Below, one piece after another: positions 1 to 64,000 of a stretch of 64,000 bases of DNA. Below the pieces are notes generated by a model. It saw nothing but the letters and a program-made list of their open reading frames with translations, made no database searches and was not told the DNA's origin. The number at the start of each line of letters is the position of its first letter. Within the stretch, counting starts at the first letter, position 1. A program made the position numbers and the translations under genes. The stretch covers positions 21,680,358-21,744,357 of the forward strand of contig OY987244.1 of assembly GCA_963920765.1 (NCBI GenBank), read 5' to 3'. Source of the DNA: Ulota crispa (lineage: Eukaryota; Streptophyta; Bryopsida; Orthotrichales; Orthotrichaceae).

Positions 1-814
1 ACAAAAATCCTATAATTGAGATTTTTTCCCAAACTAACAAATATCACATTCACCAGCATGTACAAAATAAGCTTCTTCTTTTTTTTATCATTTTCTATAA
101 TCAATTATGATTTATGAGTTAACTACATTGAACAAACATGAGCTCAATTAGGCACTTCAAGCGGACAGACTAGCAGATGAGCAGTCCAATGTGACAAGCA
201 TGCCCACAACCCAAAACACACCGTCTGTCAGTGATGCCAAAATATACTGCCTTGGGTAGCGGCGCTATACTGGTTTCCAATTACAAACCAAACTGCAACG
301 CCATGCAACCTTTCACATGTGCTGGTGATACCGCCATGGGTGGGATTGCCCTGAGACCGGTACAGCTGTCAAAGCAGTTGTGAGCGACACATTTATTTAA
401 GACCAGTGATGGCTAATTTCTCCGTTTTTCCGCAAATGTGCAGTGGACAGCAGAAATCTGGAGAAAACTACCAAGACCAAAAAAAACAACACCAACAAAA
501 TGTGCTGGTTGTGAGAGGGACGAAGTTTTTCCTGGCGGAGTAACGACTGGTCAAATCACTGTGACAATTATAGAGTATGGGAGTAGCAGAGGGGCAGGGC
601 AGAGCAAATTCCAGTGCCAGGCTTGCTTTTTATATTTATCACGGTGCACAGTTTGCAGGGGCGATGGGACCCTCCTTATGCGACGGCCATTCATGTTTGG
701 CAGTGCCATTCAATAATACGACTGATAACTCGATTCTCTTCCGAGGCCAGAGTTTTCCGTTCACTTCAATTCTCTGCTTTGTGTCCTACTCATGAAAACA
801 AGCTCTTTATTACG

Positions 815-910
815 TCTTTACTTGTTTGTTTTATTATAATTACTGTTCAATCATCTGATCTTTACTTGTTTGTTTTATTATAATTACTGTTCAATCATCT
901 GATCTTTACT
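815..910. repeat. 44-bp tandem repeat, 2.2 copies
   Basis: A unit beginning TCTTTACTTGTTTG is repeated with a 44-bp period (815-858, 859-902, then a partial third copy). The two full copies look identical, so the duplication is recent. The flanking 1-800 stretch shows no gene I can defend. Confidence 0.85.
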
Positions 911-1306
911 GATCGCAGTTTTGATCAGTTAGGAGGTGCATGGGTAGCCTGACCCACATCGATGTCAGATAATCAGATGAATCACCGGCACCGCGGGTTT
1001 CATTTTTCTAAAGCAAAAGTAATATGCTTTTGTGTGTGCATCTTTCCATTCTTGCATTCTGCGACAGTAAATCGCTGGTGGTGGGGCCATGCTTGACACC
1101 TTGCATTCCGAAAGATCTCGGATTCAGTGGTGCCCGCATGAGCCTCCGGAAGCGGAGTCAACGTGACTGATGCAACAACAGCGGTGCAAACTACAAACAA
1201 AGTCGAAATCCTTCGAAATCCAGACTCAAAAAAAAAAGATACTATATATATATGTTTATTTCTTTGTTTGAAGGAGCCCGTCCTAGTTGTTTCAAGGGTA
1301 AAAATC

Positions 1307-1608
1307 ATGGAATACCCCTTGAAGTTAGCGGTATTTTCATAGATACCTGTGCTTTTTCAGAAATTGCATAAATATCCTTGGATCATAATATTCAGGTGTT
1401 TGTTTTGTTGTGCATGTCACTTCCCTTCTTCTTTTGTGCATACGCTATTTCTTTTTTGTTTCATTACATTCCCTTCTTCAACATTGATCAAGAAGGAAGT
1501 ACAAGCACAACATAAAAATGCTTGAAATTCATGGTCCAAGGGTATTTGTGCAATTTTTAAAAAAGCAAGGGTATCTATGAAAATGTTGCAAACTTCAAGG
1601 GTATCCAT
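1307..1608. mobile_element. Foldback MITE, long imperfect inverted repeat
   Basis: The ends are inverted copies of each other for roughly 80 bp (ATGGAATACCCCTTGAAG at the left, CTTCAAGGGTATCCAT at the right), including an internal CATAGATACC block. No coding capacity. I could not define a target duplication, so the superfamily is open. Confidence 0.6.
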
Positions 1609-2105
1609 TTAATTTTTCCTCGTTTCAACTACATCAATAGTGCATTTAGGTTGTCTCATACTAGTTTCTCAACATTTCACACTATTTAAATGTTTACCAA
1701 GAGTCCAAGACTACAGTAACTTTTGTCAACAATTACTACAATAGACAATGGAGGAGGGAAGTACAAGTTGGACCCAACAACAAGCATGGAAGTCAAGGAG
1801 CACGGAAGTTGGAACTTAGAAAGAACCAAGAATTATTGTAGCATAAAGAGAGTTGCATATCCTCCACGTGATCAAGGGTGAGAAATGAGGTAACTTTATT
1901 ATGGAAAGGCAACCTAATTGTTAAGGCAACCTAAATCCACTATTTGGTGTAGTGCAAGAATATGACTAGTTTAGGTGATTTTTGTCTAAATTTAGCATTT
2001 AGTGTTGCACGCACTCATTTAGGTAGCAATTCTTGAAAAGAATTGGCATAAAATATTATCACACACTATTTCTTGTATCACACTAATTTATGTATGAATA
2101 TACTA

Positions 2106-2618
2106 GAGCATCTGCAATGTACTTGGCAAATAAGCTCAGTATATCAGATCTAATATTTTATTATAAAATATTTTATAACAAACAGTTTTCAAAATGTATT
2201 AAAAATATTATTGTAAAAGTATAATAAAATCTGGATTTGCCCATTGACTAATTTAGAAACATCTCATCAAATATTAGCTAGCTTTCAAAAAAATTAGAGG
2301 CTTCTCCAAATTAAGCCTAAAAGAGGAAATTTTAATCAAAGGAGCAGCATTGGGATGTCATGGTACTATTCCTTTGGTTGAATTTTCCTTTCTTAGGGCT
2401 AATTTGGATAGGCCTTTAAATTTTTGGAAACTAATTAACATTAGATGAAATGTATCTAAATTAGTCAATGTCCAAACCCAAATTTTATTGCATTTTCACA
2501 ATAATAGTTTTAATGGCCTTTAAATAATACTTCATACGATTCTATGTTATAATATATTTCTAATGAATGACTGGATATGATACGCTGAGCCTGCTTGCCG
2601 AATGCAATGAGGATGCTC
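2106..2618. mobile_element. PIF/Harbinger-like MITE, diverged
   Basis: Terminal repeats GAGCATCTGCAATG / CAATGAGGATGCTC are flanked by CTA on the left and TTA on the right, close to the TWA duplication of PIF/Harbinger elements. Internal sequence (around 2235-2290, a CATCTCATCAAATATTAGC block) matches the arms of the better preserved copy at 33322-33747, so the two are one family; this copy has lost most of its symmetry. Confidence 0.6.
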
Positions 2619-4895
2619 TTACTCCCATATTTATCTAAAGTTGGACTATTCATGTAAATCCAAACCTTCTTGATCATTTTTCCTTTTAAATTTGAACTAT
2701 ACAGAAAACGGAAGATCTCTTGGTGTTTTGGCATATCTTTCCAAAAAAGTTAATATGAGATTTTTTTTTCAGAGGACTCTGTAATGTTCAGATTTGGTTA
2801 AATATGGCATATTAAAAAAAATATCTCAATACATCTCATGTGTCCAAATTGCAAATTTTGATCAACAACAAGTTCAATTTTGAGTAATGTATTAATGAGT
2901 TCATACGAAAAAAATTCTTACAATAAATTCAATTGATTCCAAAATTAGTCACACGGTACTTTCTAAGTTGCTTGCCAAAGTTTCAGCCTCACCTTTACGC
3001 GTCTATTTGAATCAAAGCTTAGGGTTTTTTATTTCCGAGTGTGGCTAGACTTTGAGTAATGTACTGTTGATTTGTATTCATAAAGTTACACAATTGAGGA
3101 TGAATAACTTCTTAAGTTCACCAAGTAATGTCTTTCATTTCAAATCACTAGACAAAGTTTAGAACTCACTTCTAAATACCTTTAATTTGTTTTATAATTT
3201 TGGAGTATAAATTGTCAAAGAATCAAGCTTTAAGTGATATATTGTTGGACTTTTATATTTAAAAAGTTGCAACCCTGCACTCAAAATAAATTCAGAATCC
3301 ACCATGTTTTGTGTGTGTCATTGCTTGCCAATTTTCAAAATTCAAATCACAATGTTTGAATCTTAGGCTAAAGAAATTTACTAGCAAATTGCGAGGCTCA
3401 AATGTTAATAGGATAAATATGTTTACTGAAACGATTATAGGGTCTGCTGTAGTTGCTAAATATTGACTACCAAGTGTCAAGAATGTCACTTTATAATTGT
3501 ATGCATGCGGTTAGAAAAACCACCTTGAACATTTTCTATTGTTTGGTTATTTGAACTAGGGATTAGATATTCTATTTCTCACACACGCCACAGTATAATT
3601 CAAAAATAGAGATGTTTACCCGTAGTAAGTGACCAAACACAAAATATTTCCACCATCGTCAAACTTTGGAATTTAGACAATTACACCTAAACACCAAATT
3701 TGTTATTTTGCATTTGAGATTTTAAAATCAAGCCTTCGGTCATTGCACAATTTAAAAGCTGCAAAAGGATGACAATACATAGATATTTTTAATGAGAACT
3801 ATGGGGCATAACCCGTAAAGGACCAAGGGTGTTTTTGAGAAAAAATCTCTGAAACTGCCTACTTTTCGTGCATCGCCGAAAAATTGATTGATTGATTGAT
3901 TTTTTTCTGAATTCCAACCATACAAAAGTGTGTTAAACAAATAAATCATTGTGTGCAAAAAAAATTCAGCCCATTTGATAGCGTGGATCGTAAGATTATA
4001 GAGTTTGAATTGAGAAAAACAACTATTTTTCATTTCTGCAAAACAAGGTCAACAAACTTTGAGCCCTCCTTGACTAAAGTTATTGCTCCATGCAAAAATG
4101 AGGTTTTTGACCATTCATAGTAAATGATGTTAGGTTCACTTGTGAAATTTTTCAAAAGCAATATGGAATCTAGCTTATTCTAAATTTCCCATGTAATGCA
4201 AGGAGGTTAAGTGAATTGCCAATACATTGGTCATTTTTTATGATTTCTTGTGCAATGAGGAAGCCTGTAATTTGAAATCTATCCAATGAATGAGAGACAA
4301 ACATTTGAATTATGTGAAAAAAGTTTCAAGAACTTTGAATTTATAAATTGCAAGGTAATAGGCCTTGAAGTTAAAAGAAAATATATTTTCTTGAAACTGC
4401 CCACACATAATTAATAAAGTTTAACTCCTCTTAGAATGCAATTTGAGAGCTCAATTTTTTTGGCAATTGTATAACATATGTTACTAGTGACATACACACC
4501 AACTTTCAAAAGTTGATGAGAGTTTTAGCAAAAGATTCTCCAAAGATGCTCAAATTGCCTAAGTTGCCCAAATTATTTTGAGTGGTGTAATTTTTGAATT
4601 GGGTGTCCAATTGAGGAAAATTTACATTTCCATTTAGGAGATACATATTTACACCTTGTGTAATAATTTTGAGAACTTCTAATAAAAATTGATTTCATAT
4701 GACCCTACCCAAGTTCTCAAGTGTCCATTGAACAAACACTTTGTCATTTAGGAGTGAAAGGTAAAAATAACATAGAATTAAGAAATTATAAATATCTAAC
4801 ATTTGTTTTTGTGCAAAATACTTTCAAAACAAAGTCCACTTAAGCCATTGCCAAAAAAATCCTTAATTTAAGTTAAAACTTAGTTTTTAATTCCA
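2619..4895. other. Intergenic, no gene seen
   Basis: AT-rich sequence with short homopolymer runs and an ATTG microsatellite near 3886-3900. Reading frames are short and low in complexity. No paired terminal repeats were recognised. Confidence 0.5.
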
Positions 4896-5151
4896 TTAAC
4901 CCCTAAAGGATGTTGCTTACCAAAATTGTTAGATGTATTCATACAAGGATTGTTTAGTACTTGAAAAAATGACTCTATGAAAAATGTCAAAAATTCCCCA
5001 AAAAAATCCAAGTTGATTGGTAGTATGTTTATGACTTGGTTTAAAATTTACAACTCCAATAAAATTCATGTGCTGCCCAAATACCCCATTCCTATACAAC
5101 ACACGAGAGCGTATACAATATAGCAAGTTAGCAACATCCTTTAGGGGTTAA
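4896..5151. mobile_element. TTAA-flanked MITE, 256 bp
   Basis: TTAA followed by CCCCTAAAGGATGTTGC at the left; GCAACATCCTTTAGGGG followed by TTAA at the right. The terminal repeat is at least 17 bp and perfect. Bases outside the two TTAA copies differ (TTCCA versus TCACC), so the duplication is exactly TTAA. Shortest member of the group in this window. Confidence 0.85.
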
Positions 5152-5342
5152 TCACCAAAAAACTCACCTCCATTTGCATGGGGCAAATATGATTGAACTT
5201 AACTTGATTTGGGCAAAAGTGACATTTATATTGTAAAGCATGAGTTGTCAATTTGTCTAAAGAAGTTATTTCTATTAACATCATAAGTTCAAAATTCTCT
5301 ATTATAAGCATTGAATGTCAAGCATTAGAAGTTAAGTAATGT

Positions 5343-5518
5343 CATAACATTGTTAACCAAGGGAAGGCATCCCTCCCAAGATACCTGGGGGAAATTTGGT
5401 TGTAATACTCGCTCTGAGCCAATCAGAATGAGAATATTATAACCAAACTCCCCCAGGTATCTGGAGAGAGATATACCTCCACCCGGGGGAAGACATTCCC
5501 CTGGTTAACATTGTTATG
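5343..5518. mobile_element. Small foldback element, CATAACATTGTTAACC termini
   Basis: The ends CATAACATTGTTAACCAAGG and CCTGGTTAACATTGTTATG are inverted copies, with further inverted blocks inside (GATACCTGGGGGA / TCCCCCAGGTATC). Related copies lie at 12611-12820 and 13388-13580. No clear target duplication. Confidence 0.7.
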
Positions 5519-6283
5519 GTGTGTTTGTTACCCAAAACTTGAAATAACAAAAAGCAAGGAAATGAGAGGAAAGACATGAAAAGGAGGGAATAAATTTACC
5601 TCAAAAATCACCAGAAATTAAGAAAGCTACAGGACAAAGCGGGTGCAAGACTGCAAGGCATACTCGTAATGATTGGATTACCAGAAAAGTTACTAGACCC
5701 GGATGACCGGATCTGTTTTTTTTATCTTTTCTCTTTTTTAACTTCGCCATGAATCTGGTCAAAAGCAAGGCAGGCAGAATCTCATGACCCAAAGGACACT
5801 GACCACGACATGATCACACCCCAGTAAATGGGCATTGGTAGTTTAGTACTTTGGTACTGCTATGGAAATGCAAAATATCTATCACTGTGTCGACGAGTAA
5901 GGTTACTGCTATCTCTGGAGAAACCCCCTATAAGCAAAACCTAAACTAATAAAAAAAAAACCCCCAAAAAAACCCTAGGGAAGGAATTTGTGCATCTTCT
6001 ATTTTGCAATCCATCCGAAGAGCGTTCTATTGCAAGGGAGCTGTGCGACACGAAATGCAAGGAAAATATTCAAGGAGTGCAGAGAAACGCGGGATCCTGG
6101 AAAGCCATAATTTGACAACCTTGTTTAGAAAGCTGCAGAAATTGGAACCCACCGAGGAGGGCAATTCCGAGCAGCCGGATGCGCGCGCGCCTCTTGCAAG
6201 CAAGCAGAGGGACGCGGGCCTGTGCTGCTGTGCAATTGCGGATTATTCCGTGGTGTTGAAATAGAAGCTCGCAAGGCTCCATA
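5519..6283. other. Intergenic, no gene seen
   Basis: Mixed-composition sequence. Around 6004-6264 an 86-codon open frame is somewhat GC-rich (GCGCGCGCG near 6181) but shows no domain, splice context or codon pattern that would support a gene. Confidence 0.4.
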
Positions 6284-6285
6284 TA

Positions 6286-6724
6286 AGGTAGGAGCACTCA
6301 TAACCAAGAAACTTTCTATATTAGGGTATCTGAGGTTATGAAATAGGCTTGAAATTAATATTCTTAAGTTAGGAAATGGAAATAAAAAATATTGGGTATG
6401 TTAAAATACTTGTTTAGATTGCCATTTATTTGTGCAATTTTTTTTAAAGTGCTAAATAGTTTTTTACCCATGGGCATTGCCAGAGTGAGCTTAAATCATG
6501 CATTGTGGAGCCTCTTACTGCCTTCAACTATTATAAAAACCAAAGCCTTGATACCCACAAACTGGTCAATCTAAACCCACCATGCACCGGCACATATCCC
6601 TATTCTGACCTTATTCTGACTCAAAAAGGACAAACACCAACAGAGCTAGGTGAAACAGTGGCAAAGCTCGGTAAAATAGAAGGTCACACCCATGGGGACG
6701 TGACGCCCATGGGTGCGCCTACCT
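6286..6724. mobile_element. AGGTAG-family MITE
   Basis: Terminal repeats AGGTAGGAGCACTCAT / ATGGGTGCGCCTACCT, flanked by TA on both sides (6284-6285, 6725-6726). The right TA is also the left TA of the next element. Confidence 0.75.
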
Positions 6725-6726
6725 TA

Positions 6727-7405
6727 AGGTAGACACACCCATACCCAACCATTTAAGGGTACGGGGTACCTTAAGGTAGACACACCCATACCCGACCGTT
6801 TAAGGGTTTGGGATACCTCAAGGTTTAGGAAATTTCAAGAAACCCCAATTGGTTAATTTTTTGGACTTCACCAGCTAAAAACCAGCATTTTGCAGGTTCA
6901 ATTTGTTTTCTGTCAAACTGTGCCAGATATTTTTCTAAATTTACATAGTAATATACTATATTTAGAATTTTCAGTAATATCTAACCAATTTTTTGCCGGA
7001 AATTTCAAAATGCAACCGGTTTTTTCTCCAATTCCACTGGCTAATAATGAACTAGCCTTCGGTTTTTCTGCACTATGGTCGCGTTTGCCTTCCAACAAGT
7101 TGTTGTAGAATGTAACTTTTGTGAAAAAAAGTATTGTAGATTATTTTATATTAAAGGGCAAAGTTGCAACTCATAGGGTCCCTATCAGCGACTCTAAATT
7201 ACCCTTGAAATTGCTTGGATGCGTTCTTATAATGGCACTTGCTGGTCCCAATCCTAACCATCTAAAAGGAGCTCAGCAATTGTGTGGCAAGATTTTCTTG
7301 TGCAAGGAGTGTTTATTGCTCCAGTATGGGTTCAAGAGTGTGTGGTCAAAGCATCAAAAATAGGATATGAAATTGGAGAGCAATCAAGAATAGGTGTGTC
7401 TCCCT
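6727..7405. mobile_element. AGGTAG-family MITE with duplicated left end
   Basis: Begins AGGTAGACACACCC and ends GGTGTGTCTCCCT, followed by TA. The first 47 bp are repeated in tandem (6727-6773, 6774-6820), giving two left ends. Internal sequence from about 7115 to 7270 matches 12230-12370, so this is the same subfamily as 12103-12510. Confidence 0.75.
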
Positions 7406-8819
7406 TAGGTAGAAACTTAAAATATGGATGTGAAGAATGAAGTGAAAATTTAAAATATGGCAGAAAAGAGTCAATGCTTTTTTACCCTGGTCTCACATTG
7501 ACATATCTGCAATAGATCAAGCCATGTAAGATAGGCATATTGATCATGAACATAATGTCATCAATATGTACACAAGGTGTTCATTTTAGAACTCCAATCT
7601 AAATATTCCAAAGATAACATATCTTCTTTGACACAAAAGATCAGCTATCCATAAGATAATTAGATTTGGATTCTAAATAAACACCTTTTGTACATATGAC
7701 GACACTATGTTCATGATTGAGACTGGGCATACCTACCTAGGGGGCATTTTTGAACAATGCTGCGTGCAACCATTGTAGGAAATTGCTTCTGGTCAGTCTC
7801 CGAGCAACATGTGGAGAAAACCGACTCCTAGCTCATTGCTAGCGGGTGGAACTAGGAAAAAAACCAATTGCATTTTGAAATTGCCGGCAAAAAACCGGTT
7901 AGATTTTACTAATTTTTTTAAATATAGCATATTACTATGTAAATTTAGACAAATATCTAGCACAGTCTGGAAGAAAACCGGTTGAATATGGAAAATGCCA
8001 GTTTTTAACTGGTGAAGGCCAAAAAAGTTCTCAAACAGTGCTCTAGGTCATAGCGTCCTTTTCTTTTTTCCAACCCTAGCTTTGTTCCAATTGCATCGAG
8101 AAAAGGCAGCCGCTGGATGGCGTACTGGCATTGCCTTTGCTTGTAAGATAGTCGGCTCATAAACCGTGCACCTTCTTAAATGTACCTTCCACATACATGT
8201 TGTTTTTCATTGTTTTTAGTAATGTACAGGTAATGTACATTTTAACCCCTAAAGGCCCAAGCACTGTTTTTTGGCAAAATAGTGATTTTGAGCAGCTCAC
8301 AACAAGTGGATGTTTCATCTTTTTCTTTGAAAATTTCACACATGATGTATCCAAGGAGTAGTTTTAAGGTCCAACAATTTTCATAACTTTCGACTACATG
8401 GTTCAAAAGTTATTGCATGATATGTTGTGTTTTTAAAACTCCGGGCAGCTTGGGCAGCTCAAAAAGCTTTTTTAAAAATTAAATTTTTTTGAACTTCTTT
8501 TTTGAAATTGGTTCTTTAGACTTATGTTTACTTGGGAAGCTTTTAACCATTCAATTTTGATTGATGATATGAAAGTTATGAGATATTCTAGTTTGTGGGT
8601 AGGTATGGCTCTTTCATATTATAAATCAAAATTGAATGTTTCAAAGCTTACCAAGTAAACATAAGTCTAAAGAACCAATTTCAAAAAAGAAGTTCAAAAA
8701 AAAATTTATTTTTAAAGAAGCTTTTTGAGTTGTCCAGGCTGCCCGGAGTTTTAAAAAAATAAAATATCATGCAATAACTTTTGAACCATGTAGTCAAAAG
8801 TTATGAAAATTGTTGGACC

Positions 8820-10621
8820 TTAACCCCTGAGTGCTCGCAGTTATTTCACATGTGAAGGAGGTTTGGTGAGGTCCTAGCCTTAAAGGTCTGTGCGTTTACT
8901 CAAGAATCAGATCTGCAAGAACTAACCTTAGGAATTGGAAGAGGGTAAGGTGTTGGAGGGGTGAGTTTGATAAACATGTGCTTTCACGGTTTGGTTCCGT
9001 AGCTTATAATGGTCAAAGTTCAGTTGAACCAGAGAATTTTGCTGATTTTTTGGGTCTTCTGGGTTTCCACTTGGTCGTACGTGTAGGCAAAGGCAAAATT
9101 TAGCTTTGTTTTTTTTACATGGTGTCCTCTGGGAAGGTAGGGAGTGGCCTGTGAAATTTTGGTTTGATTTGGAGATTTACCCAATTCATAAGAATTCATT
9201 GAATGAGCGTGTCTCGGAGCATCGTATGCCCCGTCAACCGGTTTAGTACAAGGAACTACCGGCTAGTTTGCCCCAAGTACTCGTACCCTGTTCCAGCTTG
9301 TCTCTCCCGCGTTTTGCTTCCGAATTGTTTGTTTAGCTAAATCTTGGTGGTTAGGGTTTGAGCACCTTCAAGCTGGCTGCTAGGGTTTAGAACAAAAAAA
9401 TTCAACACATTCAAAGTCCAATTGTTGTGGACAGAAAGGCCGGCAGGTTTGGAAGGGCCAATATTGCCACCTTTAGCAATAGTAAGGTTTAGGGTCACCC
9501 ACAAGCGTCAAACTATAAAAAATTTGGGGTAAGAAAATCAATCAATGAACTTTGAAAATAATATTGTCAGGAAATCAAAAATATTGGTATCAATTTCAAA
9601 GTTCCAATTGCAAGCATTGTTCACATAGATTTTTTGTCCAAAATCACTAAAATTGTATAGTTTTGTGTAAGGGTGCTAAAAACGATGTTCATTGGTTTTG
9701 GAATAGTGAGACGGGGCATTCAAAATTAGGGAATTGATATGTGTACCACACCCTTTGAACTACAATACCACACCCCCGGGGTAAATTTTAGATTTCTACC
9801 ATTAAAAATCTAAATTTGAGAATCTGGAATTCAGATTTGGACTTAGAGACCATGATTTAGTATAGAACCATGAAAAATTTGCAATTCAACAGCACCCAAT
9901 GAAAATGATTATCCTTTTTACAAACAAAAGTAAAAGTAACACTTTTCTCCCTAGCTAAACTTTTTCATTCAGAGTTGTTGCATTGCAACTTTTTTTATGG
10001 TTCTAGACAAAATCATGGTCTCTGAGTCCAAATCTAAATTCCAAATGCTCAAATTTAGCTTTCTAATAGTAGAAATCTGAAATTTACCCCGGGGGTGTGG
10101 TATAGTAGTTCAAAGGGTGTGATATAGTAGTTCAAAGGGTGTAGTATACATATCAAGTCCCTCAAAATTATCATATTAGTTACCCAAAACCACCTCTTTG
10201 TTACCCATAACCATCACTTCATCATTCATAAGCATCACTCTGTCACCCACAACCACAATTGAACCCACAAATTATTTAAAAAAAAAGGGCTGCATACAAA
10301 AACCAGTGCAATAAAAACCCATAAATTATAAAAAAAGGTTGCACTCTAAAACCACGCCAAAACACCATGCCGGTTCAAAAACCGGCACTCACCAGTCAAA
10401 CCGGTCGATAAAATCAAAAATGACCCAAAAACCTCATGGGTCTGCCAGATCAGGAATAACCACAAATGACCCCAGTCCATCAACCCGCTGACGTTCATCA
10501 TAAATCCTAGCACCTATGCATGGGTACTCTGTTATCACAAAGGTACAAACCTATCTCAGCAGGAGCCCTATTTTGTAATTCTCAGCGACATGATTCTGTT
10601 CCTGAGGCGCTCAGGGGTTAA
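8820..10621. mobile_element. TTAA element with CCCCTGAG termini (level 3)
   Basis: Left end TTAA-CCCCTGAGTGCTCGCAG; right end GAGGCGCTCAGGGG-TTAA. It sits at the TTAA of the sequence GGACCTTAA in the right arm of the level-2 hairpin; the left arm (around 8360-8375) preserves that site without an insert. About 1.37 kb once the level-4 insert is removed. No open frame of note. Its termini differ from the CCCCTAAAGG group, so it is a separate subfamily. Confidence 0.85.
9729..10161. mobile_element. Mutator-like foldback MITE with 9-bp duplication (level 4)
   Basis: Flanked by a perfect 9-bp direct repeat TCAAAATTA (9720-9728 and 10162-10170). Ends are GGGAATTGATATGTGTACC and its imperfect inverse; the arms fold back over nearly the whole 433 bp. 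A short stretch containing TAGTAGTTCAAAGGGTGT is duplicated near the right end. A 9-bp duplication is typical of Mutator-like elements. Confidence 0.9.
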
Positions 10622-11203
10622 AGTTATTCCTTGAATACATCATGTGTGAAATTTTCAAAGAAAAAAATGAAGCATTCATTTGTAGTGAGTTGCCCAAAAT
10701 CTAATTTGTCCCTCAAAGGGACAAGTGAGCTTTTAGGGATTAAGAAGGTGCACGATTTTAGAGCCCTATGACTTTCCACTTCAAAATTTCATAATTAATC
10801 TCACAAAACTCCAAAAAATTTAAAATAAGTTGAATTAGATGTCAATTCCTCCGAGAAAAATTTACTGAAAAATATTTCAAGAAATTTCACCTCCCAAAAT
10901 TCAGTTTCAGCCCTTAGATGCCCGGTTCTTGAGCCTCTTACCTTATACCTCCGACTCTCCGGACCTCCGGCTTCCCGAGTCCCGAGTCCTGACACTAACC
11001 GAAGATTCGCCGGGTTCACCTTTCTCGTATTTCAGGAAAACCGAAGCGCCACACCCTATTTCTATTTGGATTCGTCACCCACATTCAAGGCGGGCCTAAC
11101 TTTAGCCCCGCTTTTCCTTCCCAATTCTCATTCGCATCTCCTTGGATTCTTCCACATACCGCCCCTGCCCCTGCCTCTGCCCCTTCGTGACTCAAGAGCA
11201 ATA

Positions 11204-11554
11204 AGGTAGAAATACCATAAACGGTTAAAATAAGGCACTTTCGCCTGAAGATATGGGTAATTTCTTGAGAAATCAAGCTTAATCTGTAGAGAAGTAAGGA
11301 TGAGGAAGAGTGTAAAAATAATAATAATAATAATTTATGCAATATAAATGTGGATTTAGGGTTTGGAGCAATTCCGGTTTCATAGGTGCACCTTAAACAG
11401 CTATCTCTAAAACCTTGTTCCAAAATAAATTTGAACCAATCAAATGCAAGGAAAGAGCATCTTTTTGAAATCTCTTTCAAAACCAGCTCATATTGGTTTA
11501 AGGACACTCTACTTTGCCATTATCAGGTAGTAACCATTTATGGTATTTCTACCA
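11204..11554. mobile_element. AGGTAG-family MITE
   Basis: Left AGGTAGAAATACCATAAACG after TA; right AACCATTTATGGTATTTCTACC followed by ATA. TA on both sides if the last base is counted as diverged. Contains a short ATA-type trinucleotide repeat near 11318-11332. Confidence 0.65.
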
Positions 11555-11587
11555 TAAATTTTCAAAGATTTTTTTTTGTAATCAATA

Positions 11588-12018
11588 GGGGTAGTCACAG
11601 CACTTTCTTGGCCGGGCCGCTTGTGGAGAATGAGAACGCAAACATGTCGCTTTGCTGCTATTTGCTGAAGCTTCCGTTTTTTTAGCATGTGAAACTTCTC
11701 ACCGCCCTATTCTTCTCCTCCGAAGGTGAAGAATGGGGCGGTGAGAAGTTTAGCTTGAGAAGTTTCACCTTTGTGACCCACGTTTTACCTTGTTGTGTTT
11801 GTTTTTATTGTTGATTGACTCCTCCCATTGGTGGAGAGGGCAATAATTATTGCATCTTCTAAAAGTAGATTACCATTTCCCATTCTCATTCTCTAAAGCA
11901 AACAAATGAGATGTCACACCATCTTCACGAAGAATGAGCTCCTATTGGCTCCTCTTTTCCCTCCACAACTTCTCAATCCCCATTCTCTTTTCATTCTTTG
12001 AGAAGCCATGACTACCCC
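11588..12018. mobile_element. TA-flanked element, GGGGTAGTCA termini, with internal hairpin
   Basis: GGGGTAGTCACAGC at the left and GCCATGACTACCCC at the right, with TA outside each. Inside, 11687-11768 holds a strong GC-rich hairpin (ACTTCTCACCGCCC paired with GGGCGGTGAGAAGT around a short loop). Confidence 0.65.
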
Positions 12019-12102
12019 TAATACAAGGAGATGATTTTGTAAGAGAAAGCTCTTTCAGCTGCATGGGCTACCTTTGGTTTCCCTTAGGTAGTGCTGCCAA
12101 TA

Positions 12103-12510
12103 AGGTAGATATACTTGTTCTTGACCATTTAAGGGTTTTGGGTACTGCAAGATCTTGGAAAATTCAGGAAAAAAATCAATAGGGTTAGCCTTTCAATAAG
12201 CTATCATGAAATGTCATTTTTGTGAAAAAAACTATTGTAGAATATTTTGTATTAAAGGGTAAAGTTGCAACTCATAGGGTCCCTATTAGCAACTCTAGAC
12301 TAACCCAGAAACTATTTGGAAGTGTTGTTATTAACGGCACTTGACGGTCCCAATCCCAACCCTTCCAAACTAGCTTTGTAGCTAAAGTGTGGCAAGATTT
12401 GCTTGTGCAAGTAGTGTTCAAAGTTCCACCTTGAGTTCAATAGTGTATGGTGAAACCCTCAAATTTAGGGTGCGGAATTGGGAGCCACTCGGGAATGGGT
12501 GTGTCTACCT
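12103..12510. mobile_element. AGGTAG-family MITE
   Basis: TA-AGGTAGATATAC at the left, GGTGTGTCTACCT-TA at the right. Internal similarity to 6727-7405 over about 150 bp. Confidence 0.75.
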
Positions 12511-12610
12511 TACTTTGGTGGTCCCTCTTGCTCGGATTGTAGTTTTGAGGCGGGTGCTGACCTTTGTTTTGTAATCTATATTTGCTCCATGCCGTTTTCA
12601 GCTGGATTGT

Positions 12611-12820
12611 TACATAACATTGTTCACCAAGGTTTATACCTCCTCCCAACTATGGAGGAAGATCCCTCCCTATATACCTAGGGGAGGATTTAGTTATAAA
12701 TTCTCAATGTTGATTGGTCCTCAGTCAAAGGAGGCCAAAGCTTGCAAATGGCATTCACTGGGGGATCCTCATATTTGGGGAGTAAGAGCAACCCCCAGTG
12801 AAGGTTAACAATGTTATGTA
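12611..12820. mobile_element. Small foldback element, ACATAACATTGTT termini
   Basis: Ends TACATAACATTGTTCACC and GGTTAACAATGTTATGTA are inverted copies. Same family as 5343-5518 and 13388-13580 (shared CCTCCC and GGGGAG blocks). Confidence 0.7.
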
Positions 12821-12918
12821 CACTTTACCTTTGCACTGTCTGCGATGGAGCTCTTTTCATTTGGATTTTGGATCAAGAAATATTGCGGGAGAAATTCATA
12901 AGTTTGCTCAAGCTAGTA

Positions 12919-13231
12919 AGGTAGGAGTACCCATAAGCGTTAGTGTCTCCATAACTGTCACCTCTGAAATCTTGAAAAATTTGTGGAAGGAAACAGATGT
13001 AATGACAAGGATGTACAACATGTGAATATGAAATCTTAAAAGTGGTTATGGGTGCAATGGCAGTTTGCTCTTTAAAAATTCACAACTTATTCTCACAGTA
13101 TCCAAATAATGCATTTGAAAGTGCAAACTCATTATTTTTCTGTTCCTAATGGGATCCTATAGTTTGCTAGTTGTTTTTTTAGTAGTCATCATGTTCAACC
13201 CTTAGTTTGACGTTTATAGGTGCTCCTACCT
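12919..13231. mobile_element. AGGTAG-family MITE, uninterrupted copy
   Basis: TA-AGGTAGGAGTACCCATAAGC at the left, TGACGTTTATAGGTGCTCC-TACCT before TA at the right. 313 bp. Closely matches both halves of 36988-37559 and serves as its empty-site reference. Confidence 0.8.
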
Positions 13232-13387
13232 TAGCGCGGAATTGCTATGCATTTGTACTTCAATTCCATTGCGCTGTATTTGGTAGATGAATGTTCATGG
13301 AGTGGATTTGCTACATAACTTAACTGCTCTGCAAAATCGTTGCGCTCAATTTGGTGAAATGCGTGTGGTGAATTGTGCATCAACTTG

Positions 13388-13580
13388 CATAACATTGTTG
13401 ACGAGGGTTTATTCTTCCCCCCGACCCTTGAGGAATATCCCTCCCTATATGCTTGGGGGAGGGTTTAGTTAAAGATTTTGAAAGCTAATTGGGCCTTGGT
13501 TTAAATCTGACAAAAGGAATTCACTAGGGATCCTCATATTTGGGAGCAAGAGGGACCCCAGTGAAAGTTAACAATGCTAG
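13388..13580. mobile_element. Small foldback element, CATAACATTGTT termini
   Basis: Third copy of the 5343-5518 family: CATAACATTGTTGACGAGGG at the left and GTTAACAATGCTAG at the right, with shared internal CCCTCCCTATATGC. Confidence 0.65.
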
Positions 13581-13734
13581 TGTAGTGAAGATATGCGCAG
13601 CAATGAGCAATCCCACCCTCGGTCGAGGAAGTTTTTTGTGTAATTCTACCACTGGTCAAGCAATATGTGCCCTAGAATACTTGCTAGCAAGGGGGAAAGG
13701 GGGATAGGATCATCTACTTATCAACGTTCATCCA

Positions 13735-14388
13735 TTAACCCCTAAATAACCAAGGCCTTCTTTGAGCTTCTAGGAATTTGCTCCAAACTAAACAAAAAGC
13801 CAAAATTTTAATAAATTGTATCAATTTTTTTAAAATTTCAACCATACAAATTCAAACTAGATACATTAGACATCGCATAGGAAAAGAAAACACAACAATA
13901 CCACTTATGAATTGAAAGATTATAATGTTTGATCAAGAGGGTGTTAAAATTGCAAAGATGACTTCAAGTTTTTCAATCCTCTTTTCACATGTAAAATCTA
14001 TAATGTTGGTCACCAAAAAAATATGAGGTTAAACGACATAACACACATAACTCCAATCCGTTTACAGCTTTTCAAAATCTCTTTTACAATTTTTTTAAAT
14101 GAATTTTTAGTGTGAATTTTTCTCCAAGATTTGGTGTATTTGAGGTTTACTTTCATGAGCTCTCAACACTAAAAAAATCAAGATTGTAATGGACACCCTT
14201 GCACAAAATCTTAAATAGAAAATTCACAATCAATAATTTTCAAAATTGGGTTTTTGATTCTAAAACTAGACTTCAAAAAGAATAACTGTAAAATGAAAAA
14301 TACTAAAAATAGTTGCTTAGTTAAGTTTTATTGAACATCAAAATATCGTTGGCACCAAAATGTGGTGCCTTGGGCATTTAGGGGTTAA
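13735..14388. mobile_element. TTAA element, third subfamily, reverse copy
   Basis: TTAA-CCCCTAAATAACCAAGGC at the left and GCCTTGGGCATTTAGGGG-TTAA at the right. Internally it is the reverse complement of the 19411-20786 and 63091-63740 elements (shared AGCTTCTAGGAATTTGCTC block). 654 bp. Confidence 0.85.
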
Positions 14389-14431
14389 ATCGTGTATTAT
14401 TAGTGACTGTCATCCAATTATGGAATCTTAA

Positions 14432-14900
14432 GGGCACCTCCACTGGACCGCCCAAAATGGCACGCTCCACAAGCATTTGAGCAGGTCAAATATATATGGA
14501 AAGAGTAGCAAGGTTTGGGATCTCCAGTGGTTCACAGCAAGATTGGCTCATTAGCGCAAATTACTAGGCAAAATTGCTGCTTGGCATGCCATGTTTGTGC
14601 CTTGTGGGACCAAGAAGCTCCTGGTTTGTAGGCAAGTTTGTGGGGTCAGGCTTCATCAACAAACAAGGATAGAGCTGCATTTCCCGGCATTGCAAAATAG
14701 TTCCCACAAATTTTTGAATGAGCGGAAAAGAAGCTCATTGAGAAACATCACTATCCCAAGAACTTATTGTTTCTAAACGCCTATTGAGCGGCCACGCTCA
14801 AAAATCTAGGCTACCCGTGCCCTTGGTGGAGATCCGTGACACAGCCAGGAGCCTCCGGGCTCACTTAGACAGCAATCTGAGCTAACCGGTGGAGATGCTC
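14432..14900. mobile_element. PIF/Harbinger-like MITE
   Basis: Perfect TAA duplication (14429-14431, 14901-14903) around GGGCACCTCCACTGG / CCGGTGGAGATGCTC, the end type of many plant PIF/Harbinger MITEs. Confidence 0.75.
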
Positions 14901-14932
14901 TAAGCCCTAATAGCATGCGCACTTATACAGTT

Positions 14933-15792
14933 GGGTACAGGGTTCTTACCAATTGCTGATTTCAGCAATTGAATTTTTTTGGTGAAACATTGTGTACATT
15001 TGGTATTTTTTTTTTGAAAAAATTATAAATGCATCCTTATGGAATATCAAGCAAGTGTACTAAATTTCAGCTCTTAAAAACCAAAAGTCCATTTTTGGTG
15101 AATGGTTTTGTAAGAAACCCATAGTTTTACATGATGATTTATTGAAAAATGTTGGTGACGCATTTTTGAGATTTGATTCCATGGATATGTAGGAAACATC
15201 CATATTCACATCTTCCATGCTAAAAAAAAATCCCCCTTAAATAACAAAAACTGTACCTACAAAAGATTCAATGAAACTAGTGGCCTGAATTTTGCAAAAT
15301 ATATATTTTTCTATGAAAATCAAATTTTGTTGTTTGACTCAAATATTGTAACTAAGTTTGTATCTCTAACCTTGATTTTCTATTTACTTGATGAAAAGTT
15401 AGTTAAAAAACAAAAACATGTATTTAACAAAATTTGGGTCTATCACTAGTTTCATTAAATCTTTTGTAGGTAAAGTTTTTGTTACTTAAGGGGGGTTTTT
15501 TTAGCATGGAAGATGTGAATATGGATGTTTCCTACATACCCGTGGAATCAAATCTCAAAAATGCGTCACCAACGTTTTTCAATAAATTATCATGTACAAC
15601 TATGGGTTTCTTACAAAACCATTCACCAAAAATGGAGTTTTGGTTTTTAGGAACTAAAATTTGGTACACTTGCTTGATATTGCATAAGGATGCAATGACA
15701 ATTTTTTCAACAAAAACATACCAAATGTACACCATGTTTTCACCAAAAAAACTCAATTGCTGAAATTAGCAATTGCTAAGAACCTTATACCC
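14933..15792. mobile_element. Long foldback element, GGGTACAGGGTTCTTA termini
   Basis: Near-symmetrical inverted repeat of about 860 bp: GGGTACAGGGTTCTTACC at the left pairs with AAGAACCTTATACCC at the right, and arms of several hundred bp pair further in. A diverged relative lies at about 49030-49300. No clear target duplication. Confidence 0.75.
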
Positions 15793-15915
15793 GACTATAC
15801 TACAAAACATCAGGTTGGAGGACTTTTGGACAAAATGGAAGCTATTAATGTATGGACTTGTCAAAATACTCTCCTTGTTATAGCAAAAATGTAAATTCTC
15901 TATGTATGGCTAGTA

Positions 15916-17115
15916 GAGATGGGGACACAAAGATCCATTCTTCACTCAAACCCCTCCCATGCAATCAATACTTTGCTAGATTTGAAAATTTATAATTACA
16001 TATCTTGAAAGTTTTGAGAATAGATTGAGAACATATTGGTGATAGATTGATGGTGGACTTGTAGTGATTTTGAATGCACTTCAATCATAATTTGATGTTT
16101 TTTCAAAAGTGTTTTTTCAATTACACTTTCCTAATATGATTGATGTCAAATATTAGTGCATTGTGTTTCTCTTTCTATCTACAAGAGGCTTGCTTGAGCT
16201 GATGGCAATTTCAAGCTCTAAAAGATATTTAACCCCTAAAGGACCAAGCCCCCTTTTGGGGGACAAATGGGATTTTGGGCATGTACCTATGGCTAAACTA
16301 CTTTGCGTGATTTTCTTAAACTTTTATGGATGATGGGGAATTCAAAGATTTATGTGGGCATCTAATTTTTTCTTCATTCCCACGTTTATTGAAGAAGTTA
16401 AAAATGAATTTATGGAAAATGGGCAAGATCAAGCAGCCCAAAAACTTTTTAAAATAGCATTAAAAACAAACAAAAATGTGAAATAGGTTCTTTAGACTTA
16501 TATATAGGTGGGGAGCTTTGAATCATTTAATTTTCATTGATGAGATGAAAGTTATGAGAAGTTTTTGTTTGTCGTTAGGTGTGGTTTCTCTCAAAACCAC
16601 ACCTATCCGCAAACAAAAACTTCTCATAAAGTTCATCTCATCAATGAAAATTGAATGATTCTAAGCTCCCTATGTATATATAAGTCTAAAGAACCTATTT
16701 CATATTTTTATTTTTATTAAATGCAACTTTTAAAGAAGTTTTTGGGTTGCCCAATCTTGCCTGTTTTTGGAAATTCATTTTTAACTACAAAAATCCCAAA
16801 AAGTAGATTAGATGTAGGTACATGCCCAAAATCCATTTGTCCCCCAAGGGGACAGTTGGTCCTTTAGGGGTTAAAAGCTAAGAATTTATCGGTGAAAAAC
16901 TAGAAGTCAACTAGTGAATTTAGCATATTTGATAGTGGAAATCTGCACTTGACATGGGTTCAAGGTATGGAGTTGGAATGGTCTAATCTTCAAATTTTAA
17001 TGCATATTGTCACCCTTTCTAAGCTTTTAAAATGTATAATTGGTTTCAGATTTGGTGAAGAGTTGATTACATGGGAAGGGTTTGAATGAGGAATGGATCT
17101 TTTTGTCCACATCTC
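15916..17115. mobile_element. TA-flanked element interrupted by a TTAA hairpin
   Basis: GAGATGGGGACACAAAGATCC after TA (15914-15915) and GGATCTTTTTGTCCACATCTC before TA (17116-17117). The terminal repeat extends about 70 bp with scattered mismatches. Removing the insert at 16229-16874 leaves about 560 bp. Confidence 0.7.
16229..16874. mobile_element. TTAA hairpin element
   Basis: TTAA-CCCCTAAAGGACCAAGC at the left, TTGGTCCTTTAGGGG-TTAA at the right. Arms of about 320 bp fold back on each other with the centre near 16555-16600. Confidence 0.9.
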
Positions 17116-17117
17116 TA

Positions 17118-18138
17118 TTTCAAATGTTTTTTTTTTTCTTCACATTTGCTAAGTTGAAGATTCATTAATGAAGCATCTAATTGTTGTTGTAGAACAAGAA
17201 GACTTGTCATTGGTTGAAAGAGAATGTGCCTAGTTGGATGGGTGAGGGAAACATGTGGTCAACACTAGAAACAAGAAACATGGTGTTTTGCAATGATGAA
17301 GCTTTTGAGGTCTAGTGGAGATGCCCTAAGTGCATAACGATGAATTATGCAAATCTAGAGCTTTTGATGCCAAATAAATTGTGACCAAAGAACATCCGCA
17401 TTAGCACTAGCCAGATTTATTGTGCAAAAAACTTACATTTGTATATGAAAAGTCCTTCACTTTTTTCTCCCCTACTCTTGCCCACAAAATTTGTCCCATT
17501 GTTAGTCAATTGATCACCAAGTGAAACATAGGATGGACTCACTAATCTTAAAACAAACATTGAAGTCAAGGGCCATTACTTGACACATTAGAATTGAGTG
17601 CTGTGAGAATATTTTGGAGGGCTTGAATCATTTTCATATGATTTTGGCTCATGTTAGACTAGTCTTTAACAAGTGTTAGTGCCGTGAAATGCTCTATGAA
17701 GTTTCCAATAATTTTTGTATTTTATTTTGCATCTCTTTACATGAACTAGTTCAAAGCCTTGTACAAAAACCATGAAGGACCCAGTGATTGGACAAGCCAC
17801 ATAATTGCAAAATAAATAAATAAAAATTCTAAGAATATTGCGTTAACCTTCATCTATTTCATCCAGGGATTCTGAATTTGTTCACTGTCCACAACATGAA
17901 AGCCAAGCTCTTAGGAATTTTTTTATCCTTGAGAAAGGTTTTACAAATCCATCTATAACTCCACCCTAAGAGAGGTTTCGTAAATTCATTTACTTTTCCA
18001 CCCTCTTACATATTCATATCTTCTGATGCAGTTTTCTCTATTTCAGTTTATACTCGAGTTTATTTTATTTTTCTACAAGTTATGTAAATCCATTTACCAA
18101 GATAAATGCAAGTTTGAGCATAATTACATGCCCTCCAT
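17118..18138. other. Intergenic, probable decayed PIF end only
   Basis: CTAGTGGAGATGCCC-TAA near 17313-17330 looks like one PIF/Harbinger end with no partner found. Otherwise AT-rich sequence without a gene. Confidence 0.35.
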
Positions 18139-18420
18139 GTGCCCATGTCCCTCATGCCCCATCCCCCATGTCCCATCCCCACGTCCCATCCCCCATCCCC
18201 TATCCATCCATCCCCCCATCCATCCATCCATCCCCCATCCATCCATCCCCCCATCCATCCATCCCCCCATCCCCCATGCCCCATCCCCCATGTCCCATCC
18301 CCACGTCCCATCCCCCATCCCCAATCCCCCCATCCCCCATCCATCCACCCCCCATCCATCCATCCCCCCATCCATCCATCCCCCCATCCATCCATCCCCC
18401 CATCCCCCATCCACCCCCCT
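18139..18420. repeat. CCATCCATCCCCC minisatellite
   Basis: About 280 bp built from CCATCCATCC and CCCCCATCC blocks plus a repeated CATGTCCCATCCCCACG segment (about 18166 and 18289), so there is a higher-order duplication of roughly 120 bp. The minus strand carries repeated G-runs. Proline/histidine- or glycine/tryptophan-rich frames here are repeat artefacts. Confidence 0.95.
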
Positions 18421-18429
18421 CTTACTTGC

Positions 18430-19410
18430 CAATCTGGTAGTAATTTTCCAACAGACGGGTAAGGGGGGGCATTTTTTATAAGTATTAGATGTTTATATCA
18501 AAACGAGGTAAAAAACAATGCAGAAAATGTCCCAAAAAAATAGCTCTTGTGGTCTCTTCAACGTCACTCTTAAAAGGCATATAGTATTGTAGAATTTCTA
18601 TTTTGCCTTTGCGACAATCAACAGTGATGCTTGTAAAATGACATCAAACTCCAAAATGCACAATATTGAAACTAAGAAAAAACTAATATCTAATTCACTA
18701 CAAGAAAAAGGCCATTTTTTGACTCATCACTATGACTGTTGTGAATCATTTTGAATAACTCACAATAATCATAGTGCTGAGTCAACAAAAGACCTTTTTT
18801 TGGAGTACTGTAATAATTTCACCACACATTTTAAACATTTATAAATGTACAGTATGATTTCTTCTTATTGGTCAGTCAACTAACCATCTTTAGGAAATTT
18901 AATTCTAATTTTTATTGCTATAGAAGTAGCTGTTATTGGTCATTATGAGCCATGGAGGTAGTTTAGATTTTTTCACAAATTGTTAGGGATTGTTTGAAAC
19001 ATTCGGTGGATTGAACTAGTTATAGTGTGTTTATTGAATAATTTTTAATGAAGAAACACAAAAAGGATGATGATATAGAATGTATTAGTAAAGAAGTTTA
19101 TACTATGCCTCGCTAATTTTGCACAATTCCAAATCCAATTGTTATAAAAGTGATTCCATGAGGTGAAGAAAAATAAGAAGCTTTTGCTTATTTTTGGCCC
19201 TTATAAATTGTATCAAGAGATCCCTCCCTCCATATAGGCAATTCATTCTTGGAGAATATAGCTCTAAGGTTGTGTTCCACATTAAAGTCTCATAATCACC
19301 ATAACTTTTATACACTATAACTTTGCCTCCATTTTTTTGGATTTAGTTATAAAGGCCATAGTTTGGATGTGAATGACCAACACTGAGAAAACAAGCGTAT
19401 TCTCAATCCT
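18430..19410. other. Intergenic with a possible mini-CACTA element
   Basis: At 18696-18810 a CACTACAAGAAAAAGGCC start faces GACCTTTTTTTGGAGTACTG, with a foldback (ACTCATCACTATGA / TCATAGTGCTGAGT) inside. CACTACAAGAAA is the common end of plant CACTA elements, but the right end is degraded. Nothing else recognised. Confidence 0.45.
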
Positions 19411-20786
19411 TTAACCTCAAAACGACCCTGAGGACAGAATGTGTCTTTGACCAATTTTTGAAGTTCAATAAAATCTTACCAAATTATTATTTTTAGTAGT
19501 TTATGTTTTTGAACTTTTCTTTTTGAAATTTAGTATTAGCTTCAACAATCTAATTTTGCAAATGATTGATAATGATTTTTCTATGCAAGATTTTGTGCAC
19601 GGGTGTCCATTGCAATCTTGACTTTATGTAGTGTTGAGGGCTCTTGGAAGTGAGCCTCAAATACACTAAATCTTTGAGAAAAAATCACATTAGAAATTCA
19701 ATTAAAAATATTGTAAAGTAGATTTTGAGAAGTTATAAATTAATTGGGGCTATGCATGTTAAGCCATTTAACCTCATATTTTTTTGGTGACCAAGTTTTA
19801 AAATTCAACATGTGAAAAGAAGATTGAAAGACTTCAAATCACTTTAACCCCTAAAGGACCAAGCTCCCTTTTAGAGAACAAATGGGATTTTGGGCATCTA
19901 CCTATGGCTAAACTACTTTGCGTAATTTTTTGAAACTTTTATGGAAAATGGAGAATGCAAAGATCTATGTGGGCATCTAATTTTTCCTTCATTTTGACAT
20001 TTACTAATGAAGTTAAAAATGAGTTTTTGGGAAAAGGTTTAGATTGGGCAGCCCAAAATTTTCTTAAAAATAGCATTACAAATAAAGAAACATGTGAAAT
20101 AGGTTCTTTAGACTTATATATAGGTGGAGAGCTTTGAATCATTCAATTTTCATTGATGAGATGAAAGTTATGAGAAATTTTTGTTTGTGGGTAGGTGTGG
20201 TTTCTCTCAAAATCACACCTACCCGCAAACAAAAACTTCTCATAAAGTTCATCTCATCAATGAAAATTGAATGATTCTAAGCTCCCCACCTATATATAAG
20301 TCTAAAGAATCTATTTCACATTTTTGTTTGTTTTAATGCTATTTTTGAGATTTTTTTGGGCTACCCAATCTTAACCTTTTCCCAAAAGCTCATTTTTAAC
20401 TTCTTCAATAAATGTCAAAATGAAGAAAAATTAGATGCCCACATAGATCTTTGAATTTCCCATCTTTCATAAAAATTTCAAAAAATTACGCAAAGTAATT
20501 TGGCCACAGGTACATGCCCGAAATCCCATTTGTTCCCCAAGGGGATAGTTGGTCCTTTAGAGGTTAATAGTTTTAACACCCTCATGATCAAACATTATAA
20601 TCTTTCAATCCATAAGAGATACTATTGTGTTTTCTTTTCTAATGTGATTTTTAACATTTCTAGTTTAATTTTATAAGGTTACAATTAAAAAAAAAACCAA
20701 TTCAACTTATTAGAATGTTGACTTTTTGTTCAAATTAGAGCAAATTCCTAGAAGCTCCAAAATTTCTAGGGCCGTTTTGGGGTTAA
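19411..20786. mobile_element. TTAA element, third subfamily, carrying a nested TTAA hairpin
   Basis: TTAA-CCTCAAAACGACCCTGAGG at the left; CTAGGGCCGTTTTGGGG-TTAA at the right. Minus the insert at 19844-20567 it is about 656 bp, matching 63091-63740 (650 bp) along its length. Confidence 0.85.
19844..20567. mobile_element. TTAA hairpin element nested in 19411-20786
   Basis: TTAA-CCCCTAAAGGACCAAGC / TTGGTCCTTTAGAGG-TTAA; foldback arms of about 350 bp. The copy at 63091-63740 shows the host sequence without this insert near 63515-63530. Confidence 0.9.
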
Positions 20787-21481
20787 GCTATCTTCCGTAC
20801 TTATGACAGTAAAGAATAAACTATTATTGTTTTTTCTTCTTTACAATAGGAGCCTATAGGAGGAAAATAACTATTTTTGTTAAAATTTTCAAAGTCAAAA
20901 TTCAAGCGACACCCAAGAATTAACTTATCATGCGTTCTATCCTGATAGCATGAGAACCCTCACCCTAAGTTTGTGATTGGAGCAAACTTTTTAAACTGAA
21001 ATGGTGAAATAGGTGGATGGATTGGTTCTATATAAACAAGAGTTAGGTTTCTACAAATGTGCAGATTTAATAGCACTAGCCACTTTTTCTTTTTTCCTTT
21101 TTTCCACCAAAGAGATGCAAAGGAGGTTAATGAAGAGTTTTTTGCAAGTTGGAAACATTTATAAGGTAAAATGCAAGTGGTTGCATAAGTTTAATAAACA
21201 TAATACAACATGAATGTTGCAAGAAGCCAACTACGACATATCCAAATTTATATATTGCATTGAAATATTACCCAAAACAAGAGGCCAAAATTGAAAAAGT
21301 TCATCGGTAATACATAGTTGAACTTCTCCAAACGTGTATGTTGTAAATGACTAAATTCCCTAACTTGATAAAACCCCAGCTCAGTAACATCTTGTCGATT
21401 TGTATAGTGTCCATATGCTATCACGGTAACCTCCATTAACACCCTAATTTTCATCACAAGGGCTATTAATTTAGAGAGGTC
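20787..21481. other. Intergenic, no gene seen
   Basis: No paired termini or supported coding sequence recognised. Confidence 0.35.
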
Positions 21482-21484
21482 TTA

Positions 21485-22092
21485 GGGCGGCTTCACACTA
21501 TGGCCAAAGGTTGAGAGGCCATCGGTCTGCACCAATCATATCATAAGAAATCCAAAGTCCGGTCACTCAATCCTTCACACTAGTGGTTAAATTCCAAAAA
21601 TTGTCATCCTCCAAATGTTTAGATGGTAGCACTTTATCATCCAAGGTTGACGGCCTCTTGGTAATAGTTTGGGTCAAGCAAAAATGGAGACCCAAATTAT
21701 GATTGAGAGGCCGTCACATTGTTTTCATAAAATAATCAAAAACTTACAAGATCTTGGTCATTGGATTTGGAAGGTCTCATAAATGCTATAGCTTTGGACT
21801 TTGGGCTTGACCTTTGGAGGCTTCACATATGGCCATTCAAGTTGAGTGGCCATGAAAGTTTATGACTTTGGATTTTGGTTTGGAGGCTTCACACTATGGC
21901 CATTCAAATTGAGAGTCCGTGGAAGCTCATTGTCAAGAGTTTGGCCTTTGGAGGCTTCACACTAAAGTCGGCCAAAGATGTCAAAAACAATATTTCAATA
22001 CCTATTTTAATCCCATTTTGTTGGCCTCACCAAAATTTGTCCACTTAATCCCACGGCCTCTCGACTTGGCCGGTCATAGTGTGAAGTTGCCC
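21485..22092. mobile_element. PIF/Harbinger-like MITE with internal subrepeats
   Basis: TTA duplication (21482-21484, 22093-22095) around GGGCGGCTTCACACTATGGCC / GTCATAGTGTGAAGTTGCCC. Inside, GGCTTCACACTATGGCCATTC-like segments recur several times in direct orientation, so the terminal sequence has been amplified internally. Confidence 0.75.
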
Positions 22093-22095
22093 TTA

Positions 22096-23767
22096 GTTTC
22101 ACTCAAATACAAGTACGGTGTTGTGGGTCCCAAACACTAATCCCATTTTTTGAACCACTAATGTAGTGACAGATGTATCCCTTTTAGTTTTGGCAGACTG
22201 GCATGTGTATCCCCTTTTTTCCTTCTGGATTGATTTGTTTGATATGTAAGTTACATGATTCTAATTGATTTTTTCATGCCCTCACTATGCACTCAGATAC
22301 ACAGAACATTACTATAATCCCCTTTAAGCTACTACCTACACATTATCATAAGTGGATCCATTCATTACCCAAAATTGCCACCAACTCCATGTTGTTATTC
22401 TACTACTCACACTTCAGCACTCTTTGTTGGTTTACCTTTTGGTGGGGGGGAGGTGGACACACACTTTGGCACACTTTGTAGGTTCAATTTTTTTTGAGGG
22501 TGCCCACTTGGTTGGTTCAAACTTCCTTTGGAGGTACCAAGTGCAGAAACAAGGGTTGACATTTGGTGACAGTGTACTTACCCTAGTTAAAGTGGGGTGT
22601 TACTGTGTTCCCTAACTGCCCTAACAGGGCACCTGCCAAGCTCCAGGGAACCTTAGCTGATTGTCGTGAGTGTGCAAAATTATTGGACCTTCAGTTTAAA
22701 GCTTGTCTGTTGGATATTTCTGTTGGACTGTCCCTGAGTCCATCCACTGAATTTTCAACTTAACTCTTGCCTGGCTCTTCCTCAGCATCTCCCTTACCGT
22801 GTCGATATATCCAGTCTACGAGCATCCTCAACGGCACTCTGCATAATTGACCCTGAAAGCAAATCAAGGTTGAAGTATCTCTGCCACACAACAGTGCATG
22901 TACACAAAATGGCATTGACGATGCTTATGGTCTCACAAAAATTGAAAGGGTTGTTCCACCTCTTTCAATCCAGTAGAGTGATTGGTGATCGAAATTTGGG
23001 TTTCTTATAAAAGTAACCACATTTGTCCAAGTTCCAATGTTTGCTAATGTTCACGTGATTATCTGAATTGAAACAACCAAAAATCCTGAGGAGTATGTGG
23101 AAGGTAGTTATAATAATTTGGCCAACGAGATGTCTAAAAAAGGTCGAACATGTATTATAATAAACTAGGTATTTTGAAAGATGACAGACTTTCTACGACA
23201 GTAAAGCGAAAGACAATTAAAAAGAAGAAATAATCTGAGTCTTGTACTAATAGGATTAGTTTGTAAGTGAGGGTAGAGATACACTTGAATCAAAGACCAT
23301 GCAAACCACATTACCATAAATACTTTTCATGCGTCAAATGACTGATTTATTGTTCCAACAAAGTTTTCCATGTGTCTGAGTGCTTCTGATCATCATCAAA
23401 AAGTAAATTGTTTAATACCAAATTGCATAAATGCTATCATTTTATTTCAAGTGTCAAATTTGCAACATGTTGATTTTCTCTTTTTTGTAGATGATCTAGC
23501 AATGAAGTCATTTAATTAGAGTGGGTGTAGTCCCCTCTAGAACTACATCCCTTTACAAAAGCAGGAATATCAACATATCATTTTCATTGTCTTCTACCTA
23601 AAAAGCTTCCTTGAGAGCCTATTGTTTTTTGCCATTTATGTTGCATGGTCATTGAGTTGTGTATAAATTGCAACATCTTGTAATATAGGTATCGTGCTTG
23701 GTTGATATGTAGAAAAGAACAAAAAAAAAAATTACACAATTTTGTTACTTCAATCAGTTCAATGTGT
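22096..23767. other. Intergenic, possible short MITE
   Basis: At about 22820-22924, GAGCATCCTCAACGGCA faces TGGCATTGACGATGCT, consistent with a ~105-bp PIF-like MITE. The rest shows no gene or element I can define. Confidence 0.35.
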
Positions 23768-24734
23768 TTAACCCCTAAAGTGCTAAACACCTTTTCTTTT
23801 GGTAACATAGCGTTGTTTTTTTTTTGGAAACATAGCACTTTTGGGCAGCTCACTACCAATGGGATTTAGTTTTTTTTTCTTAAAATTTTCACACATGATG
23901 TGTTTGAGGAGTAGCTTTTAGGCCCAATAATTTTCATAGCTTTTGATTTCATAATTCAAAAGTTATTGCATGATATGTAGTTTTCTTTACTTGGCAGGCA
24001 ATCTAGGCAGCTCAAAAAACTTTTTCAAGAATTGTATTTTTTAAATTGTATTTTATGAAATTGGTTACTTAGATTTATATATACATGGGGAGCTTTAAAT
24101 CATTCCATTTCAATTAATGAGATGAAAGTTATGAGGAAATTTTGTTTGTGGGCAATTATGAATTCTTTATTCTAAAATAAACTTTGGAGTCCTTTATTTT
24201 TCTCAACTTTCAATATTTTAGAAAATAAAAACTCTCAAAAGATGTAGAATGTTTATCTCAATATTACAAGCATTGGGATTGGAGTTTTTCATTTCCATAA
24301 TTAAGTTCTTAACAATATAGTGGTTTGAATCATTCTCTACTTCTTTTTACTTACTATTTGCTTTCCATGTGTTTTACAATTCCAAATAATTTGAAAGTTT
24401 TCAAGTGTGTACCAACTTGCTTTGAAGAACAAATCCAAAAAATTACAACCATATCAGAAAAAAATCAAAAAAATATGACCTTATGAAGTGCAACTACCCA
24501 AATTTTTGCAGAGACAAAAAAATTGCTTTTTGTCAATTCAAACTCAAATATCTTACAATTTGCATGGCACGATTTCTCAATTTTTTTTTTCACACCTTTT
24601 GATACTAGTGTAATACAAGATCTTATGGCTACATTTGCCAAAAAATATTTTTTTCTAAAATTTGGTACTTATGCTAGAATTGACAGTTTTGGAGCTGTTT
24701 TGGTGAAAACTTAGCTTAGGACTTCAGGGATTAA
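23768..24734. mobile_element. TTAA element, long non-symmetrical subfamily
   Basis: TTAA-CCCCTAAAGTGCTAAAC at the left and AGGACTTCAGGGA-TTAA at the right. The left ~350 bp is the arm seen in the hairpin copies; the right half is different sequence shared with 40852-41789. The last 60 bp are duplicated in tandem just outside (24735-24794). Confidence 0.8.
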
Positions 24735-24794
24735 TAGAATTGACAGTTTTGGAGCTGTTTTGGTGAAAACTTAGCTTTGGACTTCAGGGATTAA
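24675..24794. repeat. 60-bp tandem duplication of an element end
   Basis: Units 24675-24734 and 24735-24794 differ at only two positions that I can see. Each ends in the terminal repeat plus TTAA, so the element has two successive right ends. Confidence 0.85.
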
Positions 24795-25059
24795 CAGAAT
24801 ATAGTGTTTTGCTATCCAAACTTTTGCGAGTTTTTATTGTCTAACAGGTGCTTGTAAATATAACCAATCACACTACTTCAAGTAACCTCATGTTTTATAT
24901 AACAAATACTCAAGGTTCAACGCATTCAAGTTAATTTATGAAGAAATTTTATTGATCTCAAAATTTGTTGAATGAAAGGGTTATACACATCAAGTCTTAT
25001 GGTTTTTTACTGTAAGAAGCATGTATAGAAAATTATGCCCTGAAACATCTTACTATATA

Positions 25060-25408
25060 CAGTGAGACCTCCCATAATGCAAATTCTCTATTTGCATAAC
25101 AAATTATATTTCTTAAACTGCATATTTCCTATGTGCATAAAGTGTGTTGCAATAACCACCAATGGAGTAATTTTTGTCAAAGTAGGACCACTTGCAAAAT
25201 ACAATGTACTCTCATTGGTGTCTTTTTTTATCAATTAATGTTAATGGAAAGTAGTCATCTATAACTAATTTGTTAAAATGAGTCACCTACCATTTGTACA
25301 TCCGATGCACATGTTAAAATAAATGACTTATGGCACTTGGACCTCTTTATGTGCACATTACTGAAATACACTCCCCACCATTCCCATGCAATAAGAGAGG
25401 TTTTGCAG
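25060..25408. mobile_element. pogo/Emigrant-like MITE, diverged
   Basis: TA-CAGTGAGACCTCCCATAATGC at the left and AGAGAGGTTTTGCAG-TA at the right. CAGTRRAACCTC ends with TA duplications are typical of plant pogo-type (Emigrant/Lemi) MITEs. Confidence 0.55.
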
Positions 25409-25933
25409 TAGCTAGTTTATTCTTAAAAGCCTTGAAATCTCTTCAGTCTTTTAGATACTACTAAACTGAACTAATGAAGAAGTACCACTTTTCAGAGAAA
25501 ATGATGTTTCTCTCATTCAAAATAACCTGTTGATCTATAACTTTACGAGTATTTTCATAAGAGATATCATTCATCATTTTTTTGGAACTGGCATATTTTT
25601 AGTTAGAAATATGTTTGTTCATAATTCCATATAAAAACCTAGAGGATTCCGAAGTTAAAACATGTACAAGATGACACTGTAGCAATATAGTCAACACTGT
25701 GGGATTGTATTGAAACCCCAAATGCTCTAGTGGGTGTACGTCTTCTTCAATTCTTCTTTTTTTTAAAAATAAAAGCTTGTTGTTTTGGTCTCAACGATTT
25801 GGCCTCAAGGCCTTGATCTACACCAGAGAAAAAGCCCACCTCGCAATCGTATTTCAGGGTATTTGTGAGACCATAGGTGCTAGAATTTTGGTTCAACATC
25901 AGCGAGACACTTGGGTGGTTCTCAATCCCTTTA

Positions 25934-26161
25934 AGGTAGTGTGTTCTAATTGCGTTCATGCTCTAATTGCGTTCGGCTCTAGGATCAAGAGACATTTTAG
26001 ATTAAATATCTATGAATGTCATTGATGAGTTGTGTGAGACTAGCTTTACAGCTAGTCTCACACAACTCATCAATGACATTCATAGATATTTAATCTAAAA
26101 TGTCTCTTGATCCTAGAGCCGAACGCAATTAGAGCATGAATGCAATTAGAACACACTACCG
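25934..26161. mobile_element. AGGTAG-family MITE, near-perfect hairpin
   Basis: Arms 25935-26045 and 26050-26160 (111 nt each) are complementary at all but one position and enclose a 4-nt loop (TTAC). TA lies outside each end (25932-25933, 26162-26163). The almost complete symmetry marks a very young inverted duplication. Confidence 0.9.
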
Positions 26162-26163
26162 TA

Positions 26164-27450
26164 CAAGACACCCCTAACCTCACCATCACCCTTTGGATGG
26201 AGAATGGAAATGCAAAACCGCGGGGCCCGGTTTTGTTCACACCACGTCAGTTCTTCCAAAGGTGTAGCGTGATTGTGTCCATGAGTTATTACTAACTTAT
26301 TAAACTTGGTGCAGTAGAAAAAGCCTGGGAGCGATGTGGAACTGTCCAGGGAACGCTCCAAGCCCAGCGGCCAGCGCCCTTCCAACACCTTTCCCGCAGG
26401 CCGCAGCCCCTGGCCAGCCCTCAGCCCTTCCGAAATGTGGGCAGAGCTTGTCTAAGCTTACTCCGACAGCAGTCGGCTTGATTAACGCCCCGAGCCCAAC
26501 CCCAACCCCAACCCCGAGGCTCGTCTCGTCTCTGGTGGAGAATTCATCCGATTGGATGAACGGTGGATCGTTCATCCATTTGTTCATGCCTCCGTTCATC
26601 CATTTGCTCATCAAAATGTTCGTCCGTTTGTTCGTGCCTTCGTTGGTTGGGACGTCCGTGTATCCCTGGGCAGTGGGCAGTGCCAGGGGCAGTGGCTCTG
26701 GAGTCTGGACCTCTCACTGGCTGTGGCAGTGGCAGCGAGAGAAAGGGAGTAAAATGATGGTCTGAATGCAGGGGCAGGGGCAGGGGCAGGGGAGGATGCA
26801 GGGGAGGATGCAGGGGGGGATGCAGGGGGGGATGCAGGGGGGATGCAGGGGGGATGCAGGGGGGATGCAGGGGGGGGAGGAATTATTACAATTACGCCAG
26901 AGAGTCCAGAGTCCAGGCCAGGGTACACAAGTAGTATCTGTGAGATCGAGCGTAACTGCCTCCACTGAAAGCTAACTGACCATTGCCCCCTCTCAGTCCC
27001 TCACCCCCTGCCATGCAAACCCTTCACTTTACGTTTTCTCCTCTCCAGTCTTTGCCATTCATTGCCCGTAAGTTGGTATCTTGCCCCATTTTTTTAACCT
27101 TCCTCCCATTACTTACCTTTCTGGAAGGAAGGACCTTGAGTTCCCTCTCGCTGCACCCATGCCCACTGCCTGGCTCCCCTAACCTCTTTTGGGGGGCCAG
27201 ATTCTTACCTCCTTTTGACACCGGCCACCATAACACCAAAAAGAATCAGGTGAAAAAAAATGATGAAAACCATCTCAAAATAACCGTAAGGTGTGCCAAC
27301 GTTTTGATCATATAAGGGTATTCTCACGCTTGAGTCATTGGGAATGAGGAGAGAGTCTAAGCAACCAGTGGTGCAAACGTGAGAACGTTTGTGTCTGAGG
27401 CCCTCAGCCTTGGTAAACTTTGCTTGAAAAAAATACTGCCACATGTCCAT
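26164..27450. other. GC-rich island with minisatellites, no supported gene
   Basis: Composition rises sharply between about 26320 and 27200. It holds direct CGTTCATCCATTTG-type repeats (26560-26640) and the GCAGGG minisatellite below. A proline-rich 143-codon frame at 26334-26765 runs into repeats and matches no domain I know. It could be the remains of a gene-proximal region; I see no exon structure. Confidence 0.4.
26763..26880. repeat. GCAGGGG / GGATGCAGGGG minisatellite
   Basis: About 118 bp of GCAGGG units moving into GGATGCAGGGGGG units, with many plus-strand runs of four or more G. The spacing would allow stacked G-quadruplexes. Confidence 0.95.
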
Positions 27451-28919
27451 TCAACTTGTTGTAGGAGGAACGTTACCCAACGTGTCACCACCCTGCAATT
27501 TTTGTTGTTACATTCATAAGTATAAGGGCAACCAAAACGCACAGGACTCTATTCATGCAGTATTTACGTTACTAATAATTTCTAATAATTACTATTTTAA
27601 TTTAATGGATGAACGTGCATGCATGGATGGTCCTATAAATTTTCTCAAAACTTGCATGCCTTTGATGGGGTTTGTGAACCCATGGTCGAAAAGCTTAGCC
27701 TGTTAAAGACCACACACATTTTCCCAAAATCCACTAGAAACCGGGACAAAAGAATTTGATGTGCATTTGAATCAAATGTGGACCCAATTTGAAGAATCCA
27801 ATCGTACAAATATGAAGGATATCTTGTTTGTTGCAATGTATCAAAATTTCAACTAGATTTATCATTGGAGGTGAAATATTATAATGATTGAGTGAGCCGT
27901 ATATGGAAAGTCTTTAGTTTTTCATGCTTGTGTGGTTTTGAATGTTAACTCTTCATGCTAGCTTTGGTTGAGAAGAGCCTAACATTTCTAGAAAGCAGGG
28001 TTTCCCACCTTTCCAACAAGACTAGTTTCACATGAAATAGACAAAAATAGCAATCACAAAGTGTAGCTAAGTGGACAAAAAGGGTCAAAAAACCCATTTT
28101 CTTTGCTACCCTAAAACGGTCCTACAAGAAATTTGAAAATTGTTACAAAAAATCTGATTGGTGAAAGATATCAAGAAGTAACCTTAAATGTAGGATGAAT
28201 TTTTTTATAAATAAAATGATAATATCATTTTAATAAATTCTCAAATACTACAATTGTACTACTACTGTATAGAGAAACAATACAAGCGTATTTCTTAAGT
28301 AATTTGAATTTTTTTAAGATTGCACAATTGAAATGTGACATTCTTCTTAGATGTTTGATGTATTGTGTTGTTGTTTTGATCCATCTTTGACCAAATATGA
28401 ATATGTATTTTGAGGCCATGATATATAAACATCATTATTTATCAACTCACATATCCAATTCCATTGTCATTTTTTGGGTTGGATGCAAAATTCTTGTGAT
28501 CACAAGCGTTCTTCAAGATCATTTTCCAAAATATTGAACAATTTTACTATATAGGCCAAAAACTACTCTCACGAACCAAAATATGGTTCGGTGGTCTCTA
28601 AACGGTTAATTACAATTTATTATCAGAGATGGAATTTGGAAGTTTTGGATTCATTTTCGTATTCAAATATATTCAAGTAGTGTATTAGTGCGAACCAGTT
28701 CTCATCCTAGACTTTGTTTGTTTGTTTTTGTCAATCACTTCCATATTGTAATCAGTTATGTGACTTGTGTTATACAGTGTTCCCACATGTGATTTTCACA
28801 AGTGGCTGTAATGTATTAAAAATATTGTAAAAATAAGTGCTAAAACTTCAAATTTTTAACACCAGATTGTGGCCATATGTAATACACCACATTTATAACC
28901 ATAAAAAAGGTTTTAAAAG
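27451..28919. other. Intergenic, no gene seen
   Basis: AT-rich sequence; no paired termini or coding sequence recognised. Confidence 0.35.
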
Positions 28920-28924
28920 TAGTC

Positions 28925-29221
28925 TTGCTAGCCACGTTTGTGAACTCTGCCAACAAGGGCAGTTGTCGTCCTTTTCTGGCAGGTTCTTTTTCTAGGCAAA
29001 AAATTGCCAGAATCTTACCTCATTTGACACTTGCAAACCGAAAATTGGGGGAAGAACGGATGGAATGGATGAGACTTGCAATCGTTCTAAAAGGGACATT
29101 TTCAACTGCTGATATTTGGATGAAATATACTAGGAATACAGTAACTGAGGTGAATGTGCACATGGATGATTCTCTGGATTCCTTACTTGCATGCTTTTTA
29201 TGGTGCGTGTTGCTTGACTAG
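28925..29221 (+). pseudogene. Possible hAT transposase fragment
   Basis: A 98-residue frame contains a segment reading STADIWMKYTRNTV, then EVNVHMDDS and SLLACFLW. This resembles the hAT transposase core, where an aspartate in a DIW motif is followed by a VTxHFID-like strand and LLAC. The frame is too short for a transposase and has no BED finger or C-terminal dimerisation region. Preceding residues (IARILPHLTLANRKLGEERM) are compatible with the upstream helix. Judged from motif spacing only; a chance frame remains possible. Confidence 0.3.
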
Positions 29222-29343
29222 TGAAAACTCTAAACAAAATTCTAATATACCACAATGTCCTTTCAGAATGTTCACTACATGCAAATAAAAGTTTCATGAG
29301 AATCCTTTTTTGAGTTTCCTAACATTGGTAAGGTCTGAAATTT

Positions 29344-30294
29344 TTAACCTCTGAAGGACCAACTGTTCCCTCGGGACAAATGGATTTTGGGCCTGTACCT
29401 ACAACTAATTTACTTTTTGTGATTTTTTGAAACTTTTATTGAAGGTGGGGAAATCAAAGATCTACGTGAGCATCTAACTTTATCTTCATTTCAACATTTA
29501 TTGAAGAAGTTATGCATAAATTTCTGAAAAAGGGGAGGGCAAGTTGCCCAAAAAAAAATCAAAATTGCACTTTTTAATAATAAATTTCTGAAATTAGTTC
29601 TTTAGATTTATTCAAATCTGGGAATCTTTAAATCATTCAATTTTGATTGATGAGATGAAAGTTATGAGAAGTTTTAGTTTGCGGGAGGGTATGGGACTCC
29701 CAAACCTCCATTCTTTTTGCCCCTAGTAAAGTTTGTTGCTTTCCTTTTTTGAGCTCTTTGTGTTTTTTTTTTTACTTTTTTTTTTCCAAGTTGTAGTAGA
29801 CTAAGATTCCTTGGTTTTCACTATTTGGATCACAATAATTCAGGTTTCTCAATTTTACATAAATTCTCCAATTTTGCCTAGTGTATATGCGAATTTCATG
29901 GCCTTACGGTATTGCAGGATTTTACAAAATATGATCCACACCTCCAATTCATTTGAAAATTCTCTCACATTTACCAAACTTGGTTTTCTACATGGAAAAC
30001 ATAAACCTCAACTTTGCGTAGAGCAGTTTTTTGATATAGGAGCCATCAAAGGCTTTTGAAAATTTTGGGCAGCAGGAAAAAAAATTATTTTTCACTTCAG
30101 ATGTCAATATCTCACTCCTCTACTTTCAAAATGAGCTGATTTTTTTCCCACAAGTACCTCCCATAGTCAAGGGCAAGATTTTACGGTTGAATTTCCAAAA
30201 AAACTAATTTTCGTACATTTCTACTCATTCCCCCAAAAGTGGCAGTTTTCAGTAATTTTTAAAGAAAAAAGGGCTTCGTCCTACGATGATTTAA
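29344..30294. mobile_element. TTAA element, long subfamily, diverged right end
   Basis: TTAA-CCTCTGAAGGACCAACTG at the left. The right end is degraded (GGGCTTCGTCCTACGATGA-TTAA). Internally similar to 43651-44605 across both halves (shared CCCAAACCTCCATTCTTTT and TTTTTTGAGCTCTTTGTG). Confidence 0.75.
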
Positions 30295-31390
30295 CTAGCT
30301 AATTTTGGAGTATCCAATGTGTAGAAGAAATAATCCAGAAATGAAGTTTGGAAATACGTACAAATCATTGGTAGATCCTTGTATGTGTTGCATATATTTC
30401 ATGCAAACACTGGGAGACCCATGTCTGTCAATGTCCAGAGAAATCTTGATGTTTTAGAAACATAATCCAAATTTGCATGAATAGTCCAAAGTTGGTCAAA
30501 TATGCCTTTACTCTAATTTGTATTCTAAAGTATGCAATGTGAATCACCTCAAATTTGACTTTATTATCTAAAAATCTCTATGCTTAGAAATTCATTACTC
30601 ATACTCTAAAAGATAAATCTAAACGCCCATCAAGAAAAAAATGACAATTTAAAAAATAACTAGAGGAGTTCGTTCATTCAATCCATGATCACATTTTGCA
30701 ATAATACTACAAAAAGAAAACCTTTTATTTCTTGTTGATAAATTCTTGTTATTGCAATTTGCTCATCATTACAGAGGATGTCGTGGACATGGTGGTTTTT
30801 TTCTATAGTGTTATTCATGTTGTGACACAAAACAAAAGAAAATTCAGTGCAATGGCAAAGGACATAATTTCATTCAAAAAGAGCCTAGGAGAACACAAAA
30901 ATAAATTGACATCAGCCAACACCTAAATGCAAGCCTTCTAGGCAGCTAGAGTGGAGGTATTTGCCTTCCAATCTAATGCACCCAAACGACCATTCCAAAT
31001 TCAATTTGCGTCCATTGAACGTTGCTAAAATTCATTATTTTCCTTCTAACTACAAAAGTCATAGGATAGTGTTGTACAAATGGCTGTTCCTGTAATGCTA
31101 AGTTGGTCAAAGTTTTGCGGAATCTTGTCTGTAAAAATGCCTTGATTCCATGTAAGCATGCATGGTCTTTTTCAATCCAAATGTTACGAGGGCCCAATCA
31201 ACTGTCCTGTCTCAACAGGAAACTCCAGGAAAATATCATCACATTTACGTGAGTCATGCAAATAATATTACTGACAAACTTCTGCATTTATTTATTTTTA
31301 ATCACACGCCAGAATAGTTTTTCTAATCTATGTAGATTTTGCTTGGTGTACAGGCCTACAGGGTCATTCAATTGGTGTGCGGTATTCAAA
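30295..31390. other. Intergenic, no gene seen
   Basis: AT-rich; nothing supported. Confidence 0.35.
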
Positions 31391-31399
31391 TAGTTCTAT

Positions 31400-32506
31400 G
31401 GGAAAATATCGAAAGTAGTCTTGACAATTGGCCGTACTTCGAAAACAGGCCTGACAAATAAAAAATATCGAGAATAGGCCTCATCAGGGTCTGGTTGATT
31501 TCAGTCAAATTCCAAACCGGTTTACCAAAGATTTTTTCCGTTATTTTCTCAAATTTCATGCTATACGTATGAAAAATTAGATTTTCAATTAATTTTTTAG
31601 TCGATGTTTACAAATTGCAAACAGTTTTTTCTCATTTCAACCGGCTAGCTTTGAACTAGTCGCCGGTTCTTCCCGGACCCCCTCATCATATATAAAAAGT
31701 AGGCATTGCAACTAAGGTGACCAACATTTTGTGCATGTTTATTCAAGGGAGTTGATATGAGCACACCTTGGGTTTGATATATGCATACTAGGGGAGGCAT
31801 AAATTTTAAGTATTTATCATCAAAAAGTTAAATTTGGAAAATTTGAATTCAGATTTGGATTAAGAGACCTTGATTTAGTCTAGAACCACAATGAAGGTTA
31901 CAATTGAACCACGCCCAATGGAAAAGCTTAACTTTTTTTACAAACAAGGGTAAAAGTTATAAATTGCCCCCTAGCTAATATTTTCCATTGGACATAGTTC
32001 AATTGTAACCTCCATTGTGGTTCTAGACTAAATCAGGGTCTCTTAATCCAAATATGAATTCAAATTTTCCAAATTTAACTTTTTGATGATAAATACTTAA
32101 AATTTATGCCTCCCCTAGTATGCATATATCAAACCCAAGGTGTGCTCATATCAACTCCCTTGAATAAACATGCACAAAATGTTGGTCACCTTAGTTGCAA
32201 TGCCTACTTTTTATATATGATGAGGGGGTCTGGGAAGAACCGGCGGCTAGTTCAAAGCTAGCCGGTTGAAATGAGAAAAAACTGTTTGCAATTTGTAAAC
32301 ATCGACTAAAAAATTGATTGAAAATCTAATTTTTCATACGTATAGCATGAAATTTGAGAAAATAGCGGAAAAGTTCCTTGGTAAACCGGTTCGGAATTTG
32401 ACTAAAATCAATCGGACCTTGATGAGGCCTATTCTCAATATTTTTTATTTGTCAGGCCTATTTTCGAAATACGACCAATTGTCAAGACTACTTTCAATAT
32501 TTTCCC
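31400..32506. mobile_element. 1.1-kb foldback, Mutator-like, with 9-bp duplication
   Basis: Ends GGGAAAATATCGAAAGTAG / CTACTTTCAATATTTTCCC. Flanks TAGTTCTAT (31391-31399) and TTGTTCTAT (32507-32515) agree at 8 of 9 bases. The central ~400 bp (from about 31750) is a second symmetrical module related to the free element at 9729-10161, so this is a composite foldback. No coding sequence. Confidence 0.85.
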
Positions 32507-32532
32507 TTGTTCTATATTGCATTTCTTATTTT

Positions 32533-32536
32533 TATA

Positions 32537-32582
<46 letters not shown>
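32533..32582. repeat. (AT)n microsatellite
   Basis: Simple TA repeat of roughly 50 bp just outside the preceding foldback element. Confidence 0.95.
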
Positions 32583-32585
<3 letters not shown>

Positions 32586-32925
32586 CAATATAAAACGTCT
32601 AGTACGGCTTGCACTCATTGAATTCCTCACGAATATTCGTTTTCTCTACCCAACTTAAGGAGGAGTCGTCTATTACAATGCATGAGAATCGTTTTCCCCA
32701 CCATATCATGGAGAATTTGCCACAGTTTTAACTAATCTGTTGAAAGAAAATAATTTTGACTAGACGGTTAACAGGTGCACCGTGCACGGATCACATCGAG
32801 CTAAAATTGCCTCGCCCACTTGGGCAGCAGACAAAAATCCCCAAGAAAGGAAGAAAGGAAATGTTTAGTTTTGTTTAAGTTTAAGGTGTTATGAGTTATG
32901 TAGCACTAATTGGGGGAGGCTTGTA

Positions 32926-33160
32926 CAGTAGAACTCCTCTAAACCGATATCCTCTAAACTGATATCCTCTATAATCTAATATACAACACAAATCTCAATG
33001 TCAGATCATATATTAGTCATAAACCAAAATAATTAATTCAATAGTAGTAATACTCCTTGATGTTGTCCCAGCACTAACCTCAAGGTACCTAGCTAATAAC
33101 TTACTTAAACTATTGTAGTTCTTGGGGCCCCAACCATATTAATTTAAAGGAGTTTTACTG
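32926..33160. mobile_element. pogo/Emigrant-like MITE
   Basis: TA-CAGTAGAACTCCTCTAAA at the left and TTTAAAGGAGTTTTACTG-TA at the right. 235 bp, TA duplication and CAGTARAACTCC ends match plant Emigrant/Lemi MITEs. Short direct CCTCTAAACYGATAT repeats sit near the left end. Confidence 0.8.
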
Positions 33161-33321
33161 TAATTGAGAGAAGGGATAAGTGTCAAATAATAGAGTTCCC
33201 TAACTTGATTATATTCCTGGCAACCGCGTTAATTATCCTCTAGAAAACTTAAGATTGGGAATGTTTAGGGGCATGCAGCGGTAACACTGGACTACACTAT
33301 CCAAATGTGAACTTCCCCTAA

Positions 33322-33747
33322 GGGCATCTGTAATGGCACCAGGAAAAACCCCGGCAATAGTCCCGGCAGTGCAGCTCAATCTTTTAATAGACAGTGAATT
33401 TGACCATAATTTTTTAGTGATTTGAAGGGTGTTGGAAATATTATTGTGAAAACGTAATAATATTTGCATTTGGACATTGACTAACTTAGATATATCCCAT
33501 CAAGTGTTAGCTAACTTCCAAAACACTTGGAGGGGCCTCCAAGTGTTTTGGAAGTTAGCTAACACTTGATGGGATATATCTAAGTTAGTCAATGTCCAAA
33601 TGCAAATATTATTACGTTTTCACAATAATATTTCCAACACCCTTCAAATCACTAAAAAATTATGGTCAAATTCATTGTCTATTAAAAGATCAGGCTGAAC
33701 TGCCGGGATCGTTGCCGGGGTTTTTCCCAGTGCCATTACATATGCCC
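33322..33747. mobile_element. PIF/Harbinger-like foldback MITE
   Basis: Exact TAA duplication (33319-33321, 33748-33750), ends GGGCATCTGTAATGGCAC / GTGCCATTACATATGCCC. Arms of about 210 bp fold back with high identity; the centre at about 33535 is the palindrome CTTGGAGGGGCCTCCAAG. Related to 2106-2618. Confidence 0.85.
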
Positions 33748-33856
33748 TAAGAAATTTATTGCATCACTACCGGGTGACCGCAGAGCATCTCCACGTCTCT
33801 GCCCACCTTATAAAACAATGGGTTAGGGAGAACTTTGGATGAATAGGAAACAATTA

Positions 33857-34312
33857 AGACATCTTTACATTAGGAGTCAAGGTCATGAAAATTTGAGGCC
33901 ATTTCAACCAAAATTTGAGTAGAAAATGGCCTCAAGAATAGCCCCTAGTATCCATTGTAATATGAATATAGTGGGAGTGAACTCTCTTGTGTAATGGCTT
34001 TGAGGCCAAAAATTTGGGGCCACTAGAGCAAATTTTGAAATTTTCAAGAGAGAAGGGATAAAAAAAGGAAACTAAGGATAATTGTTAATATTTTTACTCC
34101 ATCCTACAATGTTGAGTATCTCAAAAGAATATTTTTTGTTGAGAAAGTCACATTCTAATAAAATATGACAACAACCTCAGGGTCAAGAATTGGCTTCACA
34201 TTTTTAGGAGACCTGATTTTTGGAGTTGGGACCATTTCAAATCTTGTCTTTTAAATACTAAAATGTATTATGAAATGTTGACCTTGACTCCTAATATAAA
34301 AGCCTTGAGGAC
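33857..34312. mobile_element. Probable PIF-like MITE
   Basis: ATTAGGAGTCAAGGTCA near the left end pairs with TGACCTTGACTCCTAAT near the right end. Outermost bases (GACATCTTTAC / TAAAAGCCTTGA) are poorly matched, so the limits are approximate. Confidence 0.5.
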
Positions 34313-36541
34313 ATTTTCAAAATATGAATCAATCATATTTGAGTATTCAGAGTGTCAAAGGCTAGAAACCATCCGCCACTTGTAGTATAAAGTGGCCCGT
34401 AGTGTAACTCCACCCTAGCTGCCTCATTAGCTTTGGAACCTAGCATGTAGCAGGGTGGAAAGGCAAACCGGTGGACAAGTTGTTTTGTGCAGCCCACCTC
34501 AAACAATGCCTTACTTTGCTAACTTTGTACTTTCTTTTGTCTTCCCTTTCTCTCAACCTAAAATTTCTGCATCAAATGGGAGTATTGGAGTATGACATGT
34601 GACAACTCTTAGTTGAAAAATATGCTTGACATTTCACATCCCCGCTCGCCTTCAAGAAGGAATGTGTTGGGGTTGACCTCCTCCAAAAACATTGGGGTTT
34701 TATGCTCTTACTTCTAAAAACCTATTTATTGATTTGTTCATTTATTTACTTTTTTTTTCAATTTTTTTAATACTAACTCATTACCTTTACAAACAAAAAG
34801 ATATATAAATGAAACAATTGCAATTGTTGAATCTTCAAAAGCTGTAACATTGCTGTTTAGGAACGTAAGTATTCAATTTCATGATAACCAAGGCAAGAAT
34901 TAAACATGGCATAATCCTCCACCATACAAAGGTGTAGACAATAAAGAGATTTTCACATACACTAGACTAGAGTTTGAGATTCAAAGTTATTTAATAAATA
35001 AGATCTAATTTCTTCATCTTAGCTCTATACATTTAGCTCAACCTACAACCTCATTCTTGTTCCAAACTTTGAGTAAAAGAAGCCTCAATGGTAAGAATGT
35101 ATATGAGAGTGGTAAAAGGATTTAAGGGTTGATTTGGTGGGTTCTTGTGTGTACACTGTTGTATGGAGTGGAGGGATTCAACAATTCATTTTCCATGTGA
35201 GGAGTTTGCTTACACAAAGGTTAACATAGCAAACTGGCATTGGGGGCTAACACAAAAAGTTGGCATTAGGGAACTACCACAAAAAGCTGGCACTAAGGGG
35301 CTAATACAAAAGCTCACTTACTCCTTGACACAAGGGTGAGTCTGTCCAAGTTAGGGTGTGAGATTCTAAGGAATTTAAAAAAAAACTCCCAATTCTTCCT
35401 TATTCTTTTCCAAATAGATCAAGTTGTTGCGGATGCTATTGACTACACCTTTTGTTTCACTTACTATACACAATAACCAACTGCAAAATGTTTTTTTAGA
35501 GCTCTCTTTAGGTGCGCACTCCATAAAGATATGTTGGTTATAATTTCCATTGGGTCCCTTTTTTCTTGTCACCTACATCTTAGAAATACAAGTCTACATG
35601 GCATGGCCATTGAAACTACTCTAAGCTCCAAATGTATGACATTATGTTCTTGATCCCTTATAAATGCGCAAGCCCATTACTTTTGAAAAATCACTCAAAA
35701 ATATCAAATTCAATCATTGGATCCTAAGAAAAATAATTATCCCTTTTCTAAATATCTAATCATATAATCTTGCATTAGACTCATGCAGGGAGCCATAGTA
35801 AAAGTTTCATGCCGTTTGAACATATGGATTGAGAGTTATGAGTGTTTGAAGTTAGTATAGAAAGTTTTTTTGACCTCTGCCCTAAATTTTCAAGTCCTTT
35901 TAACCACATATTGTGGACATTTTTTGCACTATAGATGCAAGAGAGTTTTGGTCATTATGCTTCAAATCGTGTCAAACATATCTCCACAAGTTTTCATGGG
36001 CAACAAGGACTTGTAACATTCCCTTAATAGGTTTACATTGCAAACATGTGCTTGAAATTCACATTACACTATGGTTATTTTGCAAACCAAATTTCCAATG
36101 GTATTTTTTGAAATTAAATATCCTTATGGTGAATTGGAAGTTTTATCTTTGTTGACAACCACACAAAAAAAGTTGAAAAAAAAACATATCTCTAGTAGCT
36201 ATTGCAATTCAAAGGTTTATGTATTTAGTAAATTCAATAATGTAATTATCTAGTACATTGTTGCTTTGGATAGACTCCAATAAAGAGTCATGCCTTCATT
36301 GATTGCACTTGGAAGAAGTCAATGAAAAATGATATGCTCACATTGCCCTAGTTCAAAAGTTACTCATATATCACTCATAACTTTTGAACCATAGATCTGA
36401 TATGAATAAACATGTCCCCATGTAGCCCTTGCAAAAACTTATTTCAAAAATAAGCTTCATATTCATTGATAAAAAATCCTAATAGAACAAGGCTGCCCAG
36501 GATCCATTTTATCCATTATAGGAACAATGGGTTTTTAGGGG
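34313..36541. other. Intergenic, one solo TTAA-element end
   Basis: Direct short repeats around 35240-35315 (GGGGCTAACACAAAAAG-like units). A right terminus GGGTTTTTAGGGG-TTAA ends at 36545; I found no matching left end. No gene supported. Confidence 0.4.
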
Positions 36542-36987
36542 TTAATGTAACCTCCAAAGATCCAATTTGTTGAAGGACTAATTGCTAAAGTCAGTCATAA
36601 TTGGAATGACCACAGCAAAAATATCATATATTATTTTATTTATTGGTTTCATTTTTATTTTTATTATTACTAGTAATTGGCGCTTCTTACGTTGTGCATT
36701 TACCATTAGAATTTTTATTGGGATTTTCATGTTTTAGATAGAATGCAAAATAAAAATTTCAGTAAGTTTCAAGTTGTGTCTATGTGATAATATCCTAAAG
36801 ATTGGAGATGTGATATTACAGAGGTCATTGTGATTTTAGTAGTATGATATTACAAATACTGGAGATGTGATACTATAGAGGTCAAGATGTGATATTATAG
36901 AGGGCATTGTGATTTTTGCAATTTGTTTGTGAATTGTGACATTTGTTTGTTCCTTATTTTCTAGCCAATCAATGTTTGGTCCTTTTG

Positions 36988-37559
36988 AGGTAGGAACACC
37001 CATAAGCGTCAGTGTCCCCATAACCATCATCTTTGGAATCTTGGAAAATGTGTGGAAATGAATAGATGTAATTACAAGGATGTACAACATGTAAACATGA
37101 AACCTCAATGTTGGTTATGGGTGCAATGGCAATTTGCTCTTTAAAAATTCACGACTTATTCCCACAATATCCAAATAATACATTTGAAAGTGCAAACTCA
37201 TTTAACACCATATTTGTTAAATTGGGAACAATAGAGGTACCATTTTGTACTCCACCTTAAACCCAAAAAGTTACCTTGAACCAGGTTTGAAGGTATCAGA
37301 TTCAATCTGAGCCACTAAGATTTTTTCCCTCGCAAATTCCTCCTCTCAGGTGAGGGCATGTGTACCAAAAAAAACGTTGCAAGCTCAATTTTAGGTGATC
37401 ACCTAAAACCTTCAGAAGTCCCAAAATATATTGTTTTTCTCAATTTAACAAATACAGTATTTTTTTTTGTTCCTAATAGAATCCAATAATTTGCTAGTTG
37501 TTTATTAATAGTCATCATGTTCAAAACCCTTAGTTTGACGTTTATGGGTGCTCCTACCT
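36988..37559. mobile_element. AGGTAG-family MITE carrying a nested MITE
   Basis: AGGTAGGAACACCCATAAGC at the left (preceded by TG, a diverged TA) and GTTTATGGGTGCTCCTACCT-TA at the right. Removing 37204-37460 leaves about 315 bp, matching the intact 313-bp copy at 12919-13231. Confidence 0.85.
37204..37460. mobile_element. Nested MITE with AACACCATATTTG termini
   Basis: Ends AACACCATATTTGTTAAATT / AATTTAACAAATACAGTAT. Related copies: 53394-53646 (reverse orientation) and a shorter one at 59037-59180, plus a lone right end near 48533-48556. The intact copy at 12919-13231 lacks it. Confidence 0.8.
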
Positions 37560-37807
37560 TACAAGGGTTTCACCAAGTATGGATCCATGGTTTTGGTAGC
37601 AAATTGATTTTCAAAGTACAAAGGGTTGTTTTTACATTTTTCACCAGATCATTTGCAAGGACAAGGCGGTTTTTTCAAGATCATTGATGCAAGCAAAGTG
37701 AGGCAGCAAAGAATGCCACATAGTCACAAACTAGGAGACCCAAAAGGCCAAAACTATGGCTCCCCTGCTAAATTACTTGTGGTCCGGCAGCCAGTGCTAC
37801 AGAAGTA

Positions 37808-38132
37808 AGGTAGTGTGCTCGTAAACCGTTCATCTAAGGGCTGAAACTGAATTTTCGGGAGTTGAAATTTTTTGAAATAATTTTCAGTAAATTTTTTTTG
37901 AAAAACAAGAGGAATTGACATCTATCTCAAATGTTTTCATAATTTATGAAATTTTGTGAAATTAGTTATGAAATTTTGAAGTGAAAAAATCATAGGTGCT
38001 CTAAAATTGCCCACTTTTCAAATGTTTGTCCCATATACATTGTTGAAAGGTTATGAATAAGACATGTACCAGTAGGGTACATTTAGGGAGGTGAGCAGTT
38101 TTAGAGCAATGAGCGGAATGAGCAGACTACCT
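37808..38132. mobile_element. AGGTAG-family MITE, uninterrupted copy
   Basis: TA-AGGTAGTGTGCTC / GAGCAGACTACCT-TA, 325 bp. Reverse-oriented relative of the level-1 element at 8146-10943, and its empty-site reference (TACATTTAGGGAGGTGAGC at about 38078). Confidence 0.85.
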
Positions 38133-38293
38133 TACCAGCACAGAATTGTGGAAAATAGGCTCTCCCCGGTCCTCAAAAGAAGACTCAAAATTGGCTTTTT
38201 CATGCCAGGAAGGCTACGGTCATGACAACATGGACCAATGGCTGCTGCTTTGAACCTCCAGCACAGGGTGATTTTTGTTGTTTTTTTTTTTTT

Positions 38294-39394
38294 GGGAAAA
38301 TATCGAAACTAGGCCTGACAATTGGCCGTATTTTGAAAATAGTCCTGACAATGCAGAAATATTGAAAATAGGTCTCATTCTTTAAATTTTTCAACTGTTA
38401 GTTTAGGAATTTTTTTTGTTATTTTTTCTATATCATATTATAAATATTATAAAATTGGATTTTCAACCAATGTTTACAAATTGCAAACGGTCTTTCAATC
38501 GGCTAACTTTGACCTAGTTGTTGGTTCTTCCCGCACCAATCCATCATATATAAAAAGTAGGCCTTGCAACTAAGGTGACCAAAATTTTGTGCATGTTTAT
38601 ATATGGGAATTGATATGAGCACACCCATGTTTTGATACATGCAAACAAGGAGAGGGGTAAATTTTGGATGTTTACCATCAACAAGTTGAATTTGGAACTT
38701 TCAAATTCAGATTTGGATTTAGAGACCTTGATTTAGTTTAGAACCACAATGGAGGTTATTATTGAAATACGTTTCATGGAAAAGCTTAGCCAGGGGGCAA
38801 ATTATTACTTTTACCTTTGATTGTAAAAACAGTCAATCTTTTCTATGAAATGTAGTTCAATAATAACCTCCATTGTGGTTCTAAATTAAATCAAGGTCTC
38901 TAAATCCAAATCTAAATTTGAAAGTTCCAAATTCAACTTGTTGATGGTAAATATCCAAAATTTACCCCTCTCCTTGTGTGCATGTATCAAAACCTGGGTG
39001 TGCTCATATCAATTCCCATATACAAACATGCACAAAATGTTGGTCACCTTAGTTGCAAGGCCTACTTTTTATATATGATGAGTTGGTCCAAGAAGAACCA
39101 ACAACTAGGTCAAAGCTAGCCGATTGAAATGAGAAAAAATCGTTTGCAATTTGTAAACATTGGTTGAAAATCCAATTTTACAATATTTATAATATGATAT
39201 AGAAAAAATAACAAAAAAAGTTCCTAGACTAACAGGTTGAAGAATTTAAAGAAATCAACCACAAAAATTCAGGACCCAAATGAGGCCTATTTTCAATATT
39301 TCTGCATTGTCAGGACTATTTTTGAAATACGGCCAATTGTTAGGACTATTTTTGAAATACGGCCAATTGTCAGGCCTAGTTTCGATATTTTCCC
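38294..39394. mobile_element. 1.1-kb foldback, same family as 31400-32506
   Basis: GGGAAAATATCGAAACTAGG / CCTAGTTTCGATATTTTCCC. Arms and centre match the other copy. Near the right end a ~38-bp segment ending CGGCCAATTGT is duplicated in tandem (about 39310-39370). The left flank is a T-run, so the target duplication is unclear. Confidence 0.85.
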
Positions 39395-40616
39395 ATTTTT
39401 ATATATGATGAGGCAATCCAGGAAGAACCAACAACCAGGGCATTTTTTTTCGTTTTTGGTCATTAGCCACTATGGCTTCTAGTTTGAAAGACATAAAGTC
39501 AAACATGCGTTTTTTTTATTTGCAAGGAGAAAACATATGGCATTGAGTGAAAAGTGTAGGCAATAATCTGGCGACAAAGTAAATTTTTTGAATACAAGTA
39601 CATGCAAAATGTCTTGATGAGGAGTATAATTTCAACGCCTACAATAATACAATATTCAACATATTTTAGTTCCCAATGTCTATAGTAATACAATTTTCAA
39701 CGTATTTTTGTTACTTGTGGTGAGGCTTGCATTCAAAGTCCCAAATAAAAAACAATAACTTCAAAAACCCAAGACAAACATGACAATCTCTCTACATAAT
39801 ATTGTAACTGAGCAAAAAAGCAAAAATGAGCCATGAACCACACACCGCAATCCTAAACCAACACATTGTAACTCCGTAAGCCTCTCATCAATGAGCACAC
39901 ACTAAAACCCTAAACTAGCACATTGTAACTCCATAAGCTTCTCATCAACAACAACAATTTCAAAGTTTTACTATAAACAATTGTCTTGCACTCCTACTAT
40001 GCAACCACCATTATTGTAAGTTTTGACGCACTGTGTATCTAGCACAACTACAAAATTGGCAATCATATAAGTGAAACAAGGCAATTTACAAAGATTGTAT
40101 CAATGTAAAGAAATCCATAACTTAGGTGGGAAGCATACTTAAGAGCTTGCAATATGGTGCTTTGAAAGTGACAACCAAAAAGAAATAAGCGACATGCAAC
40201 TATGTGCTAGTGCAAAGTGGCGAAGCCACTTGCAATGCAGTGGTCTTGTCCTTAAAACCAACTAGCAACTTTGGTGAAAATAGGAGTGACATGCAAAGCC
40301 ACATGGCAATTACTTTATCATGGAGGGAGACAATTTGGCTTCATGTAAAAAGAATTATCAATTTTTTTTCAAGGGTCCAATCGCCAGAGCTAAACTTAGT
40401 GCCTTTTGGCTCCAAATCGTCAAAAAGAAATGGATTGCCAACAACTAGGTCAAAGCTAGCCGATTGAAATGAGAAAAAAACCATTTGCAATTTGTAATCA
40501 TTAGTTGAACACAAAAACTCAGAACCCAAATGAGGCCTGTTTTTTATATTTCTAAATTGTCAAGACTATTTTTGAAATATGGCCAATTGGCAGGCCTAGT
40601 TTATAGATATTTTCCC
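39395..40616. mobile_element. Partial copy of the 1.1-kb family, split by an insertion
   Basis: 39395-39438 is an internal piece and 40438-40616 a right arm ending ATTTTCCC of the same family. CCAACAACCAGG (39428-39439) and CCAACAACTAGG (40438-40449) lie on either side of about 1 kb of unrelated DNA whose ends are weakly inverted (CATTTTTTTTCG versus CATTTCTTTTTG). The insert holds a direct duplication around CACATTGTAACTCCRTAAGC (about 39860-39950). Confidence 0.55.
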
Positions 40617-40851
40617 TTTTTTTTGGTTAACCGCAAGACATGGCACATGTGAGGAAAAAATAGATAGAATTGTCAATGTGTGCACGTTCATCTGTGAAAT
40701 ATACAGATATTAGTAACTTTCATTCAAAATTTAGCTAACTTGATGTTTGTTTGGGAGGTTTTTTGACAAACTCATTCTTATTTTCCACCCACAAATTGAC
40801 TGTTATGGTAGCTAGTGTCAAAATGAGATAAGATTGTGGCAACAATTTGCC

Positions 40852-41789
40852 TTAACCCCTAAAGGACCATTGTCCCTTTGGAGGACAAATGAGATTTTGG
40901 GCATGTACCTATGGTTAAACTATTTCATGTGATTTTTTGAAACTTTCATGGAAGATGGTGAATTCAAACATCTATGTGGGCATCTAATTTTTTCTTCATT
41001 CTGACATTTGATGAAGAGGTTATGCAAGAATTTATGAAAATTTGGGGAGGATTGCTTGTAGGGGCAGCCCAAAAACTTCTCCAAAAATTGCACTTTTTAA
41101 AAATAAGAATTTGAAATTGTTTCTTTAGATTTTTTTGTATGTTTGGAGCTTTGAATCATTCAATCTCAATCAACAAGATGAAATTTATGAGGAGTTTTTG
41201 TTTGCGGGCAATTACAGATCCTCTACTCTAAAATAAACTTTGAAGTCCTTTGTTTTACTCAATTTTCATTATTTTGGAAAACAAATTAAATCAAATGAAG
41301 TAGATTTTTTATCACAACATTAGAGCCGTTGGGATTTGCACTTTTCATTTCAATAATTAAATTCTTAACAATTTAGAGTTTTGACTCATTCACTACTTCT
41401 TTGCACTTACTATTTTTTTCCCATGTGTTGTGTAGTTCCAATTGATTTGAAAATTCTCCCACAAATACCTAACTTGATCTCCTACATGGTAAATCAAAAG
41501 CACAGCTTTGGGTAGAGCAATTTTATTCATGTAAGAGTGGTCAAAGGCTTTTGAAATTATTGAAAACAAGGAAAAAAACCTTTTCCCTTCACTTTGGATG
41601 CATTATCTCCCTCCTCTCCATCTAGAATGAGTTGATTTTTTCCCCACAAGTACCTCTTCTAGTCTAAGGCAAGATCCTACAGTTGGAGTTTCAGGAAAAA
41701 AAAAAAAAAAAACCTTCTAGCTCATCATTTAGAAGTGACAGTTTTCAATGATTTTAGCAAAAAAAAGGGCTAGGTCCTTTAGGGGTTAA
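40852..41789. mobile_element. TTAA element, long non-symmetrical subfamily
   Basis: TTAA-CCCCTAAAGGACCATTG / CTAGGTCCTTTAGGGG-TTAA, 938 bp. Left ~350 bp equals the hairpin arm; the right part matches 23768-24734 (CTAAAATAAACTTTG, CATTCACTACTTC). Termini are the best preserved of this subfamily. Confidence 0.9.
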
Positions 41790-41867
41790 CAAATTTGCTT
41801 GCCTGCCTCTGTAAAATGAGAAAGCAAAAGCTAAAAAGCCCAAAACTGCCAAATGCAACTTCCATTA

Positions 41868-42141
41868 GGGGGCTTCAAACATGACTTGAAACACGTGAGT
41901 CATCTAGCCAGTCATGTTCGTGAGTTCATCAATGAAAGTTGACGTGACTTACGCCTGGAGTCCACTCCTAACGTGATTCACGTGAGGAGTGAACTCCAAA
42001 AACTCACCTTTGTGGCTTGCCACGGCTCCTCCACTTGTGTCCTCAAACCTCAAAACTTCTTTCGCACAAATTTTTGCAAAAGTGAGCGGAGATCCTGTGA
42101 GGTGAGAAGCTCAAAGGCCAAATTTTATGTTTGAAGCCCCC
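41868..42141. mobile_element. TA-flanked MITE, GGGGGCTTCAAACAT termini
   Basis: TA-GGGGGCTTCAAACAT / ATGTTTGAAGCCCCC-TA, 274 bp, with internal CACGTGAGTCA-type inverted pieces. Similar in design to 11588-12018. Confidence 0.75.
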
Positions 42142-42143
42142 TA

Positions 42144-42908
42144 TTGTATCCATTGGGGTCCTAGGAGCAAACATAATTGTATGTGTTTTCTTCTCATATC
42201 AGAATGCAGACAATAATCTTTTTGTGGAGACAAGGGAGAAAGGGTCCATTGTTTAGGTTAACCCTTCAACAACCAAAAGGCCTTTTGCGACCAGTACAAT
42301 GCGCAATATTTTTCATGTATTTGGAATGGATCCATGCCTTTACTACATTTGAGACCAACAAAGAAGTTGGAGAATAGATCAATGCAGTTCTAGTGAGATA
42401 CTTGAGATCCCAAATTAGAATTTCTTATTGGTAGCAAATGACAATTATATATCAGCGTATATACTATGTCCTATGGTCATTTAAGGATTAACCCCTCATC
42501 GTTGGTGGATCTCAAAATACACAAGAACCAAGGAAATTTTTGTTCGCTGAGAAAATCTTCTGCCACACGCCAAATGAGCCCTTTGCGTTCAACCCTTAAC
42601 GGCTTCTCCGCTTCAAGTCTCCAACAGTATTGTACTTGTTGATGTACAAGAGTGGGGCCTTTCAAGCTAAGCCACACTCAATGTAAATTCCAACTTTGTA
42701 TAGGTCCCCTCCACGGCTCATGTCACACACAAGAAGCAAAAACAAGGAAATTAGGGCGTGAAGGCTCTCTGGCAATATTGTTGCTTTGTTGGAGGGACTT
42801 CATGCTAGGCCGAAGGGGAACTTCACACCTTGTTGTGCTACTTGCTACTTCTGTCCCCTCCAAACCTGGTTTCCAGGCCCTTGTTTAAGCAGGTGGTAGG
42901 AGATGCTC
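42144..42908. other. Intergenic, no gene seen
   Basis: Moderate-GC sequence with several short frames on both strands. A partial inverted repeat (GCCCTTTGCGTTCAACCC versus CAAAAGGCC blocks) may be an old element. No gene supported. Confidence 0.3.
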
Positions 42909-42910
42909 TA

Positions 42911-43273
42911 AGGACATCATCAATCCAGCACTAGAAACAACCCGGCAAAAATGTTACTATTTTTTGGCTACCGAATAATTAGAATGTGGAATTACTATCA
43001 TTGGAAGTGTATACAAAAACTCTTCAAAAATTTGGTGTGCCACTACCTTGGATTTTCTTTATCAAGCATGGTTTGCCATGTTGTTTGTCGTTTAACTACT
43101 TTTCAATGAGAGTTATTTTGATTGTCCAATTTCCAATACCATATGTTATTTTATTTATTTGAAGAGTTTTTATATATGCTTCCAATGATAGTAATTCCAC
43201 ATTCTAATTATAAACTAGTAAAAAATAGTAATGTTTTGCCGGGTTGTTCCTAGTGCTAGATTGATGATGTCCT
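42911..43273. mobile_element. TA-flanked foldback MITE, AGGACATCATC termini
   Basis: TA-AGGACATCATCAATCCAGC / GCTAGATTGATGATGTCCT-TA, 363 bp, arms folding over most of the length. Confidence 0.8.
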
Positions 43274-43650
43274 TAGACAATGAGGAGTTGACCCTCAAAT
43301 GCTAATGCGGATATGTTCTTGTCTAATGAATGACAAAAAATAGTTTGCTAGATGCAAGAAAGTCAATTATCATATATTTTAAAAAAAGATTATGGAGACA
43401 CAATCCAACATGGAAGGCAAAAATTTACCTCATTGACTGCACTTGTACTTTTAATTACCCTAAAATGAACTTATGAGAATATTCACAAAAACGCTGTTAA
43501 GCCCCATGTGTTGCCTTCTTGCAATTTTCATGAAGGCATCATCGCATGCTAGCTTATGGAACTATTGGGAATTGTATTAAATATTGTGTACACTTTGCCA
43601 CACCGCTTACACCACTAGAGCATGGGCAGCCACAATGGCCAACTTGATGT

Positions 43651-44605
43651 TTAACCCCTAAAGGACCGTTGGCCCTTTTGGGGAACAAATGAGATTTTGG
43701 GCATGTGCTTACAACTAAACTACTTTGTGTGATTTTTTGAACCTTTTATGGATGATGGGGAATTCAAAGGTTTACATGGGCATCTAATTTTTTCTTCATT
43801 TTGACATTTATTGCAAAAGTTATGCATGAATTTTTGAAAAACAAGGGAGGGCGGGTAGCCCAAAAATTTCTATCAAAACTGCATTTTTTAAAAATTAATT
43901 AATTAAAACTGGTTTTAGATTTGTACATGTGTGGGAAGCTTTGACATTGAATCTTGATTGATGAGATGAAAGTTATGAGAAGTTTTAGTTTGTTGGTAGG
44001 TAGGAGGAACTCCCAAACCTCCATTCTTTTGCCCATTGTAAAATTTTGTCTTTACTTTTTTGAGCTCTTTGTGTATATGTTTTTTGAATTTCCTTTTTTC
44101 TGAGTTGTAATAGACTAAGACTCCTTGGTTTTCACCATTTGGATTAAAGTAATTTAGGTTTATGAATTTTACATAAAAATCCTCCATTTTTGCCTAGAGT
44201 ATACGCAAATTTCATGGCCTTACAACATTGCAAGATTTTACAAAGTATGATTCACACCTCCAATTCATTTGAAAATTCTCTCACACATACCTAATTTGGT
44301 CTTCTACAAGGAAAAAATAAACCTCAACTTTACATAGAGCAGTTTTTTTGATATAGGAGCAATTATAGGCTTCTCAAAATTTTGGACACCAAGGAAAGAA
44401 ACTTTTTTGTTCACTTTAGATGTCAATATCTCACTCCTCTACATCTAGAATGAGCTAGTTTTTTTCTTAAAAGTACCTCCCATAATCTAAGACAAGATTG
44501 CACGGTTAAGTTCCAAAAAACTTTTTCCTACCTTTCTACTCATTCCCCAAAAGTGACAATTTTCAATCACTTTCACAAAAAAAGGCTTGAATCTTTACGG
44601 GTTAA
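43651..44605. mobile_element. TTAA element, long subfamily
   Basis: TTAA-CCCCTAAAGGACCGTTGG / GGCTTGAATCTTTACGG-GTTAA, 955 bp. Same subtype as 29344-30294. Confidence 0.85.
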
Positions 44606-44903
44606 AGGAAATATCTACATCAAAAGTGCAAACTCGCTAAACCCAGTACACCAAAACAATAAAAAGAAGAAATAGGTAACTTTGACTTGAAAGATCGACA
44701 TGCCAATGAAGGGTTTTCCAACTATATGTGCATCATGGAGGTAGATGGCAAATTTCATTGGTGATGCTGATGTTAAGAAGTAGACCCTGTAAATAACCAA
44801 CAAATCTTTAAGTCCTTGTGTGATAATAAGGTCATTTAACCTCACCATAATTGCGTGTACTACGATGGTAACCCAAAGCACACTAAAACTCATGTTAAAC
44901 TTA

Positions 44904-45167
44904 ATGACTTTGACACCTCATTTATGGGGTTAGGATGAACAAACTTTTCTTTTTCACATGTCAAAAAATGTAAGAGTTTTAAAATTTACCTTAGAGATTG
45001 AATTTGGAAGTTTTGAATTTGCATTTAGAACCCTTATTTAGTATAAGAATTCCAAAAGTATTGAATATGATAAACTCTAAAATAGGGGGATATTCTTACA
45101 TTTACCTTAGTTCATAAAATATTGGGTCTACTTTGCCTCACCCCATAAATAAGGTGCCAAAGTCATG
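44904..45167. mobile_element. Foldback MITE, ATGACTTTGRCACC termini
   Basis: ATGACTTTGACACCTCATTT at the left and AAATAAGGTGCCAAAGTCAT at the right. The interior (AATTTGGAAGTTTTGAATTTG, TTTAGTATAAGAATT) resembles the central module of 9729-10161 and of the 1.1-kb foldbacks. Confidence 0.65.
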
Positions 45168-45283
45168 AAGTCTAGGGTGAGTTTTAGCAAAATCCGCCAA
45201 CCTTGGGTTGGAACTTGTGTCCACCTTATAGGTGTGTTAAGGCCAAAGCCACTAAGACATGGCCGCAAGTACCTCGAGTGATT

Positions 45284-46004
45284 TTAACCCCTAAAGGACT
45301 AAGTGTCCCCTCAGGGGACAAATGAGATTTTGGGCATGTACCTATGGCTACATTATTTTGGGTGAAACTTTTATGGAAGATGGGGAATTCAAAAATTTAT
45401 GTGGGCATCTAAAGTTTTCCTCATTCCAACATTTATTGAAGAAGTTAAAAATAAATTTATGAGAAATTTTGTATGGCGGGTAGCCCAAAAACTTCTTTAA
45501 GAATTTCATTTTTTTAAAATAAAAGTTTGAGGTTAGTTCTTTAGACTTACGTATATGTGGGAAGCTTTGAACCATTCAATTCTAATTGATGAGATGAAAG
45601 TTATGAGAAGTTTTAGTTTGCGGGTAGGTGTGGAAAATCTCAAAACTATGCCTACCCGCAAACTAAAACTTCTCATAATTTTCATCTCATCAATTAGAAT
45701 TGAATGATAAAAAACTTCCCAAATATACGTAAGTCTAAAAAGCTAACCTCAAATTTTTATTCAAAAAAATACAATTTTAAAAGAAGTTTTTGGGTTGCCT
45801 GCCAAACAAAAATTCTCATAAATTCATTTTTTTAAACTTCTTCAATAAATATCAAAATGAGGAAAAAATTAGATGCCCACACAGATATTTGAATTCCCCA
45901 TCTTCCATAAAAATTTCAACAATTTACACAAAACAGTGTAGCCATAAGTTCATGCCCGAAATCCCATTTGTCCCCGTAGGGACAAGTGGTCTTTTATGGG
46001 TTAA
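45284..46004. mobile_element. TTAA hairpin element
   Basis: TTAA-CCCCTAAAGGACTAAGTG / AAGTGGTCTTTTATGG-GTTAA. Foldback arms of about 350 bp, centre near 45640-45660. Confidence 0.85.
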
Positions 46005-49000
46005 CTAGTAACTAAGGAAGGAATGTGGTCCTAAAAGAGTTGACTTCCTTTAATTCTTCAAGGTGCTTAATATCTCAAAAAATACAAGACATGAGACATG
46101 TTTTGTCTCATACCTTCCTAAAAGGGTTGCAAGTCTTGAAACAATATTTGTTACGCAGTTCATGAAAGACATATAGACATCACATATAATCCACTTTGCT
46201 TCATTTTGTTGAACCGTTTTGAAATTAGTTATAAAATGCTGAAGTTGCAGTGACATACGGCTTCCTTGTTTACCACGGATGTATGGAAAACTTAGTGTGC
46301 ACTGTTTGTGTAGGAGGGCGCATATTGAATGAAGGCATGTTTGAGATTATCTACTATAAGTTTTGTAATGATACACAGAGATCGTATCATTTATAACATG
46401 TAAAATAAAACAATGTTGATGGACTTGGACAACTATATATGTCACACCTTTCCTAACTAAAATGTTTGAGACGCCTTTGCTCACAAATTGGGCATTGCAG
46501 CACCTTGGTGGAGACAGGAGACAGGTAGGTTGGTGAGTTAAGCATACTTGGCAAATTATTGAGTGCACTCACTTTTGGATCCAAAGGATGTAAAGATTCA
46601 AGTAGTGAGTAAAAAGAAGTTACTTTTCAAAGTTGACAATGTTTCATGTGAGAATGGAGTGTGGAAAGAAGGGTTGAGGAAAACACCTAATAGAAAGTTT
46701 ATCAATCAAATATCATTAGAAGATTAGAGAAAAAGGAATTTAGAATGCTAAATTTCAAGTGTAGCAACATTATGAATTGGTTTACATTTCAAACAACCAA
46801 GGTTTTTGGGAAGGCTTTGGTTAGTGCAATGCTAGATTAAATGAGTTCTAAATCATGATCTACTTGACAAGTTGATTACAAATTTGCAATTCCTTGTTCT
46901 AGTTGATGACACGAGCTAACAATTATTTTGAGGGAAAGTCAACTAAGTATATATTTTAAAAGTTTAATTTCAAGATAATGGAAAGAAAATTGATGGTCTT
47001 TTCCAAAATAAATAAATAAATGGAAATCTTTGAAATGAAAACAAAGAGAATGTTGCCAAGTCTTGTAAATTGTATGGTGAATAGTGATTGCCTACTTCAT
47101 TTCCACATGAAGCCATAGTTAACCACAATAGTTCATTAATCGTGAAGTTCATCAAACAAGCCGTGATGCTACTTCTTTGCAAAATGGATGTTTGAAGTTC
47201 TTACTCGGGCTTCATTTTTAATGCTAAAAACAAAAAAGCACTAAATGCAAAATGCAAATATAACATTCTTCTTAAGTTTTAAATCTTATGAATATTTAAT
47301 AAAGAATAAGAGATGGAAGCGAAGTGTCACCTTTGCATAAGGTGGAAATCATCTTTTTAAAATTTAAGCATTTATGTTGTATTTGTGAAAATGTCTTATG
47401 GCATATGAAAATGTTACATTTTGTAAGTTCAAAATATCAAGTCATGATTTGTGACAAAAGCAAAATTAATGTAAAAGCATGTCAACATTGAAGTACTCAT
47501 TGACCTAAACAATGAAAAACTACGAATGTAAACAATCAAAAACTTTGAAGTTAAACTCAATTGGCCTTACTAAAGTGTCACATTCATGTATGACATTTTT
47601 ACAAATTATTTAATGCTGTTATTTTTTTGCAATTGGTTAGAAGTTTTCTTCTAAAATTCTAAGAAGATAGTGAATTTACATATAAGACAAATTAAATATA
47701 TTAAAAAGGTAATAATTTAGCATTGTCTTGGAAAAATGCATTTTAGGCAAAATTTGGATTGAATGATAAAAACAACTCTACAAAATAGAACATAATGTAA
47801 TCTTTCTAAGCTTCTATCAATCTTTGTGTCATGTCTATTGAATATTGATTCACAAATTGAAATATTGATGACCATTTTGTCCTTTCTATTATTGTTTTTA
47901 TAATGAAAAACTTTAGTGCCTTTCGTTGGACACTATCATGAAGTCACTACCATTAAGATCTAAGACTCACAAAACATCTAAAACAACATATTTAATTAAT
48001 TTCAAAATATCCAAAGTCCATATATGATAATCATAAAATAGTTTGGAGAGTGTAACTATGCAAAACCTTGAGAAACTCGTTTATGTGTATTTGCTAATAA
48101 TGTGCCTCATTTTATTCAGATATTAGAAGATCTCCAAAAGTTTTGTATAATCCTAGATTATATAGATAATTCTTACTTACATGAATAGTATGCATTTTGT
48201 ATAATGTGGTATCAAAACACAATCTATAAGTTAATTTATTTTGAAAAGTCACATGTTCAAAAATATTCATCAATACAACTTCATTCCTCAGAACATTTAA
48301 TGTCATATTAGGTGAATTGGAAAAAGAGTACATTATGAGATTTTTGCTATTTGTGTCAATATGTACAAATTAACGTTTTATAAAAAAACAAGCGTACATT
48401 TTCTTGTACAATAGTGAAGTCTTAGTGATTGCCTCCAAAAATTTCAAATAATTCCAACTTTGAGCTATAACTATGTCTATATTTACTGTATATAAGATTA
48501 AGATGGAATACAAAATGGTCCATTTGTTTTTCCCAATTTACTTAATGTGGTGTTATTAGGTATTACATAAAGCAAGATTTCTTAAAACAATGAATGTAAG
48601 TTTGAGATTTTGTAGGGAAGCTTGATACCAAAAGTTGAGACCAATTTGAAGATCAATTAGATCACAATCTTTACCTTACTCACTGGGTCAATTTTTGCAA
48701 CATCTCTCAGTATTGAATATCAAAGGCCAAAGTTTCAATAACATTCTACTACGCAATAGACAAGATCTCACATGTCTTCATCTTCAAGAATTGGGTTGAC
48801 CAAAAACTAAAAGGCCAATACCATGCCACATCTTGGAATTACTGTCAAATTTCCTTGAAATTCAATTACTTCAATAAAGAAAGAACTGAAAGTTCAAACA
48901 ATAAACATTGTACAGTACCAAAAAGAATACGTAAGTCCCTCTCATGGCATTCATAAAAGTTGGTATAACAAAGAATATAATTGGCATTTTATCCTCAAAT

Positions 49001-49029
49001 TTTTGGTATGTGATCTTCGTATAATCATG
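46005..49029. other. Intergenic, no gene seen
   Basis: AT-rich. One lone MITE end (CCCAATTTACTTAATGTGG, 48533-48556) of the 37204-37460 family. No other supported element or gene. Confidence 0.35.
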
Positions 49030-49300
49030 ATCAAGCATGCCAAACTTCAGTTACTAAAAACAAAAATTCTATTTCTGGTAAATTGTTTTGTGTCAAAATC
49101 ATGGATTTACAAGAAAGGAGATAAAAAAAATTGGTGATGATTTTTTGAGATTTGATTGCATGGATATGTATGAGACATTCATATGCACATCTTTGTTTCA
49201 AACAAGCATTATCAAAAAAATTCAAAATTCCTTCTATAAAGATTTTGATTTTAGGGTGATCATGACTAAATTTAGTAAAATATATATTTCTTTATGGAAA
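49030..49300. mobile_element. Diverged half-copy of the 14933-15792 foldback
   Basis: Blocks such as TTTTTGAGATTTGATTGCATG and GGATATGTATGAGACATTC correspond to the arm at about 15160-15210. No second arm found here. Confidence 0.5.
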
Positions 49301-49744
49301 TTAGTTTTTGTTATTTGACTCATACATTGTGATTAAGTTTGTACCTTCAAACATGATGATATGTTTATTTTGCCAAAAACTAATTTATTTATAGTACAAA
49401 CTTATTTGAATCCCATAAGAGGAACTTATATACTCTTTCTTCAGGATACTATACAATGGAATTGAAATCTCATTAACTCTATTAGACTATTCATTTTTTT
49501 TAATCTTTTTTTAAAGAATTCTAGCTTTGTCCTTAACTTTCTCATCTCAAAGCATTTGTATTATTACACGCTCAAGGTTTGACACAAGTAAAGGTTTGAT
49601 GATAAATGCTAAGGGTCTGCAAAATGTTCTTTTGATAGTCAATATGAGCGTTGTCCTGATGGAGATATTTCCATCATGTAGATATTCGTTACATATTTAT
49701 GTTTGTGTTGATTTCAATAAATCAACAGTTGAGGCAAAAAGGGT

Positions 49745-49990
49745 GGTTGTGGTGAGGACCACGGTTTGGTGACAGCGCAGCGGCCATAGATTCCAGTGCG
49801 CTGCGCCGTCTTGTCACATGCACAGCTCAGGGAGGTAGGTAGCGGGTTGGCTGGGCCAATTTCCTGCCTCATTAGCTGCCAAGCCGTGAGCCGCCATCAC
49901 CGCTCGACAAGTCCGATGGGATTCGAACCCGGACCGGCGGGCGACCAGAGACGACCGCTTCTCCAGCCAACCAAGTCCACGACTTGGCGA
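49745..49990 (-). mobile_element. tRNA-derived SINE
   Basis: Read on the minus strand, a box-B match GGTTCGAATCCC (49919-49930) follows a box-A-like GGTTGGCTGGAGAAGCGG by about 36 nt, the internal RNA polymerase III promoter of a tRNA-derived SINE head. It does not fold as a functional tRNA. The body continues to about 49745, and the GC-rich island contrasts with AT-rich flanks. The 3' tail and target duplication were not resolved. Confidence 0.7.
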
Positions 49991-50119
49991 TTGAAGACAA
50001 GCGTTTGACGCTATTATATGCTCGCAAGGGCACGTGGCCACTTTACGATGGCATTTATTTTGTAATTTAATCATTTTCATATGTTTATCTAGATGTTTTG
50101 AAAGGCTCATATATTTTGT

Positions 50120-51800
50120 CTTTGTTTGATCAAAAATACTAAGGGTTTAGAAGTCAATAGAAAAGGTGTGAAAGGAAAAAGGGTTTGGCATCTATGGTGG
50201 GGTTAGAATAGGGAGGAGCATGGGCTGATGTGCCCCACTTCCCTATCTTACATAGGGTCGAAATTATGGAGGAAAGATCCCTTAGTTGTTGGAAGATAGT
50301 GTATGAGTGTTGGTGGGATGAAGGGGAAAAATCCCGAAACTTTGATGTGAGATTTTTTTTTTGTGTATACATGATTTTGAATTGAAATTTGAGGAGGTTG
50401 TTCCTTGTGTGATTACCTTTTCAAAATGAGTTTGCAAGTTTGATTTGGAGTTGTGATGCAAAAGTTATGAGTGTTTGAATTTTGGAGTCAAAAAACCAAA
50501 CTATGAAGAAAGGCTGAGACTTTGACAAGCCATAACTTATGATCTGTATATCATTTTGCAACAAGATTTGAAGGGAGTATTTATCTTAGTATTGGCTTTC
50601 TAGAAAGTCCTTAAACTTGAGGTTTGAAGCTTGGACAAAAAAGTTATGGAAGTGTAAAGGTTTAGAGGTGGCTGCCCTTTTGTTAGGAGAAAGCCGAGAC
50701 TTGAAGAGTTACAACTTTTGGACAATATGAGATTTTCTTCTCAGATTTTTAGGAGTGATAGTTTGTTGTCATAGCTTTTCAAGTTGTCTTTAATCATTCA
50801 TTTAGAGTTTTATTGAAGAAGTTATAGTGGGTAGAAGTTGCGGGTTTGGGTGCTCTCTAAAAAATTGAGACCCACACTTTGATTGACTAGAACTTTCGGA
50901 CAAAGTTTTGTTTTGAAGTGAAAATTTTATGGATTGTAGCCAGTGATATCATCTTTTTAAATTGATATCACGTTTCTATGGGTGATGTATAGAACAAAAG
51001 TTATAGAGGTTTATAGAGGCAGTGTTTAGTTTGTAAGGAGGAAGAAGAGCCTCTATTTTGAACCCACATAACTTTTGAACACTATCTTAGATTGAGTTGA
51101 AATTTGAAGGAATGTTAGAGGACTAGAAGAGCTTTTTAAATTGCTATTGTACTTAGCATTTGAATCTTTGAGCCATCTGTGGCACTAGATAGAAAATCGC
51201 TGCTTTTCTATGACTTGTTATTTGTGATTTTCCTCATTATTTTTATTAAAACATGAAGATTTGAAAACTTGAAGACATGAAGACTTGAAGATCTGAAGAT
51301 ATGAAGATTTTAAGAGGAATGTTTTGGGTTTATTTTTTATGTATGTGTGAGATGTGGCTTTGTTATTCCTAGCCGGTTTTGGAGGCTCGTTTGTCAATTC
51401 ATTTCCATTCTGTTTTGTAAACCTTGTTGCGGGCAGTTTGGGTTAAACCAAACTTAACCCCATTTATTGTCGTGGTGACAAAGTGGGATTGATCACCCAA
51501 ATGGTCGAGACTTGCTCTGTTCTCACGATCTGGAGTTTTGGTCAGCAGATCGTGAATTTGATTTTGGGATCCCGTCATACGGACGACAGCTCGTGTCTGC
51601 TGTTTCGATCTACCCGTCCCGTATCCAGTGGGCTCTTATCCCTACCTTGACCCTTATACCATTAGAGCCAGCCATAGGATAGGCCAACGGAAGACTGAAG
51701 ATTGAAGATTTGAAGAGAAGATCAAGATTGAAGACGATTTAGTCGACAACGCACGATCGCAGCAAGATACCTTGCGTGTTCCCAAGGCACGTTCCTCTCA
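50120..51800 (+). mobile_element. Probable decayed LTR-retrotransposon start (LTR, primer site, leader)
   Basis: ATTAGAGCCAG at 51661-51671 resembles the initiator-Met primer-binding site (TGGTATCAGAGCCAG) of plant LTR retrotransposons, but its first bases are lost. A GAAGATTGAAGATTTGAAG-type purine-rich leader follows (51690-51740) and a similar run precedes it (51253-51305). No gag or pol frame is present, and the left limit is a guess. Confidence 0.4.
50461..51180. repeat. Degenerate ~179-bp tandem repeat, four units
   Basis: AAAGTTAT- or GAAGTTAT-type unit starts recur at about 50461, 50640, 50818 and 50998. Second landmarks (an AACTTTTGGACA-like block and an AAGCCGAGAC / TGAGACCC block) recur at corresponding offsets. 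Units are strongly diverged, so the array is old. Confidence 0.6.
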
Positions 51801-53065
51801 ACCTGACAGCGTGTCAAGCAATGACCCTTGAAATCATTATTCACCAAGTTTAGTGAGCTCTATCCTATACTCCACTTGATGATTGATCATTGAACTATTT
51901 GTGAGGCACATTTATCAAAAACAAATATAAATAGTTGGCACATCAATGATTGTGTGTAAGGGTGAAGATGCTCTTAAGCCACCTTTAGATGAGAGAGGAA
52001 AAAACCCTTAAGATACTCTTATTAATTAAAGAACTTTTGTTTAGCAAGGCTGAAATTTTGGTTCAAACTAGGGTGATTGCAAGAAACACTAGTACAATTT
52101 ATGTCTCCTTGCTCTCTTGGGGGTGCTTTTTGGCTTGTAACTTTTGCTCAGCAAATTTTTTTGAGTTGAAATTTCAGAAGTAGGTAAATGTCATAGTTAT
52201 TGACCTTTATTTATTTTTGCAAATTTTTTAAAATTATTTTACTACTTTTAAATAGCCCCCAAATAGGTGTCTACCTTGGCCATTTTGGGGGTTTTTAGTA
52301 CTATTTTGGGTCCAAAAAAGCAAATCTCATGCCACAAATTAGGGAAGTTATTCATCATAGAGCTTTACATGGATTGGTAGAAGGATTTTAGGAAATTGTG
52401 AATTCTCTGCCTTCCACATGCTCTCAAAGTGGGCATCCTTTAGTCAAGCACTGGAGAAAGAGAACAAACTTTTCCAAAAAAGCAATTTCATTAGTTCAAG
52501 TGTTTGAAATAGAAAAAAAATGGCTTATTTTAATTTTAATTTTTTGAACCTTTTTACTATTTTCTAAAAAGAAAAAAGGAAATTGTCTTTTTATTGGTAA
52601 TTTCTGTCTTTCTATTTTTGTGCATAACTTTTAGAATAAATTTTTTTTAGGTCTGAATTTTTACAAGTGTACTACTTTAAGTACTTTACAAATTTTCCAT
52701 ATTTTATTTTATTTAAAAAAAATTATTTCAAAAGCTCATAGAAGTACCCAAGTACTACCTGTACTATGGTTGTTTGCAACAAAACAGGCTGGTCTTTCTT
52801 GCAACTACCCACTGCCCCATGTTTTGATGACATGGACTAGTATAATTCAGCCATTGCATTCAATGCCAAAAGTCTGAGTCCTCAAGAGCCTCGGAAAGTT
52901 TGAGAAATCAAGCTATTATTTGGCTAGCATCAGTACAAGAAAATGATACTCATACACATTGCTACCTTCTATGATCTTTTAAGGACCTAAGCCAAATGCA
53001 CAACCCAATTCAATAAAGAAGGCATTGTGCTCAAAAAATATGTAAATGTACTCACTAGTCACTAC
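51801..53065. other. Intergenic, no gene seen
   Basis: AT-rich sequence without recognisable termini or coding sequence. Confidence 0.35.
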
Positions 53066-53238
53066 CACTAGTAGAAAACTGCGTTGGAACTCATGTTTTC
53101 TAGTTTTTGTTGAGTTCCTTGTTTCCAACGCTTTTGCATTGGAAACAAGGAACTTTGCGTTAAAAACAACAAACTCAAGTCCTCAACAAAAACTACATGA
53201 TATGAAAACGTGAATTCCAACGTAGTTTTCTACTATAC
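53066..53238. mobile_element. Small CACTA-like foldback
   Basis: CACTAGTAGAAAACTGCGTTG at the left pairs with CAACGTAGTTTTCTACTATA at the right. A nearly symmetrical core (GTTTCCAACGC / GCATTGGAAAC) lies between. CACTAGTAGAAAA is a common plant CACTA end; the right terminus has drifted. Confidence 0.6.
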
Positions 53239-53393
53239 TCATTATCCAAGTACTTCACTTATCTATTCAAATAGAGTAAAGTAGAGTAAAGTGGAATTTA
53301 TGGTCCTATTGTACATTTGTACCCATAGTTTTTGTCCAATAGGGATAACATAATAATATAATTTTCATGATTGCATTGAATCCAAAGGGTGAA

Positions 53394-53646
53394 ACACCAT
53401 ATTCGTTAATTTGGGAACTATGTTCAAATTTGGGACTTCTTAAGGTTTAAGGTGATCACCTTAAAGGCTTAAACCCAACTCTAGGTTTAAGCAACATTTT
53501 TTTGGTACACGTGCCTTCACTTGAGAGAAGGAGTTTGTGAGGGAAAAAATCTTAGTGGCTCAGATTGAATCTAATACCTTCAAATCTGGTTTAAGGTGAA
53601 GTTCAATTTTGGAATCGTGTTTTCCCAATTTAACGAATATGGCGTT
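53394..53646. mobile_element. MITE, AACACCATATTCGTTAA termini
   Basis: AACACCATATTCGTTAATTTGG / CCAATTTAACGAATATGGCGTT, 253 bp; reverse-oriented relative of 37204-37460 (shared CTTAGTGGCTCAGATTGAATC). Confidence 0.8.
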
Positions 53647-54014
53647 ATGAATGAAAATAGGGAATTGGTCATTTGTTTGTTGTAATAAGTACATGATTTA
53701 AGACCCTTTAGAGACCCTTGTAGGGGGCTCTTGGAGGGCTCAAACTTTTGCTCATGTGTTGTGTGCTTGCTTGTCTGGTTGTTAATAAAATTTAATATAT
53801 TTTGAAAACTTGTTAATAAATATGTTTTAAGAGTTGTTATGTACTTAATTCTTTTTATTGTAGAATCACATATATTTGTCACAGATGAGAACAAGTTCAC
53901 ACCGGAAGAGACTGGGAGAGAAAAGAAGCCACGAAGCCGGGCATTCAGAAAAATCAGAGGGGGTTCAGTCTGACTTTCTGCAGAGGAGCAGTCACCGGCA
54001 GATCGAGAGCGCAG

Positions 54015-54049
54015 CCAATTGCAAGTAAGTTAGTGCTAGTGACTATAAA
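54015..54049 (+). promoter_or_regulatory. CCAAT and TATA motifs, putative core promoter
   Basis: CCAAT at 54015-54019 and TATAAA at 54044-54049 lie where sequence switches from AT-rich to GC-rich and GA-rich leader-like DNA. They are plausible as the core promoter of the bHLH gene 2.7 kb downstream, given a long, probably intron-containing leader. No transcript evidence. Confidence 0.4.
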
Positions 54050-54069
54050 CAAAGGTCAGGCGCTCTGCT

Positions 54070-56718
54070 CGCAAACTCACGGCCGCACCCCGCGCCTCGC
54101 TCGCTGCAAGCGCTCCGATCGAATGAGCCCCGCTCGCTCACCGCTCTGCCTCAGCAAAGCTAGCGTCGCAGGCACAGACTGACTGGACTGCATTGGACTG
54201 CATTGGACTGCATTGTTGTCCCTCCGACTTCGAAATCTCGCTCGCTTCTCTGCCCACCACGTCAGGCAAGCATCTGTCCGTGGACGAGCTTCTCCCAGTC
54301 AACTTGCGCGCAGTGCAACCAGCACAGACATCCAGTTCATTCATTAAGCAGGAGCTTAGTTGTCGCTCTCATCATGGGGCTGATCATCAGTCCTCCCTAG
54401 CGAGCTCGCAGTTATTGTGCTTGTAGCCTGCAAGCGAGAGACCAGAGAAGCTGGAGCGGCGATCGAGCAGCTGACGACTGACACGCTGTCCATCATTGTG
54501 TTGACGATCGATCGATTGCAATACAAGGGAGTGAGAGAGGGAGAGAGGAAGAGAGGGAGAGAGGGAGAGAGGGAGAGAGGGAGAGAGAGAGAGAGTCAAG
54601 GCGAGGGTTTAGTGGTACTAGAAAGAAGAGCCGACCGGGGACGTACTACAACTAGACTACGGATCATATTATAAAGGAGCTGCACCATTAATGATCAGGA
54701 GGAGGTAGCGAGCGAGGAGGTTGCACACGAGCAGGATCAGCTGGCGGGAAGCACAGCTAAGGTAACGGAAAGTCGGAACTCCACAGGGATGGTCAGGCAA
54801 GCGCGTGTGAGGGTGTGCCATGTCTGTCTGTCTGTCTGTGCAAGTGCGTGGCAGGCCAGATTCTCGCGTAGGCGTAAACTCCTCATGCGCCCACCATGGA
54901 AGCCTAGCTAGCTAGTTACTTAGGGAGCCGGGAGCGATGCCCCAGGCGGGCTCGACGGCAGGCCAGGGGGCTGCTGTTTGACGTACTGTGTGGGGGGAGT
55001 AACTTAAACGCAATGCGAGTCAATACGTCGATCTGGCTCTTTTGGTCCGTGTAAGGCCGGCCAGTAAGTGGGTGGCATGCACCTGTCCTGGGGTGTTGCT
55101 CGCATTGATGAGGGCTGTCTGTCTTGTGCACTCGAGAAGCCGTTTCTCTCTCTCTCTCGCCATCGCACCTCGCGCTGAGTTAATTGCCGAGCTGGGAGCG
55201 AGATGAGTGCTGTTTGGGGGGTGCACCATTTAGTCGTCTGCCGCTTCCTCTTTTTTCCGCCTGTCCTGGTCTGACCAGCGCGGTGTTCTGGAGCCCCGGC
55301 CTCACATCGCCATCTCGGGTTGCCAGAATCGGAACCAGCAGCAGCGGGTGGGTGCAGGGGAGATATTAATATTACTGAATATTATTATTTTAACACCTGT
55401 GTGTCACTTGCTGTTGTTACCATTGCTGAAAGACGAGTGTCACCCTGTCAGGTAGTAACTGCACCCCTGGCTGCGTCGTCGTCGGTACGTGCCCCCCCGG
55501 CCCCCTCATTGCCTGTCAAACTTCGTCGACAGCCTGCATCGCTCTCCATTACCGCCTTGCCTTAGATTGCACCGATCGCACTCAATGTCACCCCGGCCTC
55601 ATTGACAGCCTTGCTCTCACTAGCTCTCGCTAGCTCGCACTAGCCACTTTCGTGTCTCTCTCTCGTTCAGAGGCTGGTCACCGCCTTAGTTTGGGTAAAT
55701 TTGTACAGGAGTCGTCCGTGCCCCTGGTTTAAGGATCGCGTCAACATTGGTTTGATGAGTGTTTTTGTTGCCCAAGCTACAGTCCAGCCCCATTGGCTTC
55801 GGGATCAAGGTTCCAGAGCTAGCTAGTTGTACTTCGTGAAAGCGAGGTTTGTGGCTGTACGTTCGCAGTTTAGGCCAACAACTAGCCTATCTAGTCTAGT
55901 CTAGTCAGTGGGCCGGCGTCGAAATTGCTCCTTGCGCTGGTCTGATGATGGTAGATTCACAATAGACCTCTTTGCCTTCACCCCCTCTCTTACTCCGATC
56001 TTCTGAAATTTGAGCGTCGACATGGCGAATGGCTGCGGCACTGCGCAACTGATCTCATCCTGCTCTCGCAGTAAGCCGTTTCGCACACAATGCTTCAATC
56101 TCACTTCGGAGAGATGATCTAGTCTTGTGTGTCCCCAACCTCGTGTTTTGCCCGTTGGAGGCTTGAGGCGAGTGGGTCACCCTCCGATCCTCGTTCCTCC
56201 TACACTATGTCTTGTCGTGCCAGAAGCTGCTACTATAGTGGTCAATAGATTCACAAGACCGGGTGTAATTTGTGAATGTAGAAGAATTCTTAGCTTTAGA
56301 GCGCTAGAATGCCGCACCAGCCAGGGGTTGTAAGAGAGCTGAACAGAGTGCAAGCTAGATCAAGTTATAATTTTACGTTACCGAGTCCACGAATATTCTC
56401 TTTGTCTGAAAGTCATAGAAAAATGAGCGATATTGACTAGAAACCAATATTAAATGGAACGACTGTCTCGGCTTGATCATTTCTGAAGAATTTGATTTTC
56501 ACCGGTGCCTAACATGACTGCAGCGTGCAGTCCCACCGACCATTTCAAGAGGTAGTTGAACGAGCTGCTCTGACGCTGTTACTCGTGTGCGTGTGTGTGG
56601 GGGTGGGTCGGTCAGGTCTTCCCAGCCGTGAAAGCTGAAGATCGACATCGAAGACTGAGCTACGGTGCTGAAGTCATTGTTGGCATCACCACTCTCACAG
56701 TGAGTGGGGTCACAACAA
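54070..56718 (+). other. Putative 5' leader region of the bHLH gene
   Basis: GC-richer DNA with a three-fold GGACTGCATT repeat (about 54185-54214), a GAGAGG microsatellite (54531-54594) and many short upstream ATGs. Donor-like AAG-GTAACGG at 54760-54768 and acceptor-like TTCCCAG near 56618-56624, or CTCACAG at 56694-56700, would allow a leader intron. No long frame or domain argues for a separate gene. Confidence 0.4.
54531..54594. repeat. (GAGAGG)n purine microsatellite
   Basis: GA-rich tract on the plus strand in the putative leader; such tracts are frequent in plant 5' leaders. Confidence 0.9.
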
Positions 56719-59330
56719 ATGGACAAGCTGCAGAGGACAATGGGAAGCCACTACAGCCTCACTCTGGATCCCTCGAAAGGCGGCCTGGCGTTACAAGAAG
56801 CTAGCACCCAGCACTCGCTGCAGCAATTGTCGTACGATCCCAGCTTCGCCGAGCGAGCGGCCAAGTACTCCACGTTTGGAAGCTCGCGCTACACGCAAGC
56901 TGGATACTCATCGTTCGACACCGGAAGGCTCCGAGACGTGCTGGAGAGTGAGAGCATGCGAGCCATTCCCCGCAACTCCAGCTTCTCCTCCGAGGAAGAG
57001 ACGAAGCCCCGGAGCAGCGACAGGGGAAGCCCCGGCGGAGAATCCCTGGAGGGAGCGAAGCGAGGGGTCTTGAACACGGAGGCTTCCAGCGAGGGGCTGG
57101 CATCGCAGGAAAACTCCTCCGGCTCGGCTCCCCCCGCCGTTGCTGCTACCGCTCCTCAAAGGAAGCGCAAAGGCACTTCCACTTCCGCCGTGAAAGAACC
57201 TTCAACTGGCGGAGAGATCACAATTTCCACTGGCAATGCTGCGTCCGTTGAAGCGACGGAGCAAACGTCGTTGAAACGGCAGCGATCTGACGGGAGACTG
57301 AAGGCCGAGCGCAGCGGCAGCGAGAATTCGGGAGACTCCAGCCCTAGATCAACCTTGAAGGGCGCCACTTCCAAGCCTCCGCAGCAAGTCGACCAGCTCC
57401 CCAAGCAAGATTACATCCACGTTAGAGCACGGCGAGGCCAAGCCACCGACAGTCACAGCCTTGCTGAACGGGTATGCTCCCATTCCTTCTCCCCTTCAAT
57501 TTTTGCGTGTTAACATGCTTTCTTCCTCGGTACACAGATTCTTAAGACCGCATATCGTGAAGTCTCCTACTACAGTCAAAGCATTCCTGTTCAACGACGA
57601 TGCTGTGGACGTCCAACTATCAAAAATAGTATTCCTGCTTTATTCTTCGGTCTTTGACTCAAGCTAATATCCAATCCGGGTCTTCGATCTTCACAGGTTC
57701 GCCGCGAAAAGATTAGCGAGCGCATGAAGTTCCTGCAAGATCTAGTACCCGGTTGCAGCAAGGTAACACTCTTAGTTAACCGTGCTGCTGTCAAAGCTAA
57801 GTAAACTCACTAGTCTTGCCAGTCCGAAGGTCGATCTAGATTATGATGTCAAGCTGTTTTACCGAGTTTTTCTAGCATTTTAGCACACGGAATATCGACT
57901 GATGTGGCGGGGTTGTACGCGAACACGTACAATTTGCAGGTGACTGGGAAGGCCGTCATGTTGGACGAGATCATCAACTACGTGCAATCGCTGCAACGCC
58001 AGATCGAGTTTCTGTCCATGAAGTTGGCCGCCGTGAATCCGCGGCTGGACTTCAACTACGAGCAGCTGCTCGGCAACGGCAAAGACTTGCTGCAGTCGCG
58101 GTCTCCCGAAACCACGTTGCTGGGCCCGGACCCACTGGGCTATGGCGACCTGCACTGCCATGGCCAAGTGCCTCTGCCCATGCCCGCCTTGGACATGCGC
58201 GGCTTGGAGGGCCTCTGCGACTCCTATCTGCGCCGCTCTCTGAGCGTGCCCTGCATGTCGACCTTGGTTTCTGACGACCATTTCAGTGATCCTCTCTCTC
58301 AGGTAATTAAACTTACTAAAACACACTTCTCACTCTGTTAATCTAGCCAACATCACTCACTAATTAACCACTGATTACACTAATCAACCATTGCAACAAA
58401 ACTAATTGTTGATCTCACTACAAACATTGGTTCAGTGCGTGTGACATCAATACACATCAGTCTGAGCACTATTTGTAACATATCCCAACTACTGTAGGTA
58501 GGATTTTAATTTTACCCGTGCTACTTTGAGATGATTGTTTGTAGGCTGATGTAAGTAATACGGGTGGTTTTCGAATGAATCAATGCTTCACAGGCTGTGA
58601 CTGTCTGCAACGGCGATCTTCAAAGTGTCGTGGAGATGGGGTTTATCCAAGGCAGGCAAGGCTTGGGTTTGGGTTTAGGCACCACCCAACACATTCATGG
58701 TACTTGATCACTCACTCAACCTTTACATTGTCAACCATCTGCTCAACTAATAACCAAATGTATGAATTTTTTTGTATCAACTCTTTAGTGTGCGCATTTC
58801 TTTTTTTTGAATTCTTGCCAAATCAACTTACATTACATCTATTATATACAAAGACTGAGGTAATCGGTCATATTGCTACAAAAAAAAACGTTATCTGAAT
58901 AGTCGAACATTACTTTCGATGAAAGAAGAGGTTTTTAACCATCAGTTAGTCATCCCGAAGAGACCAGTTCGAACGGGACTTTCGAACATCGAGATTTCTA
59001 AAGTTGATGATGCACCATGCCACTCCAAGCTACTAGAACGCCATATTCGTTAATTTGGGAAGAAATCCTGATTTTGGGAATGAACTAGGTTTGAGGTAAG
59101 CACCTTAAACCGAGTTAAATGCTTAAGGTGAAGTACAACTTGGGAATCTGATTTTCCTAAATTAACGAATATTATGGCTTTCGAGACTCTGACATAGTTT
59201 TGTATCCCGTTGTAGACAATATAATCCGCGTGCTTTGAAATTCTCAGCTCTAACTAGCGTTAGCCAATTTGCGAGTGTTGCAGGGTCGTCGAGTATGTGC
59301 TTGCCAGGCAAGTTAAAGGTGGAGTTATGA
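56719..59330 (+). CDS. bHLH transcription factor, plant subfamily XII (CIB/BEE/bHLH49-74-like)
   Basis: Five coding exons: 56719-57471, 57697-57762, 57940-58302, 58594-58699 and 59284-59330, all with GT/AG introns, giving 444 residues. The first three junctions are phase 0; the fourth splits a glycine codon. Residues 37-54 ([18 protein letters not shown]) are the N-terminal motif of this subfamily. The bHLH domain (about 240-295) has [13 protein letters not shown] before it and the H246-E250-R254 triad expected for E-box/G-box binding; helix 2 contains [28 protein letters not shown] (exon 4) and the terminal KVEL (exon 5) are further family landmarks. The middle is low-complexity and Ser-rich. 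Nuclear, dimerising regulator by family; the target pathway cannot be told. I chose ATG 56719, since the frame upstream offers only GTG. Introns are 225, 177, 291 and 584 bp. Confidence 0.93.
59037..59180. mobile_element. MITE inside intron 4 of the bHLH gene
   Basis: AACGCCATATTCGTTAATTTGG at the left and AAATTAACGAATATTATGGC at the right, 144 bp. It is a short internal-deletion relative of 37204-37460 and 53394-53646 and lies 104 bp before the acceptor of the last exon. Confidence 0.8.
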
Positions 59331-59868
59331 CGAGGACGACGACGACGTACTCTGCCATACATGCACAGACAGAGAGGCCTTCTTTTCGGCACAGAACTAC
59401 TACAGTAACTACTACGCCTTCGATTGTACCATAGCATATCCAACAAAGCGCCCATGTAATGACCATCAATACGAACCCCCTTGGCCAGAAATTAAGCACA
59501 GTTTCGACAGATCATCACTCTTGCTCGGCAACAGTGCCACCAGTGGCAACTCCGAGCAGACGAAGAGAGGATCACAGCCACGACGACGATGACTTGAAGC
59601 TTTAATTTCTAGAGTCTCTAGAGATCCTGGCCAGCGTACAGCCAATGGCTCACGCAACAACAGTTGGGCTTTGTACAGCAGATTTTTTATTTTTTACTTT
59701 TGATTGTTTTATTTGGATTCTTGTTTACGTAGAAGCGTAATACATGTACGTATGCTTTGCTGTGTTGCGGAGGAGCAGCAGCTAGCAGGCTATTTAAGTA
59801 GAGAAACTCTTTGCATGACATTTTTTGGACTGTGAGTATCGCCAGTTGGACAGTCCCATTCTTTCTAG

Positions 59869-59918
59869 CTCTCTCTCTCTCTCTTTCTTTTCTTTCTTTC
59901 TTTCTCTCTGTTGTTATA
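59869..59918. repeat. CT-rich microsatellite
   Basis: CTCTCT and CTTT units in the likely 3' untranslated region of the bHLH gene. Confidence 0.85.
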
Positions 59919-59941
59919 AATCCAGTATCAACTATTCATTT

Positions 59942-59947
59942 AATAAA
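59942..59947 (+). terminator. Candidate polyadenylation signal
   Basis: AATAAA about 610 nt after the bHLH stop codon, just past the CT-rich tract. Position is plausible; no transcript end is known. Confidence 0.3.
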
Positions 59948-61513
59948 CCTTCCCCTGATTACAGTTGTAATCTCTTGCTCTTGCTTGTCCTCTTCGATTC
60001 GCCTCTGTGTTCTCCAATTAAAGAAGAAGCCCATCAAGCCTTGGAATACCATCACGTCAATGAAAAAAAATTGGGTTAATAAAAAACTCAGCTTTGTTGA
60101 GTTAATAAAAGTGAGTCTAACCACTCCTGGATCCCCATAACGGTAGGAGTAGTAGTATATCTAGCCTGGAAACAATCGGGTCTTGATAGATGGATAAAGG
60201 CAAATAGTTCCTTTGCATACTCAAGTTCAAGTCCAGATTGACTGTAATGCACTACCGTGCAATACTGACTAGTTCCCAATTTTGTTAGACAACAGAAGGA
60301 CAAAATGAAATGCTAATAAAATATATGAACACTTGAAGCAAACTTAAGAGATTGTTGAGGCTTGGCTCCAAAGATAGATTTCTATTCTTGATGCACTCCT
60401 ACTCTTGCCCACTTTGTCGGTATCAGTTTTGCAAAGAAGTGATGCCATGGAAACATTTGTAAATGAACCAAGACTTAAAATATAAGGTGAGTTTATAAAT
60501 CCCAACCGAATCCGAAGTTTGGCTCGCCACCAATTTGTTTTTGAGAATTCAATGGATGTGGCAGTGTGAAATTGCTCTTCGTAGTATTTTTGAAAAGAGC
60601 AAACTTAAGCTGTCCTTTTCTCAAAACGGCTTTGCTCATTTCTACAATCAACTTGCTTCAATGTCACTTTTATTCAAATCTGGATTATTCAAGCAATTTC
60701 AGACTTTTTGGACTTGTTTAATTTTGATCTATGCAAAACATCAAGAAAATGCCCAATGTTTTGACAAGACGTCATCTCTCAATATGGAAGCAAAATATGG
60801 GAGCTCATACTTTTAAAAAATGAAAATTGGATATTTAATTATGGACTTTGAACAGTCCACATTTAGTTAACCATGGCATATTATTTGATGCAATGGTGAA
60901 GTTATCCGTTGAATTGAGATTTGCAGCAAAGGTTAGAAATAGTTGCAACTTGAATAGGACTTGATTTGAAAAATTGTGGAGATGCATTATAAAACAACTT
61001 CAAGAAATAATTCAATGTTACTTTTTGAACAAAAGTTGAAGATAAACTGACACAATCAGTTCGGAGATCAATTCTTGCAATCAAATGGGAATAATCTGCA
61101 TTGAAATGAGAATAATCTGGGTCCAATGAGACCAAGAATGAGCTCACAAGTAGTGCGTGGATGAAGTGAAAGAATCAGAATAAAAATACCTACTGATCAG
61201 AACCCAAAAGGAAACCTTCGATCTAGTCTCATTATAGGCTCTATTCAAAGGATTGTTCGTTTCAGGTACGCATTCAAGAGGCTACATGGGTGCACAGCCA
61301 TTTTAATTCCTCATACCTGGACATTGGAACTGTAGTCTGCAAAATTTGAGCTGAGTGAGAGGGCGATTCTTAAGCTGTAACCTTTCCGAAGCAAACTCAA
61401 CGTAATCAACTACATCTAATTGGAACACCTTCCTTGACGCCAAGCTCCAAAAATCTTGCACAACAAATGCGTATTCAACACCACCTTACCATCAAAAATC
61501 TCTTAGTTTTCAC
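59948..61513. other. Intergenic between two converging genes
   Basis: No supported coding sequence. Probably contains the 3' untranslated region of the minus-strand gene at its right end. Confidence 0.4.
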
Positions 61514-62880
61514 TCATTGCTGAGAGTTCTTCTCCTGAAATTTACTAAGTAATCCTCCTCGACCAGGAAACTTGCTCTCAGTCTCCTTCATGGCCTGGCT
61601 ACCTGCCAGCAAAGCATCTCGTTGAGCCGTCAGCCTTTCTCTTCTGAGTTCCCGTCGTCGGTCGAGCTCATCTCGCAAGCTCCCTCCCTCCGCCACAGGG
61701 GTTGATGACCATTTATTACTGTCACTCTGCATCAACAACCGTTTGGAAATATTGCAAGTTCGATAAGTCACAATGTTGGCTTCGTTTTTTTTACGACATT
61801 ATCTGCATAACTTCTGTATTATTAAAAAGAGTTTATACCACGCTGTATAAGTTACATCTTTCAACCTGTAAGTGCCTAGAAGGCCACATGGCGGCTTCTT
61901 ACGTCACAGAAATCGAATCTGACGCTACAATTTCAGTCACTTCATAGAGCTATAGGACTCTAGCAACATTTTGTTATTCATCTACTAGAATTGTTCAGTA
62001 CAAACAAAACAAAAATCAAAGTGAAAAAATGAGCTTTTGGATAATCGCAGCTTTCAAGAAAATCAACTTTCTTTTGGCAGTCCATATGTCCATATAAGGT
62101 TTTGTTCAATTACGAGAAATTCCATTCATATGTGTACATTTATATGTGTGTTCGTTAATCTTAAGTTCATGTTGTCATTCAAAAATCTATAAATCAAATT
62201 TATGAAAGCCATAAGTAAGTTCGAGCTTGTCCTATTCTGAAGTCATTAAAAAACTCATCGATTGACAAAAAAGTAAACTCCGATACTTCTTTTTCATACA
62301 ATCCATAACCTCTAAAAGGAAACTTGGTAAAACATGAGAAGAAAGAAGTGAAAATGACACTCAAAAATGAGAAAAAACTGCACGCCGTTTGAGATTTAAG
62401 CTATCCCATTGAAAGATTGAAAGAGGACCAGACTTGAAACAACAAAAACAGACTAGGACATGCATTATAGCTCATGTGATTACTAACCGTCGAGATTCTT
62501 GTGGACGCGGCGGCCTTCTTCTTGGGCTCGGTCTTGGCTTGAATCTTGGGCTTAGGCTCTTTCACAATGGGCTTCCTGGGAATCTTTCCTCCCTTGGTGG
62601 TTCCCAGCAGTGAAAAATTAACGCCACTCCAAGCAGACTCGTTGTCGATGTCCCATCCATACATGCGCGCTGGAGCGAGGGCATCTCGACTGTTGGAAAG
62701 CTGAGCGAGGTCGTGTGATTGCACGAGCAGTTTCTCCACTTTCTCCCACTCAATTCTGTCCATGTACAGGGGATCGTCCAGAACTTCCTGAGCATAATCA
62801 GCCCATTCATGCAGCATTGTCCCCTTGAGGTTCTTCGTCATCCACCGGAGGTAACTGTAACACCACAGGCCCAACCGCAC
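61514..62880 (-). CDS. Partial unrecognised gene, last two exons
   Basis: Two minus-strand coding exons, 62880-62488 (131 codons) and 61726-61514 (70 codons plus stop), joined in phase 0 across a 761-bp GT/AG intron. The first begins after an AAG acceptor reading VRLGLWCYSYLRWMTKNL, so earlier exons lie upstream; I find none up to 64000, where an element fills much of the space. The first exon is aromatic- and Trp-rich with an acidic helical stretch (EWADYAQEVLDD), then a Lys/Pro-rich linker (KEPKPKIQAKTEPKKKAA). The second is highly charged, probably helical (DELDRRRELRRERL), and ends KFQEKNSQQ. I do not recognise the family. Consistent phase, splice sites and conservation-like composition support a real gene. 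It converges on the bHLH gene. Confidence 0.7.
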
Positions 62881-63090
62881 CTTCACCACAATCAATCATC
62901 AATTAGAGTGATCATGTGCAGAAGGATTTATCACCTCTCCAGCAACTCAGATATGCAAGTATATAAACCTGATTACGAATTAGAATGCACAGAGTCAACG
63001 GAAAAATATTAAGCATCAGCATGACAAAGTTAATTGATCAGTTGCATCGAGGTCATCCAAACAAACAGCTCATCACAAATGTCTCTACCT
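62881..63090. other. Probable intron of the minus-strand gene
   Basis: Sequence upstream (minus sense) of the AAG acceptor at 62881-62882; no coding exon found. Confidence 0.4.
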
Positions 63091-63740
63091 TTAACACCTA
63101 AAGGACCCTGAGGACAGAATGTGTCCTCGACCTTTTGAAGTTAAATAAAACCTTACCACATTACTATTGTTAGTAGTTTATACTTTCAATTTTTTTTTTT
63201 GAAGTTTTGTTTTAGTTTCAACAATCTGATTTTGCAAATGATTGATTATGATTTTTCTAAACAAGGTTTTGTGCACAAGTGTCCATTGCAATCTTGACAA
63301 TATGTAGTGTTGAGGGCTCTTGGGAGTGAACTTCAAATACACTAGATCTTTGAGAAAAAATCACATTAGAAATTCATTTAAAAGTATTGTAGAGTAGATT
63401 TTGAGAAGTTATAAATTAATTGGGGCTATGCATGTTAAGCCATTTAACCTCATATTTTTTTGGTGACCAAGTTTTTTAATTTGACATGTGAAAAGAAGAT
63501 TGAAAGACTTTAAATCACTTTCCCAGTTTTAACACCCTCATGATCAACATTATAATCTTTCAATCCAGAAGAGATATTGTTGTATTTTCTTTTCTAATGT
63601 GATATCTAACATGTCTAGTTTGATTTTAATCGGTTACAATTCAAAAAGAGTTGATACAACTTATCAAAGTGTTGGCTTTTTGTTCAAATTAGAGCAAATT
63701 CCTAGAAGCTCAAGAAATTCCAGGGTCCTTTAGGGGTTAA
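63091..63740. mobile_element. TTAA element, third subfamily, uninterrupted copy
   Basis: TTAA-CACCTAAAGGACCCTGAGG / CCAGGGTCCTTTAGGGG-TTAA, 650 bp. Closely matches 19411-20786 without its insert and lies in or near the 5' part of the minus-strand gene. Confidence 0.9.
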
Positions 63741-64000
63741 TGGAAATGTACCAACGATATTCATGTCCCTTAGTACATACACAATCCTCATTACAATCCT
63801 CACTAATTAGAAACTTCAAATTCCATGTTTGACTGTCTTAGGGTTTTAAGGCTACTGTCATATCCACACCTCACAATTTTACTATACGTAGAAATTCATT
63901 CTTCGAAAGGATGTCGACCTCAACATGCTACTATTGCATTTTAACACATGTCTCATTTACCAGTATCTGAGCACCAAACTCCTAAAATATTTGAACCATA

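Follow-up and report, generated by a model that had tools for sequence, protein, structure and literature searches.

piggyBac transposons, whose transposases have a C-terminal cysteine-rich domain, are best known from animals. The usual DNA transposons of land plants are hAT, CACTA, Mutator, PIF/Harbinger and Tc1/mariner; PIF/Harbinger (Tourist) elements duplicate 3 bp (TTA/TAA) and Tc1/mariner (Stowaway) elements duplicate TA. In the excerpted text of the sources cited here, piggyBac TIRs begin with the three bases CCC (PMC10813416) and have the strict terminal motif CC(C/T)T (PMC2872659), the CMITEs of corals are piggyBac-derived, non-coding MITEs of about 100 bp with TTAA duplications and a resident piggyBac relative (PMC2872659), and Kolobok elements likewise duplicate TTAA but have 5'-RR termini (PMC9587614).

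Here we analyze a 64,000-nucleotide stretch of Ulota crispa DNA (the window) that holds elements resembling the coral CMITEs in their non-coding nature, their TTAA duplications and the presence of a resident piggyBac relative, but differing from them in length (234-1802 bp), in being often palindromic and in having a plant host. We read these elements, with a probability of roughly 0.88, as non-autonomous piggyBac MITEs that resident transposases recognize and insert at TTAA, several diverged lineages coexisting. The transposases would be encoded by piggyBac relatives of at least 5 kb elsewhere in the same nuclear genome and would act on the CCC-type ends of the MITEs, several of which are snapback palindromes, with TTAA duplicated upon insertion and the diverged lineages present side by side.

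Elements of the window and their ends

The original prediction listed 13 elements, each with TTAA at both outer edges next to inverted termini. Left ends (TTAA followed by C(C/A)(C/T)C) were found at all 13 positions and a clear inverted partner at 12, the exception being the degenerate right end of the element at 29344. In order of left ends, the right ends are 5151, 10743, 10621, 14388, 16874, 20786, 20567, 24734, 30294, 41789, 44605, 46004 and 63740. Eleven of the end pairs came from a TIR search that gave 16 pairings, part of them redundant (20 Markov-shuffled windows gave one pair), and two, 43651-44605 and 29344-30294, from body homology. The features are as follows, with no strand assigned.

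3808..4761: decayed copy, homologous to L028 6849-7818; left edge ATAA, right edge without TTAA
4896..5151: 256-bp MITE, TIR TTAACCCCTAAAGGATGTTGCT at both ends (TIR search)
8242..10743: snapback MITE of the A type, split by 8820-10621; about 700 bp once this insert is discounted
8820..10621: D-type element inserted at TTAA, TIR TTAACCCCTGAG(T/C)GC, no coding detected
9744..10124: palindromic piece inside the D element, kin to a family at 31400-32506
13735..14388: B-type MITE, 654 bp
16229..16874: A-type MITE, 646 bp
19411..20786: B-type MITE, interrupted by the A-type 19844-20567
19844..20567: nearly palindromic A-type element of 724 bp, with 87% identity to its reverse complement
23768..24794: related MITE with a 60-bp tandem copy at its right end, TTAA at 24734 and 24794
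27695..28609: F-type MITE, absent from the original list, TTAG and TTAA edges
29344..30294: C-type MITE placed by body homology; beyond TTAA its right end is degenerate
35650..36545: decayed copy, related to L026 7994-8799 and L011 6846-7429; left edge TTGA (by homology), right edge TTAA
40852..41789: C-type MITE, 938 bp (TIR search); 40854-41789 aligns with L022 823-1756
42258..42491: small element with TTAA, kin to L018 7179-7777
43651..44605: C-type MITE, 955 bp (body homology)
45284..46004: A-type palindrome, 721 bp
63091..63740: B-type MITE, 650 bp, holding the uninterrupted site that matches the 19844-20567 insertion

The element predicted at 8242 forms a single unit with the end at 10743, interrupted by 8820-10621, and the one at 19411 runs to 20786 around the insertion of 19844-20567. 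At 29344 the expected CCCC-type right end is absent; TTAAATCATCG at 30294 was set by homology to the 44605 end and by a nearby TTAA. An outward duplication of at least 2 bp beyond TTAA was seen in 0 of 13 elements. Four further elements lie in the window, three with decayed edges. Because the 13 pairs were chosen with TTAA, their 26 intact TTAAs out of 26 are not an unbiased rate. Body homology uncovered copies with altered edges, TTAG (27695), ATAA (3808) and TTGA (35650); the initial impression that TTAA always stays intact came from how the elements had been selected.

The CCC start of piggyBac termini is found in the window ends, C occupying positions 1 to 4 in 23, 24, 23 and 23 of 26 ends, respectively. 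Ends of the A, B, C and D types start with CCCCT, versus the strict CC(C/T)T, and clade III transposase copies read CCCTT. When TTAA was not required, the exact 10-mer CCCCTAAAGG occurred 11 times in the window, always preceded by TTAA; with up to two mismatches TTAA preceded 22 of 75 occurrences. Sites scoring at least 20 were preceded by TTAA (12/13) or ATAA (1/13), the scoring profile being derived from the same element ends that it was then run against. Six-frame read-through of 8820-10621, 40852-45800 and 13735-24794 against Pfam gave no transposase, and the elements in these regions are non-coding. Rfam at gathering threshold gave no matches, nor did searches of viral_contigs and genome_contigs with the terminus patterns.

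piggyBac transposases and the elements that carry them

The suggestion that this lineage has a piggyBac-like transposase was borne out by a DDE_Tnp_1_7 domain search across the host genome (275 Mb, land-plant-like), which gave 120 matching stretches above cut-off (best E 1.3e-73). Most transposase rows found contain stops. Six stop-free frames from five loci rematched the domain at 1.2e-25 to 4.1e-67, one of them matching two solved transposases, piggyBat 9c0f (5.8e-17) and 6x67 (4.1e-20), an entry named just 'Transposase' that we take to be T. ni piggyBac. All three aspartates of the DDD catalytic triad are retained in 10 of 18 aligned copies, the other eight being truncated or short of at least one.

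The ends of several transposase-bearing copies were fixed by homology. L009 (1763-6790) and L018 (1897-6923) are 90.5% identical over 5029 bp, and the alignment stops at the TTAA edges, beyond which their flanks differ from each other. L013 and L040 (about 5.6 kb), whose transposases are 71.5% identical, are alike at both ends from TTAA inward. The 5746-bp L012 has CCCC-type TIRs identical at 12/12 positions (CCCCTAAATGCC), resembling the B-type right end, a degree of identity seen at 0 of 273 control anchors. DDE_Tnp_1_7 therefore lies between TTAA/CCC-type ends in the two pairs, by homology, and in L012, by its TIRs. The two TTAA-bounded pairs, the L012 TIRs and the DDE_Tnp_1_7 stretches support the piggyBac reading of a TTAA target with CCC-starting termini put forward in the original prediction. 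These elements (5.0-5.7 kb) fall within the animal piggyBac range of 1.23-9.51 kb given in the excerpted text of PMC10813416, and share with the piggyBac superfamily (6x67; piggyBat 9c0f) the TTAA target and its duplication, CCC-type termini, the DDE_Tnp_1_7 domain and, in the copies counted above, the DDD triad.

Ends assigned by TIRs alone are weaker for the other single copies, because unrelated MITE ends pair randomly in dense DNA. When TIRs were paired generically at 20 transposase loci, TTAA (best scores 14, 13 and 12.5) did no better than control tetramers (AATT 14, 12 and 12), and the approach was therefore dropped as proof. A CCC-type pair of at least 10/12 was found at 9 of 22 transposase loci (5 kb each side), in two of which (L009 and L040) the best pair differs from the homology-defined element. 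Such pairs also occurred at 43 of 273 transposase-free window anchors (4 kb each side), 31 of these at 11, and thus for L014, L026, L027 and L039 the assigned ends may have paired by chance. A D-type end at L040 proved to lie on another, D-like element (66% against window 8820-9074) rather than on the transposase copy. L037 and L038 (C7:18.20 and 18.22 Mb) are an inverted duplication, 99.95% identical over 5934 bp; as the duplication is wider than the element, they do not represent two transpositions.

The F-type ends of 27695..28609 are like those of one transposase lineage (CCCTTTA..GACC), and the F, B and possibly D window ends resemble those of particular transposase-bearing lineages. By blastn, the interiors of the window MITEs showed no similarity to the transposase-bearing elements. 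Long copies that combine DDE_Tnp_1_7 with TTAA/CCC-type ends exist as anticipated, but in the 24 transposase loci fetched no copy had the A-type end CCCCTAAAGGACC, the commonest in the window. Part of the MITEs, the A type above all, might on this account have been moved by a different transposase that is also TTAA-specific, be it Kolobok, Sola3 or an unknown one, with piggyBac merely coexisting. Kolobok shares the TTAA duplication; however, the window termini are 5'-CCC rather than 5'-RR, and a CCC(C/T)T.A..G.CC-like pattern is common to the A-type ends and to ends on piggyBac elements, and we consider this alternative unlikely. We infer instead that the resident piggyBac transposases have moved these MITEs, and some may still be active.

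TTAA as target and duplication

Among motifs collected genome-wide without selection on TTAA, TTAA precedes 8154 of 9597 copies of CCCCTAAAGGACC (85%) and 1342 of 1493 copies of CCCCTGAGCGCCC (90%), which confirms the predicted target beyond the window; the reversed 13-mers occurred 3 and 0 times. For the nested element 8820-10621, the mirror arm near 8364 represents the empty site and holds a single TTAA. In paralogues the site of 19844-20567 is exactly 4 nt, diverged to TTCC and TTTG. TTAA is duplicated upon insertion, as in piggyBac. A flank repeat of L018 in the window was also considered as an empty site, but it stops at the insertion point and therefore supplies none. It is very improbable that a transposase targeting TA (Tc1/mariner) or TTA (PIF/Harbinger), with a strong preference for particular flanking bases, has converged on this pattern: although TA duplication within TTAA would yield the same final sequence, and the duplicated part of a palindromic TTAA is not separable by sequence alone, all four bases precede the unselected motifs at the rates given above, four bases rather than the three of PIF/Harbinger are retained on each side, and the long TTAA-edged copies carry a piggyBac transposase.

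piggyBac in a land plant

The view that piggyBac elements are unusual in land plants stands only in part. The host is unusual, but the excerpted text of a 2015 survey already lists piggyBac, at annotation level, among superfamilies present in all groups studied, including land plants (PMC4438587), and plants or plant superfamilies are also named in excerpts of PMC10794571 and PMC10813416. A moss paper (PMC10619864) was discarded as a record, the word there being 'piggybacking'.

The present system differs from known piggyBac elements in its land-plant host and in having several deep lineages within one genome. Tentatively, multi-lineage piggyBac may be a major builder of this genome, with about 4000 or more MITEs, an estimate based on the 8154 exact A-type ends at two per element. 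The thousands of TTAA-bordered ends and the many piggyBac lineages show that a land plant can be a favorable host for the superfamily, and raise the question of whether these elements were inherited from algal ancestors or arrived by transfer. piggyBac ends and transposases native to a plant would be candidates for seamless gene insertion. At least one transposase copy, L027, is readable, unlike known piggyBac, as three exons with GT-AG borders and no stops between candidate TTAA/TIR ends 7.5 kb apart and, equally tentatively, may be functional or a host gene.

TTAA-bordered elements of the window

The TTAA-bordered MITEs of the window are most probably non-autonomous piggyBac elements moved by resident piggyBac transposases, a reading to which we give a probability of about 0.88. 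According to the original prediction, thirteen elements have TTAA and CCC-type inverted termini at both edges. At all 13 left edges C(C/A)(C/T)C comes directly after TTAA, but on the right the description does not extend to 29344, which lacks a CCCC-type end. Right partners were assigned by terminal inverted repeat (TIR) search for 11 elements and by body homology for two (43651-44605 and 29344-30294). The search gave 16 pairings in the real window, some redundant, versus one pair across 20 Markov-shuffled windows. The exact 10-mer CCCCTAAAGG has 11 window copies, all directly after TTAA. A duplication extending outward past TTAA was found in 0 of 13 elements. Two pairs are nested: 8242-10743 contains 8820-10621 and 19411-20786 contains 19844-20567.

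Element types and additional elements (window positions)
8242, 16229, 19844, 45284: A-type copies, several palindromic (self-comparison)
29344, 40852, 43651: C-type copies, ends in common with A type (self-comparison)
13735, 19411, 63091: B-type copies (self-comparison)
8820-10621: D element (self-comparison)
27695-28609: extra element, decayed edges (homology to other genome copies)
3808-4761: extra element, decayed edges (homology to other genome copies)
35650-36545: extra element, decayed edges (homology to other genome copies)
42258-42491: extra element (homology to other genome copies)

Added up from their coordinates, the 15 non-nested elements account for 21% of the window, or some 13.7 kb. 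Exact TTAACCCCTAAAGGACC occurs seven times in these 64 kb, about 3.7 times its genome density (8154 in 274.8 Mb). Read-through frames from three regions (8820-10621, 40852-45800 and 13735-24794) gave no Pfam match to a transposase. A-type termini, e.g. 16229-16245, include CCCTAAA, the plant telomere unit.

Resident transposases and their ends

The piggyBac-like transposase that the prediction gave as one of two alternatives exists in this lineage: the host genome contains 120 stretches matching DDE_Tnp_1_7 (PF13843), all above the cut-off and some of them pieces of a single locus, and 10 are stop-free. Twenty loci were fetched (the 12 best matches, four further with stop-free matches and four with few stops), followed by four more. 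The 18 aligned frames are 29-81% identical; all three catalytic D residues are present in 10, whereas in eight at least one is lost or the frame is truncated. One stop-free frame matched solved piggyBac-type transposases. Locus L027 is readable by eye as three exons with GT-AG borders, no stops and VDE, TDN and GID..DQ motifs; in a scan of exons 2 and 3, both were matched by Pfam. Between TTAACCCTTGCACGTCC and TTAACCCTTGCATGACC, the candidate outer ends of L027, 10/12 positions match. At locus L019 the frame is open and contains the motifs, but CCC-type ends on both sides are missing, so it could be a domesticated gene. A multi-lineage piggyBac system as a major genome builder, with L027 possibly still functional or a host gene, is a tentative extension that we consider somewhat improbable.

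DDE_Tnp_1_7 copies lying between such ends were found for some end types. L009 and L018 are alike over 5029 bp at 90.5%, which defines their ends (the L018 left site is TTCA), and L013 and L040 are homologous inward from TTAA at both ends, with a right end common to L021, L024 and L028 (in L028 this end starts TTGA). L012 is bounded by a 12/12 TIR, a level reached at 0/273 transposase-free control anchors. TIR agreements of 11/12 (L014, L039, L026) and 10/12 (L027) are only suggestive of ends, chance MITE pairs reaching 10/12 at 43/273 anchors. The ends of L013, L021, L024 and L040 resemble those of F-type MITEs and those of L012 the B type. L039, chosen for a D-type end 4.7 kb upstream of its transposase match, also has one on the far side (14/15 first letters) and is possibly D-type; L040, chosen on the same ground, did not fit as a D-type-ended copy. 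No A-type ends were seen on a transposase copy among the 24 loci fetched. Some MITEs, above all A type, might have been moved by another TTAA-specific transposase (Kolobok, Sola3 or other), which we regard as unlikely; passages of one report give Kolobok ends as 5'-RR (PMC9587614). Under the piggyBac reading, A type would have a specific transposase partner, and the system may be active at present.

Target duplication and superfamily assignment

In genome-wide flanks the TTAA target held: TTAA precedes 8154 of 9597 CCCCTAAAGGACC (85%) and 1342 of 1493 CCCCTGAGCGCCC (90%), motifs not selected for TTAA, and the reversed 13-mers occur three and zero times, respectively. As the host element of 8820-10621 is palindromic, its other arm provides an internal empty site, which the joined flanks with one TTAA match through GGACCTTAAA. 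Where 19844-20567 is inserted, the paralogues at 63091-63740 and 13735-14388 each carry precisely four bases; these read TTCC and TTTG, a fit in length but not in letters, which have diverged. Convergence of a TA or TTA transposase with strong flanking preference is very improbable, although, judged from sequence alone, a TA duplication with fixed neighbours is compatible with palindromic TTAA. The window MITEs are well supported as members of the piggyBac superfamily by their target, their termini and the resident transposases, which lie between ends of like kind.

The prediction that piggyBac is unusual in land plants stands in part. No piggyBac MITE of a land plant was described in the listed titles and abstract openings of the open-licence literature, although a fuller account may exist, and TTAACCCCTAAA was absent among the matches listed there. 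Passages of a 2015 survey including 80 land plants place PiggyBac among superfamilies present in all groups studied (PMC4438587); likewise, passages of a review count it among plant superfamilies (PMC10794571) and those of an animal survey mention isolation from insects, fungi and plants (PMC10813416).

Host genome and other repeats

The window lies on contig C3 of a genome of 274.8 Mb. The open rbcL frame on contig C157 is of green-plant type, with PDB 9chz and 4hhh as best matches, TTTAGGG arrays lie close to the end of contig C1, and LTP_2, to our knowledge a land-plant-specific family, has 40 matches. On these grounds the host is taken to be a land plant. PF13843 had no match in 14 control genomes; the five with rbcL matches are all prokaryotes, so this silence is uninformative on other plants.

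Locus L030 (G000:C97:116673-120440) has a single open frame in which a protein that, by eye, seems bacterial is fused with the latter half of plastid rbcL, and is probably a chimeric contig. Loci L037 and L038 (G000:C7, 18.20 and 18.22 Mb) form an inverted duplication, 99.95% identical over at least 5.9 kb, and on C2 (36.77/36.78 Mb) and C10 (0.68/0.79 Mb) there are oppositely oriented DDE_Tnp_1_7 matches that score the same or almost the same; these inverted copies are either real or assembly artefacts.

Within the window, 31400-32506 (1107 bp) and 38300-39358 (1059 bp) are long palindromes belonging to one family, 92% and 85% identical, respectively, to their own reverse complements. The former has near-identical 9-bp flanks (TAGTTCTAT / TTGTTCTAT), which would fit a Mutator-type element. 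A 434-bp palindrome at 33318-33751 (94%) has GGGCAT(C/A)TGTAATGGCAC close to its ends, and a short inverted repeat at 18697-18806 starts ACTACAAGAAAAAGG, which we take to be reminiscent of CACTA ends. Frames at 56704-58341 resemble a bHLH transcription factor gene by eye; two tested singly gave no Pfam match. A CCCATCCATCC-like low-complexity repeat at 17984-18481 has long open frames on both strands.
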